Source: Gigantopelta aegis (taxonomy: Eukaryota > Mollusca > Gastropoda > Neomphalida > Peltospiridae). From it: 64,000 bases of DNA. The stretch is from NCBI RefSeq assembly GCF_016097555.1, contig NW_024532765.1, positions 62,001-126,000 of the forward strand, given 5' to 3'. How positions within the stretch are numbered: the first letter of the stretch is position 1; each line of letters starts with the position of its first letter. Shown one piece after another: positions 1-64,000 of this stretch. The position numbers and the translations under genes are program-made. The notes beneath the pieces are model-generated. The model made no database searches. It saw nothing but the letters and a program-made list of their open reading frames with translations, and was not told the origin of the DNA.

Positions 1-1420
1 GGAAAAATAATTTCGTTGCCCACAGGAAAAGACCATATAGAGTAGAATCTGCAGCGATCATCTTTTGACAAAAGACTACGATAATCACTATTGAAGTTAT
101 GGTTTTTAAAAAAGCAACTAAAAATGCTTGAAAATGTTTTCTGTTTGACATTATCGCATGGGGCCAGCACATGACGACCTGTACACACATGCAGTCTCGG
201 ACAAACATAAACAAGTCGGAGGGTGCCAGCTACATGTATGCGAGAGATTCTAAGAGTGAGTTCATATCGATAACACAGATAAGATGTTTCAATTTTAGTT
301 CTGTACTTAATGATTGTACTTTTAAAAAATATAAATAATAATCAATAATGTAAATATATAAATATTAAATACACACACACTGGGATAGGTTTGATTTAGC
401 CTTTATTCAAGAATACCAATATATAATAATTCTGTTTCACCAAAAAAATGGGGTTGGGGGTGGGTGGGCTGAAAATAAAAATTAGCTAGGGTCTGTATAC
501 ATGGGCACTTTTCTTGATCCAGTAGAAGCAGTGATGGTTTATATATATACCTTCTTACGCCACTGTTATGTGTGTACTCAAATTGTTCTGTTAGGCATCT
601 CAAATGGTTCGTTAAAGCCAGACTACATGTAGATCTAATCATACCTCCAAGAACAAGACTAAATTTAGAAAATACAGCTTGTTTTCTCATTGTGACATTT
701 ACAATCATACAAAATATTAACTGGTTATGCCCACTGTAAAAATATTTTAAGCAGCAGCATATCTATCATTTCTTCATAGTGGTCATATATGTACACTGTA
801 TCAAGTTATTAATACTTGAATTTTAAATAATAGCAAATTTATATATCAATCATTTGTCCTTAGATTTAATGTTTCCACAATTCAAGAACAATATTTGTTT
901 CTTTTAGCTGTTCTAGTTGGACATACAGCTACTAGTGTTGCAGTTGTATGTACTTTTTGAAGACAGAATAAGAAACTTTCCACCCGGGTAGCAAGTGATG
1001 ACAAATATTCTGATGAGGTGTTGAACATCAGCAACAGTGACATGTACCACTCATGTAAAAAAGAAATATATGCAGGGATGTGTTGCCATATCTAAAGCTT
1101 AAAAATTGCCCCACCTTCTTCATATTATTTTTTCTTGGTAGTATTGGGTTCTAGGAAGCACACAATTTAGTTTTGCCTAATTGAACCATGTACTAGTTGT
1201 AGTGGGAAAAGATTACGGGTAACATAATTACATGGCTACATAACTAAAATATGATGTCATGTGTATATGTGGTACAGTAATAAATTTCTACCTTTTCATA
1301 TGTGCCTTTTGTGATCCATTTGCTTATGTGTTGCCCTCAAATTTTATTTTATACCGATTATAAGAAGAGAAGACTTTGAACTAAACATTATAAGACTTAT
1401 TTTATTAATGGGAAAATGAC
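1..1420. other. AT-rich intergenic or intronic DNA
   Basis: Nothing gene-like that I can support. The 101-codon minus-strand frame at 403-708 has no recognisable motif or splice context. Confidence 0.5.
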
Positions 1421-1424
1421 ATTT

Positions 1425-1740
1425 CAGGGTATATTGGCAAACAAATGACGATGCTGTGCAACATAGCAGTGCCAAATCAAGCAGAATTGTCTTCGGTACT
1501 GGATGGAATAAATATTCCCAGGTTTTTAATCTTCAGTTTATGAATGACCAGATATCCAGGAAGCTAGTGCTTCACACTTTTGTAGAGTCAACCAACGTGG
1601 GCAAGAACTGAAAACCTCTCTACATTTCTGACTGGAATGTGTCACAAATAGCAGTCACAACACAGGATGGCCGGAAACATTCTTTGTTGTATTTTCCCAG
1701 ATAACCCCAACACCATCACACAGCCTATAGGCAATGTATC
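1425..1740 (+). pseudogene. Possible decayed coding segment, unidentified
   Basis: After an AG (TTTCAG at 1423-1428) the plus strand has several short open stretches in changing frames, for example 'YIGKQMTMLCNIAVPNQAEL', 'QFMNDQISRKLVLHTFVEST' and 'YISDWNVSQIAVTTQDGRK'. Composition is less AT-rich than the surroundings and the translated pieces look protein-like. No family was recognised. It could be an old processed pseudogene or the remains of a transposon gene. Confidence 0.18.
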
Positions 1741-1915
1741 TTTATTTTCTGAAAAGTACAAAAGAAGTTGTGGTTTTTAAAAATTATATTGTGTACTGTT
1801 ATTGTAACATGTGAAGATATACATTCCATCATTTAGTCACATTCTAAAATAAAGTTGAATTACTAATCCAAAAACTACAAAAATATATACAGAAATAATA
1901 TATATATATATAAGG

Positions 1916-2066
1916 ATTGTCTGCTATTTCTTTTATGTTCATCAGGGTATGAACCAAAAAAAATCATCTGCAAACTGTATGAATCGGCGAAGTCGTTTTC
2001 ACAAAAGTTTGCGGACTTTATTTTTTTGTTCATACCCAGATGAACGTAAAAGAAATAACAGACAAT
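1916..2066. repeat. Foldback hairpin, ~60-bp arms
   Basis: ATTGTCTGCTATTTCTTTTA on the left pairs with the inverse at 2047-2066, and the arms continue through 'GTTCATCAGGGTATGAAC' type sequence. Loop about 25 nt. Probably a short foldback MITE. Confidence 0.75.
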
Positions 2067-2278
2067 ACTTATGATTAAATTTGAATCATACAGGCTAATA
2101 ATAACACTAAAATGTCATACTTCATTTTTGAATAATTTTTTATCCATAAACAATAAGACAACTTGCCGATATAAAATAAAGTCATCAGATATGACATTTC
2201 CTCGAAAAATTTACAAACTCCCATTGCTACGTCTGGACCAATGGGATGATGTTACAATGTAATGAATGTAACAGAAAT

Positions 2279-2286
<8 letters not shown>

Positions 2287-2325
<39 letters not shown>
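2287..2325. repeat. (TA)n microsatellite
   Basis: About 19 TA units. Confidence 0.95.
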
Positions 2326-2327
<2 letters not shown>

Positions 2328-2601
2328 CTATACATGTATATTATTTTTAACAATGTTATGTTTATTATATTTGAAGTGATTCTTTAATAAATTTAATATT
2401 AGTCTAGAAAATTTACAGAATTATGAAATCAAGAGGCAACAGTTTCAGTCGGTGACAGTTCCTAACAATCAATAAAAAAAGTTGCACAACTTGAACAATG
2501 TCATGATTGTATTTTGTCTACTGTCAGTTCCTGAAGCGTGAAATATTTATATACATGTATATATAATGAATAATGATTTTAAAAAGTTAAAATTAACGTA
2601 C

Positions 2602-2737
2602 TAATTTCTTGGTTCATCCAGATTGATGTCATAATCTACTCGATAAGCCAGTCAATTTAGCACAATACTTTATAGCATCCATCATATGTTCTGGCAACAT
2701 ACATATACATTCACAGGCTGTATATCCACATTTATTC
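2602..2737 (-). pseudogene. Candidate second exon of the P2RX7_C-like gene, cysteine-rich, frame-shifted
   Basis: The acceptor TTTAAATTTCCAG precedes 2737. Its first base completes the TG left by the exon ending at 6985, giving Trp, and the frame then reads NKCGYTACECICMLPEHMM followed by DAIKYCAKLTGL. The cluster W-x-x-C-G...C-E-C-I-C resembles the zinc-ligand block of P2RX7_C domains (WCxCGxC...ECxCC), though the first cysteines are altered. This frame closes at 2629-2631. One base out of register an open stretch ('DYDINLDEPRN') leads to a possible donor GTACGT just beyond 2602. The phase match with the 6985 exon over 4.2 kb is the main support. The altered ligands and the second frame break suggest a decayed gene. 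Confidence 0.3.
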
Positions 2738-2974
2738 CTGGAAATTTAAATAGAAATTATAATTAAGTGTTAAATAACTGAGAGAAGAAATACAATTATA
2801 TATAATTCAAGTTAATATATGACCCTTGTACACAAACTTTCCCTTACGGAAATAACCTATACAAACTTATAAGTGGAATATACTTTACTTATACGCCACT
2901 TATAAGTTACCTATATATTGGTATAAGTGAAGTATCAGTGTGTATAAGTATAAGTGAAAAAAATGGTTAATTGA

Positions 2975-3045
2975 TACTTCACTGATTGATTGATTGAATG
3001 TTTGTTTAACGACACCCCAGCACAAAAATACACTTCACTGATACT
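2975..3045 (+). mobile_element. LINE 3'-end fragment
   Basis: TGATTGATTGATTGAATG is followed by TTTAACGACACCCCAGCACA, the same tail as the LINE at 13500-14745. Only the last ~70 bp are present. Confidence 0.5.
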
Positions 3046-3249
3046 CCACATATATTTCACCTATATCAGTGGTATAAGTGAACTGGAATTAGATATTTTT
3101 GTTGTTGTTTCTACAAGTGAAATATTAGTTTGGAGATGGTCCTTTTGCAAAGGAAATGATGTGTTCCAAATGAACGGGGAAAAAACTAAGTCCAAAACAT
3201 TTTCATGGTTATTTTTTTTAAATTCATAACTTCTCACAGGATTTATCGA

Positions 3250-5000
3250 ATTCATTGGGAACAGTGGCTAAACAACCAAACATACATGTAGCAGATTTAG
3301 ATAGTATTTACGATAATTTTTTATATATATATATATATTGATACATATGGTTATATATGATTAAAACAGGATCATCTTGTAATTATCCCATACTACCTCC
3401 TCACTTTCAATAGACTCCCCCACCCCGACACACCTGTCATAATAAAGATCTGTAAAAAGTAGCTGATTGGGGGGGGGGGAGGGGGGAGGGGGGAAGGGGA
3501 GGTGATCCCCATCACAATGTTTATCAATCACAGTATGGATTTATTTTACGGGGTGGGGGGCTAAAAACGAAATATTACAGGGTAGGCTACCACTCACATC
3601 TCATACATATATATATATATATGTACATATACATATATTGCTGCTAAATAATAATATAATTATAATTTCAATTAAATAATAAAATAAATAATTTTAAAAA
3701 ATAAAGTCAATAAAAATTGTTTTAAAACAATCATAATTATTGTTAATTTGTTATTATAATAATACAGACACACACATACATATGGCAGTTGCTGTCGGTG
3801 CTGTTCCAGCTAGCCATGCTGTATTCATGCTGTACGTCTCACACCCACCCACCACCACCTTCTTTTTTTTTACCAGATTGTGTGAAAATAGGCACAAAAA
3901 CCAAATTAAAATGAATTGATATTACTATAACAGATTGTGCCCCCCCCCTTCCCACTCAGGTATCATTACTTTTGGTCTACTATTATTTATTAAGATTGAT
4001 TTTGTTTAGTTTTTTTTAATCTGAATTTTCACACACAAAATAATAAAAATGTTAGTTTTTTTTGTTAAATCACAAGGAAGAAAAATAAAGTAAGCTGGTG
4101 TATCACTCCCATCCCTGGTCCTCACAAATCCATTTATAGAAACTACAATCCATAGGCAAGAATTTTTTTGATTTTTTTTGGGGGGGGGGGGGGGGGGGGG
4201 GGGGCGAATTCTTCGTGATGGGATCATCACAAAAAAAAAAACCCCAAAAACCCCACACCTTTAGGTAACGTTATCTATATTCGCTAGAAAAATATAACCT
4301 TTGGTATTCAATTTTTTTTTTTTTTAAATGGTGATGCCATACACACTCATCGCACCCCCCCCCTCCCACCACCACACCACCCTGCGTACGGACCTGTGTT
4401 ATGTCATATACATAATCCGACTAGATCGGTCAGCGTAAGTCTGTTTTAAAATGTATTTGCAAACATAATTACTTTCATTTATAATATAATAAAGACAGTA
4501 TAAAATTATGCATAACACTGGCTCTTGAATATGTTTAGTAAAATATTTACTCAGGAATCTGTACGTTTAAATTTTATTTATTTATAATTCAATTAATTGG
4601 AATCTGGATAATTACGTTGTGTTTTGTTATTACATTGTTTATTTCATTATATGCAGAGTAATCATTTATAATGCTTACTTAATAGACAGAAGGCCACAAA
4701 GGCGCTAGATTAGTACATAATTATGATAATAATAATAATAATTATTATTATTATTATTATAAGTCTGTGTCGTCTTAAAAGACGAATGAAGGTTAAAAGC
4801 GATAATATGATTGGTCGGTTCCTGAACAGTCATACCTTGGATTTGATTGGCTTAGAGATAACAACAGGAAAAAACGCACCATTTGCAGTTTGCCAAAATA
4901 AATTTAATAATAAATAATGACAAAACATTGTGTATTTTGCACTATGAATTGGATTTGAGATCATTTTGATTGAGCAGGAACAATCACAGTTTATTACCGA
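3250..5000. other. Low-complexity AT-rich DNA
   Basis: TA runs, G runs and an (ATT/AAT)n stretch at 4723-4760. No gene recognised. Lies inside the CCCTTAC interval. Confidence 0.5.
4181..4204 (+). repeat. G-homopolymer of about 24 nt
   Basis: One of several long G/C runs (also 3471-3500, 11893-11913, 13000-13018, 33170-33198, 33434-33448). They tend to lie in or near MITE edges. Confidence 0.9.
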
Positions 5001-5010
5001 ATACTTGGCT

Positions 5011-5084
5011 ATGGCGGAAAATGAAGAACTTCGGTCAAGTTTCGGATGTCCTACTATTTTCGTCACGTTTGGAAGGGAAAAAAG
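5011..5084 (+). CDS. Candidate first coding exon, unidentified
   Basis: ATG in a good animal context (GGCTATGGCGG) opens 24 codons plus 2 nt, starting MAENEELRSSFGCPTIF, and ends at a consensus donor (AAAAG|GTAAAC). The pattern of Kozak-like start, short exon and strong donor is what a first coding exon looks like. No downstream exon was found, and the segment lies inside the interval bounded by the CCCTTAC inverted repeats (2841-6450), so it may belong to a transposon. Product unknown. Confidence 0.25.
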
Positions 5085-5819
5085 GTAAACATGATTTTAC
5101 TATTTTCTTACTTATTCTAGACACCTTTAATATGTAAGTTGACATCTTTAAATGTATTTGTTCTAATATTGTGTGATGTTTGATGACAATCGAACGAATG
5201 TAACGTGTTCTACATGATGCAACATTGGGTCATGACACAGAAAATTTCCAAAATGGCCGATCAAGACATATCTTTCGGGGGCAATTTAAATACACATAGA
5301 TCACGTTGACATCATAAATAATACATTTAAATGCAAAATAAATATTTTAAGATGCCAAATTGATGCATTTGTTACAGAAAAAATGTTGTTATTTCACCAA
5401 TGGGTACAGATTTTTACAACGATAGTAATGCTTTTTTGGGGCGATTTAGGTCACATGACCAGTTTCAAGTACTCTGATAGGGCAGCAGTCTTTGTTTACA
5501 AATTAATTTAGTTTTAAATTGATAATTAATTCTGACCCATAGTCTTCAGAGGAAGCTCTCTACATGTTTCAAAAGCAGCAAGTCATCTTTCATATGATCT
5601 TTCCTTGGACAGGACAGAACATACCACTGCCTTTGATAGATATTCACGTATACAGCAGTATCTCTCAAATATCAGTGAATCACTTGTATTTCACTAATTA
5701 TACTTCACTTATACAGTGTTTTTTGTAAAATATCGGTGAATCACTTATATTTCACTTATACAGTAATGTTATGTAAATATCGGTGAATCACTTATACTTC
5801 ACTTATATTTCACCTATAC

Positions 5820-6175
5820 TTCACTTATACAGCAGTTTCTGTTAAATATTAGTGAATCGCTTATACTTCACTTATATTTCACCTATACTTCACTTATACA
5901 GCAGTTTCTGTTAAGTATTAGTGAATCGCTTATACTTCACTTATATTTCACCTATATTTCACTTACACAAGTTTCTGTTAAGTATTAGTGAATCGCTTAT
6001 ACTTCACTTATATTTCACCTATACTTCACTTATACAGCAGTTTCTGTTAAGTATTAGTGAATCGCTTATACTTCACTTATATTTCACCTATACTTCACTT
6101 ACACAACAGTTTCTGTTAAATATTGGTGAATCACTTATACCTCACTTATATTTCACTTATACAGCAGTTTCTGTT
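5820..6175 (+). repeat. 69-bp minisatellite
   Basis: Tandem units start at GTTTCTGTTAAGTATTAGTG. Successive starts lie 69, 67, 69, 69 and 58 bp apart between 5835 and 6167. Within each unit shorter 'ACTTCACTTATA' blocks recur. Looser copies extend from 5640 to 6440. Confidence 0.9.
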
Positions 6176-6984
6176 ACACTTATACTTCACTTATAAGTCA
6201 CTTATATTTCACTTATAAGTCACTTATATATATCTAACACTTCTGTTAAATATAAGGGAATGACTTACACTTCACTTATATATATATATATAGTTAACAC
6301 TTCACCTATATGTCACATATACTTTGTATAAGTGATACCTCATTTGCATACAAAATCCTAATCATTTACTTATAAGTCACTTATACTAGAAAAGTATTAA
6401 CAACTTATACTTCACTTATAAGTGAAAAATATAAGTCATTTCGGTAAGGGTTAAGTTCCATTCTTACAACATCATTTACTAAAATAAAATGCCCATATAC
6501 ATGTATCAGGTTTAATAAACTTGGGCCCCAACTGTCAGCAGCACTGAAGCAACTGGAATTTTTTTTATGTTTTCAGCCGAAATATTAAGCTATTCATGTA
6601 TAAAAATTGATTTTTAAAAATAAAATGTGTGTGTGTGTGGACAGTTAATGGGTTATTATGATACTAATAGATGGATGTTTAAAAACTAAAATACTAGTAT
6701 ATCGAAAAAGCCTGTAATAAATAGTGTTTCCACCCTTTCCCTTTTTTCATCATTAGTCCTTTTATATGTTTCCAAGATAAAACAAAACAATACAAAACCA
6801 AGTAGTGAATTCCATTACGACACCAGTAATTATTCCAAATTTACGACTGTATGAAATCTGATGTGAATACAGTAACTTTTGACGTTTGGGAATATTTAGA
6901 CTTTTAAAAAGGTACTATAAAACACTAGCGATGGTAAAAACATATATAGTTTGTAAAACAAAACAAAGTGAAATTTTGTCTTAC

Positions 6985-7192
6985 CAACTACTCAAGTCTT
7001 GAAGACGTTCGTTCTTGGCTTTTTCCAACTCATCAGATATGATCTTTACAGTCATAATCTCATATCTATCTCCGGATCATCACCATCATATTCAGGCTTG
7101 AACTGATACGGCAAGACGCCTTTGCTTTCTTCATCATTACTATAATTATTTACGTGAAGGAAAGTCCAAGAAACTGTCATAAAAGGAGCCAT
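6985..7192 (-). pseudogene. Candidate first coding exon of a P2RX7_C-like zinc-domain protein, frame-shifted
   Basis: On the minus strand an ATG in good context (GTGAAGATGG, at 7192) opens a frame containing 'NDEESKGVLPYQFKPEYD'. The 'PYQFKPEY' phrase is the typical N-terminal signature of invertebrate proteins carrying the cysteine-rich domain of the P2X7 receptor C-terminus. That frame ends near 7052. One base out of register, the exon continues 'TVKIISDELEKAKNE', then 'RLQDLSSW', and reaches a donor (TTG|GTAAGA) at 6985. In this family an 'RLxxxxW' stretch directly precedes the CxCGxC zinc ligands. So the exon looks like a family member with a single-base frame break around 7050-7060, either a real lesion or an assembly error. 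A strong acceptor at 7291 (GTATTTTTAG) would allow a longer 5' part. Expression cannot be judged from sequence. Confidence 0.42.
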
Positions 7193-7810
7193 CTTCACTA
7201 ACATCACTTCATTCCCCCTTTTTGTAAAAATCTCGAGTGGTTTAGAGTTCGCTGGAAATCTCTGAGATAACCCCTTTATGAGTGTCATAGGCTAAAAATA
7301 CAGAGATATGAGAGGGGCGGGAACTAAAAAGCTTACTGTGGCCGGGATCCAGGGGCCGCTGAAGGGTCTTGAAAGAAAATTGTTGTTGGCAACCCCTGGA
7401 ACTGCCAAAAATTGCATTCAATGCTAACGAATCTAAACTGGTTATAACTTATATACAAGGCACACATCATAAACTTGAAACCGTGAAAACATGGAAATGA
7501 ACCTTGTGTGGTCAACAGTATTGAACATCATGTATTGGGTTTTTTTAGACAAAATTGAAAAGCACGTTGCCGCGTAGCTCTCACATCCCTAAAAATAACT
7601 CTGCTGGTATCGGACAAGTGTTTTTCATCCAGGCATTTCAGAAAAACTTTTTCTATTAAAAAACTGGTCATGTTTTTAAAAATTGACTATCGGATATATT
7701 AATGTAAACACTATTTCCTTTCATACATCTAATAGAAATGTGTCTTTACAGAGGCACTTTTAATTTTAACGACAAACAAACAATTTAAATTCGACAAAAA
7801 ATAACCATAC

Positions 7811-9534
7811 CATGTATCTTGAAATTCTGAAGATGTTCCAATAGTAGTGAGAGCAGTATTCTTTCCATCAGAGCTGACTGATAATCTTCTAATTAGATGT
7901 GGACCAAAGCTTTCTGGCAAGTCATTGCTATCAAACCAACTTTTAAAGCACAGGTTTTGCATCAACAGTTTCAATGGAATGTAATTAAGGAACTTATATG
8001 CTTCTTCTTTCAAATCAGTAACCAGTTTGTCTCTCTTTAAAACTGATGGTTTACTGAGCAGAAGATTCAGGTGTTTGTAAACATGTGGAAGGTCATCACA
8101 TTTATCGTTGTGCCGGTTCTCATAGCAATGATGGTTGATTGCCGTTTCAAACCATTTCATCACCCACTTATACATCTTTTGATCAACTGCACTCCTCATT
8201 TGTTCAGAATCAAGTAATTTCAAATATAAAGTGTGTATATATTTATTTTCTGAGGCAACCATTACCCCATATATTTCTTCGCAAGATTCTTGTGATGTGA
8301 AAAGTATTTGAGAATCCATTAGCTTCAAGACTTGAGGGAAATCAGCAGAGTCAGATTTACGCAATCCTTTTACCATACTTATGACAGTTTTTGTAAGGAT
8401 TTCTGACACTACAGACACAATGTCTTCATGACTTGAAGTTAGATCATTTACCAGTTTAAGCAATGCATCAAAATTCTTTTCCTTTGCTGACTTTTTACTT
8501 TGAGCTACAATTCGTGATCGGAGAAGATCCAGCAGTACCTGCTGGTTTGTGGGTGTATGCAAAACCATAGATTGGACTATGTCGATAGTGCTAGAAATTG
8601 GAGCATGTTGCAGAAATTTCTGAAGAAGAATTGAAGCATCTTTATCTCCAGCTTTTTCCTGTTCAAGAATCTTGTTACAAATCCATTCACACATTTTTAA
8701 ATCACAAGAAAACTCCAACTGTCCTAAATTATCAAAATTACTCATTACAAAGGTAGATGATAACACAGGATAACAAAATTCTAACAAATGCACAATGAGG
8801 CTTGATTTGTTTGGAAATACAATTAAGCACAAATCTGAAACAATGTTTTCAAAACATTTTAGAGATCCTACAGGAAGTGCATTTTGTGGAAGTGTCTGCA
8901 AACCTTTAAGTATTGCTGTTGATGTTTGCTTTGAGATAGTTTTCACGTCATCCATTTTCTTTCTTCTAGAACCACTACACAACTGAGCACAAATATACCC
9001 AAAGAGAATGAATGTCTCCCTGTTGATATGTGACTGTTTTTCTGTTATGTATTGTTCCAAAGTACACAACAGTCTTCTGTTGTCCAACATCCTGGCATGT
9101 TCCATGTAATGTTTTGACAGTGAAATAAGATCATCTATTTCCATTATAATAATTTTTAAATTGTCTGCATTAACTACTGCAAGTTGATGCCTAAAATGTT
9201 GTACAAGACCCTTTTCAAAACTATCAATTCCTTTAATAATAAAAAAGTCACGAATCACTGGGGTAATCTTAACCTCTTTCCAGGAGTAATCTTGTAATAT
9301 TTCGGTACTTGTTCTCCAGAAACCCAGTTTCAAAACCTTAAATTTACAACGGTATTCTAGGCAAGGAGTATCAGCAGGCACCAACACAAAACCACTGCGC
9401 CAGATTTCTTCAAAAAGATGACACAAAGTGGTGTTAGCAGAATATCCATTTGGAGATTTAAATTCAACACAAACATCTGAACAGATCATCTCTTTCAGCA
9501 CAGGAATGTGCAGAATAATAGAACATGACAAAAG
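7811..9534 (-). CDS. Large internal exon of an RNF213-like E3 ligase gene
   Basis: This is a 1,724-nt exon, open throughout (574 codons plus 2 nt), and the longest host reading frame in the window. A good acceptor (TTTCATTTCAG) precedes position 9534 and a donor (GTATGG) follows 7811. The first ~110 residues look like a beta-rich, carbohydrate-binding-like segment; they include 'PADTPCLEYRCKFKV', the kind of 'leYkykv' stretch that precedes the helical arm of RNF213 proteins. The remainder is alpha-helical and leucine-rich, without Walker or RING motifs, as expected for the long N-terminal stalk. In RNF213 the AAA core and RING lie far downstream and would be on exons outside this window. The exon starts in phase 0, matching the phase-0 end of the exon at 27732-27872. 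It ends in phase 2 and I did not find the next exon. That it is a host coding exon is near certain; the RNF213 assignment rests on general character and is moderate. Confidence 0.72.
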
Positions 9535-9664
9535 CTGAAATGAAACAAAGAAACATTATTATTAATACATGCAAAACATTAAAAAGAAAAAAAGAAGTAT
9601 TTATTCACAGACCTTTTAGTCTAAATCCTAGATCATATTACATGATGTGACTAGAACCAACTGG

Positions 9665-9995
9665 GGTAGGTCATACATGTGGCTCGGTGGTACAAAAACA
9701 GAAAGAAAAGTGCTTGCCATATGCACAATCGGTCTTGAATCAATTCCCATTGGTGGACCCACTGGGATATTTCTTATTCCAGCTTGCACACCATAATTGG
9801 TGTAAAAAAGATCATGGTATGAATTATCCTGTCTGTGGGATGGTGTATATAAAAAATCCCCTGCTGCTTAATAGCTTCGGGTCAGCAAATTTCCTCTTTC
9901 ATTATATGTGTGGTCCTTTTTTAAACATATGTCCGACACCATATAACTATAATTTTAAATGTGGTAAATGTGTCGTTAAATAAAACATTTCTTCG
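9665..9995 (+). mobile_element. tRNA-derived SINE, plus strand
   Basis: Diverged full-length copy: tRNA-like head near 9680-9760 (GGCTCGGTGGTAC), body with CCTGTCTGTGGGATGGTG, tail TGTGTCGTTAAATAAAACAT followed by TTCTTC. It lies 130 bp upstream of the acceptor of the large RNF213-like exon, opposite in orientation to the gene. Confidence 0.75.
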
Positions 9996-10764
9996 TTCTG
10001 TCAAGTTGAGATGTATATCACTGTGTTAACAAATCAATGTATTTGAATTACCTAATTGTAGCAGGCTAATACAATGCACAAACTCCAAATTCAACCATTT
10101 GTTTCTTCTTGTGCCAAGGCAGCTTTTGGTCAAGCAGTTTGAAATTTGTTTTTAAATTTGCTTCATTTTCCTATTTTGGGGGCCACCCTTGGGTCTCTGA
10201 GGGTCAGAATGACTGAATTCCTTGATTTGTTTCTCCATATGCCAAGGAAGCTTCTCACAAAATTTGGTTAGATTTGACTAAGTGATTTTGGAGAAGAAGT
10301 CACAGAAATAACAGTTTTGATGCATTTCTCCATACAACTATAGTAAACATCATCCCCACCCCAGTACAAATGGGAGACCCAACATTAATAATATTCTCAA
10401 ATAAGATAAACCATCTGTAGACTTTTACATCTATAAAGAATATTTGGTTGTAGCATTTCCTGAAGCAGAGATGATTTTTTTTAATTGGCTTAATTTCCTC
10501 CTTTTAGCCCCACCCCTCAGGCCCCTAGGTGGGGGTAGTGATGTGCGGTTTTGAAATTTGGCTTCGGTTTCAATTTCGGTTTTCAGTTTTGGCAAAATGT
10601 AGAGTTTCAGTTTCGATTTTCAGTTTTTATTTACATTTTATTGAAATTTGGTTTGGCAATAAGAAAACTTTGCAAAGTTCAAAAAGAATAGTTTGTAGAA
10701 CAATCAGGTTCCAGTCTTGTGGGTCTATTAAAAACATTTTTAAATACTAGTCAGCCTAGTTAGT
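9996..10764. other. Repeat-like non-coding DNA
   Basis: Contains 'GAGGGTCAGAATGACTGAAT' and 'TTCTCCATATGCCAAGGAAGC'-type sequence and a 'TTCGGTTTC' microrepeat (10560-10635). No coding or element boundary could be fixed. Confidence 0.4.
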
Positions 10765-11375
10765 AAATGTAACAAGAGTACTGGTGAGGTACATAATACA
10801 TGATAGGAATTTGATGGAAAATCATAAATATTAATGAATATGTTACAGATATGATTCAATTTTAATTCTGTGAAATGTTTGCAATGGGATGGATAAATAT
10901 TTTGTTTTGGACCAACTACTGATGATTGGAGAAGGTGTCATCTGATTAATGAAGTTATTGTTCTTTATTAGAATGGTCCTGCATGCATCTGTATGCAAGA
11001 TCTGATCCAGACAAGGATTTAGGCCTACTGTTATGTGCAGTACGTAGACCGTGACCTAGTAATAGTATTCGACACATCCCAAGTTATTCCTACATGTGAG
11101 GTTTGATGGTCTTGTACGCATCTGTATGCAAGATATGGTCCAGATAAGGATTTACTGTTAAGTGCAGTACACTGTGAAAAGTAGGTCACAGTGACCTAGT
11201 AATAGTATGCAACACACCACCATCCCAAGTTCTTCCTACATGTGAGGTTTGATGGTCCTGTACATGCATCTATATGCAAGATATGGTCTGGAAATGGATT
11301 TAGTGTTATATGTGCAGTAGACCATGAAAAGTAGGTCACAGTGACCAAGTAATAGTACGCGACACACATGTGTTC
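10765..11375 (+). repeat. Repeat block with ~130-150-bp tandem units carrying ERE palindromes
   Basis: A leader (GATATGATTCAATTTTAATT type, GAAATGTTTGCAATGGGATG) is followed by three imperfect units. These contain CTACATGTGAGGTTTGATGG, CATCTGTATGCAAGATATGG and GTAGGTCACAGTGACCTAGT. The same leader and units recur at 54475-54960, and the leader alone at 15085-15240. Confidence 0.8.
11183..11197. promoter_or_regulatory. Perfect oestrogen-response-element palindrome (in repeat)
   Basis: AGGTCACAGTGACCT, the classical vertebrate vitellogenin-type ERE with inverted AGGTCA half-sites and 3-bp spacer. It is part of a repeat unit, so use as a regulatory site is unproven. A one-mismatch copy lies at 11333-11347. 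Confidence 0.5.
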
Positions 11376-11429
11376 GTTACATTTATTAAATTATAAAGTG
11401 TTTTTATTTTTCTTCTTATGTTCTCATTC

Positions 11430-12260
11430 CATTTACTACTTCATATGAGGTCACTTTAGGGGTTGTTGTCCTTGGGTTTTAGGATGTCGAATATATGGCT
11501 TCCTCCAGCTCTAACTGGCTGATCGGGTGTGCCGAGGGTGGATGTCTTAAAAAGTTGCTGTAGTTCGATACACATTTGCTGTGTCATGCCTGCTGCTCAT
11601 GTTCATTTCAGAGGCAGTGTGATGTCTGTGTTGCTTGGTCTCCTGCCACGTGGGGAAATTTTATGGTGAGAAGGGTCCTTCTCAAGTACGATTTGCTGGT
11701 GGTCTACAAGTCAGTGCCAGTGTCCAAGAGCGTGCAGACGAGTGGTAGGCACAAGGGCACCTCCTCATCTGTCGGCCAAGGTCATGGCAATCCCGTTAAA
11801 CTGAAGGTGTCTACCAGGTTGGAGTCAGCTCCGGCAGTGAATGTGGTTTCGTCTCCGTCAGTGCAGCTGCAACAGTGGTGCCCATCGAGGGGTGGGGTGG
11901 GGGGGGGGGGGTGGGGCGCTGTCATGTCGGTCATGGCTGTACCTCTCAGTTCCGATTCCCATCGTAGCGAAGAAAGCTGGGTTGCCGATCCCTCGGTGGA
12001 GAATACTGGCAGCTCGAGGGCACCATCGGTTTCACGACGCCATTCTGCCTACCAGGCTTCTGGTGGAGGATTGGTTGCAGTGCCATTAGATTTGGGACTG
12101 CTTTGGTCAGGGTGCCAATTGGCACTGTTTCGGTCAAGAAGCCGTTTGGCACTGTTTCAGATATGGTGCCTGTTAGTACCAGCAACTTTTTCTCTCCAGT
12201 GAGGGTGAAGTCATTGGGGTTTGTCAAAGGTGTTGAAAGAGGTTCGTATGTGTATGCAGG
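11430..12260 (+). mobile_element. Gag-like retroelement fossil, partial
   Basis: GC-rich region with gag-like coding character on the plus strand, including a Cys-rich N-terminal segment (CHACCSCSFQ ... CDVC) followed by a Ser/Pro-rich part. It resembles the ORF1/gag region of DIRS- or LTR-type retroelements, possibly the same family as 22690-25890. It is broken and partial, with a handful of breaks; no terminal repeats are visible. Probably old. Confidence 0.4.
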
Positions 12261-12866
12261 GCTCAAAACCCGTCAAAAAATATGGTGGCCCCAAAAAAAT
12301 GTCTGAGCCACTAAAATTTCATTTCCAGTGAGCCGAAATTTGCTTTATGTAGCCCAAACATGATAGCAGTAATACCAACATACATGATACTGAAATGAAA
12401 AATTAACCTGTTTCCTGTCATTCACGTGTATAATCGTCCTGCACTTAACATTGTTTTCATTTTAACAAAATTTCTACAAGAACTGACATTTTTGTCAAAA
12501 ACAATGAAGAATCTTAAAATGACATATCCAAATGTTTGCTAAATTGTTGTTGTACATCTTATGTTTTTTAGAAAATAGAAATGACCCGCCCAAAGGCGCA
12601 TGCTATTGTTTGTTATTGTTTCTTGTTAACGGTTTCTTTTATTTGTATAAATTTGTCATAATATGTTATAATATATGAACTATATTATGACAATTGCATT
12701 AAAATAAAATAAGTATCACTTTTTATGTCTAAAAAAGGTACAAACACAATCAAATAGTTGTAAGTTCAGTTATCAAAAAGCGCCATTTCCCTATTTCTAT
12801 TTATAAAAAAACAGGTCATGTGAAAGCACATTTCCCACCAGTACAATTTGATAGTAGTCATACACA

Positions 12867-13048
12867 CAGTGGCATAGCCAGTGGGGTGGGGCAGGGGGTC
12901 ATGCTCCCCCTCCCATCCCGGGAAATTTTTACCTTTTCGCTTATTAATAACATTAAAAAAGGTTCCTGTGTCATATCCCACCACTCAATATCAGTTTGCT
13001 CCCCCCCCCCCCCCCCCCTCCAAATACAAAATCCTGCCTACGTCACTG
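12867..13048. mobile_element. Short hAT-type MITE
   Basis: 182 bp with ends CAGTGGCATAGCCAG / CCTACGTCACTG and a perfect 8-bp duplication CATACACA (12859-12866, 13049-13056). It contains a 19-nt run of C. No coding capacity. Confidence 0.85.
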
Positions 13049-13499
13049 CATACACATTGCTCGCATGTGCTGCTAACCATTTGCATTAAAAATTACAATG
13101 GGATTTCTTATAATATAGCAGACGATATTCTAGCTATGTTTGCTTGGTCAGTTATGTCGACTATGCATGTGATCGAATACGTACATTCGTCATTGTTTTG
13201 TTGTGTTGTGTTGTTTGTTTTCTTTTGTGACTTTTTCTCCCAGTTTTTCCATTTTGTTTTTCAATATTACATTCACTCTGGTATTAATCACACTGAGTGA
13301 ACGTATACATTTTCTTCCTCTTTTTTTTTTTAATGAACTTGGGATGGGCAATGTTAAGGACAATATAATTGTGTGGTTATGGTATAAATAGAAAGAATTA
13401 TTGTATATTTGGGAGAGCTATTATTTTTCATCAAGGTGCTCTCGTATTTCTCATGGTGTTAAGACCGGGGTTTTCCAGGTAGATTCCTGAGGTTGGGAA

Positions 13500-14745
13500 T
13501 GAATGAATGTTTAACGATACCCCAGCACGAAAAATACATCGGCTATTGGGTGTCAAACTATGGTAATGGCAATAACAATGTGATGATAAACATCAATATA
13601 AAAATTCAACAGTTAAATAAAACACAGTGTAAAGAACTGTGAAAAAATACAACTATCACAGATAGATTAAATAAAAATTTAGAGTAAAAGTCAGTATCTC
13701 GTAAAAATTGCAATAAAAGTTCTGGACGGAATCGAGATGATTCCATCACATTTCTTTGTCCAAATATATCTTTTCGAGTTTTTGACAAATGCTTACACTC
13801 TACCAAAATGTGGCACACTGTCAGCGTACACTGACACTAGTGCACACACTGAGGTGGAGGATCTTTCTTCAAGATAAATTCCCTCCTGCACTGTCTATAG
13901 GAGGATTGCCACTCTCGCAAGACTGGCTTGATAGCATGAAGCTTGTTCGCAGCCGCACCGCCCCAATCATGTTGCCAAGTAAAAAAAATATATTGGTTGA
14001 TACTATGTTTAAAATCAGTATACGGTACACAAATCCTGGCATGAGGCAAATCTAAAGCAGACTTGGCAGCTGAATCTGCCTTTTCATTACCCCTGATGCC
14101 AACATGGCTGGGGACCCAACAAAATACAACATCTTTATTGACAATAGATAAAAAGACGCACTTTCGTATCACCATCCCATGTTTCGTAAAGCTTGAAGAC
14201 ACAAAAGTCAATCTGTAAAAATAATAAATTTGGATACACTAGAATCCTTTATTTCTTCCAAGGCTTTAATGACTGCCCATCAGCACTAAAAATTGATGCC
14301 GTGTTAGGCAGTCTCATGGAAAGTAGTGTATCTGATGGAAAAACTGTAGCACAAGCCACAGCATTCCCATCCTGTGATCCATCTGTATAAACAGGAATGC
14401 AATCACGGTATCTGTCTTGAATTTCCATGAAAAACTGTTTATACACAACAGCATCTGTACGATTTTTCTTCAGATACACAAGATCAAACACAATTTTAGG
14501 TGGTGTAATACACCAAGGTGGTAAAACAAAATATGAAGGAGTTTCCAAAGTGTCAGTTAAATCAATGTTGGAAAGCAACAAAAAACGCTGAATGCGAAGA
14601 CTAAATGTATGAATAGCATTTGACCTTGCATCAAACTTCATATATTTGTTATCAAATACTGCATCATATGTAGGATGTATAGGTAATGATTTAATCTTGG
14701 TAGCATACTGCAGAGAAAGCTTTGCATGTCTAGCACAAGGTGGAC
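13500..14745 (-). mobile_element. 5'-truncated LINE with RNase H domain
   Basis: Minus-strand frames preserve the end of a reverse transcriptase region (LSLQYATKIKSLPIHPTYDA and onward), then a ribonuclease H domain: 'PVYTDGSQDGNAVA' (first catalytic Asp), 'ASIFSAD', and downstream 'FCWVPSHVGIRGNEKADS' (last catalytic Asp) ending near 13840. A short cysteine-bearing tail (CHILVECKHLSKTR) follows at 13750-13815. At least one frame break separates the two RNase H halves near 14210-14250. The 3' end carries 'TTTAACGATACCCCAGCAC' and GAATGAATGAA repeats. It is 5'-truncated at about 14745 beside a 'GGACTCCTG' microrepeat. Related to the Nimb/Jockey-type LINEs with RNase H. Confidence 0.82.
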
Positions 14746-15084
14746 TCCTGAAATTGGACTCCTGTGGTTGGACTCCTGTGGGTGGTTGGACTCCTGAGAT
14801 TGGAATCGGGAGGTGTGAAACAGATTGGTGTGGTGTGAATCCGAGATGGTGTGGATTCCGTGATAAAGAACTGTTGATTTAAACTCCCGTTGTAAATCCA
14901 TTGATGGATGAGTGGGGTGAATGGCATGAATGATGAATGACTATGGTTTTCATGTAAATTTATTGTATTAAATATATAATTTTTTCATTTTTGTTGAGTT
15001 ATCTTTTCCATTTAGTATGTGACACGTATATAAGCAGTGAATGTTTTGGAATTATTTTTGTATGATAGATGACCATTTTAGACA

Positions 15085-15240
15085 AAGAGTAACGGTGAGG
15101 TACATGATACACCCATCAGGAGTTTGATTGAAAACCATTGATATTAATGAATATGTTATGGGTATGATTCAATTCTAATTATGTAAAATGTTTGCAATGG
15201 GATGGATGAACAGTTTGTTTTGGACCAACTACTGATGATA
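15085..15240 (+). repeat. Leader part of the ERE-bearing repeat, without units
   Basis: It matches the first ~155 bp of 10765-11375 (AAAGAGTAACGGTGAGGTAC through TTGGACCAACTACTGATGAT). The tandem part is absent. Confidence 0.7.
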
Positions 15241-15808
15241 CTGTGCATTTAAACTGTAATGTTTTCAGAACTACCAGACCATTTCCAACCAAATGTATTT
15301 GGCAGTTTCTCCTACCCATGGAAAAACAAAATCATGAATTTTGTCATTTTAATCCTCCTAGAAATATGGGTTCCCCGCACTCCATGTTTTTGGAAGTGCA
15401 TGTTGGTCACAAATTTACTCAGGTGACCGTTGGATCCATTTTGTATGATGTATAAGTGTTCAACACTGGATGCATTCTATGTATACATATTCTTGTTGTT
15501 GTTCTTCTTTGTTTCTTTGGGTTTAAAACAAATAATAAGTGAATGGACATTTTAAATAAATATTTTTTCTTTACAATTGTGACCATGTAAAGTAATTTTC
15601 ACCTTGAGAAATGAAGCACTATTGCAAGTATCTTGTGTTGCAATAAATTATTGAAATGCATAAAATCCATTTTACTATTTCTAGTATTCTAATATCAGTG
15701 TCCAGATTTTCTGCCACAGGGTATGAAGGGTAAAATTATGTAAACTAAAATCTTGGGAATTAATGGATACATTTTAATAATTTTTAGAACGATTATAGCA
15801 AGAGAGCT

Positions 15809-16480
15809 GGACCCATATTCACAAAATATCGTAAGCCTAGTTTTACACGTAAACGTAAATCTACGACTGAAGAGCTATTCACGAAACAACGAAAACGTAA
15901 GTTACGTGTAAAGTTGGACGTAAATATAAGAGTGCCTCAGGTTGCAACTAACGCTGCACGTAAGTTGTGTACATATAATAAATCAAGCACGATCGCCGTT
16001 ATTTACTATTATTTACGGAAACTAGCAGTATTTCCAATAAATGAAGCAGTTTGCGATGGCGAACGCCCACGGATTGAACATATTTTTGTTCGTGATCAAA
16101 CGGATGTTTTCGACTCGGCCAATTTCTCCTGAGTTATCTTTTCCTTTTTAAGAAATGTCCTCAAGTTCGTACCAAAACGCGGATCCCCACCAATACCAAA
16201 ATGCCATGGGTCACTGTTCGCAATGTTATTGTTAGCAGACAACAAACAAAATTGCGTTTTGCGCATTTGTTATTTACCCGGTAGCCATCGTTTTTTTAAT
16301 GTGTTTTTATTAATTACTCCAGTGAGAATGTTAAATCGTAGATTTACGTCCAACTAAGTTACGTTTACATTTACGACCATCTTTGAGAATAAGGTGCTTC
16401 TTGCACGTAAACGTAAATCTACGGCACACGTAAGTGCTAGTCGTAGACGTAAATTTACACTTGTTTGTGAATATGGGACC
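15809..16480. mobile_element. Harbinger-like MITE with residual coding sequence
   Basis: Inverted ends GGACCCATATTCACAAA / GGTCCCATATTCACAAA, with subterminal repeats of ACGTAAACGTAAATCTACG. A 73-codon plus-strand frame (15914-16132) contains 'ERPRIEHIFVRDQTDVFD', which resembles the 'RRxRxFRDRxDPFD' N-terminal stretch of HARBI1-type nucleases. I infer an internally deleted PIF/Harbinger element. The expected 3-bp duplication is not clean. Confidence 0.55.
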
Positions 16481-16670
16481 TGCTGTTTAAAACTTGTTAG
16501 TACATGAAATGCAGTTTCCAATTTCAAAAGATTCCAAACCCATAACCACTTGTGACCTGTTTTGTTGTTATTAAGTACCCTTAAATTATTGATTACTGGT
16601 GTCCTTTACTTTTGACCTAGTGACCCAAAAGTTGTTTGCACACAGCAAATAATTTTCCAGTTTTACATAG

Positions 16671-17055
16671 CTTACCATGGTAACCAATAGGTTACATTGG
16701 TTACCATATGGTAACAGTTTTGAACTGGGTACCATGGCAACATATAATTTTGAACTGGTTACCATGGTAACAAAATTAATAATTTTCAACTATCTTTTTT
16801 ACAGGCATAGTACAATTATGTCACTATACACTGTTTTTTTCTCAGTCCTTGAAAATTACTTTTTTCCCCCCTAGAAATTTGTTTTGTGTTTTGCATTGAT
16901 TACACATGTACTATGGTAACAGAATTCACAATTTTCACCTTTCTATTGTAAACAGCTAGGAGCTTATTGTTACGTCATTATACAGTGATTTATATTCATT
17001 TGAAACATTTCATATGTGAAATGTTTCATCTGTTTGCATTGGTTACCATGGTAAC
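16671..17055. promoter_or_regulatory. Cluster of RFX X-box palindromes
   Basis: Perfect GTTACCATGGTAAC at 16758-16771 and 17042-17055; close variants at 16671-16684, 16700-16715 (GTTACCATATGGTAAC) and 16728-16741 (GGTACCATGGCAAC). A further site, GTTGCCATGGTAAC, lies at 20046-20059. These match the RFX consensus GTNRCC..RGYAAC. They are embedded in repeat DNA. Confidence 0.55.
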
Positions 17056-17521
17056 AGAATTAATAAGTTTCATTTGAAAATGACAGAAAGTGAAAGGCCA
17101 TATACTTTTTTTTAAATCATGTGTCATTTGACAAACATATATAAAGTAATAGAGAAAGTATAAATATTTTTTGTGTCTTAGGTAATGTTGGACATGTCCA
17201 CAATTTACAAAAATGTGTGGATGGCAATATATGCATTTGATACTATTTAAAAAAAAAAAAATTGGCTGTCTACTTAATTGTTTTTTTTTCAAATTGAATA
17301 GTATGGTTATATTACGTAGATTTATATTCTTTGTATATGTGTGTGTAATTTCATGTTGAAATGTCAACTTATTTTCATAATATTACTAGAAATGTATAAT
17401 AGTTAATGTTGGACATTACCATGTTCATAATTTACAAAAAAAGCGTTGATGACAGAATGTGCATTTAAACCAATTTTTCAGAAGAAAAAAAAATGGCTGT
17501 TTACTTAATTTTTTTCTTTAA

Positions 17522-19624
17522 AGGAAACATATCACGTGACCTATATTTGGCACCAACCATGTACAATTAATTATAAATTGAATCACCTAAAAAAAAAAAA
17601 AAAAATTAAATTAATTACTTAAAATATCTCTGTAAAAAACCCTCAGATACGAGCTCTTAGCGGAAATTGCCGATCTTTAATGAGCAGGGCAATCACGAGG
17701 TCCGTGACGTCAGAGACGCATCGCTTGATCTGAAGCCTTACACTTAAAAGCATTAGTCCGTACCACTCATAAAGAATCTAAGACTTGCACAGAGTGTTCG
17801 TTCGCAAAAGTTTTGCCGTATCAATTTGAGCTGTTAGTAAATGAAGAAAGACACACATTTACTTACAACAGTGATACTTAAGAAAAAACGGATAGCGAGT
17901 CGGAGGGTGGAGAAACCGATGGTGCCAGACCAGACCGGTCGACCAATTTACAGCCCGGAGCCCGAAAGTAACCCGGAGACAAAACCAAAACCCAGATGCT
18001 AATGCCGAGATGTATACTGTTCATATTTAGCATAAAGATACACCTCGGTATGATGTATTTAAATATGTAAAAAATATAAATGTAGGACAATTTTATTTTT
18101 AGAAAATATCGCATTTTTTATGTTCGGGCTGTACATAATGAAATCTGTATGCACAGTGTAAACAAACGCTCTAATTTATGACAAGGCGCTTCATTTTCAT
18201 TAACCTGACTTGTAAAACAACATAAATGACTTAAGCTAGACTATAATCGACTTTTTAACTAAATATATTTCAATTTGCATCAATAGAATGAAATGGGGTT
18301 ATAGTATTTTTCTCTCTTTAAAAAAAAGCAGCATATTATTAGGCCTATTGGTAGGGTGCGTTAGAGTAAAAACGACCACTCACGATACCTAAGTGATAAT
18401 TTTCTTTTCTTTGGTACTATGTAATTGGTCAGTTTTGTAATTTTAGATGGGAAAGTCTACTTAATCAAGGGTTTTACAGCATTATTTACAGTAATGAAGC
18501 AGGGCGGCTGATAATGTCCATTAACATTGTACTATAGTCGCGACAGGTTACGCCACAATACCCTGTGATCTTAAAAAAACTGGCACGTATTTTGTACGTA
18601 TGTCTAGACCGTGGTAATCACATACCTGGTCGAAACCCTGCAATATACACCTGCCAATCAGGAATCACATGTGCAGGCCACGGAAAGAAAGGACCAATTA
18701 ACTAAAACAACACTCCGATTCTCAAGTCAGCCCGTGGATGAAACATACTAGTTATTTCGACACCGACAGTAGTGGTTTATTTTGTATTAAACTTCGTGTT
18801 ACTTTGGGGCTTCGGGCGATGAGGAACGTTTTTGTGACGTACTCCGCCCGAAGATTACAAACATTATTTAAAATTATTTTTGTTTTCTACACCTTTTTTT
18901 TAAAAACATATTTAAATACATCGTACTGAGATGTATCCTCATGACAAATCCCATGTTTGTATATGCCATATTTAATTACTTATTGACATTTTCTTCTTCG
19001 GACGGTGAATACAGATTTTGTTATGTAGGCCTACAGCCCTAACATGAAAAATCTTTTTTTTCCAAAAAAAAACAATCTACATTATTGTTTTAACATATAT
19101 AAATACATCATGCTGAGGTGTATCTTTGTGCCAAATATGTACAATGTACACCTCGGCATTCGCAACCGAGTACTGTTTTTGTCTCCGGGCTGTAAATAGG
19201 CTGACACCAAAGTACTATGCGGTGTTGGTGTCCAATCTTTTCTTTTGCGATAAAATATAGTCTTTCTTTGGATACAATCCTTTGGAAACCATAAAAAAAA
19301 CAATCCCGATCATTTGAACTGTTTATTTTTACACTCAAAGGCCGCGCAGTACGGCACTGTTGGACTGAAAAGATCGTAAGCCCCTTACTCCATATATAAA
19401 CAGTTAACAACAATGGAAGAGTACAGCGGCTCTGACGTCACTTCCCTTTTTTTCCGAACGCTCACGAATAAATATGCATAAATCGTACTTTGATACTGAT
19501 TAGCTTAATTTCTTCATTTTAAGTTAACTACACGTATTTTATTGTTATAAACTTATTTGTATATTATTTTTATATCATTTTGCTTTTAAAATGAGCTATA
19601 ATATGGTCTTGTGACATGTTTCCT
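17522..19624. mobile_element. TTAA-flanked element with AGGAAACAT ends
   Basis: Inverted ends AGGAAACATATCAC / AGGAAACATGTCAC lie directly inside TTAA at 17518-17521 and 19625-19628. Long subterminal regions are also inverted repeats: 17990-18060 against 19090-19190, sharing GATACACCTCGG-type sequence. It splits a tandem repeat array (16670-20210). No transposase frame. It encloses the fragment at 18146-18790. Confidence 0.6.
18146..18790 (+). mobile_element. Internal fragment of the same TTAA-element family
   Basis: It matches the internal part of 40893-43594 (ATGCACAGTGTAAAC, AAATATATTTCAA, GGGCCTATTGG-type motifs, GACCAATTAACTAA). It carries the site occupied by Tc1 in that copy but without an insert. 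It lies in the middle of the element at 17522-19624. Confidence 0.6.
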
Positions 19625-20210
19625 TTAAATCCAACTGTAATTTTTAATTAAAGTTTTCATAATTATTAACAAAAACATGGTATATTGAAATTTGCAGCTG
19701 ACTACAACATTTCATCATTATGTAGGTAGATATTCTTAGTATGTGTGTATGTAATTTCATGTTAAAATGTCAACTGATTTTAATAATATTACTAGAAATG
19801 TATAATAGTTAATGTTGGACATATGTTCATAATTTACAAAAAAAGTGTTGATGACAGTATATAATATGTGCATAACACCCTATTTTTCTGAAACAATTTG
19901 ACCGTCTACTTAATTTTTTCTTCAAGTCAAGCACTTTAGTTAATAATTCACAGCATTATACACTTAAATTAAAAGAAAAATAGTAGTTTTTAATGAAAGT
20001 TTACTTAATTATTAATGAAAACATTGCATATTGAAATTTGCAGCTGTTGCCATGGTAACAATTAAAATAATTGTCTACAAAATGCTATCATTACATAGGT
20101 ATATTATTATGGTACATATGAGTGTAATTTCATGTTAAAATGTCCACAGATTTTAATATTATTACTAGAAATGCAGAACAGGTGAAAATTCTTTAAATTT
20201 GGCAAAAAGA

Positions 20211-21186
20211 ATGTGGCAGGATAAGGGTTAAAAGAAAACACTTGATGTTATACTTTAGATTGCAATACAATTATTTTCGATAAACGTGTCTGTGTCATTT
20301 AGGAAACGCAGACTACATGGAAGAGCAGCTACCTAGGCAACAAATCACATGACTGAATTTACAGCTGCAATCAATCAGTGACCAGACTTTACTTGGGGTG
20401 GGTGGGGTGGGTGGGGTGTTCAGTGTTGCTAATTAAAAGTTAAAAATTACAACGGCATGGGAAAAAATGTACTTCTTTTTTTCATCTGAAGTTGGCATTG
20501 TTTTAGCAAAAATTATGTTTATCAATGTTTAAAACACAGAATTAAGACATTAACAATATCTCCCTTTCATGAGGCTTCGTGACAGCACATAGAATGAGAA
20601 CTCAAATTTTTGTCATTGTGGTAAATCCTCGTTGCCTATGACAGAATAAATAAATCGTCCAATAAAACGAAAATTAACCAACGGTGAAAAAAGCCTCATA
20701 TGCAAGTTAAAATTCCTTACAATAATTTGGCAATGGAAATTTGGTGGGTGCACATTTTTCCATTGAAAAGTTTTCTTAAATTAGATAATAAATATATTGG
20801 TATCAATAGAAATTAGAACAGCCCTACATTACTTAGTGCGGGTGTTCATGGCAAGCATTTTCGTAGTCTATGCAACGGTATTGTAATATGCAAACATTTT
20901 TCAAAATTTAATGGCTGACCAAAACAGCAAAAATGCTTGTTTTACCATCTGTACTGATAATCAAGATAATTGTATGCTTGATTTTTATGTATAATTATTT
21001 ACTTATTTTGTAAATTTTTACAAATTGTCTGAAAGTAATAACTTTTTGTTTACATAATCAATGCAAAATTGAATGGCGTGACTAATCTTGCAGGGGTAGC
21101 TGATGTATAAAACAAAATAATATACAACCAACTGGGCTACAGACTTGTTCACATGTAAGCGAAGTGAAGTGTACATGTGTTCAATA
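20211..21186. other. AT-rich intronic DNA, nothing recognised
   Basis: One GGGGTGGGTGGGGTGGGT run (20396-20420); otherwise unremarkable. Confidence 0.5.
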
Positions 21187-21188
21187 TA

Positions 21189-22068
21189 CCGTATATCGCT
21201 GTGCATTAGCCAACTCTGTGGATAAGCTGACCCCTTAGTTTGCCCCTCAATATACAATACAAAATGGTATGATGTATAAGCCGACTCAACTTTTACGTAG
21301 TTGAAACGGGAAAAAATATAGATATATCCGATCAAAATAATATCGGTCTCGTGCAACAGTTCATTGCGGGAATTTGTTTTGGTGAACTGATCAAAGTACA
21401 ATGTACAAAAACTATTTTAATAAAGATTTTAAGATAGCTAAAAAAAATATAAAGGTTTATTAAAAAAATCCCTTACTGTGCAATAACTTTGTTCTGTTCT
21501 TTTATTTCTCGATTATGCAATCGCATAGACATTACTAGCTTATAAATATAGTTTCACTTTACTACATAGGTGTTAATATTATTTAACACCCACGATAGAT
21601 AATTGCAGTGATGAACACTACCTCTTCCGTTCTTTTTATATCTCTAACAAAACATAGTTTCTAATAATTTATTAGGAATTGCAGAATCAACAATGATGGT
21701 AAGTAAAAATAATTAGTTCTGACCAATTAAATCTGCAATTGGGGACAAAATATCAGTGGTCATGAAAAGACTTGATGACCATTCAGAGTACGTGACACAT
21801 TTGGCGCCAAATACAGGTACTACTTGTCAGTGGTTTTTGCTGAAAATTGTCGACAATAAAAATGAAATGAATTTGATTTAATATCTCAAATAAAATATAA
21901 ATACAAATGGACACTGGTATGGAACTTAATAGAGGCTGTTAAAAATACTGGTTAAATAACGCAACAGTAAGGTTTTGAAGCCTAGATTATTTTGTTGTAT
22001 TTTCTTCGACATTTTTTTGGGTGGTATTTAGAAGCTTAAAAAGTCGGCTAATACACAGCGATATATGA
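21189..22068. mobile_element. Pogo-like MITE (CCGTATATCGCTGTG ends)
   Basis: Left end CCGTATATCGCTGTGCATTA and right end the inverse of TCATATATCGCTGTGTATTA, with TA at 21187-21188 and 22069-22070. Length 880 bp; no recognisable transposase. Confidence 0.6.
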
Positions 22069-23179
22069 TACGTATTTTAAGAAATAGATAGAAACTAAGT
22101 GGGGGTAAGGATCTCCTTATCCTAAAAGAACCCAACTTCATTTGCGCTAGATAGAATTGAGAAAAAAAAGGGAATTTCGTTGGCATGTTTGCTTTTTCTT
22201 TTACTTGTTACAGTGTGGTTAAAAACATTCAACCCAGCAGAGGACATCATGATCATAATTTTACTCCGAAAATGGAAACTATTCAATTCAACAGGCACCA
22301 AATCAACTGGCCAATCAAAACCCCCAATTAAAACGAGATTAAAAAAAGAGAAATCGGAACACCTCGAAGCAGATGACAAAAACTAAGACGGCATTCAGGA
22401 ATTTTCGGATTTGATCGCATGTTCCGAATGATTACAAAGTAGATCAGGAAGTCTTTGTTTTATCAAGACTACACTTGACTACATCCTGTCTACAACTTCA
22501 ATGTTTATAATATAAATGTATGTTGGCAAATTACAGTAAGCCGATACGTTCAAGTTTTGCGAACCATGAGCAAGATGTTAATGTGGAATAAATATATGCA
22601 ATACAATAAGTAATAGTGGCTTATATGTTATAGAAAGAAGATTGCACAAATAAAATTATTTGGGCAACTAACGCCATTATTTTTTAATATTTAAATTCCC
22701 CAAACGGGACTTTGGTCATGTTTGGCGACCTGGCCACAGGCCTTTTGGAGCCCTGGTACAAATTTCTGGAAGGACCAGTTCATCCGTCGCCGCCAGTCCC
22801 ATTGTTTGCTTCGGCAGGGATATGGGAGACTGTGGCTTTCTTAGGTGCTCCTGTACCTACCCCGATGGTCAATCCTGACCTGTACGATTGGCTTTTGGTT
22901 GACCTCAGGGGCTAATGATGCTCTTTTTGAGTTTCGTGGCTTGGTTGAGAGAATCACTTAAAGGGATGCTTAAGCAAGGCTTTTGGGATGGTTAGGCATA
23001 TTCAACGATACATAATGTACATTATTGCTTAATATCAACAAGTATAATCGTATAGTTAATTAATAAAACAGTTAAATGTGACAGCTATTATACATAACAG
23101 GCGCAGCCATTTTGTACCATCCCAGTGAATACGCCCTCTGGCGAGCTGTTGGTTACGTAATACCTAAGGCCCCCTTTAC

Positions 23180-23450
23180 ACACACGAAGATCGTTGGGTG
23201 ACCATTGAAAGATCAAAAATTGGCCCGATCTCTTAACGATCTCTTAAAGCCTCGAACAAGTCGTTGAGAGATTGTTGAGATTTCATTGAGATCATTGAGA
23301 AATTGTTGAGAGTTTGTTGAGAGATCGCTTCCCTTGGAGATCGTTGAGAGATTGTTTTGGACCAAGTCAAAACTTTGAGGAGACCGTGGTGACCGTGGAG
23401 ATCACTGGAAGATCATTGAGAGGTCATTGAGAGATCTGGCAATTTTTTCA
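23180..23450 (+). repeat. GAGATCGTTGAGA-type short tandem array
   Basis: About 15 degenerate 'GA(G)ATC(G/A)TTGAGAGATTGTTGAG' modules. Rich in GATC; no other copy in the window. Confidence 0.7.
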
Positions 23451-23469
23451 TATCTCAATGATCTCTCAA

Positions 23470-23521
23470 TTCAAAGACTAATTCCTGACATAACGTGTTA
23501 TGTCAGGAATTAGTCTTTGAA
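23470..23521. repeat. Perfect 25-bp-arm palindrome
   Basis: TTCAAAGACTAATTCCTGAC...GTTATGTCAGGAATTAGTC with a 2-nt centre (GT). The corresponding place in the sister element (43365-43395) has only one arm-like segment. Confidence 0.9.
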
Positions 23522-24892
23522 CTGAAGAAACAAAACATACCTGATTTTTGCGGATGCGTCGCAATGTTCTGTAATAATATCCATCCCAGTAAGCCAACAC
23601 CAAGTATATATTTTTCAATACAAAATAAACCACCATTGTCAAAGTGTTGAAATAACTGTTTTATGTTTTGTACATAAATTAACTCACATACTGAAATAGT
23701 AATCGGAGTGTTTTCTTGGTTAATTGGTCTTTTCTTTCTGTGGCCTGTACCTGTGGTTCCTGATTGGTAGGTGTATATGTAGACGGTCCCCAGACACTGT
23801 GTCTAGACACACTAAAAAGACGTGCCTCTTTTATTACATTATTATTGTGTAATAACCGCGCTGACACCCCTCAAATCATAATGGAAATTATCAGCCGTCG
23901 TGCTTTATTACTGTAAGTAATTCTGTAGAAGCCTTGATTAAGTAGACTTTCCCATCTAAAATCACAAAACTGACCAATTACGTAGTCCCAAAGAAAAGAA
24001 AACTATCATTTGGGTATCGTGAGTGGTCGTTTTTGCTCGAACGTACCCTACCAATAGGCCTAATAATATGTATTTTTTTCTTTGGATTTTTTAAAAGAGT
24101 AAAATACTGTAACTCCATTTCGTTCTATTGATGCAAATTGAAAAATATTTAGTTAAATAGTTTATTATACTATGAAGTCATTTATGTTGTTTTACAAGTC
24201 AGGTTGATGATAGCGAAGTGCCTTGTTGTAAATTAGAACGTTTGTTTACACTGTGCATAGAGGCGTTGGACGGAGCTGACGTCACTTCGCCCCAAGCCAT
24301 ACCACTGGATGTCACGAAAACAAACAAAATGGCTGCCCCCAGTTAGCAGGAATAATCAAGTTTTTTTTTAACTCTAAAACTGCATGTTTTTCATTTCTTA
24401 AAGTGTCAGTATGTGTTGGTCGTCGGGGTATGCATCTTTCCAACACATCAGGCTCATATTTGAGTTGATCCACCCTTTAAGTTGGGGTTGATTACTCAGG
24501 CGCCACCTTTGGTGGCAGCACTGCCAGTCCCTCTATTGCCTGGTTTTCTTGAGAGGCCTGGGGTGAACTAATTTGTGTATTTGGGTGCGCCGCATCATCC
24601 TACCCAGTCTGGGTTGTTTCTTTTGGGGTCGACGCATGGCATGACATTTGAGAGGCAAGTGTCTTCTTCGGAAGATGAGTCCCTCCCCCCCACCCCACCC
24701 CCCATCCCCGAGTCGGTTTTCGGTTTGGGGGAGGGGTCGGCACTGAGTCAGTGATAGAGAAGGTCCCCACTTTGGCAGGTGTTTTGCCAGAGGAGGGATA
24801 TGATTACCAGGCGGTCTTCAGTTTCATATGCAGTCAAGTCCGACTGGTGTGTCTGAGGAGGCTGTTCTCTCCTACCGGGGTGATTCGTTTGG

Positions 24893-25440
24893 AAGGAAGG
24901 AAGGAAATATTTTATTTAACAATGCACTCAACACATTTTATTTACGGTTATATGGTATCGGACATATAGTTAAGGACCACACAGATATTAAGAGAGGAAA
25001 CCCGCTGTAGCCACTTTATGGGCGACTCTTTTTTTTTTCTTTTCTTTTTTTATCCCACTTTCCTTTCTCTCCTTTGAATTCCATCTCATTTCTTCCTGAT
25101 CTGGCAACACCTCCTATCTTTCAACTTCTTTCGCTGTCCACCTCCACATCCCAGTCCTTGTGTCTCAAACCATGACAAGTGCTTGTTTCTTGTGGCTATC
25201 TGTGCCACACACCTGCCATTCCCCATCAGCTTTTAGCTGTGGGCTTAGTCTGACCACTTCGGGGAGTGTTCAGTAGTTACCTCTGGCATTGTTAAGAGGC
25301 ACTTGTAACCACCTACTATTCACCCCTACTACTATGGACTACTCTTTTCAATTAGCAGCAAGGGTTCTTTTATATGCACCATCCCACAGACAGGATAGCA
25401 CGACATACGAGTCGTGGTGTACTGGCTGGAACAAAAAATA
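24893..25440 (-). mobile_element. SINE copy split by a poly(T)-headed insertion
   Basis: The SINE tail part (24893-25028) and body part (25331-25440) are separated by ~300 bp. The insert begins with a T-rich run (25028-25051) and is flanked by ACTCTTTT on both sides, as for a minus-strand retroposon with a poly(A) tail. The inserted ~300-bp sequence was not identified. The whole lies inside the gag-like fossil. Confidence 0.7.
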
Positions 25441-26086
25441 CCGATGGAGCTTTTCGTTTGGAAACAGACACTTGGCGACGGAAGCTCCACAGCAAGATTT
25501 CGGCTTACCGTTAGCACACAAGGCGCACAAATCCCTTATGGAAATCGGTGCATTGATCGCGGGTAGAGAACATATTTTGGATGCTGTGGTTTGGAGTTCC
25601 CGGCAGCTTCAGCCGACTCAGCCAAAGTTATAAATACCTGATGAAGTTCACGAAAAACAGGCAACAGGCTGTCCAACGTCACCTATCATTCGAATCCAGT
25701 CTTGTCACTTGTCTAAACCGTCTAGTACAGCAGATATCAATACCACTGACTTCACATCTTTTACTTGGTTATCATCCTGTTACCAATATCCTAGGGAGTG
25801 GCAGTCCTACTAAGGATGAGCACCTGATAGTGGATCATGGAAGCAATCACGACTTTGCATCCTTTAGACTGCCTTGTGCATAGATGCCATTTTGATCAGG
25901 GAATACGGTTTTGTTGTCCAGATTAACTTATGTAAATGAATTTGTTAAAATATTCCCGTTTTATTATTTTGTGTCTACACATTTTAAAAATAAATTTATT
26001 ATTTTTGTGGTGTTTGCCCTACATGTATTTTGTTGACTGCAGCAATGGTTATAATCAAGTGAATTGAGAATCAAAGCTGACCAAAC

Positions 26087-27451
26087 TATAGTCAAACCTG
26101 TCCTAGCGGCCACCTGTAATCAATGGTCACCTTCCTTAAGCGGCCACTTTTTTCCCTCCCAAATGATTTATAATGTAAATGCACCTGTAATAAGCAAGCA
26201 CCTGTCATACACAGCCAGTGGCCACCTAAATCAGACTCCAAATTGCTAAAATGCCTGTTTTAAGTGGCCACATTAAATGTTTACTGTTATATAAAAGGGA
26301 TATTTTAACAACAACGATAAGGTGCAGCAAATAACCGATCTTCACACCTTCAGGAAAAGTAGTACCCTTTTAGTCCTGACATATCAACTGTGTATCGATT
26401 AAGAAAGTATGACTTGGAATACATGTACATCTAATTGTCTCTGGGCAAGCTACGCTTGACATATGTAAATTCACTTACTATGACAATAAGAGGTAGGAAT
26501 TAAACGTGCAGTGTCTGGAATATTTTTATTATTTAAGCATTTAGAACAGAAAATCCCATTACGTTTGGTGCATATAAGACGCCGCACTCCGAATTGGTTT
26601 CATTACACTGGCTTTTCTAAGTTAAAAATAAACCTGGGCTAAAAATAGTATGGTTCGGCTATTGTTGCATTACAAAAACTGAGCGGATTCTAGCAGCCAA
26701 TTCCTAGCAGCCAATTACGCTAGCAGCCAATTTCAGCAGACACTCATGGCGACATTCTAAACACCGGACTCATACGCCTTTCGATTGTTACCTGTATTTC
26801 ACACACTTTTAAACACACTGTTATGCTAATTTTTATTATTCACTACAACTTAAGAATTTTAAAGAGTATCTTTATATAAAAACAACACAAAAACAAAATA
26901 ACAACCAAGACTGATTTTCACAGTCTTATTGTTACTAATATCCATATAAATACAACTTAACCGTTTTATTAAACACTTTTATAATATCTGAAGTATCACT
27001 TTAAAAATCCATCTGTACTACGGTAATCTAGGATGTCCAACTAGTTTCGTATAGCCCACACCACACATTATAAAAGGTGTATGAGTCCGGTGTTCAAAAC
27101 ATCGCCATGCGTGTCTGCTGAAATTGGCTGCTAGCGTAATTAGCTGCTAGGAAGTGGCTGCTAGAATCCGCTCGGTATTACAAAATGGCGAGAATTGTTC
27201 TAACTGACTAGTAAGCATTTGACGATATGTGTTAATGACGACAACTCGCCAGTGAATTAAAAGTGCAGTTATGCTTGTATTTGAACTTGATTTATAGTCA
27301 ACTCTGAAGCACACATCCGTCAATTAGCAGTACAGATGGTAAAACATGTTTTAAAGACTCTATATGTGACAACCTGTAATTAGCAGCCACCTGTCTTAAG
27401 CGGTCACTTTTATCTACTCCCTTGTATGGCCACTTAAGACAGATTTCACTG
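26087..27451. mobile_element. Inverted-repeat element (AAACCTGTC ... GGCCAC modules)
   Basis: The left end (AGTCAAACCTGTCCTAGCGG) and the inverse of the right end (AGTGAAATCTGTCTTAAGTG) match, and GGCCAC/GGTCAC modules recur next to both. About 1.37 kb including the nested element at 26681-27174. No transposase; a TA target is possible. Confidence 0.5.
26681..27174. mobile_element. Foldback element with ~105-bp inverted repeats
   Basis: The first ~105 bp (starting GAGCGGATTCTAGCAGCCAA) and last ~105 bp are near-perfect inverted repeats containing three 'TAGCAGCCAA' modules. The 285-bp AT-rich centre shows nothing coding. It is nested in 26087-27451. Confidence 0.7.
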
Positions 27452-27731
27452 TACATCAGTTGAATGCCATAGGACTGGTGTCTTGGGGTAAAGTTATGAT
27501 CAGGTTGTTCTTAACTACTGACATTGTGTGTGTGTGCATGTGCTTGTTTGCAAAAAAAAAAAAAATGTAAAAAAAAAAAATAATGTAACAGAATCATTAC
27601 ATAAGGGGGACCCGGGAGTGGTTTTAGTGTTCTAATGTAGAGAAAATAAGTTGCTGTTCTTTGGTGGTAAATTCTTAAGTTCGAGAACTGTAAAATATAT
27701 TAACTACAAAATACTGTTCCATTGTATATAC

Positions 27732-27872
27732 CTGTTCTGCACTTTGTGAATTTGTTGAATCAGCATTTGCATCCTGATCCAACGTCATGTCTTTAGATGT
27801 ATCTTTGTCCTGAAAGTCACTCTCTGTTGACATCGGTGTCTTTTGTTCTGTCTTTTCAACACCAGGAAGCTT
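27732..27872 (-). CDS. Acidic linker exon of the RNF213-like gene
   Basis: This is a 141-nt exon of exactly 47 codons. It is preceded by an acceptor (ATAATTCAG) and followed by a donor (CAG|GTATAT). It reads from KLPGVEKTEQKTP to NSQSAEQ, is rich in D, E, K, S, T and Q, and has no predicted fold, so it is probably a flexible linker. Both boundaries are phase 0, which fits the phase-0 end of the exon at 36245-36329 and the phase-0 start of the large exon at 7811-9534. The next intron is about 18.2 kb and consists mainly of repeats. Such a short low-complexity exon would be unconvincing alone; the phase match on both sides carries the call. Confidence 0.7.
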
Positions 27873-28713
27873 CTGAATTATAAATAATATTAAAAGGTCA
27901 CCAAATTTTAAAGATACAAGACTACTTACAAATAACCAAATATGAATTTAGTAAAAACATTTGTAAATTAATAAGTATTATGGTCATTTTTTAACTAAAG
28001 TCTATATAACATACTTTATTTTTAATGCTTCAATTTCATGATTTGAATGTTTTATACAAAATAATAATCACCATGTTCATGGAATTTAAATAAATGTATG
28101 CAAATGGTCCAATTTATTTCAATAACAGCTTATTTTTTTCATGAACATTCTGATGTTTGGAAACAAACATGTATATATGTTCATTGTAAAGTTTAAACAA
28201 GATCAAGGCCTGTTGGCATAGACACCTCCACTATTTGCGTAATTTTTTCAATTTTTAAAGATTAACTATGTTAAAATAAGTCGACAAATACAGTTTATTA
28301 AATTTATTGACTTATTGTCATTATTAGATGATTCAACATAACATTTAAATATTGGAGATGAAAATGACTGGAAAAATACAATTCAGAAAAGCGTGGAGAA
28401 TTCTGAAAAATAAGACTTAAACATTAACAGGCCTCGAATTTGGCAAATACGAGGGCAAGGCCACTTGGCCTAGACTGACAGAGATTTTTTGGAAGGCATT
28501 ATGGTAATTTGGTGAAAGTTAATTCAAATATTTTGAAATATCTGTTAGTTTGTAGACACTAATCCAGAGTGGAGCTGGTCAACTCACCCCAAAACCAACT
28601 TTCTTCTACCAACTCATCCCACATTGTTTAGTCAACTCGCCCCCAAAATGTTACCAACTTGACCCCATGGTTGGTCAACTCGCTCCAGATGCACTTTAGT
28701 TTGTCCAAAGTAT

Positions 28714-28875
28714 ATATATTAGATTTGATGGAACTGCAATATATTTCATGCCCAAACATACACTGAGTTCAAAGATGTAAATTGTCACAGTATACTGTGA
28801 CAATTAACATCTTTGAACTCACAGTGTATGTTTGGGCATAAAATATATTGCAGTTCCATCAAATCTAATATATTT
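28714..28875. repeat. ~80-bp-arm near-perfect palindrome
   Basis: The centre is TCACAGTATACTGTGA (around 28792/28793). The arms extend outward to ATATATTAGATTTGATGG and its inverse with only a few mismatches. It can form a long hairpin and lies 19 bp left of Tc1 copy 1. Confidence 0.85.
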
Positions 28876-28893
28876 AGTACTATGAACAAAATA

Positions 28894-30468
28894 TACTACT
28901 CAAACGAATTTAAGGGTCAAAAATTTATAACCAAATAAGTTTCAGAGTGTATTAGATTGATGATGTAAACTACACCAAAAAATTATTTATTGTTCCATAT
29001 TTACAAAAAACCACAAATAAACGTCACTGTATACAAGAAAGTCACATGACATGCTGTCAAAGTTGAAGGTTGTCAAACATGGATTTTACACATTAGAACA
29101 TTCGTTTAATAGTGTGTGAATCCACCCCTGGCGCGAATACACTCAACACATCGTTGCCTCATGCTGTTGATCAGACGTCTGAAGAACTCTTGGGGAATGG
29201 CCTGCCACTCTGCCATAAGAAGTTGACCCAGATCATGAAGGTTGGCCGGAGGGGCATGGTTATCCCGAACTCTCCTGCCTAATTCGTCCCAGGCGTGTTC
29301 TATTGGGGCCAAGTCAGGCGAATATGCTGGCCAATCCATCCTGGCGATACCTTGTTGTCTGAGAAAGTCCGTTACCACCCTGGCGCGGTGGGGTCTGGCA
29401 TTGTCATCCTGCAGAACTGCCCCGCCGCCAATCTGCTGAAGGCCTGGGAGAACCAACGGCCGGATAATCTCATTCAGATAGCGGATTCCATTCAGATTGC
29501 CATCCACCACATAGAGGGGGTCCTGTGGTGGATAGAGATGCCGCCCCACACCATGACGCTGCCACCACCGAACCGGTGACATTGTTTAACGTTAACGTCA
29601 GCGAAGCGCTCCCCAGGACGTCTGTAGACACGAACCCGACCGTCGTTGAACTGGAGACTAAACCTGGACTCATCAGTGAACATCACTCGACCCCACCGAA
29701 CACGTTGCCACCGCAGATGAAGCGTGCACCAGTGACGTCTGGCCGTTCTGTGACGTGGTAGGAGTGGTGGTCGAACAGCCTGGCGATGGCAGCGTAGATT
29801 ATTGGTTTGATCAGACACTCGAGTTCCAGTCGCAGTCACGTAATCGGCGTGCAGTGGTTGTGCGTTGACGTAGAGCCATATTGGTGATGTAGCGGTCCTC
29901 TCTATTTGTAGTGCTTCGGGGTCTTCCTGATCGTGGACGATTTCGAACAGAATTCGTTGCTTGGTACCGTTGCCACAGTCGGCCAACAACACTCTGACTG
30001 ACACCAAGTCTCAGAGCAACATTTCTTTGCGTATTGCCATCCTGAAGCCAAGCAATAGCCCTTCCTCGATCTTCGATAGTCAGTTGAAGTCGTACCATTG
30101 TCGAATTTGGAGTGTACGTGCACCGTACACGAATGCAAGCTCCAATTATACGGAAATTCAGCATTGGGAACATGGAATACACGTGCAAAGCGTGCAAATG
30201 AAGCGCTTTGTGAAAAAGCAAGTTATGGGCACTTAGCAGACCTTTCGCTTTCGCCCTAATTTACGTGCAAATGTAAGCATGTTTTCACCATTAGAACTAG
30301 TCGACAGTGTCAATGACAGTGGATTTTAATTCATTTATGGGTTGCTTAGACCCACTTTCGTCAAAATGGAACAATACCATGCGTGACATTATGGTCTAGC
30401 TAATATAATTGACATTCAGAAAATAATGTCGAAAATATCATCTGACCCTTAAATTCTTTTGAGTAGTA
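28894..30468 (-). mobile_element. Tc1-type DNA transposon, damaged (copy 1)
   Basis: This is a close relative of the element at 41184-42788 with the same terminal repeats and TA duplications at 28892-28893 and 30469-30470; length 1,575 bp. The transposase region (29106-30121, minus) is broken. Relative to copy 2 it lacks 21 nt (in frame, near 29808) and 11 nt (near 29836), and has one G fewer in the G run near 29518, so the protein falls into pieces in different frames. The catalytic regions are still recognisable (FTDESRF, LQDDNARPHR, LAPIEHAW). It lies within another element (28570-31021). The two copies differ at few other sites, so both are young. Confidence 0.92.
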
Positions 30469-31856
30469 TATATAATTATCTACTTTTGCGCAACATTGTC
30501 AGAATATTTTTTAAAAACCCACTAAATATATATATGAGTACACATGTGTACTATATTAAAAAAAAAAAAGCACCAAAATATTGGGGCAGCTAGTGGCTGC
30601 CGCCTCTGTTACCCCAACTCTTGATGCCTCTGCATAATTGGGATGGAACAAAGTGGCTGTGTCCGTTAAATATGTAATAGCTGTCATATCATTACAGTTT
30701 TATTAATTAAATAATGTGCATTAAATATTGTTGAATATGCATACCAGTTGGAATCCATTACTTTAAGGAAATAAGAGACAAACTCACAAATGTTGTTAGA
30801 ATAGGCTTGACATTTCATTGTAGTAGATTATTATTTATCCGATATTACGAGTTTCACTGTAATATTAATTAATAAAATGACATCAAAGTTGTAGATGGTC
30901 ATTTTTAATTTTGTCACAATTATTTACTGACAGTAAAGTTGAGATTGGGGTGAGTTGACCAACTGCTGGGACGACTTGGTAGGGGACGAGTTGGTTTTGG
31001 GGTGAGTTGACCAGCATTCCTCCAGAGAATCCACGTACAGTTTTAGAATGATCCATTCAAAACTGCAGGAGACAGATCTTAAAATTAAATTGCATTTGTC
31101 TTTACCATTCTTAAATTAATAAATACAATAATTTTAACTGTAAGTACTAACTTGAAAATATATCTCACTCACTAGTTTTTTTATTTCAACAATATTTCAT
31201 CTAATTTGGACTATAAATTCTAGAAATGAAGATTGAACGATGTCAGCAGTACAGGTTATCATATCTATACAGATCTGACTAAAAACACATTTGCCCACGC
31301 ATGGCCTAATTTAAAATGGGAAAGTTAGATCCTTGACACTTTCTCGACACATATATGGCCCACTTGCAGGGATGTGAGTGACCAAATGTCAAAAACTCTG
31401 AAAATTGTTTGGTGGTGTTAATGTTCTTGTTATGGCGCACAAAAAGCACCCATTCCCTAGACGGGAAGAGCCAAACTAATTCGGTGATTATACCAGAAAG
31501 TATATTATCTATTTGTGCCGGCCCCGTGACAGCGATGCTTAGCAGAAACTGTTAACATTGTCCAAGTTATGAGACACAATAAACTTAACTAAAGTACATG
31601 TACATTACAATATCTACCAAAAGCTGAATAATGGGAAGAGTGAGGAGAACTGAACATATATTACATGTTTGTATAACATCATTCATTAAAGCCAGGTTTA
31701 TACTTCAATTGCAGTAAGCATTGCATTACATTTTTTTATGGCTGATCAGTACTAATGCAGCCAAATCACCAGACTCGAGTTGAAAAAACTTTTAATTAGT
31801 ATTGCTGCCAGCTAGTGCCAGTGAAACCTGCCAATAAAATTTCATTACTCAGATGT

Positions 31857-32112
31857 AAGAAGGAAGAAAGGAATGTTTTACTTAATGGTGCCCTCAACAC
31901 ATGCATTTTAGTTACGGTCATATGGCGTCAACATATGGTCACGGACCACACAGATAATTAGAAAGGAAACCCACTGCCACCACAGAATGAACTACACTTT
32001 CTGATAAGCAGCAAAGGCTCTTTGATATACTGCATCTAACAGACAGGATAGTACATACCATGGTCTTTATTACACCAGAAGTAGCTAGCCCAATGGGCAC
32101 ACAGACATGGAT
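31857..32112 (-). mobile_element. Diverged SINE copy
   Basis: Tail (TTACTTAATGGTGCCCTCAA), GGACCACACAGATAATTAGA, body (AACAGACAGGATAGTACATA) and the AGCCCAATGGGC end of the head are recognisable. Numerous differences indicate an older copy. Confidence 0.7.
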
Positions 32113-32555
32113 TTTACTGGTGTGTCTTGTTGATATTAGAGGACCTACTTTAGAAACTAGATTTTCAGAGATGCAGCCATGGTCATCCTGATGTAATGAA
32201 TATACATGTAGCAATTGTGGTTCAGGTCTAAACTCCTATATCAAATGCACCAATTCTGCTCAAGCATTTTTCACTTAATCCTACGGGACATTCAAAACTT
32301 AATAGCACCAAAAATGCCCCACCCATTACCAACCCTGGTTGGGCTGCTGGTGCTCTCTTAAATCTGCCAGGATAGGCGGTCCGTCCTCTCACCCACCCCA
32401 AACCCTTTTCCTGTCCGGGACGGAGGAGCCAGCTTAGGCAGACACCTGTGCCCATGACAGGCATATGCTACAACAGCTTGCTCTGAATGTGCATGTTAAA
32501 ACCTATGACCTGACCTGACTTGCAAATGCCTTAAATGTGTCTGTATAAAATGGTA

Positions 32556-33131
32556 TACTCAGTATCACTATTGAAGGTTCATAGTAATAATAATAACACA
32601 ATAATACTTTTTCCTTAATACTAGCCCTGGTCTTTGAGCATAGGAAACGGATCCAATCATTTGAAGTCTTTGCCACAGCCATCCAATCACACACTGAATG
32701 ACATTAAAGTGCCTCTCGTTGACTGTTTACTCCATTGCCCTTCTCAACATCAGTCAAAACACGACAAATTTTCAACTGAAGTGTGATTGAAAATGTGGAT
32801 GGCAATCATGCACACTTTTATATCCATGGTGCGAACGCATTGCACGGGCACAACATGCAGAATTTCAGTCATGGGTGCATGGAGGCAACCCATTTGTTGG
32901 GGTGATAGTAGGTACATGTTTTTGCATACATTTTACCATTTTGTTATGGCCTATAACCAGAAGTACCATTACTCATATTGAAATCCAAATACTACTTAGG
33001 AAACGTCACTCTGGGCCTAACCCACGAAGGTCATACATTCTTTCATAATCAGTGTGTTGGACGGGCATCGTTAACATGTGTAGTGTGTAGTACTAAAAAT
33101 ATGAGTGACCCTTCAATAGTGACGCTGAGTA
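32556..33131. mobile_element. Tc/mariner-type MITE
   Basis: Ends TACTCAGTATCACTATTGAA and the inverse of TACTCAGCGTCACTATTGAA, flanked by TA at 32554-32555 and 33132-33133. 576 bp, no transposase. Confidence 0.7.
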
Positions 33132-33371
33132 TACATTGCACTCTGTATCATCAGAATTTTTGTATTCCTTCCCCCCCCCCCCCCCCCCCCCCCCCCCCGT
33201 TCACTGTTACCATACAGGCTTAAGGGGCTGACAAACCTGTGCATATTTCATGTCACTGGTGAGGTTGGAAAGTGAATTGAATGTTCACATTTTGTTGTAG
33301 TGTTTAAAAATTGTATTGAATTTCACCTCAATTGATTTATATAATTCATAAGGTGATTTATTAGTCCATAT

Positions 33372-36207
33372 CAGGGGTGGGGAAAAATAAAATTATCAAT
33401 CAGTCCCACGTGATGTCATCACTACCGGTTGAGGGGGGGGGGGGGGGGTAGAGAAAAAAGAAAGGCATACAAATAAAAATTATAAAATCATTTAAAAGAC
33501 GATATTTGCCAAATAGTGTTTTATAAAAATCATAGTGGTATTTGTATATTTTTATCTTGAATCATGAATGCAAAACGATAAACATCAAAAACATGAAAGA
33601 AAAAATGTTTGATCACATCAGCGAAAAAACAAAAAATTGTATATATTTTACATAATGTGATAAATAATATTAAAAAACGGAATAAAATTTATGAATTTTA
33701 ACTCCCATACATGTTTAAAAAGTACGAGTATTCAGTACGGTGTCCTGAAAATTAATAAAAGATGACAGTTGAAGCGTTTGTCACCTTGAGCTAGCACACA
33801 TTTAGACAAAACAATTAATAATGTTACTGATTGGATGACATTTGACCTCTACTGCAGGGCCAAATTAGCCAAATTAGCCATTGGCTAATTTTTACAAAAA
33901 ATGGCTAATAAAATTTGCAAGTGGCTAAAATTTTGGCTAAGCCATTTTCTGTCTTCTGGTGTGAACAAACCGTTACATAATCTATCCGACACCTCAAACA
34001 TTCAATTAGCGTAATAGCGATCTTGCGACCGGTAATGAGAAGCAGTGTCATGCAAAATACAGCGTAGGCCTTATAATGTTTGCTTATTTTAATAATCATG
34101 TTTATTAATTTTAACGGCATGCATTCAACATGTATGACAGCAATGCATGTCTGGAAGATCTGTAGTTTGTTATTTTTACTTTGTAAAATCTTTGAACCAA
34201 AGTAATAAAAACAGACCGACAATGCGTGTCAATTTGAATACACATGCCAGTTCAGGGCCAAAAGACATGTAGGCCATCTCAACGGCTGAGTTCAGCCAGA
34301 CCGAGTGAAAACAAAACGTTCGTTAGACTGGTTTGTGCACTTCACGTTAAACCAAATGGACATGACGAACAACAATCAAATAGTTCGCGAACGTTAAGAA
34401 GAACGTTCGTTGGCTGAACTGAGGACAGCTCTCGGTGCGAATATACGTCACGCTTCAGAGTCAGCTGACACCCGCGTGTCAAGAGACATCGTTGCGGACA
34501 TTAAACAATACGATTACGCAAAAGTAAATCTTGATGTAAATTTGTAGAAAAACAATAGTTATTCGCATCAATGAATACCTAACTGCAGTTTTTGTTTATT
34601 CCTTTGTCTTTGTTAATTTCGTACCCATGGTCGAGAGCACGCATGCAGATCGCGATCGCCGGAAATGAACATGCAGTATTTAAATTATACAAATTGCAGT
34701 TAAATGTACACTGAATCAAATTAGTTTACAATAATATTTGTTAGATAATTTTAGATATAAATTTGTAAGACTGTGAGGTGACATTTAATAAGTTAGCTGG
34801 ATTTTAAAAAGATCGTAAATATTAATTTTATTAAAGGATTTGTTGTTGGGTTGTTTTTGTTTTTTAATAAATGGAGTATACTGTGGTGAAGTCGGCATTC
34901 TTAGCAGAGGTATTTTATAAGCAGAAATCACAACAAGCATTTAACACGACGCTGAAATCAACAGCAACAACATGGCACAAATTATGAAATCGTTTGGGGT
35001 GGGGAATTGATGGGTCACTTAAAAAACAACAACAACAAAAAACTAACTTATTTAAACTAACATAAAGATTGCTATTTAAAGAAATAAAAGCTTTCAAATT
35101 TTTATTTGGGAAAAAAAGAAGAAAGAAAAAACAACACCATCCATAAACATCCACCCACCCCCATATCTCGGTATGTTTGTTAATTTATAATTTAATGTCA
35201 TAGGCCTTAGAAGTGGGGGTGGGTGTATGGGGTACTGGCTTCAAACTCTGAAGATATTGTTTAACCCCATCCCAACCCCACCCCCGCTGAAAAAAACTCG
35301 AAGTAATATATTAACTGCCCATAACCCCATTGAGGTTTTGTTATTCCTATTTATTCCAGTTTGTACACAATTAGCTGAAAAAGATACATTTTCATATTCA
35401 TATATAAATACTCTATACAGTACTGCGTAAAACAAATTTGGCTAAAGCATTTTCAATATGGCTAATAAAAATCCCATTTGGCTAATATTTTGGCTACAGG
35501 TATTTTTGATCCAGGGTAAGCCCTGCTACTGGCTCTAAAGTTTGTCGGTGTAGCTATTTTTCTCACTCCCACTTGTAACAAAAAAGGTTGAAATCTTTTT
35601 TCTAATTTTAAAGACCTTTATAATTATTGGATACACTACATTGAACAGTCAGCAATAAATACATTTAAAGATTATTTCAGTATATTTTATGCTATTTTAA
35701 GCAGTTAGTATTTCACAAAAGCCTCTTGCCTCAGACTCGGACACTCGATCCATCAGAGCTCCGTATACACAGGTGTTGATTGTAACCAGTGCAAACTCTA
35801 TAGGTCCTTTGTTTTAATTCGAGTGCAATACCTCGATAGCTTTCTCACCAAGAATGGTGTTATTGTTAATGTCTGTTTAATATCGTGACCAGATCAGCAG
35901 CTTTGACAAAATTAATGTCAGTGGATTGATACTACTATATTACGTCTCACTTATGGCAGACTTAAAATTCACAGATGTCTGAAACACCAGTCATATTGAC
36001 CACTATTTATTTATTTATTTATTATTTTGAATCATGCACAACATATCAATGATGGGAATTTGTTACAATAATGAAAAACAGACAGGTGCTTCGGACCAAC
36101 AAGAATAACAAAAGTAGGATTGGCAAACATGTTTTAAAACATTTCGGTCTCAGAGATTGAGAATCGGTCCCAGACCAGGAAAAAGGGGCTTTTTCCCCCC
36201 ACCCCTG
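33372..36207. mobile_element. hAT-type element with a nested element
   Basis: Ends CAGGGGTGGGGAAAA... and ...CCCCCCACCCCTG are flanked by GTCCATAT (33364-33371) and GTCCATAC (36208-36215), an 8-bp duplication with one change. It is homologous in inverted orientation to 57135-58234. The excess length comes from the insertion at 33855-35525. It lies in an intron of the RNF213-like gene, 37 bp from the end of the exon at 36245. No transposase. Confidence 0.82.
33855..35525. mobile_element. Element with CAGGGC ends and 'GGCTAATAAAA' repeats nested in the hAT element
   Basis: The host element is interrupted between 33854 and 35526. CTACTG is duplicated on both sides (33849-33854, 35526-35531), and the paralogue at 57135-58234 has the uninterrupted site. 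Ends are CAGGGCCAAATTAGCC and GGTAAGCCCTG, with many 'TGGCTAATA' repeats near both. hAT-like by its ends, although only 6 bp are duplicated. No coding frame recognised. Confidence 0.75.
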
Positions 36208-36244
36208 GTCCATACATATTAACAAGTATAAACATAAACATTAC

Positions 36245-36329
36245 AGATTCTGCAGATGTATCCTGGGATTTTGTTGCCTTCTTCGTCTCTTCTGGTTCTG
36301 ATAATTCTTTGGATACCATTTTGTCGCAT
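36245..36329 (-). CDS. Small charged exon of the RNF213-like gene
   Basis: This is an 85-nt exon (1 + 84 nt). The acceptor TGCTTTTTAG precedes 36329 and the donor GTAATG follows 36245. It completes a lysine codon begun by the upstream exon (AA + A) and then reads CDKMVSKELSEPEETKK to SQDTSAES, a charged and probably disordered segment. Phase agrees with the neighbours: it accepts the 2-nt overhang of the exon ending at 53689 and leaves phase 0 for the exon at 27872. A hAT-type element begins 37 bp beyond its end inside the intron (33372-36207), so the splice donor sits next to a transposon edge. The donor is not a strong consensus, and alternative use is possible. Confidence 0.62.
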
Positions 36330-37738
36330 CTAAAAAGCATAATAAACTTTAGTGTTGATGAAATCTGATTTGACAGTATATCTCAAATTAAGCGTATTTA
36401 AAAGTGATATACAAATGTATAGAGGATTTGTCACGAGTGTTTTTTAATATGGAAAATATCAACCGAGTATGTTAATCAGTATTTGTCGAGGCTCTGCCAA
36501 GACAAATACCGATTAACTAGACAAGGTCCTATAACACTTCTAAAATAACATTTTAATTCAATTTTTAGTAAATCACAGTCTAATTAAGTCACCGCCATCA
36601 GTAATATGATGTCATCACAACTGGCACAAATTAGTTTGATGTCACGCAATTTAACTAAATCTTTGAAAACGTTACGCTCAAATACACAGGTCTTGTTGGC
36701 TTGTAAGCAAATGACCCATCCACACCAACACCTTACCTAGAGACCTTGCAAATTTGCATACCATTATTAACCGGGTTAATACACTAAAATTATCACATGG
36801 GTTTATGACATGGATATTATGGATAAGTTATAGGATAAATATGTCATCTGCATTACTACAACCTACACATTAATTGGGGTAATAATTTTTTCTACATTCA
36901 AAGAATTATACCTTATTCATAAAGTTATGGAACTTGCCTAAACAATTAATAAGGGGTTTGCATGCTGTTTTATGCAAATCATGTGAGAGCAGTCGGTGTA
37001 AATACTGGAAATAGAATGCATTTTTACATTGTTTCAGGGATTCACTCAAATTGATGAGTGGCATCATCATTACACTGGTCGAGATTCGATGTTTATGTTA
37101 AAGTAAAATGAATTCTAAGCTCGAATAACATACATATACTGCAGATCATAAAATTAATGCCTCCCTAATTTAATGCGAGTGACGATGGGCAGACTTAAAT
37201 TTGACATGAGATTAATATGAGTGCAATATATGGCCTATAGCTCCCTTGAAATATTATTTTTGTAACATACATTTGTGTACCTTCTGGTCAAATGTGTTCA
37301 ATACAATCAATTCACTAACCGCAACACAACATACATATATTTGTTTAGTATGTACATTTGTGTACCTATCAAAGTGCTAATAATTCACAAAAAGGTAAGC
37401 AGCCAATCTAAATAATAACAAAAAAGAAGGTCAACCCATTTTGTGAAACCTATTGATACGTGCATGGTGAATCATGTTAGTGATGATTAATATTGTGGCT
37501 AAACACATTGCAACCATATATGATACATAGCTGGCAACTAGCAGGACTATTGATTCAGTAATTAAACCTTTTTTAAGTTGCGTATTCAATTGAAATATGA
37601 ACTTTTTCATATTGCCGACTAAAATGTGATCAAGAAGTTGCTCAATTCATTCAGTAAAAATGTGAGTAATTGTACTAAATAATGCTATAATATAACTATG
37701 CATTGTACATAACTGACATATGCTTCACACACAATATA
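36330..37738. other. Intron of the RNF213-like gene, AT-rich
   Basis: Apart from the hairpin at 36471-36517, nothing coding or repetitive was recognised. Confidence 0.5.
36471..36517. repeat. Short hairpin related to 58266-58408
   Basis: GTTAATCAGTATTTGTC pairs with GACAAATACCGATTAAC around GAGGCTCTGCCAA. 'CGAGTGTTTTTTAATAT' lies just left of it. Confidence 0.6.
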
Positions 37739-37740
37739 TA

Positions 37741-38270
37741 TACTCTTCAAAAAGGTAGGGGAACTCTAATAAGAAATTACTGTTGTCAAAATTGTAAGGT
37801 ATATTAGCTGTGGGGAATGCTTATATGATAATAGTGAATTAATTGGGCAAACATTACAACTGGTAGTTCTGTATTACAGTAGGCTTTATGACCACCAAAA
37901 TTCTTGAAGGACGACTGGGGTCAGAAGTGAAATTTGAAAGTTGCCGTTTTTTATCAGTAAATCACAAATTCAAACAATAAACATTACTAAAAACAAAACA
38001 ATAAGAACTGTATGATCAACAGAATGAAAAAGACTGACAGAAATAATGTTCCACAGTGACTTATGGACCTTCCTGGAAATTGTTAAAATCAAGAATGACA
38101 CCCCACGCACATGTATGGGACAACTGCGTGATCTGCATGTGCAAAATATGGAATGTGTTTCGGTGTGATGATAAACAGACCTGAACGTTCTTTACTAGGA
38201 TGTCTGTGGTCAAAATGTATGTTCTGTCTAAAATTAATATTTCAGGTTCCCCTACTTTTTTTGAAGAGTA
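37741..38270. mobile_element. Tc/mariner-type short element
   Basis: Ends TACTCTTCAAAAAGGTAGGG and the inverse of TACTCTTCAAAAAAAGTAGG, flanked by TA. 530 bp; short minus-strand protein-like stretch near 38060-38160 but no complete transposase. Confidence 0.7.
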
Positions 38271-38619
38271 TATATAAATGTGAAACAAAAGTGTGCATCC
38301 AGTATATGCTAATGTCCACGGGTTTACCAATCAATTTGATTACATTGTTTTTAGTTTTAATTTTGGTGATTATCAAATATCACAGATTTGAACATCATTC
38401 TAATAATGCCACTCTTGACCAAGCCGAGCTACAATGAAGTTGTTTTTGTCCCCACCCTGGGGTCGACAGGCATCGGAATAAGCATTGTGTCTGGTAACCC
38501 ATTTACAGGTTACCACAAAATATAGCCTGGTAACTTATATGTTACCACAATAAAACGAAAGTTAGAATTTAATTCCTGTTACTACTTTTAATGCCGAAGT
38601 TCTTAAATTGTATCGGTGT

Positions 38620-38880
38620 GCGCAAACATCGGTACGAGAAATGAAATCCGGATGTAAATTATCTAGTGGGCGCTGCTTAAACGTGGATTGCTGAAATTGC
38701 TTGCAATTGCACAAGTATGCATGAACATTGGTGCAATTTCGTACAAGAAAACGAAACGCAGAAGTAAATTCATCCAGTGGATGCTGCTTAAACGCGGATT
38801 AACTATAACTGCTTGCAATTGCACGAGTGCGCGCGAACATCAATGCAATTCCTGAGGAGAAAATGAAACGCGAAAGTCCG
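38620..38880 (+). repeat. ~112-bp tandem repeat, two and a half units
   Basis: CTTGCAATTGCAC recurs at 38700 and 38812. 'GTGG(G/A)(C/T)GCTGCTTAAACG' and 'GA(A)AC(G)AAA(C)GC(A/G)' segments repeat at the same interval. Confidence 0.7.
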
Positions 38881-39067
38881 GAATGCATGCATTGCCTGAT
38901 TTACATTCGGAAACAAAACTAACGTTGAAATTTTTATCAAGAACGAAACACCATTCTCGATTTTACTTACATGTGGTAACCTCCCGTTAACCTGAACGAC
39001 CGTTCTCGACTTATTTCGATGCCTGGGTCGATGATTAATTGCTTTGGTCAATTAACTAAGTTTTACA

Positions 39068-39551
39068 ATGGGAAAACTGCTATTGTCACGCTTATCTACA
39101 GCTGTTAACAAAGAGAAAAAGAAGAAGAAACTGAGGAGTCACACACCAGGTGCAGCACAGGGCAGACAAAATTGGCAGGTAAACCACAAGCAGTAGCCTC
39201 TTCTGTGTTGCCGCCCCCAGCTAGGGCGACATGCCAGGAGTGGCAACAGGGGCTGCGCATGTGCCAGGGGTGACTAAAGGGGGCAGACCAAAACTAGCGG
39301 TGGTCCCTTCTACTCAGCCGTCCCTTGTGGAGCCCATGGATGAACGTCAAGCCAGCCCCACAGCTTCGCCAACACCACCATCAACTCCTCACAAGAAGGA
39401 GGCAGCCTCGCCACTTCTAGAGGAGCCGAAACCAGTCCCAAGGACCAGTGACAGCAGATCTATTGGTGGAGACACACCCTCAGTGAACTTCAACTTGGAA
39501 CATTGCAAAGTCAACACTTTCGCCCCGCTATCACCGATAAATCTTTGGTGA
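39068..39551 (+). pseudogene. Unidentified Pro/Ser/Thr-rich coding segment, possibly a processed pseudogene
   Basis: This is a GC-richer island within AT-rich DNA. ATG at 39068 opens MGKLLLSRLSTAVNKEKKKK and reaches CAG|GTAAAC at 39178. In another frame, 39231-39551 gives a 106-codon frame starting MPGVATGAAHVPGVTKGG, rich in P, S and T (QASPTASPTPPSTPHKKE) and ending PLSPINLW. Beyond it, to about 39840, further protein-like stretches in shifting frames ('FMAMKTRRAEYTIDSYHNKE', 'SFLDLLKILNNFKPSSG') suggest one decayed coding sequence. Either this is a small host gene with short introns or a retrocopy with several frame breaks. I did not recognise the family. Confidence 0.28.
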
Positions 39552-40499
39552 TTGCGAGAACGTTGAGGAACCAAATATGTTAAAGTTCATGGCAATGAAG
39601 ACCAGGAGGGCAGAGTACACCATTGATTCTTATCATAACAAGGAAGGTGTCTACAGACAAGCGTAGATACCAAACACTATGACAAATTGCACCATCCACC
39701 AGATGTTATGGATTATGCATGGGGAGGATGAGACTCTGTGAACTCTTTTCTGGACCTTCTGAAGATCCTCAACAACTTCAAGCCGTCATCTGGATCGCCA
39801 TAGCAACATCAACCTTTCCACCAATCTCTGCCTCCAAGTAAGGGCTTAGTCAGATTTTCGTAGTTCAAAAACTTATGTTTATTTTTTTTGTAAACAGTCA
39901 GACACCCATCAAAATTGCACAAATTACATTAAACCTTTTCAGCCGAGCACTCAAAGTTTGTTTTTGGATTTAACTTTTTTGTTCCAGACTTGAGTAGACT
40001 GATCAGTTCTCCATTTCTGGCTTTAGGTCTCTGACTAACGACAAATTTTTTATTCCAAATTCTGTCCACCTCAAACTTACCTTCCCCCTCCCGTCCCGGA
40101 CTTAGTCACTGGTGATGTCAGAGATTAAGCCTGTGATGGGCATGCCTGAAATCTTCATGGTATAGCTGCCCCTAGGGGCATGTATAAATGGTTCACTCAC
40201 TCACTCTAATAATGCTTAATCTTATATTTAAATGGGATTTAATCAAAGAGTCATATTATTTCATGCAATAATACTGCGTAGCAGCTAGCACTCGATTCGT
40301 TACATTTCTCTGTATAGACACTAAGGAGAAGTGAAACAAGCTTGCCCGACATATGGGTCTTTCACTTACTCGTTAATATTCTTGAGCATTTTGAGATATA
40401 AAATTGGGGGGTCTCTATTAAATGTAAATTGAGGACAAAATATCAGTATAATGACCATTCTGATCTTGTGACAAATTTATAATCAAATAAATAAAAACT

Positions 40500-40818
40500 G
40501 ACTTCAGATAACAATGCACTCGACACATTTTATTTATGGTTATAATATAGCGTCAGACATATGGTTAAGGACCACACAGATATTGAGAGAGGAAACCCGC
40601 TGTTGCCACTTCATGGGCTACTCTTTTCAATTAGTAGCAAGGGATCTTTTATATGCACCATCCCACAGACAGGATAGTACATACCAATCTTTGTTACACC
40701 AGTTGTGGAACACTGGCTGGAACGAGAAATAGCCCAATGGGTCAACCGACGGGGATCGATCCTAGACCGACCGCGCATCAAGAGAACTCTTTACCACAGG
40801 GCTACATCCCGCCCCTAA
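40500..40818 (-). mobile_element. tRNA-derived SINE, nearly full length
   Basis: Read on the minus strand, the head at 40740-40818 contains a tRNA-like box A (TAGCCC.GTGGTAAAG) and box B (GGATCGATCCC). Then come the conserved body (CATCCCACAGACAGGATAG, inverse) and the tail 'TGTGTCG..GCATTG'. This is the best-preserved copy and defines the family for the others in this window. Confidence 0.85.
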
Positions 40819-41183
40819 ATTTCAACACTGCCAATGGAACACTAAAATAGTTTGTTTTTTTTATTTTGGTCAGAGACATAGAGGTTTCTTAAAGGGAGAG
40901 TAAATGTGTTGGAAAGATACATACCCGGACCACCAATACATACTGTCACTTTAACAAATAAAAAATGCTAATTTTTGTGTTAATAAAAAAAACTTGATTA
41001 TTCCTGCTAACTGGAGACAGCCATTTTCTTTTCTTTTTAAGGCATCCGGTACAGCTAGCCAAGTCCTATATGCACAGTGTAAACAAAAGCATTAAGTTTT
41101 TGACAAGGCGCTTCTCTTTGGTCAACTGGACTTGTAAAACAACATAAATGACGTGATAATATAATAAACTATTTAACTAAATA

Positions 41184-42788
41184 TACTACTCAAAAGAATT
41201 TAAGGGTCAAAAATTTATAACCAAATAAGTTTCAGAGTGTATTAGATTGATGATGTAAACTACACCAAAAATTTAATTTATTGTTCCATATTTACAACAA
41301 CAAAAAACTAAACGTCACTGTATACAAGAAAGTCACATGACATGCTGTCAAAGTTGAAGGTTGTCAAACATGGATTTTACACATTAGAACATTCGTTTAA
41401 TAGTGTGTGAATCCACCCCTGGCGCGAATACACTCGACACATCGTTGCCTCATGCTGTTGATCAGACGTCTGAAGAACTCTTGGGGAATGGCCTGCCACT
41501 CTGCGATAAGAAGTTGACCCAGATCATGAAGGTTGGCCGGAGGGGCATGGTTATCCCGAACTCTCCTGTCTAATTCGTCCCAGGCTTTCTCTATTGGGGC
41601 CAAGTCAGGCGAATATGCTGGCCAATCCATCCTGGCGATATCTTGTTGTCTGAGAAAGTCTGTTACCACCCTGGCGCGGTGGGGTCTGGCATTGTCATCC
41701 TGCAGAACTGCCCCGCCGCCAATCTGCTGAAGGCCTGGGAGAACCAACGGCCGGATAATCTCATTCAGATAGCGGATTCCATTCAGATTGCCATCCACCA
41801 CATAGAGGGGGGTCCTGTGGTGGATAGAGATGCCGCCCCACACCATGACGCTGCCACCACCGAACCGGTGACGTTGTCTAACGTTAACGTCAGCGAAGCG
41901 CTCCCCAGGACATTTGTAGACACGAACCCAACCGTCGTTGAACTGGAGACTAAACCTGGACTCATCAGTGAACATCACTCGACCCCACTGAACACGTTGC
42001 CACCGCAGATGAAGCGTGCACCAGTGACGTCTGGCCGTTCTGTGACGTGGTAGGAGTGGTGGTCGAACAGCCTGACGATGGCAGCGTAGATTATTGGCTC
42101 TCAGACGATTGCGTATGGTTTGATCAGACACTCGAGTTCCAGTCGCAGTCCGCAGATTGTCACATAATCGGCGTGCAGTGGTTGTGCGTTGACGTAGAGC
42201 CATATTGGTGATGTAGCGGTCCTCTCTATTTGTAGTGCTTCGGGGTCTTCCCGAACGTGGACGATTTCGAACAGAATTCGTTGCTTGGTACTGTTGCCAC
42301 AGTCGGCCAACGACACTCTGACTGACACCAAGTCTCAGAGCAACATTTCTTTGCGTATTGCCATCCTGAAGCCAAGCAATAGCCCTTCCTCGATCTTCGA
42401 TAGTCAGTTGACGTCGTACCATTGTCAAATTTGGAGTGTGCACCGTACACGAACGCAAGCTCCAATTATACGGAAATTCAGCATTGGGAACATGGAATAC
42501 ACATGCAAAGCGTGCAAATGAAGCACTTTGTGAAAAAGCAAGTTATGGGCACTTAGCAGACCTTTCGCTTTCGCCCCAATTTACGTGCAAATGTAAGCAT
42601 GTTTTCGCCATTAGAACTAGTCGACAGTGTCAATGACAGTGGATTTTAATTCATTTATGGGTTGCTTAGACCCACTTTCGTCAAAATGGAACAATACTAT
42701 GCGTGACATTATGGTCTAGCTAATATAATTGACATTCAGAAAATAATGTCGAAAATATCGTCTGACCCTTAAATTCTTTTGAGTAGTA
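41184..42788 (-). mobile_element. Tc1-type DNA transposon, apparently complete (copy 2)
   Basis: This 1,605-bp element starts TACTACTCAAAAGAATTTAA and ends with the inverted form. TA target duplications lie at 41182-41183 and 42789-42790. It carries one uninterrupted transposase frame on the minus strand (41397-42422). It sits inside a copy of the TTAA-flanked repeat (40893-43594). Another copy of that repeat shows the uninterrupted site AAATATATTTCAA near 18262, which confirms both insertion boundaries. The intact frame and nested position indicate a recent insertion. Confidence 0.93.
41397..42422 (-). CDS. Tc1-type transposase (DD34E), frame intact
   Basis: 341 codons from the ATG at 42422 (MVRRQLTIEDRGRAIAWLQ), the usual length for Tc1 transposases. 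The frame stays open for a further 12 codons upstream, but that part is not family-like. The N-terminal half has two helix-turn-helix regions (NTQRNVALRLGVSQSVVGRL, and the segment around 'TRVSDQTIRNRLRA') joined by a GRPR-type hook (RPRSGRPRSTT). The catalytic triad is present: D in VMFTDESRF, D in LQDDNARPHR, E in LAPIEKAW, with 34 residues between the second D and the E. 'GGGSVMVWGGIS' is the glycine-rich box. It ends GGFTHY. The protein would excise and insert its own element at TA. No frame break is seen, so it may be active. Confidence 0.93.
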   Translation of the reverse strand: MVRRQLTIEDRGRAIAWLQDGNTQRNVALRLGVSQSVVGRLWQQYQATNSVRNRPRSGRPRSTTNREDRYITNMALRQRTTTARRLCDNLRTATGTRVSDQTIRNRLRANNLRCHRQAVRPPLLPRHRTARRHWCTLHLRWQRVQWGRVMFTDESRFSLQFNDGWVRVYKCPGERFADVNVRQRHRFGGGSVMVWGGISIHHRTPLYVVDGNLNGIRYLNEIIRPLVLPGLQQIGGGAVLQDDNARPHRARVVTDFLRQQDIARMDWPAYSPDLAPIEKAWDELDRRVRDNHAPPANLHDLGQLLIAEWQAIPQEFFRRLINSMRQRCVECIRARGGFTHY

Positions 42789-43623
42789 TATATTTCAAGT
42801 TGCATTTAATGGAACGAAATGGGGTTATAGTATTTTTCTCTGTTAAATAATCCAAAGAAAAAATGTACACTATTGGGCCTATTGGTATGCTATGTTGGAG
42901 CAAAAAACAACAACCCACGATATTCAAGTGATAATTTTATTTTCTTTGGGACTATGTAATTGGTCAGTTCTGTGGTTTTAGATGGGAAAGTCTACTTATA
43001 AACCATGTCTATTTCCATTTATGGGGAGACAGGTAACTGGTATATATTTTTGTGTCTAGACAGCATCAATTAATTGGCTTGTCTAGTTACCAATCAAATA
43101 CACACTTGCCAGTCAGGAATTGCAGGTAGAGAATAGACCAATTAACTAAGAAAACACTGTGTCCTTTCAGTATGTAGGTTAATGCATGGACAAAACATAG
43201 TATAATTACTTCGACTTGTTGTGTAGCCAATGGGGGTTTATTTTGTATTGAAAAATAATATATACTTATTGCTGGCTTACCGAGATGCATATTATTACAG
43301 AACATTGCAATGCATGACTATTTTATCATCCCGCAAAACCCAGGTAGATTTGTTTCTCTAGTTCTAAGACTCATTCCTGACGTTACGTGTTAAGTATTAC
43401 GTAACCACCAGCTTGCCAGAGGGCATATTCACTGGAATGGAACAAAATGGCTGCTCCTGTTACATCTAATAGCCACCACATTTAACCATTTTATTAATTA
43501 AATATAATAATATACTTGTTGATATTAAGCAATAATGTGCATTATATATCGTTGAATATGCATACCAGTCCAAAAGCATTGCTTAAGCATTCCTTTAGTA
43601 CCATAATAGGACTATGCAAAGTC

Positions 43624-43972
43624 AGGGCTTCTAGATTATGGTAGTCCCATGCACTCCCATGGCTAGTGATATTCAATGTTGGGCTTGTAAATAACTACTA
43701 TTGCCATGCCCAACGGCTAATAAAAAACAATTTGTGAAATGTTGCAGTTAAGTCTATTTTGTAACTATGAATATCCTGACCCCACCCCAACCCCCTAATG
43801 TTAGTGTTTTTAAGCTCTATCTCCCTCGATTAGATGACATATCTGATTATTACTATTATTTAGTAAAATTGTATTAACTTGAAGTAAAATAAAGCTCATT
43901 AATTTTTAATCATGGCTAGTAAATTAAAAAAATTACTGATCCCATGGCTAAAAAAATGTCTACAAGCCCTAG
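43624..43972. mobile_element. hAT-like MITE, duplication not clean
   Basis: The ends CAGGGCTTCTAGA and TCTACAAGCCCT(A) are inverted repeats, with GGCTAATAAAA-type motifs inside as in 33855-35525. The flanks are only partly alike (GCAAAGT, GTAAAGT). Confidence 0.45.
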
Positions 43973-44469
43973 TAAAGTGACGTCAACATGTTTTGTTTCT
44001 TAAAGTTTCATGCAAGAACAATTAAATATGACCTATAGAATGGAGCTCTATATAGATTGTGAAATTTATTTATTCCCCACTCCCAAATGTTAATGAAGTA
44101 AATTTTAAAAGATGACACTTTAAATAAACGAGGCCTATATACATAGGCCTATTTTTACATACCTCTTCTACCATTTCTTGTAATTCTTAATTTTTTATTC
44201 CGCCTACTCTTGAATTGTCTTTGCTTATAATTCCTTTTTTTTTCAAGAAAGTAGAAAGTTGTACACTTGCCATTTTCTGGACCTCAAGCAAACTTGTATT
44301 GTTATGAACTATATAATCAAGACATTTGGGCAAAAACGCCGACATTGTTAATTTTTGACGAGAGAAATTTTGAAAAACATACTCCTCAGAAATTATTCAA
44401 AATTATGTTCATTTAGTTGTGTATGCATTGAAGGTCCTTTATCAATATTTATATATATATATTTATTAA

Positions 44470-44786
44470 TATTACTGCAGTGAAACTCTGCTATTACCAC
44501 CCCTTATTAAATGGTTTTATTTTGGGGAGATCTTAATATCGGATAAATAATAATCTATTACAATGAACTGTCAAGCCTAATTTAATGACGTTTGTGAGTT
44601 TGACCTTTATGTCCTTAAAGGAATGATCAGGCAAGGCTTTTGGACTCCGTCTGGTGTGCATATTCAACAATATTTAATGCATATTAGCTTAAAATGTTGG
44701 TATATTAATTTTCAAAATGGTAATGATATGAGTTGACTAAACAGTGTGGAGCGAGTTGGTTTTGAGGCGAGTTGACCTGCTCCCGT
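44470..44786. mobile_element. Partial copy of the CTGGTCAACTC element
   Basis: Inverted similarity to 30600-31015: shared stretches include the GCATATTCAACAATAT motif, the 'GTCAAGCCTA' segment and the end module GAGTTGGTTTTGAGG...GAGTTGACC at 44750-44776. Only one end is recognised, so the copy is truncated. Confidence 0.45.
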
Positions 44787-44789
44787 TAA

Positions 44790-46555
44790 ATAGTGATAAT
44801 TATGATTATAACTTGTGTTGTATGTTTATTTCTGTAGTGGATGTGATTATTGCTTGTACAGATTGCTGTCAGCTTAGTAATATTTTTTATTCCTTGTCAT
44901 ACGGTCATAAAAGCACCTTATTCACTTTGGTAAAACATTCCAGATGTTTGACTGTGGGTCCCGTGACAAAATAATAATTAGAATTTAATTACAACAGTTT
45001 GTAATAAAACTAAAACAAGTTCTGTTTCCTTCTTTTGTGTTGTTATTGTTTGTATGATATGATAACATGTTTTTAAAGTGCAATTTAAGTAAGTTCTTTT
45101 TTAAAACGAAATTCGGTCACTGGCCATTCAAAAGTTGTACGGGCGAGTCAAAGTGCTGCTGTGAGTGGTCCCATTGACCAGTCAAAAAATATCCCAAGTG
45201 CATACCCTGTAAGGTTTCCCAATATATTTAGCAACAATATGATATTTTAATCACATTTGGCGTGTTTACATTGGGATATTTGAAACAAGTTGAATATATA
45301 ACGTTATTATTCAAAGTTGTTTGCGTTTAGTTTTTCAGTAGGTTTTTTTACATTTCAGGTTTATATTTTCAACTCTTAGATATATTTATAGCAAACAAAA
45401 GGACACCGATTTATATTAGCGCAATGCAATACAACACTATTCACAATAATTCCATTGTATATTTACATCACATAATATAATTTTCAGATATCTGCACACA
45501 CATTTTCAAAGAAGTGGTTGTGTAACATTTTATTTATTACAATACCTTAAAAACAAATATGTATGTGTACCTGCTGGAACTTCTCTATTTAGAGTTACAA
45601 CTCGTTGCAAAATAAATGTAGTATCAAAAGCTACTTTAACATGCATTTAAATGCTACACTATTGTCCCAAGATTATTTTAGCACTTTTTTGTTTTGTCTT
45701 GTTAAAAATATTACTATGAAAATAAACTATTACACATGACATATCGCATGATCGGTTTCCAAATCGTTTTCTTGAGTGGCACAGTTTGTCATTACTGCAG
45801 ATGCATAAATATGCATCGTCATGCATGGCTAAGATGCCTATACATGGATTTTTCTCTTGGGTAGACTGTGTGCACACATTGATCTTATTTCGCTTTTATT
45901 TGTTGTAACAATGTGACAATTGTGAACTGGACTGAATGTCAAGTAAGCTAGGTGTTAAAACTTTAGTTTTGTTTGCATTTTTCTGTATTTTCCTTTTCAG
46001 TTTAAATAAAAATAAACCCAAAAAGAATGATACTGTTTCCTATAATTAAAAAAAAGCGGGAAAGGTGTTTTTTAGACTTGTTTTCGTAATCATCAGGGAT
46101 GAAGTGGTCACTGCAGATCCTATCGCATCATGACAGTCCTTTCCATTACACATGGGTTCGGTTTATAAGAACCGCTTCCATGCCAACCCTGCGATTGTTG
46201 GTTTGTCTAAAGTTTGGAAAAACTGCAGCTTTGATAATTCCAAAGACTAAACAATGGTTTACATTTGAAAACAATCTCCAAAAGAATATTCCATCCATAC
46301 AATTGAATTCACTGGAATAACATTTTCGCGTTTAAAAAACAAAACGTTTTCCAAATCAAATGTGTCAAAAGTCAGGTCAGGTCAGGTGTGAAAGCCTGTG
46401 CACAATAACGCTTTCATAGTATGCCACCTAGCACGTCACAGGGTCACACATGAATTAGCTAGAGGTTTTTTGGCAAGTGATGGGAAAAACACGACTTCTT
46501 ATTGCGAATATATTAAAAACGGGTAAAAATTTTGGAATTTGTTTTATTGATACTT
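44790..46555. other. Intron DNA without recognised features
   Basis: AT-rich, short frames only. A 'GTCAGGTCAGGTCAGG' microrepeat lies at 46371-46387. Confidence 0.5.
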
Positions 46556-46559
46556 CATA

Positions 46560-48080
46560 TATACACAAAGAAAAAAGTTAAGCACCCCTAGCCCCATTTG
46601 TAAAAACTGCAAATTATGTGAGGAATATGTCAAGAATGGTGAAATAATAGGAGGGTACAATGACAACTGTGACGTCCCACAACAGAACGACATGCACGTG
46701 CATCATGCCACCCATGCTTTTCTCAAAATGCAATATCAACACACTGCAATTGTTGACATTTAACATCACTGTCTTGTATTGTTGAAGTTTAATTGTTGAA
46801 TATGACAATTGGACGTTTATCAGAGGCCCAAAGATGGCGTATTATTGGTATGCATGCAACCAGCATGACCTTCAAAAGTATAGGACGTCAACTGGGGTAT
46901 CATTACACGGTAATCAGCAGACTGATACAAAAACACGGGCATACCAATGCTGTAAAGGATCTCCCACGGTCAGGGAGACTGCGCATGACATCACAGCACG
47001 AGGACAGGGCCCTGCGTCAGCTCATACGTCGTCAACCCTTTGCTATATCTCCTGTTCTAAAGAGCCAATGGTTACCCAATAGACGGATGTCAGCCAGAAC
47101 AGTGAGGAATCGTCTGAAATTTGCGGGATTGAAGGCCAGAAGGGTCATGAGAGATGCCGTTTAGCGTGGTGTTTGGCTCAGAGAGGTTGGAATCTGAGGT
47201 CCTGGTGAAGAGTCCATTGGTCCGATGAAAGCCGGTTCCTGCTCCATGTCACAGATGGCCATTTGAGAGTTTGGAGGCATAACAATGCTGCCTACACACC
47301 CAGGAACACACGTCCTATGACCCCGTATATTGGAGGTTCAGTAATGGTTTGGGGTTGCCTGTCACATGATTGTACGCTGGGTCTTGTCACCATTCAAGGC
47401 AACCTCAATGATGATTAGTACATCCGTAACGTCCTGCAACCAGCTGTTGTGCCATTTTGACACCATCCACTCGCCACCAGACCTCTGTACATTGATGACA
47501 ACACTAGGCCACATCGTTCCCGAGCAGTAACAGCTTTACTCCAAATTGAAGCTGTGACGAGCCCTGACCTAAACCTGCTAGGGAATGTTTGGGACATCTT
47601 GGGGCATTGAGTACAGACAGTGACCCCACTTGTACAGACTCTGGCACAATTAGAGGCAGTTCTTCATCGAGAATTGCAGCAGATCAGACAACTTACTGGA
47701 GGGATGAGACGAAGGATGGAAGCTGTCATCCGGGCACGTGGCGGGTTTACCCGCTATTGATGATTTGTGTCATGAATGTCATCTGTGGACTTCAAATGAC
47801 ATTAATCATCATCAATCATGATGCTGACTTGTGTTTCTGCCTCCATACTTATTGTGCCTCAGTTTTTGGCTCAAATACAGCATATTGGAATTCTTCTCAG
47901 AATTATGATTAAAATTTCAAAACTGGATACACTTGTTATGTTTTCTTACTGTCAAAGATGTATTCTTGCAAAACACATTTGTTTTTCCGAGGTTATGTTA
48001 TCAGGTTTTCAACGCCAAACCTCGCAAGACAAGTCATTGTAAAAAATACAGGGGGTGCTTAACTTGTTTCTTTGTGTATA
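46560..48080 (+). mobile_element. Decayed Tc1-type transposon of a second family
   Basis: Inverted ends (TATACACAAAGAAAAAAGTT on the left, its counterpart on the right) are flanked by TA at 46558-46559 and 48081-48082. A plus-strand transposase starts MTIGRLSEAQRWRIIGMHA (ATG at 46802) and runs to a stop at 47162; the helix-turn-helix and GRxR hook region are readable. Further pieces carry VHWSDESRF near 47210, GGSVMVWG near 47335, YIDDNTRPHR near 47490 and SPDLNLLGNVWD near 47565. Several stops and shifts separate them, and the WPA segment before SPDLN is shortened. It is clearly dead and older than the two other Tc1 copies. Confidence 0.9.
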
Positions 48081-48489
48081 TATTGTAAAAAGTATACGCA
48101 GATACCAAACAATAGTAAATTATGTTTTCAATAAGCCTGGACCTTTAAGAGCCTTTTTTTTTAATGGTCATTTGTAAAATAATTGTAAATATAAAACTAT
48201 ACCTTGACTAGAAAAAAAAAATACAATTTTTACCATGCCATGATAGCATGTTGGGTATGGGATACTCGGGCAATGTTTCCCCCAGGATTTTAGTTTTAGA
48301 ACTGAGCACTGGATTGGGGTGAGAATGCTAGGGGGCTTTGGGAGCATTATAGTGCAATAAAATTTTCTTGAAAATTTAGTTGCATTTAGATGCATTCTGG
48401 AGTACAAAATATATGGGGGTCATGAACACTTATTATAGAAGTCTAAAAAAAGAAATTTCAGTAATATAATGTTGTTTATTATTATTAGC

Positions 48490-49570
48490 CAGACCTGTCA
48501 ACCCTCCCGGATTCCGCGGGAGTCTCCCGGTATTTGATCAAATCCCCTTTACCTGTGCGGGAGACAGTTTCTCCTGTTAAATGACATTTTTGTAAGCATA
48601 AAAAAAATCGATCCTCTTTTTGTCAAAATAACAGAAGGGAAGTAACTCTCATTCGGAAAATGTCGACTACTTTCGGTTTCCGAGAATGTAACAGGCCGAA
48701 TTGTCCCCGACTGTTTAACCTTTGCCGAAGTGAGAATTGTGGGATAGCCTATTTATATTGTTAAAAAAACACATGGAGTTTATAAAATGACGTGTTATTA
48801 TAATGTTTGTTGTCATCGTAATGGCTACGAAGCGTGTTGCCGCTAATTTAGTTCTAATATTAATAACACCTCCCCCCCCCCCCCACCACTGGATTACATA
48901 ATGCAACTATGACGAATCTGAACTGCCAGACTCCCGAGTTGACAGCGATACACATGCATGTTAAAATCACATGGTACACTTCAAGAAATTATTTTTGTGT
49001 TTGACATTGACATAAAGTTACTCACGGAAATGGGTATAATTCCGGTATATTTCACACGATGTTTTACTTATGATTAATGAAAATACAATGTTTATTGCAT
49101 CATTATAATGATTTTAAATAAGTACCACGCCACCGTTCCTCATTATAGTAAAAACTGAATATTAATTTATAAGATTTATACAAATTTGTCTTTGGTACTT
49201 AGGTACACTAACCACAAATGATAATGTAACGCAACCTGTAAGGCTTTAAGTGTAATACCGTAAATGTACTAATTAATTTTTGTATTTCTTGTTCATGTTC
49301 TTGACATTTTTGGATAAAATAAATTTTTTTTAAAATATGTATTAAATCATAATAATATTAAACTTAAAAAATTTTTTTTTTTAATGCCAAGATCTAAGGT
49401 TAAGAAGTATATAAAGTATTCATATAACTTATTGTAATAATGTTTTTTTTAAATCTTGCGATTTTGGGTTAAATTGTGTGAATTTAAAAAATCTCCTGCT
49501 TTTTGACAAAATCTCCTGCTTTTTCAACACACACCTCCTGCTTTCTCTTGACTAAAGGTTGACAGGTCTG
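48490..49570. mobile_element. hAT-type MITE with CAGACCTGTCAACC ends
   Basis: Perfect terminal repeat CAGACCTGTCAACC / GGTTGACAGGTCTG, with the 8-bp duplication TTATTAGC at 48482-48489 and 49571-49578. Length 1,081 bp. 'CTCCCGG' and 'CTCCTGCTTT' motifs repeat near the two ends. No coding frame. Confidence 0.88.
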
Positions 49571-49647
49571 TTATTAGCATAATGTGAAATCTTTGATAAA
49601 CAATAATTTGAAAAAGACGTATGGAATAAGCACAATAGTACATAATA

Positions 49648-50522
49648 TCGTATAACCGGAAATTTTCGAGGATTTTTATTTTCGTGGGTTTCAAGGGTAA
49701 GTAGACAGCATCGAAAATATAAATCCTTGAAAATATTTGAAAAAATCAACAAATTCTATCTAAAATATTTATTGTGAAAACCATAACACACTTACAATTT
49801 ACCGGAACATTTTATTTCCTGTCATGCGCAGTCCACCGGATAATAGTATAGTCAAGACAACAAGTTAGAATTTTAAAAAAGTTATTGCGTGAATCTCACT
49901 GTTTGTAGAATATAATGAAATATTTTTAAATTTCGTATATTGTTTTAATTGTCAATGTCCGCCCACACTGCATCACTGATTCTGGGGTGGATGAAAGCAG
50001 ATTTCAACATTTTCTGGTGTATTTTTAATTCTGCCATAACTTTCATAATCCACCTTGCATGAATTGGTTTTATCGCCGAAGTACGCATTTCGATCTTGAT
50101 GTCTGTTACAACTTCGCCGTCTTTCATAGCCAGGGAAACCTGCTTTGAATACCATGTGGTAAACTCAGACTTCATGGCATCCTTAAGTGGTTTGTTCACA
50201 CATACGTCGTAATTGGCTTTACACAAAATCAAAGACTGATCATTTGTCTGTCGAATAGCATACCGGGTATCACAGTGGCCAATTAGGCTACAGGTGACTG
50301 TTCTATTGTTTAACTTTACACATCGGTGGTATCGAACAACTGGCAGCCGAGGTGAAACTTTAATAAACAATAGCAAGTATTCTCGCAACTAGACTTGCTA
50401 AAACTCAAAAATAAAATCACTTTAAATTTAGATTTGGCAAACGACGAAAATAAGAAACCTTGAAATGTTTTTATACCCCAAACCACGAAAAATTAAGACC
50501 ACGAAAATGTCCGGTTGTACGG
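49648..50522 (-). mobile_element. Pogo-type element with transposase remnant
   Basis: Inverted ends (TCGTATAACCGGAAATTTTC on the left, CCGTACAACCGGACATTTTC inverted on the right) with flanking TA. Only the C-terminal part of the transposase remains (49945-50388), so this is an internally deleted copy. It explains the CCGTA-type ends seen elsewhere in the window as pogo relatives. Confidence 0.7.
49945..50388 (-). pseudogene. C-terminal remnant of a pogo-type (DDE_1) transposase
   Basis: This is an open minus-strand frame of about 147 codons ending AVWADIDN. 'YDVCVNKPLKDAMKSEF' corresponds to the 'LDVGINKPFKDxxR' box that follows the last catalytic Asp in pogo/tigger transposases. The downstream 'ARWIMKVMAELKIHQKML' plus 'SAFIHPRISDAVW' corresponds to the 'WIxxAWxxIxxExIxxSFKKCGIxNALDG' tail. 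The N-terminal DNA-binding and catalytic regions are missing, so it cannot be functional alone. Identification is by motif order; no search was run. Confidence 0.6.
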
Positions 50523-50924
50523 TACATAGCATATACATGTACTGCTGAATTATTTAATTGACCACAAGTTACATAAATGTTATCATTGAAGTTTTAGTTT
50601 TTTAATATAATTATGCACATGCAAAGACATACTAATATATAATAGTGAATTAGTTGAATTTTTTTTTAATCTGCAATTCATTTTTCAGCTTTATTAATAG
50701 TTTTTAACAAATAAATTATACTCAATAAATTAAAAATACAAGGCTGCAATCGATGTACACCCCCTCCCCGTTGTTGCACTATTTAAAAACATTTGCGAGT
50801 AACAGAGCTCATGTTTACTTTGAGCCCAGCCATGGCTTTTTGGGAGAGACTTTTTCTCAGCTATGAGTGTATAAATACCCCAGAGAAGTGTTTTGGGACA
50901 AAGAATGTTAAATAATATACTCAC

Positions 50925-50988
50925 AATAATGACACTTGGGCCAAAATCCCTAAACATTTTTGAACCAATGCCAGCCATCAAAGAATAG
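50925..50988 (-). CDS. Exon-like fragment, possible membrane-transporter segment
   Basis: This is a short minus-strand open segment, YSLMAGIGSKMFRDFGPS followed by VII, ending at a consensus donor (ATT|GTGAGT). A weak acceptor (CACTTGTGAG) lies before 50988. The 'R-x-FGP-x-V-I-I' arrangement recalls the 'xDFGVPIxI' stretch of SLC4-type anion transporters. It lies in an intron of the RNF213-like gene and has no identifiable partner exon, so it may be a stray exon copy or chance. Confidence 0.15.
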
Positions 50989-51354
50989 CTCACAAGTGGA
51001 AAGGGATCTCACCACATCCACGGCCATACAAGTGGTCACTAAGGCATACATTGACACAATAATTATATTTAGATGAATAAGTGGACATGCACTACCAAAC
51101 AAATAACAAAGTTTAAATCAACAAATGGACACTATTTAAAAAATAAAGTTTAAATCACTAAATAGAGAAGACAGTGGACAGACATATACATTTAGTACTT
51201 CCTGGGTAAGTGTTGTAACCTATTGGCAAAATTCTTTATTTATGCAATTGGTAACACAATTGGTTACCTTAAGAAGTATGGGCAAGTGGAAACATGTATG
51301 GGGCATCGCTTGCCCTGTGGAAATTGATTTTTTTTTTTTTTAATTTAACCCCTG

Positions 51355-51612
51355 CTTGTCGTAAATTACTGTGTTTATTTACACTGTGGATACAGGAGTT
51401 GGTAGGAGCCGACATCACTTCATCCCAAGCTAAAGTACCGGATGCAAAGAAAACTAAACAAAATGGCTGCCCCAAGTTAGCAGGAATAATCAAGTTTTTT
51501 TTATTAACTCTAAAATTGTGTTTTTCATTTCTTAAAAGTGTCAGTATGTGTTGGTGGTTCGGGTATGCATCTTCCCAACACTTAAGGCTCATATTTGACT
51601 TATCCTCCCCTT
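51355..51612 (-). mobile_element. End fragment of the TTAA-element family
   Basis: Shares AAATGGCTGCCCC, TTAGCAGGAATAATCAAG and GTGTCAGTATGTGTTGG with 24250-24480. It ends at CCCCTTTAA and is followed directly by a SINE fragment. Confidence 0.55.
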
Positions 51613-51654
51613 TAATTTGCCATTGTGCTCCTAGAGTGTCTCCCTTGCTGCTAA

Positions 51655-51778
51655 TCGGAACAGTAACCCATGAAGTGGCGACAGCGGGTTTCCTCTCAAA
51701 ATCTGACGCCATATAACCGTAAATAAAATGTGTTGAGTGTGTCGTTAAATAAAGCATTTCTTTCTTTCTTTCCTAGAG
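51655..51778 (+). mobile_element. SINE tail fragment
   Basis: CCCATGAAGTGGCGACAGCG to TGTGTCGTTAAATAAAGC, then (TTTC)n. The head and half the body are missing. Confidence 0.7.
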
Positions 51779-51829
51779 TGTCCTCAAATGTTTTGTGATG
51801 TCCTGATTTCATGCCCCTCAAAGGCAATA

Positions 51830-53606
51830 CCGTAGATCTTTGCCTATAAGTCGAATTTTTTTCACCCAAAATTTATTTTATAATTTGTGGGGGTCGACTA
51901 AAAAGAGGGTAAAAAAATTTCACCCAAAAATATTACTGTTTTGGGGATTATTTTACAAGTTTTATTGTTGAAGTATGCCTTGTATTTATACTCAAATATG
52001 TTAATTTGACACATTTATTTTTTATAACCTATTTTTATTGGCATTAGAACGGTTTTGGTTATGCGAAAAGGCGTGCGATCTCACTCACATGCCAAGACAA
52101 CAGTCCACTTAGTTAAAATAACAGTCATCACTAATAGCAAAAATGTAAACAATACTAACTACCTGTTGCCTGAGTTTATTTTGAAATCTGGTCACTAGCA
52201 TTAATGGTTGTTCAAACAATGTTTTGTCAGTGATTAACTTCATGAATATTAGGGGTGCAACGATACGGTCAAAACCGTATTGCGATATATTGCGATATAA
52301 GAAACTGTATTGCAATATGTATTGCAATATGGTTGATATTATTTAAATTTAATATTTATGGGTTGTTTTTGTAATGAAAACAGAAGCCATAACTTTTTAA
52401 TGATCTTTATTAGTTTTAGCTGTCAGGCTAAATATTTTAGGCCATATTTTTATGTTTTAACACAATACTAGTCTACTAGAACACCGGTATGACGGTGTCA
52501 AACTATTTATAAATTGTCACATTCGGAAATCCTTACTATCGGGCTTTTCCGAGGTTATTAGCCGAGGTATTTTGAACGATCGGCCGAAGTATTTTGAACG
52601 ATCGGCCGAAGTATTCAGAGTTCAGTGAAAAACAGCAAAGTGTGATTCTTATTTGTTGGTTTATTTCTTTGAAGATGATAGCCGTAGCCGTAGCCGTATT
52701 CCAACGTAAATGAACAATGAATGATAATGTGTAAGTAACAAAACATTTATTTATAATTATTGTTAACTGGTTATTTTCATTGGACTTTTAACACGTTTTG
52801 TTTAGAAGTTAGAACCCAAGTATAACCGACCTATCACTTCGTATGCCAACAAGTAAGCCGACTACGCTTGACGTGATTGTTACATTTTCTGTCATCACCA
52901 ATTAATAAAATGATGTGGTTTTTGTTTGTTTGTTTGTTTGCCTATTTCAAGTCAAATAAGATACAAGGAACAAAAATAGCGTATAAAAATCGCGATACGC
53001 AAAACTGTACCGCGGTTTGTATCGAGCTGATCAATTATCGCGGTATACCGGTATACCGGTTTATCGTTGCAGCACTAATGAATATTACTGAGCTTTCCCT
53101 TAAAATAACTTAAGACTGATCTCTGCAGTTTACTAGAGCATCATTTGGTACAAAAACCAGTGTACTTTCCAGAGTTATCCTCCTTACATGTATTAATATG
53201 GCGGCAAAACATGTGAAAAAACGATGATACATGGACTTTCAGTTTTATCGTAGTGATCTGTTGTCAGTGTTTACAAATAAAGTTGTTGTCTGTGCATAAA
53301 ATCATGCTGTACAGTGCCATACAGTAACAGTCAAACAGCTTTCACTATCTACTAAGGGAATATTTTGTTTTGATGCAATGTGGGTTGACTGGAATATTGC
53401 GATGAACAAAACGTGAAAACCGAAGTTTGTAAACTAATTTTCTTTTGTTCAAAATATTGTACATTATTTTTCTCATGTGCTGAAAATAAGAAATACTTCA
53501 ATATTTATAAGTTGTTTTTCATGGGTCGACTTATAAACGGGTCAATAAACAAATACATTTTCAGGGCTGGAAATTAGGGACTCGACTTATAGGCGAAGAT
53601 ATACAG
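51830..53606. mobile_element. Pogo-type non-autonomous element (CCGTAGATCTT ends)
   Basis: Inverted ends CCGTAGATCTTTGCCTATAA / CTGTATATCTTCGCCTATAA are flanked by TA at 51828-51829 and 53607-53608. A GGGTCGAC(T)TA motif recurs near both ends. It contains a later hAT insertion (52250-53077). No transposase. The pogo assignment is by analogy with 49648-50522, which has similar ends and a transposase remnant. Confidence 0.65.
52250..53077. mobile_element. hAT-type MITE (TAGGGGTGCAACGATA) nested in a pogo-type element
   Basis: 828 bp with ends TAGGGGTGCAACGATA and TTATCGTTGCAGCACTA, and a perfect 8-bp duplication ATGAATAT (52242-52249, 53078-53085). Subterminal repeats of 'TTGCGATAT' and 'GCGGTATACCGG' are characteristic of this widespread animal family. 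No coding frame. Confidence 0.85.
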
Positions 53607-53688
53607 TAATTGTAGTGCCCCATCTAACAACAAAAACCCAACCCTGATAATAGTATAAACAGAAAACTAATTTTATACTTGTACTCAC

Positions 53689-54088
53689 TTGTGAACATTT
53701 TTAAAATGATTTTTAGCCTTTCTGGTTGTCTTTTTTTCATCAAACAGATCCACATCCAGTTTGACATGGGAACTTTGACCAACATGAGAAAATACACCAA
53801 GATCCACTTCCAATCCTAAACCAACAACAAATTCTGTAATTGATTTAGTCAGCTCTCCGTTGTGAACAACTTTCCTTATTTCTTCAAATTCTTCCAAAGA
53901 GGATACAGTCAGAGTTATTCTAAGTTCTGTAGATATTTTGACCACTCTGACATTTTCATATGCTTGAAAACATTTGGTCAGTAAGTGGGTTTCTTGTAAG
54001 CATTGATACACAGTTCTATGGTCTTCTATCTCCTCATCGTCTTTACCACTGTCATGTACAAGAAGAGGATCAAGACTTATATCAAATT
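53689..54088 (-). CDS. Exon with a TRADD-N-like domain, 5' part of the RNF213-like gene
   Basis: This 400-nt exon is preceded by a long pyrimidine tract and CAG, and ends at a good donor (AA|GTGAGT). It encodes about 133 residues. It starts 'EFDISLDPLLVHDSG' and continues through an acidic stretch. The core is amphipathic helix (YQCLQETHLLTKCFQAYENV), beta strand (VVKISTELRITLTVSSL), helix (EEFEEIRKVVHNGELTKSI), strand (TEFVVGLG). A strand '(I/V)xLTVxSLEEFEE' followed by a short helix with 'NGELTKSITEFV' is the pattern I associate with TRADD N-terminal-type adaptor domains of invertebrate immune proteins; no search was run. The exon begins in phase 1, so at least one upstream coding exon exists, which I did not locate. 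It ends in phase 2, matching the exon at 36329. The coding call is strong; the domain name is tentative. Confidence 0.65.
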
Positions 54089-54474
54089 CTGAAAAAGAAA
54101 AAAAAAGTTTAACAAAATTATTACTGATATGGTTTAAAATAAATTGCAGCCATTTCAAGGAAAAGTGTTACTTTAAATGGGCAAAATGTGAGAACACAAA
54201 AATCAAAACTGCATTATTTACATGTATGAGTACTCATATGACATAGCTAATGTTTTTTGTTAATTATTGTACAACGTACATAAATGACAGTGAAAAAAAA
54301 TATATATTGTATATAATTTTCATAGTTTAAACAATATTGCACTTTATTAGGGACTCCTTATTAGTTAGGGACATTATTGTACAGTGAATATTGGTCCCAT
54401 TTTGCTGAATATACAAGAGGTGAATATCTTTTTTACATTGCATACTTTTTTATTCCTCATGTGATACCCGGTAA

Positions 54475-54965
54475 ACAAAGAGTACCAGTGAGGTTTATGA
54501 TACACCTGTCAGGAATTTGATGGAAAACAATAGATATTAATGAATATGTTACAGGTATGATTCAATACTAATTATGTGAAATGTTTGCAATGGGATGGAT
54601 GAACAGTTTGTATTGGACCAACTACATGTGAGGTTTGGTGGTCGTGTATGCATCTGTATGCAAGATATGGTCCGGACAAGGATTTACTGTTATGTGTAGT
54701 AACCATGAAAAGTAGGTCACCGTGACCTAGTAATAGTATGCGACACACCACCATCCCAAGTTGTTCCTACATGTGAGGTTTGATGGTTCTGTATGCATCT
54801 GTATGCTAAATATGGTCTGGACAAGGATTTACTGTTATGTGCAGCAGACCGGGAAAAGTGGGTCACAGTGACCTAGTAATAGTACACGACACACCACCAC
54901 CCCAAGTTGTTCTTACATGTGAGGTTTGATGATCCTGTATGAAAGATATGGTCCGGACAATACAA
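54475..54965 (+). repeat. Second copy of the ERE-bearing tandem repeat block
   Basis: Same leader and unit order as 10765-11375, with three units, followed by a GACAGACAGACAGACG run (54990-55015). It lies about 390 bp upstream of the exon at 53689-54088 in the sense of the minus-strand gene. Confidence 0.8.
54714..54728. promoter_or_regulatory. ERE-type palindrome (in repeat)
   Basis: AGGTCACCGTGACCT has perfect half-sites with a 3-bp spacer. A further copy, GGGTCACAGTGACCT, lies at 54860-54874. Both are in the repeat block upstream of the exon at 53689-54088. Confidence 0.5.
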
Positions 54966-55019
54966 ATTTAACAGACGGACATACTTATAGACAGACAGAC
55001 AGACGTACGGACAGATGGA

Positions 55020-57126
55020 AAACACCATACCATAATACGACCACATCATAGACAGGCATATAAAAAGACAACAGATATCTATAAAATACCAAAATATTGT
55101 TTTGGCATTTTTTGATAACCATGCAGTGGTCAGAGTGTGATGACAACATATTTCAGCAAAACGATACATGCATGTGATGATCAACTGCATGGAATCTTGA
55201 ACAAATAATTTGAATGAGAGTTGTCTTTATTTTATCGGGCTATTCGAATATAGCCAATCTATTAATTCATCATTAAAGACATATAAATTTATCCTGCAAT
55301 CACTTTATATATACACTGGCAAGATAGGTCACTTGACATAAATCACTTGACATAAATAAGTCCGACTCAACTCTAGATTTTCAATAAATTATTGGTTTCA
55401 ATAAATAACATTTATTATGCATGAAAATGTATGGTAATGAACTGTTGAGCTGAAATCACACTGATATTCTTCTCATATAAGTACATGTAATTTATTCATG
55501 CCATGTCAGTAAACAGGTCACAATGACACACTAAAATAAAAACCTATAATTATGGTAGGCCATTAAAAGTAGTTGGTAAATTATGAGTTGTAAATATTAA
55601 AATTAAAAAAATATTTAGCCCTAGAATGCATTAACATAATTTTTGTTTTTTTAAGTTAATGTTTATTAATTTGTTGCAAAAGTTATTTGAGTCATTCTGC
55701 AGTAACTGGCAGATTTCAGGTCCAATTCAAATAAAATTTTGACTACTTTTTGTCTCTATTTTTCTTCATCAGCTTGGTAGATTAGTATCATTAGTAAATA
55801 ATCATAATAGCAGCAGTAATCTATCTGGCCGATTTTGATTTATAATTTATTGAAATCTGCATGGTGTCCCATCTCAGTGTCATCTACGTCACGACATGTA
55901 GGCTTTCTTGAACTTCCATTTATTTTGTTTCCCATATTATTTAACCTAATAATGTGAATCCCAGTATATTTACATTACTTTGTAAAACTAATATTCACAT
56001 TTTGTTTGATATCTTAGACATAACTGAACAGTGTTCAGGTTCTCGAACTGTGACAGTCTGTAAAATGTCAGGCATTCACCGTAACCAGATGTAGATAATC
56101 GCTCTATCCAGATACTTTTAATTTTAATTAATGCAGGAAATTGTGTGAAGTTAAACAAGTGCATTCCCTCTGGACACCACTATCTTTCAGTTTGATTAGT
56201 TTTAACAGTTTATACTTGTTAAGTAAAAATATCTGTTGTGACTCACCGTGACGTAGATGACACATCGTGATGTTTATGACATTTGTATGCATAATGATAG
56301 CCTTAGGACTCATGGGGAAAAGTAATAACACAACTGTTCAGTTTCTTTGTTATTTTCATATTTATTTGTAATAAATAACTGGAAAATTATTGATCCCACA
56401 CATAATCTTTCCATAATTAACTCAATAATATTTAATTTTTTTAGACTTGTAGGCCTATTGGACAGCAAGAGGGTTTCCCTGAATAATTTACAGCTAAATA
56501 TAGCATGGTCACCATCTTTGTTTCTTTGTCAGTTGTCTGCAAAGGATCATAGAAAACACTTACACATAAAACAGTGACGTCACTATAGTTAATGCGTGTA
56601 ACAGACTCCAGATTCTGCACTAAAATACTTTTGTTTCCTACTTGGATTTGGATGTAATTTTGTATAGGCATATAGCTGAAGGTATAAACTTTATTTTTCA
56701 AAGCAACATTTAATAAATATTTTGGCGTGAACCTCAATTATTGCAACTTTGATATAGCACCTTTAATACTAAGCAAAATCTTAGAATACCAAAAGTCGAT
56801 TCTTATCTAGGTAACAGATTGTTCGCTTATGTGACACAGATTTTAATGACAGTTTTTTCCAGCTGATACTATTAGTTTAAACAAAAATATTGTATTGCCT
56901 TTCATTAAATAATAGTTTATTTGATACTTCATTACTTGGTAAAGTGAGTTTACCATGTAAGCAATTTGTGGGCACTAGTGAAATAGTGTATTCTGCTAAG
57001 ACTCAGCCTAAGTGGTGTTTATTAAATTTGAGCAAGGTTCTAGCAAAGGTTTACCTCTTGGAAAGTTAGCTTGGTTTGAGCAAGAAAGTATAGGCAAAAC
57101 TGTTACAGTGAGATAGAGGCACATGT
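55020..57126. other. Non-coding stretch upstream of the first seen exon
   Basis: No minus-strand exon could be supported here. 'GTGTCATCTACGTCACG' (55876) and its inverse (56248-56264) are an inverted pair 370 bp apart; a third copy lies at 61157. This suggests an unrecognised repeat. Confidence 0.4.
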
Positions 57127-57134
57127 ATAGCTGT

Positions 57135-58234
57135 CAGGGGTGGGGAAAAGCCCTTTTTTTTCGGTCTGGGACCGATTCTCGATCTCTGAGACCAAATTTT
57201 TTTTTTTTAAATGTGCTAACCTAGACATCAGTCTCTCGTGCATGATTTAAAATAATAAATTAATAGTGGTCAATATGGCTGGTGTTTCAGACGTTTGTGA
57301 TTTTAAAGTCTGCCTAAGTATATCGCCAGTCACTGAAGTCTGACCTACAGTAGTGTCAATCAACTGCCACTAGGCTACACATTTGTCAAAGTCCCTGAGC
57401 CGGTCAAGAGATTAAACAGACGTTAACGATAGCACCATCTTGGTTTAGAGAGCCATCAAGGTATTATACTCCAATTAAAACAAAGGACCCAGAATTTGCA
57501 ACTGGTTACAATCAACACGTGTCAACACCTGTGTACGGAGCTCTGTCGGATCGAGTGTTCTAGTCCGAAGCAAGAGGCTTTTGTGCAATACAAACTGCTT
57601 AAAAATAGCATAAAATATACTGAGATAATCTATAAATGTATTTATTGTTGACTGTTCAATGTAGTGTATCCAATAATTATAAAGGACTTTAAAATTAACA
57701 AAAGGTTTCCACTTTTTTTGTTAACAAGTGGGAGTAAGCAGAACAGCTACATGTACTGGTTATCTCAAGAGCCAGTAGAGGTCAAATTTCATTCAATCAG
57801 TGATGACGTTATTACTCTCTTTGTCTAAACATGTGCTAGTTCAGACTGTCAAACGCCTCAACGGTGCCATCTTTTATTAATTTTCAGGACACAGTACTGA
57901 ATACTCGTACTTTTTATACATATATGGGAATTAAAATTCATAACTTTTATTCTTTTTTATATTATTTATTCCATTATCATGATTATGTAAAATATATACA
58001 ATTTGTGGGGGGTTTTCACTGATGTGATAAAAAAATAAAATAAAAAAGTTTCATGTTTTCATGTTTATCGTTTCGCTTTAATGATTCAAGATAAAACTAT
58101 ACAAATGTCACTATGATTTTTAAAAAAACTATTTGGCAAATATCGTCTTTTAAATGTTTTTCTTTCTCTCACCCCCCCCAGTAGTAACGATAGCAAGTGG
58201 GACTGATTGACAATTTTATTTTTTCCCATCCCTG
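57135..58234. mobile_element. hAT-type MITE with a perfect 8-bp duplication
   Basis: 1,100 bp with ends CAGGGGTGGGGAAAA and TTTTTTCCCATCCCTG, flanked by ATAGCTGT at 57127-57134 and 58235-58242. It is homologous to 33372-36207 and supplies the empty-site reference for the insertion there. No transposase. Confidence 0.88.
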
Positions 58235-58265
58235 ATAGCTGTTTTAATTAATATATATATAGAGG

Positions 58266-58408
58266 TTATTACCAGAGTGTTTTTCGGTATCATCAATATC
58301 ATAAATTAGGAATAAAATTTGTATTATGCAAGCCTCTGGCGAGCATAATACATTATTTTTATTCCTAATATATGATATTGACGATACCGAAATACACGAG
58401 GGTAATAA
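58266..58408. repeat. Foldback hairpin with GAGTGTTTTTCGGTATC arms
   Basis: Arms of ~62 bp (TTATTACCAGAGTGTTTTTC inward) pair around a loop containing GCCTCTGGCGAGC. A shorter relative with loop GAGGCTCTGCC is at 36471-36517. Confidence 0.75.
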
Positions 58409-59074
58409 TATGTTTATCATATAAGCTCAAGCTTAATACAACGTGTTTTTGTAAACTGTACATGCATCTTTAATTCCAGTCCTCCATTACTAGATATTCA
58501 AATGACGTAAGAATATGTGGCGCTGTGTATTTTTGAATGAAAATGACGTCAAACTCGAATGACGTCATTTTAGATGTCCTTACATCAAAATAAAGTTATG
58601 CCTAATGTTTTTTGTTTTCTGAACGCTGGACAGCTTTCAGTGTCAAACTGCCATTGAAATGTTTTTATTTGATGACTATGAATGCATACGTCAATCATGG
58701 AGTGTCACCCAAGTACGTTTGCTTAAATGTCAATAAACCAAGTGACGAGACCTCGACTAATTTACATCTAATTTGCAAAGTTATCAAATTCTCAAAGTAT
58801 GTGATCTGAAAAATATCACATACTTTGATTGCACTGAAAATGTAAGATATTATATGATATATATATCCCCCTCTAACACCCCCCTCCCCCCCCCCCCCAG
58901 CCATGTGTTGGTGGAATAATGGACAGAAACAACTAAAAACTTAGGAGATAACCATATAATTTTTTTTTAGATTTATGGGTGTTATATCCATTTGATCCAG
59001 CAAATATCATTTTTAACTGAAGATGTTAAAAATGAAACATTTGCGGTCATCAAATAGACAATAACACCTGCAAA

Positions 59075-59080
<6 letters not shown>

Positions 59081-59121
<41 letters not shown>
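59081..59121 (+). repeat. A-homopolymer of about 41 nt
   Basis: Long A run without an obvious retroposon upstream. It may be a retroposon tail or slippage, and the length is likely unreliable in assembly. Confidence 0.9.
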
Positions 59122-59124
<3 letters not shown>

Positions 59125-59198
59125 ATACGGTTATGTCCAATGTAAACTGATTCGTTTTTCTATGGAACTAATTGTATATTTGGTATTTCTTGAAAACA

Positions 59199-59914
59199 AA
59201 CCGTGAAACCCCTCAAAACCGGACAGCCAAGGGACCAAGAAAAAAGTCCGGTTGTGAGAGGTATTGGGTTTACAGAAGTTTCAGTATTGAGGTAAACCGA
59301 TTGTTGGTTGGTGTTCTCTACTGATATTGTAATTAATAAAACTGCCAAAAAAACAGGTACACTTTCGAACTTTCAAATTATTTTATGTTTATCATCAAGT
59401 GATAATTCAACATAGCTGCATTTCATTGCGGTAATCATGAGACATACATGTAGGCTATGAAAAGGAGCTTAATCAAATTCGTAAGTTAATCTAACTTTGT
59501 ACCAATCGAGCTCAGAATAAAGGGAGTACATGTGTTTCCTCCAGTTATTTAAACATCAAAGCTGTTAATTAATCCCTTAATTGGTATTTGTCAACTGCAC
59601 AACAGTGACACTGGAGCGCTCATGTAATTAGCTCTGCATACGCAATCACGTTATCGGCTGAGTGGGTATTCAAAGTATAAGTAATGCAGTAATGATTGAC
59701 GTCGGTGTGACCGTCCGGTTTTCTGAGGTAAAATTTGCATTAAAGGAACACAATGGGACCGGATAATTTCGTCCAGTGCAGTTTAGAGGGGTTTCCAGTT
59801 TAGAGGGGTAAATTTTAGTGTTAAAAGATATGAAAATCACTGGATCGTGTAAAACGTCTGGTTTTGAGGGAATTCCGGTTTACTGAGGATCCGGTTTTGA
59901 GGGGTTTCACTGTA
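59199..59914. mobile_element. Inverted-repeat element (GTGAAACCCCTCAAAACCGG)
   Basis: The left end GTGAAACCCCTCAAAACCGG and the inverse of the right end share the same sequence. TTTGAGGG(G) and CCGGTTT modules recur near the right end. About 716 bp and non-coding. Confidence 0.6.
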
Positions 59915-59962
59915 CATGCATGGCTACAATCTAACTGTAGACCCGTGAACCATCAACATGAC

Positions 59963-60375
59963 CAGAGCCCTCAAAAGTACCCGGTCTCCGGCGGCAAATC
60001 GCCGCCTGAAACAGCTTTTGCCGCCGCCTACTTTTCGTTGATGGTAAAAAAAAAGTGCTTTCTCTTCTTTAATAAAGTCTCCTACAAAAGGGATCCAAAA
60101 ACAAGGTGCCAAAATAGTTGTTTATTTGTCTTGAAACGCGATTAGTTCACATCGAAATTTTTATCAAGCAGCGTTACCGTTTTGGGTGATGTCGTTGGTT
60201 CGTCGTTACACGTGACTTTCAACATGGCTGCTAGAAAATGTAGGAAGCTACCGGTTCCGACATGCTCCAATAACCTTTTTCAAATGTTTCTTGGGGAGGG
60301 CCCCCAGACCCCCCACTTTACCCCTGCTATCATCACTGTTGTAGCCTGCTACTTCTTAAACTATTGAGGGCGCTG
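59963..60375. mobile_element. hAT-like MITE with CAGAGCCCTCAAAAGT ends
   Basis: The left end CAGAGCCCTCAAAAGT matches the inverse of the right end (ACTATTGAGGGCGCTG). The internal GCCGCC-rich stretch is unusual for this AT-rich window. No clean duplication was found. Confidence 0.5.
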
Positions 60376-60548
60376 CATGGCCTGTTCCAATTGCTAATGA
60401 CATCACTTTCGAATGACGTCATTAGCTTTGCAGATGTTATTTTCATTGGATCCCCGAAAAAGAATGTAATTAACCAATAACAATACAGAACACACTTGCC
60501 ATCAGTTTTACAATATATTGTAATTGGCCAGTCTTTACCCCTTAATGA

Positions 60549-60595
<47 letters not shown>
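60549..60595 (+). repeat. (GT)n microsatellite
   Basis: About 22 uninterrupted GT units. Confidence 0.95.
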
Positions 60596-60596
<1 letters not shown>

Positions 60597-60767
60597 ATAT
60601 GTGTTTGCGTGCACATGCATCACTTAAATCATTGTGTATTTCATCAACTGGGTGAGAATAAATTGTTAGAAGTATGCTGTTTTGGGAATACATGTTCTGG
60701 GAATGTTGACAAATTAGTGTAAAGATTTTAAAATTAATTTGTTCAAAATTAATAGCAATAGAAAGAA

Positions 60768-60957
60768 ATTTTTATTTAATGATGCACTCAACACATTTTA
60801 TTGAGAGAGGAAACCCACTGTCGCCACTTCATGGGCTACTCTTTTCGATTAGCAGCAAGGGATCTTTTATATGAACCATCCCACAGACAGGGTAGTACAT
60901 ACTATGGCCTGTGATATACCAGTCGTGGTGCACTAGCTGGAACAAGAAATAGGCCAT
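60768..60957 (-). mobile_element. SINE copy, internally deleted
   Basis: Tail (TTTAATGATGCACTCAACAC) joined directly to GAGAGAGGAAACCC; about 50 bp of the usual body is missing. It then continues to CTGGAACAAGAAATAGGCC. The tRNA head is absent. Confidence 0.75.
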
Positions 60958-60959
60958 TT

Positions 60960-62645
60960 TAATATCAGTGCCTATACATGTATCTTTGTTATATGATGGA
61001 CATTGTTTCATCTAAGACACACTCAAAATGTCGGCTATCATTTCAACAAAAACAAAATGGCTGTTGTGGATATTAAAAAATGACACTATCACAAACTTGC
61101 AATACCACATGGAAATAGTAGTTTTATGGAAATTCAATGTTTCTAGCACCTCGAAGAAGTCGTGACGTAGATGACAAAGAATCTGGGGACATAGATTTGT
61201 TTAACTAAAAACTTTGATTATTAAAGATATTTAGTATCTAACAAGTCCTTTTGGACAATGAAGCAAGGTTGGAAAAATCCCGTGCCCGGACGCCTGGGAT
61301 AACCAGATTTCATGACAGGGCAACCAGTTTTGCTCATGACATAAGCCCGGCTTATTTAAAAAACAAAATCACATCTAAAATAAAAATAAAAAAATCCCAC
61401 CCAGTATGCTCCCACCCAGTATCCTCTCTAGCAAAATATTTGAAATTACTATTCAATTACTTTACCAGCCGCTAATCCACACATGTTCACATGACCTAAG
61501 CAAACTTCAATCAGCCGCCAGCCATATGACTCGGACATCGCAAAAGCAATAAACGTGATGCACCGTGTCTGTTTTCACAGTGAACATACCGTATTTGACA
61601 GGAAATTAGCCCATGTCTTTGAATAAGCCCCCTCCATTTTAATAGCATTTACGAAATTAGGCCCTTATTCATAAATAAGCCCACCCCCAACTTTGTCACC
61701 TTAAATAAAATAACAGAAAATGCAAGTTTGCTCTAAGTTCATTAAAAAGGTCATATACCTCCTGCAGACAATTAAACACAAATGTAACACAATCTTTTAC
61801 CACCAGTGAGATTCATCTGATTAAAATTAGTTCTACTGGTCTACCAGTAGATCTAACAGCATTGCGTGGACTCCCATGTCCAGGTGACATTTCATCTATA
61901 AATAACAATTTAAATATTGACCAATTACACTTCACCTTTTATAGCGTTATTCGGGAGCATAAAAATTCTAAAAATATCGGACGAGACTAGTTATGCAATA
62001 GGCGAACATGTTGGTCTATTTCAACATTAAAAAACAGGGGAAAAGTGCAGTAATAAACTCTGGATTGTATACTATTATAAACAGATTTTATGGTTATACC
62101 ATCACATTTTTTTTTTTTGTCTTGAAACGAATTTTATATAAAATTTTATATTGAAATTAGTTTCTGGCATACTTCGTAATTCAACTGAATCATTTCGTAT
62201 ACCCTCGGCATAATCCCAAATGTTTTCAAATTCTTTTCAAATCATTGGCATGATTTTGCAAGTAAAGTTTTGATTGGTCGAATGAAAGGTCAACTGGACA
62301 TGATCTCCAACTGGGTGCTGTTAGATCCACAGGTAATAGTAATTAACCAGTGGAGCTAATTTTAATTATATTGAGTGAGATTTAGCAGTGCAACAATAAC
62401 AGCGTGTAACATTGTTTTTAATTTCATGTCTGCAGTATTTCTTTGAAGTACCCAAGCCCAAATCTGAACTAAAACCAATATCTATTTTTAAAACCACACT
62501 GGGTCTGGTGTTAATGCTAATAATAATTAGGCAAATACCTTCTTCTAATATTGGCTAAGAACAATTGCAATGACCTAGATTGACAACTACATGTATACTT
62601 AGCTGTAAATTTAAGTGTAAGCTGGCTGTCTGTGTCAGAAACGTG
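60960..62645. other. Non-coding DNA before the Ginger-like pair
   Basis: Contains the single CCGTA-type end at 61593. Otherwise AT-rich with short frames only. Confidence 0.4.
61593..61690 (+). mobile_element. Single end of a CCGTA-type element
   Basis: TACCGTATTTGACAGGAAAT followed by AGCCC/AAGCCC modules resembles the left end of a CCGTA-type family. No matching right end is seen, so this is a fragment. Confidence 0.35.
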
Positions 62646-62649
62646 TATA

Positions 62650-63492
62650 TGTTACAGTCAATCTGTGAAACCAGTCATTACGCGTAATGCCTAAACAAAT
62701 CAGTCATTTCGCGAAGTGCCTGTGATCACCAGGCGATACGCGAAATGACTGAAAATTCCAGGCATTTCACGAAATGACTGATAATCATGGCCAGCCATTA
62801 CGCAAAATGACTAAAGTGATTCAAGTCTTATTTGTGACACTTGTATACAGGCTTCTGGTCTTAAATATTGATAAAATCACATTTTAAGAACAAACAAGGA
62901 TAAGTATATTGACTATACGATTTAAAAATACTACTTAATATTAATTATTATTCACCTTTTGCTATGACTTTCATCTCTATAAAACTAAACATGTTTCTGG
63001 AGTTTACTCATAAGTTCTTCTGTTGCAACCAGTACATGGCAGAGTCCTTTGAAGATAAATTTAAAACTAAGCCTTACATAAAGTATGAAGTTTGTAGAAA
63101 AGTGCTAATTCCAAAAGATGCACATTTCACAATGCTAGATCTTAAAACAGCAGCAGCTGATAGTGGAACAAAGAGCAGACATACCAATATGTTACTATAA
63201 TTATTTGAGACTGACTACTTGGTAACATTCAACCTCATATTCATGTACAACTTCTGAAATGATTTGATTTGAGTTTAAATAAAGCGTTACATTAGGACTT
63301 GAGTGGTGTGGTATTATAGATAGCACTTTAGTCATTTTGCGTAATGGCTGGCCATGATTTTCAGTCATTTCGTGAAATGCCTGGACTTTTCAGTCATTTC
63401 GCGTATTGCCTGGTGGTCACAGGCACTTCGCGAAATGACTGATTTGTTTAGGCATTACGCGTAATGACTGGTTTCACAGATTGACTGTAACA
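62650..63492. mobile_element. Ginger-like MITE with ~170-bp modular inverted repeats
   Basis: Termini TGTTACAGTCAATC...GATTGACTGTAACA, flanked by TATA (62646-62649, 63493-63496). The inverted repeats contain several 'CAGTCATT(T/A)CGCG(A/T)AATGACTG'-type palindromic modules. TGT...ACA ends with a 4-bp duplication fit Ginger-type transposons. The centre holds a small frame (63039-63200, MAESFEDKFKTKPYIKYEV...) that I do not recognise. Confidence 0.6.
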
Positions 63493-63496
63493 TATA

Positions 63497-64000
63497 TATT
63501 ACAGTCAATGTGTAAAACCAGGCAATCTGTAGAATGCCTGAAAATTTCAGGCAATCTGTAAAGTAACTGATTCACTCAGGCAATCTGTATATTAAAATAG
63601 ATTGTTTTTTCAATGGATTAGAAGTCCATTGAACATGCATTCATGATAACTTTTGATGTTAACCTGTTTTAATCTATTAATTCTATACTTTGAAAAAATA
63701 ATCGTAACGGTTAATTACCTTAAAATAGATTGCTTTTTCAATGGATTAGAAGTCCGTTGAACATGTATTCATGATAACTTTTGATGTTAGCATGTCTTAA
63801 TATGGTATATGAATGTTTTTGCAACGGATTAGAAGCCAGGGTAAAGGTGTTTCTCCATAAATACAGTATGGATAGGCAGGCATATCATTGCTCAGCAATG
63901 GCAAAGTTAATGGATGTTCGTTTTAAGGAATTACTTCTAGCAAAGAAGGCCAGTGATACAAAGTTAGTGCTTATGCTGAAAGAGGAATATTTCCAAACAA
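63497..64000 (+). mobile_element. Left end of a larger related element with an ORF running off the window
   Basis: This begins TATTACAGTCAATGTGTAAA, a variant of the neighbouring MITE terminus, followed by 'CAGGCAATCTGTAGAATGCCTG'-type modules. Then come two ~68-bp direct repeats (63593-63660, 63724-63790). An open frame (63868 onward) reaches the window edge. This is the arrangement expected for the start of an autonomous element. Confidence 0.5.
63868..64000 (+). CDS. N-terminus of a probable transposon protein, cut by the window edge
   Basis: ATG at 63868 opens MDRQAYHCSAMAKLMDVRFK followed by ELLLAKKASDTKLVLMLKEE and YFQT, still open at the last base. A second ATG (63898) could also serve as start. 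The 'F-K-E-L-L-L-A-K-K...K-E-E-Y' pattern resembles the N-terminal region of integrase proteins annotated as KRAB-A domain-containing 2-like in invertebrates, which belong to Ginger-type transposons. That fits the terminal repeats to its left but rests on a short stretch only. Confidence 0.4.
   Translation, partial: MDRQAYHCSAMAKLMDVRFKELLLAKKASDTKLVLMLKEEYFQT

What the first reader, a model, noticed from the sequence alone, without database searches (positions are those of the whole stretch)
7811..54088. A TRADD-N-like domain joined to an RNF213-like stalk in one minus-strand gene
Four exons spread over 46 kb keep a single frame: phases 2/1, 0/0 and 0/0 at the three junctions. The first seen exon has the strand-helix-strand pattern of TRADD N-terminal-type adaptor domains. 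The last has the helical character of the RNF213 N-terminal arm. If right, this is a death-signalling-type adaptor domain fused to a giant ubiquitin ligase, a plausible invertebrate antimicrobial architecture that I do not know to be described. Splice phases are seen directly; both domain names are inference.
Basis: partly seen in the sequence, partly recalled or inferred. Interest (0 to 1): 0.72.

Follow-up and report, generated by a model that had tools for sequence, protein, structure and literature searches.

The report
RNF213-like giant with TRADD-like head
A gene family in this genome joins a small domain that folds like the death-signalling adaptor TRADD to a giant RNF213-type ATPase that appears to have lost its ubiquitin-ligase parts, which suggests a new build of an antimicrobial protein.

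Summary
Exons 54088-53689, 36329-36245 and 9534-7811 (minus) stand where stated, in the stated phases. With a start exon upstream and a 12.4-kb last exon downstream of the window they give one 4,884-aa frame. The last exon is RNF213's AAA+ core (E 2e-112), both ATP sites intact. Seven of 8 copies of the first exon have the arm exon downstream on the same strand. 'TRADD-N-like' holds at fold level only: Foldseek's top PDB hit is TRADD's N-domain (TM 0.50, prob 0.69, E 0.16), but no sequence test supports it and the family's turn motif is absent. 'Ubiquitin ligase' looks wrong: no RING found, and the RZ finger lacks its zinc His and catalytic Cys in 5 of 5 giants examined, although purifying selection persists there. 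Best reading: an ATPase-only RNF213 relative, probably a coating scaffold whose head recruits partners; TRAF-type ligases as partners are inference. No RNA data were available.

The parts
53689..54088 (-). Second coding exon: TRADD-N-like domain (predicted beta-alpha-beta-beta-alpha-beta), from residue 11 of the protein
36245..36329 (-). Third coding exon: 85 bp, Lys/Glu-rich linker
7811..9534 (-). Fourth coding exon (arm exon), 1,724 bp: beta-sandwich then helical stalk
9265..9534 (-). Part of the arm exon: predicted beta-sandwich (about 90 residues), at the position where human RNF213 has its CBM20 domain; no sequence match to a CBM
7811..9264 (-). Part of the arm exon: predicted all-helical stalk
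36330..53688 (-). Intron between the TRADD-N-like exon and the linker exon; holds Tc1-type transposase copies
9535..36244 (-).
1..7810 (-). First part of the 39-kb intron that leads out of the window to the giant last exon (window-number -31484 to -43896, C602:30516-18104); the start exon lies off the other end (window-number 69400-69370, C602:131400-131370)

Best explanation
The window holds three of the five coding exons of one member of a locally expanded gene family that encodes RNF213-like AAA+ proteins of about 4,900 residues. The N-terminus is a TRADD-N-like domain, followed by a charged linker, a beta-sandwich and helical stalk, then the RNF213-type AAA ring with both ATP sites intact. 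The ubiquitin-ligase chemistry appears lost: no RING, and an RZ finger reduced to a Cys-x-Cys...Cys-x-x-Cys remnant. Most likely it works as an ATP-driven scaffold that coats invaders or membranes, cannot ubiquitylate by itself, and uses its N-terminal domain to bring in signalling partners, possibly TRAF-type ligases. Shown: one frame, linkage, AAA+ homology, intact Walker residues, missing RZ catalytic residues, purifying selection. Inferred: kinship with TRADD-N, coat formation, and every statement about partners.
For: Continuous 4,884-aa frame with standard splice sites. 7 of 8 copies of the first exon are followed by the arm exon on the same strand, and 5 of those 7 by a giant-exon match; in the C8:65.56 Mb copy arm and giant exon are 514 bp apart. 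Giant exon against RNF213 structures: E 2.4e-112 to 2.8e-104 (9 of 16 listed sequences). Walker A and B of AAA3 and AAA4 kept in 3 of 3 giants inspected. First-exon model pLDDT 88.8, pTM 0.79; best of 350,542 PDB chains is TRADD-N 1F3V, prob 0.69 against 0.16 for rank 2. RZ His and Cys absent in 5 of 5 giants examined, of 7 giant loci found (residue roles from PMC11549300); no RING family in 5 of 5 C-terminal parts. Giant exon against the C8:19.99 copy: dN/dS 0.24 over 3,394 codons and 0.33 over the first 547; 0.28 in the window with the RZ remnant. Human RNF213 coats on Toxoplasma vacuoles need ATP hydrolysis but form without RZ activity (PMC11549300 passages), so an E3-dead coat is possible.
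Against: TRADD-N similarity is not significant by itself (E 0.16, TM 0.50, rmsd 7.1; no hit at E<=0.001), and 1F2H, the other TRADD-N entry, is not among the 50 hits listed. 385 of 2,000 shuffled TRADD sequences score at least as well against the family profile as TRADD itself, and 180 of 200 in a global hhalign test. The C-terminal region matches no RNF213 structure by sequence, so 'RING lost' is an absence, not an aligned deletion, and the RING pattern had no positive control; the RZ assignment leans on weak flanking similarity (best E 0.035-0.19, below HMMER's inclusion threshold). Loss of the RING alone would not kill activity: RING-less mouse RNF213 auto-ubiquitylates strongly (PMC7311170 passage). 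Only two giants (C602, C8:65.56) were seen with one unbroken full-length frame; C8:19.99 changes frame and C8:19.54 has a stop. The linker exon shows dN/dS 1.15 (28 codons) and three first-exon pairs 0.8-1.2. No expression or functional data.
Confidence: 0.5

Rival explanations
1. It is an active RNF213-type ligase: RING and RZ elements are present but too diverged to recognise, or lie on small exons spliced in beyond the giant exon.
For: The C-terminal region is so diverged that it misses RNF213 altogether; four cysteines remain at the RZ position.
Against: A permissive Cys/His RING pattern finds nothing in 3 of 3 giants (no positive control); the residues matching His4509 and Cys4516 are missing in 5 of 5, whereas 10 of 11 RZ loci of this genome show the Cys, the eleventh being cut by an intron there (three of the 11, on C1 and C15, may be other RZ proteins); the giant frame runs about 760 residues past the RZ remnant to its own stop.
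Confidence: 0.17
2. The first exon encodes a lineage-specific RRM/ferredoxin-like domain unrelated to TRADD; the resemblance is of fold class only. The gene is still an E3-dead RNF213 relative. (Overlaps with the best explanation except for the head.)
For: No sequence signal to TRADD or NCOA6; no TRADD family in Pfam scans, although the same library finds NCOA6's TRADD-N in this genome at 9e-29; turn motif absent; other Foldseek hits are cyclase, Thg1, ferredoxin-like and RRM folds.
Confidence: 0.3
3. Decaying duplicates: the cluster is a set of degenerating RNF213 copies without function.
For: Frame changes or stops in several copies; dN/dS 0.8-1.2 in three of four young first-exon pairs and 1.15 in the linker exon.
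Against: 4,884-aa unbroken frame; dN/dS 0.16-0.39 in each of 14 windows of the giant exon against the C8:19.99 copy, 0.33-0.59 in 10 of 10 arm-exon pairs, 0.38-0.40 in three older first-exon pairs; same architecture in the distant C8:65.56 copy (39% identity).
Confidence: 0.08

Closest known systems
RNF213 (mysterin), human and mouse
   Same: AAA+ core by sequence (E 2e-112), both active ATP sites, size (4,884 aa; the human entries in the PDB list have 5,247), order of parts: N-terminal region, beta-sandwich, helical stalk, AAA ring, C-terminal module
   Different: TRADD-N-like domain where human RNF213 is unstructured (residues 1-398; PMC12440826 passage); no RING found; RZ catalytic Cys and zinc His absent; most of the protein on one 12.4-kb exon
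TRADD N-terminal domain (1F3V, 1F2H)
   Same: Predicted alpha+beta fold with four main strands; top PDB match
   Different: No sequence signal, no tiny-Ser turn motif, no death domain found by Pfam in the pieces scanned, fused to an AAA+ giant
Metazoan TRADD-N expansions (NCOA6 and DEDD2 clades; Kaur et al. 2021, PMC8195603)
   Same: A TRADD-N-type domain in large, lineage-expanded immune-type proteins (sections 8-10 read)
   Different: RNF213 does not occur in that paper's main text; its supplementary architecture tables were not open to me
RZ-bearing RNF213-like genes of the same genome (C4, C1369, C3894)
   Same: Short matches to the AAA4 region of the giant on C4, two of them on the same strand upstream of an RZ hit
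   Different: RZ exons intact; no first-exon match there

Membership tests
RNF213 family | RNF213-type AAA+ core | tested here: met
   phmmer against PDB, E 2.4e-112 to 9jw1, also 8s24 and 6tax; Pfam AAA_5 1.3e-8
RNF213 family | Walker A and B in AAA3 and AAA4 | tested here: met
   GETGCGKT / FLDEIN and GKPGCSKS / VILDEIG at residues 2042/2099 and 2358/2430; 3 of 3 giants inspected
RNF213 family | RING domain | tested here: not met
   No RING family at E<=1 in 5 of 5 C-terminal parts or at E<=5 in residues 215-4179 of the C602 giant frame; no permissive pattern in 3 of 3
RNF213 family | RZ finger with zinc ligands C4505, H4509, C4525, C4528 and nucleophile C4516 (PMC11549300) | tested here: not met
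   His and catalytic Cys absent in 5 of 5 giants examined, of 7 giant loci found; Cys-x-Cys and Cys-x-x-Cys remain
RNF213 family | N-terminal CBM20 beta-sandwich and helical stalk | tested here: inconclusive
   Model shows beta-sandwich 1-90 then helices; no sequence match in PDB, only scattered weak Pfam hits in single members or two
TRADD-N domain | RRM-like two-layer alpha+beta fold | tested here: met
   Model pLDDT 88.8, main elements E-H-E-E-H-E; top PDB hit 1F3V_A, TM 0.50, E 0.16. Met by a predicted model only
TRADD-N domain | Tiny-Ser (uS) motif in the beta2-beta3 turn | tested here: not met
   Turn is [S/T]-x-[E/D]-[L/F/S] in 8 of 8 copies against the motif described in PMC8195603 section 8
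TRADD-N domain | Sequence-profile similarity | tested here: not met
   No TRADD family in Pfam scans; TRADD within its shuffles; hhalign 0.2%, residues 46-82 to TRADD 63-99; hhalign to NCOA6 domain 0.2%
TRADD-N domain | Binds a TRAF MATH domain | not testable with these tools
   needs a binding experiment

The most novel reading that the evidence does not exclude
An RNF213 lineage that gave up its own ubiquitin-ligase chemistry and outsourced it: the AAA+ ring still senses or coats invaders, and an N-terminal TRADD-N domain recruits TRAF-type ligases or death adaptors to the coat. Without a RING it would also lack the surface by which the bacterial effector IpaH1.4 seizes human RNF213 (PMC12440826 passages), so the family could be a guard or decoy-proof version. 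The first exon has a much lower synonymous divergence than the body of the gene in one paralogue pair (dS 0.13 against about 1), as if heads were exchanged between family members.
Probability: 0.25. Interest if true: 0.85.

Novelty: new variant of a known kind. Interest (0 to 1): 0.62.

Why it matters
RNF213 is known as a giant ligase that coats and ubiquitylates invaders; what its ATPase ring does by itself is an open question (PMC11549300 introduction passage). A natural family that keeps the ring under purifying selection while the ligase residues are gone would separate the two activities and make the ring's own role testable. If the head is a true TRADD-N domain, it would join RNF213 to TNF-type signalling in one protein, which my searches did not find described.

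Tried and rejected
Pfam and PDB sequence searches of the two exons gave nothing usable; the lowest E-values of the first-exon profile (3.8e-7 and 1.4e-3) are to designed repeat proteins, the first built from several short weak stretches, and were set aside. A strict RZ pattern found nothing even in the RZ loci, where the finger is split by introns, so the Pfam hits were read instead. Foldseek of the arm exon listed generic helical repeats. Foldseek of the first exon against viral proteins gave only weak hits (best E 0.064, prob 0.38), used as a yardstick. The unrelated-genes reading was rejected on linkage, the decay reading on selection. The organism was not identified; 'animal' is inferred from introns and an NCOA6 gene. 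Papers: PMC8195603, sections 8-10 and find passages; PMC11549300, PMC12440826, PMC7311170, PMC12075652, find passages only; all others as search listings. The look of CBM20 and TRADD's sequence came from memory as leads; TRADD was then checked, CBM20 was not.
Full report
What was checked. The window is G000:C602:62001-126000 of an unnamed 1.15-Gb assembly. The exon starting at 36329 ends at 36245 and is 85 bp. The phases 2/1 and 0/0 are right. The fourth exon has no coordinates in the finding, is not needed for the frame, and I found no candidate.

Linkage. Searching the whole genome with the first exon gives 9 rows at E<=10; 8 are at E<=1.2e-4 and one (E 3.6) was dropped. Searching with the arm exon gives 9 rows at 8 loci (two rows are the two halves of a copy on C930 with a stop inside). 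Seven of the 8 first-exon copies have an arm-exon match downstream on the same strand, 9.3 to 44.2 kb away: C602, C8:20.05, C8:19.43, C8:19.61, C8:19.93, C8:65.59 Mb and C1637; the copy on C1627 does not. Conversely 7 of 8 arm loci have a first exon; C930 does not. All 8 first-exon copies have a phase-1 AG acceptor and a phase-2 GT donor. The small middle exon recurs at the right place in the C8:20.05 Mb copy; other copies were not examined for it.

The rest of the gene. Downstream of the window, C602:30516-18104 is one open exon whose acceptor (TTTCAG) is in the phase that the arm exon's donor needs. In the C8:65.56 Mb copy the two exons are 514 bp apart. Upstream, comparison with one C8 copy reveals a first coding exon at window-number 69400-69370: ATG, ten codons in all and one base, then GTAAGT. 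Joined, the five exons read 4,884 residues without a stop, 556 kDa. The TRADD-N-like domain is thus the extreme N-terminus, after MAAASSGQPFE.

RNF213 identity. The giant exon matches human and mouse RNF213 over the AAA+ region at E 2.4e-112 to 2.8e-104 (9 of 16 listed sequences; the other 7 are at E 0.04 or worse). Both active ATP sites are complete (their roles from PMC12075652 passages). Further giant-exon loci: C8:19.99, 19.89, 19.54 (fragment), 19.25 and 65.56 Mb, and C3069; one search also lists short matches on C4 and small contigs that I take for the RZ-bearing RNF213-like genes. Five of the 7 linked first-exon/arm loci have a giant match downstream; C8:19.61 and C1637 (arm at the contig end) do not, within searches that score only the best candidates.

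Loss of ligase parts. No RING family is found by Pfam in residues 215-4179 of the C602 giant frame or in 5 of 5 aligned C-terminal parts. A permissive Cys/His pattern finds none in 3 of 3 giants; 1 of 200 shuffles of the C602 sequence matches it, and I ran no positive control. Between the AAA+ part and the next conserved block four giants have a linker of 41-51 residues and C602 an Asp/Ser-rich one of 191. At the RZ position all 5 giants examined keep Cys-x-Cys and Cys-x-x-Cys but lack the zinc-binding His and the catalytic Cys (residue roles from PMC11549300). That this is the RZ position is supported, weakly, by the block that follows. Three overlapping profiles of that region were run against 1,432 reading frames from 14 loci (12 loci of the RZ search, one of them below the family cut-off, and two loci). 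The best frame in all three is the one right after the RZ exon of L024 (E 0.035, 0.065, 0.19), and the second in two of them is the frame right after the RZ exon of L027 (E 0.45, 0.75); all lie below HMMER's inclusion threshold. The same genome has RNF213-like genes with RZ exons on C4 and C1369. Against this: the C-terminal region as a whole matches no RNF213 structure by sequence, so the missing RING is an absence rather than an aligned gap. And RING loss alone does not abolish activity in mouse RNF213 (PMC7311170 passage); the case for a dead ligase rests on the RZ residues, whose change abolishes pathogen ubiquitylation in human RNF213 (PMC11549300 passages).

The head domain. An alignment of 8 copies gives a confident model (pLDDT 88.8 for the best of five, 56-76 for the others; pTM 0.79). 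Of 350,542 PDB chains the best match is 1F3V chain A, TRADD's N-domain bound to TRAF2 (E 0.16, prob 0.69, TM 0.50, rmsd 7.1); rank 2 has prob 0.16, and no hit reaches E 0.001. The best viral-library hit, taken as noise, has E 0.064 and prob 0.38. Sequence methods do not support kinship. No TRADD family appears in Pfam scans of 8 of 8 copies and no TRADD entry in PDB profile searches. hhalign gives 0.2%. 385 of 2,000 shuffled TRADD sequences reach TRADD's score against the family profile, and 180 of 200 in a global hhalign test. NCOA6's TRADD-N in this genome is easily seen by the same Pfam library. The tiny-Ser turn motif that Kaur et al. describe is replaced by [S/T]-x-[E/D]. I therefore call the domain TRADD-N-like and do not file it as a member.

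The arm exon. Its model (pLDDT 83.0, pTM 0.67) is a beta-sandwich of about 90 residues followed by helices, the order seen in human RNF213 (CBM20 at 378-515, then the stalk; PMC11549300). Neither sequence searches nor the 50 listed Foldseek hits identify it, so this is a positional inference.

Selection. Pairwise Nei-Gojobori estimates. Giant exon, C602 against C8:19.99: dN/dS 0.24 over 3,394 codons and 0.33 over the first 547, 0.16-0.39 in 14 windows, 0.28 in the window holding the RZ remnant (placed). Against C8:65.56 dS is saturated. Arm exon: 0.33-0.59 in 10 of 10 pairs of 5 of the 8 loci. First exon: 7 of the 28 possible pairs were computed; three older pairs give 0.38-0.40; of four pairs with dS about 0.1, three give 0.8-1.2 and one 0.24. 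Linker exon: 1.15, from 28 codons. So the body is clearly constrained, the head less clearly in its youngest copies. Between C602 and the C8:20.0 Mb gene, dS is 0.13 in the first exon, 0.18 in the tiny linker exon, 1.06 in the arm exon and 0.93-1.06 in the giant exon: the head seems to have a younger common history than the body, as after gene conversion or exchange.

Mechanism. ATP hydrolysis is needed for human RNF213 coats, and on Toxoplasma vacuoles coats form without RZ activity (PMC11549300). A protein with the ring but no ligase residues could still coat. The head could add the missing output by recruiting a ligase, as TRADD-N recruits TRAF2 (PMC8195603). The last step is speculation with a clear test.

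Novelty. Full-text searches found no description: TRADD-N with RNF213 (0 papers); at least three of TRADD, RNF213, fusion, domain architecture (46 papers; of the 10 listed none holds both TRADD and RNF213); RNF213 with words for a missing RING (3 papers; one is the mouse RNF213 structure paper, where the one 'RING-less' passage found is about mouse RNF213 acting without its RING); RNF213 with mollusc, oyster, expansion (1,567 papers with three of four terms, 12 listed). The library lacks most subscription journals, and the supplementary tables of PMC8195603 were not available, so an earlier description is possible.

Noticed in passing
window 41397-42542 (-); 29106-30260 (-); 46793-47164 (+): Tc1-type transposase copies: one open frame of 381 aa with DDE_3 and HTH domains, one broken relative, one fragment.
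   Followed up: partly
window 13837-14878 (-): Retroelement remnant; Pfam sees an RNase H fragment in 13837-14238.
   Followed up: no
C602:36000-42000 (window-number about -26000 to -20000): Overlapping long reading frames inside the last intron that look like a retroelement (not searched).
   Followed up: no
L016 and L049/L050 (C8:65.55-65.59 Mb): A distant, complete-looking copy of the family (39% identity in the giant exon), 45 Mb from the cluster: probably the oldest split.
   Followed up: partly
L051/L052, C8:20003330: The giant exon of the C8:19.99 copy changes frame here: either a damaged copy or an assembly error.
   Followed up: partly
L021-L028 (C4:10.8-12.4 Mb, C1369, C3894): A second, RZ-bearing RNF213-like expansion in the same genome.
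   Followed up: partly
L054 (C1080:57087-57200): Ankyrin-repeat-like frame with a weak TRADD-like_N hit (E 0.27, below cut-off).
   Followed up: no
C602 giant, residues 2701-2891 of the 4,179-aa open frame: Repetitive Asp/Ser/Ala/Val-rich linker of 191 residues where four other copies have 41-51.
   Followed up: partly
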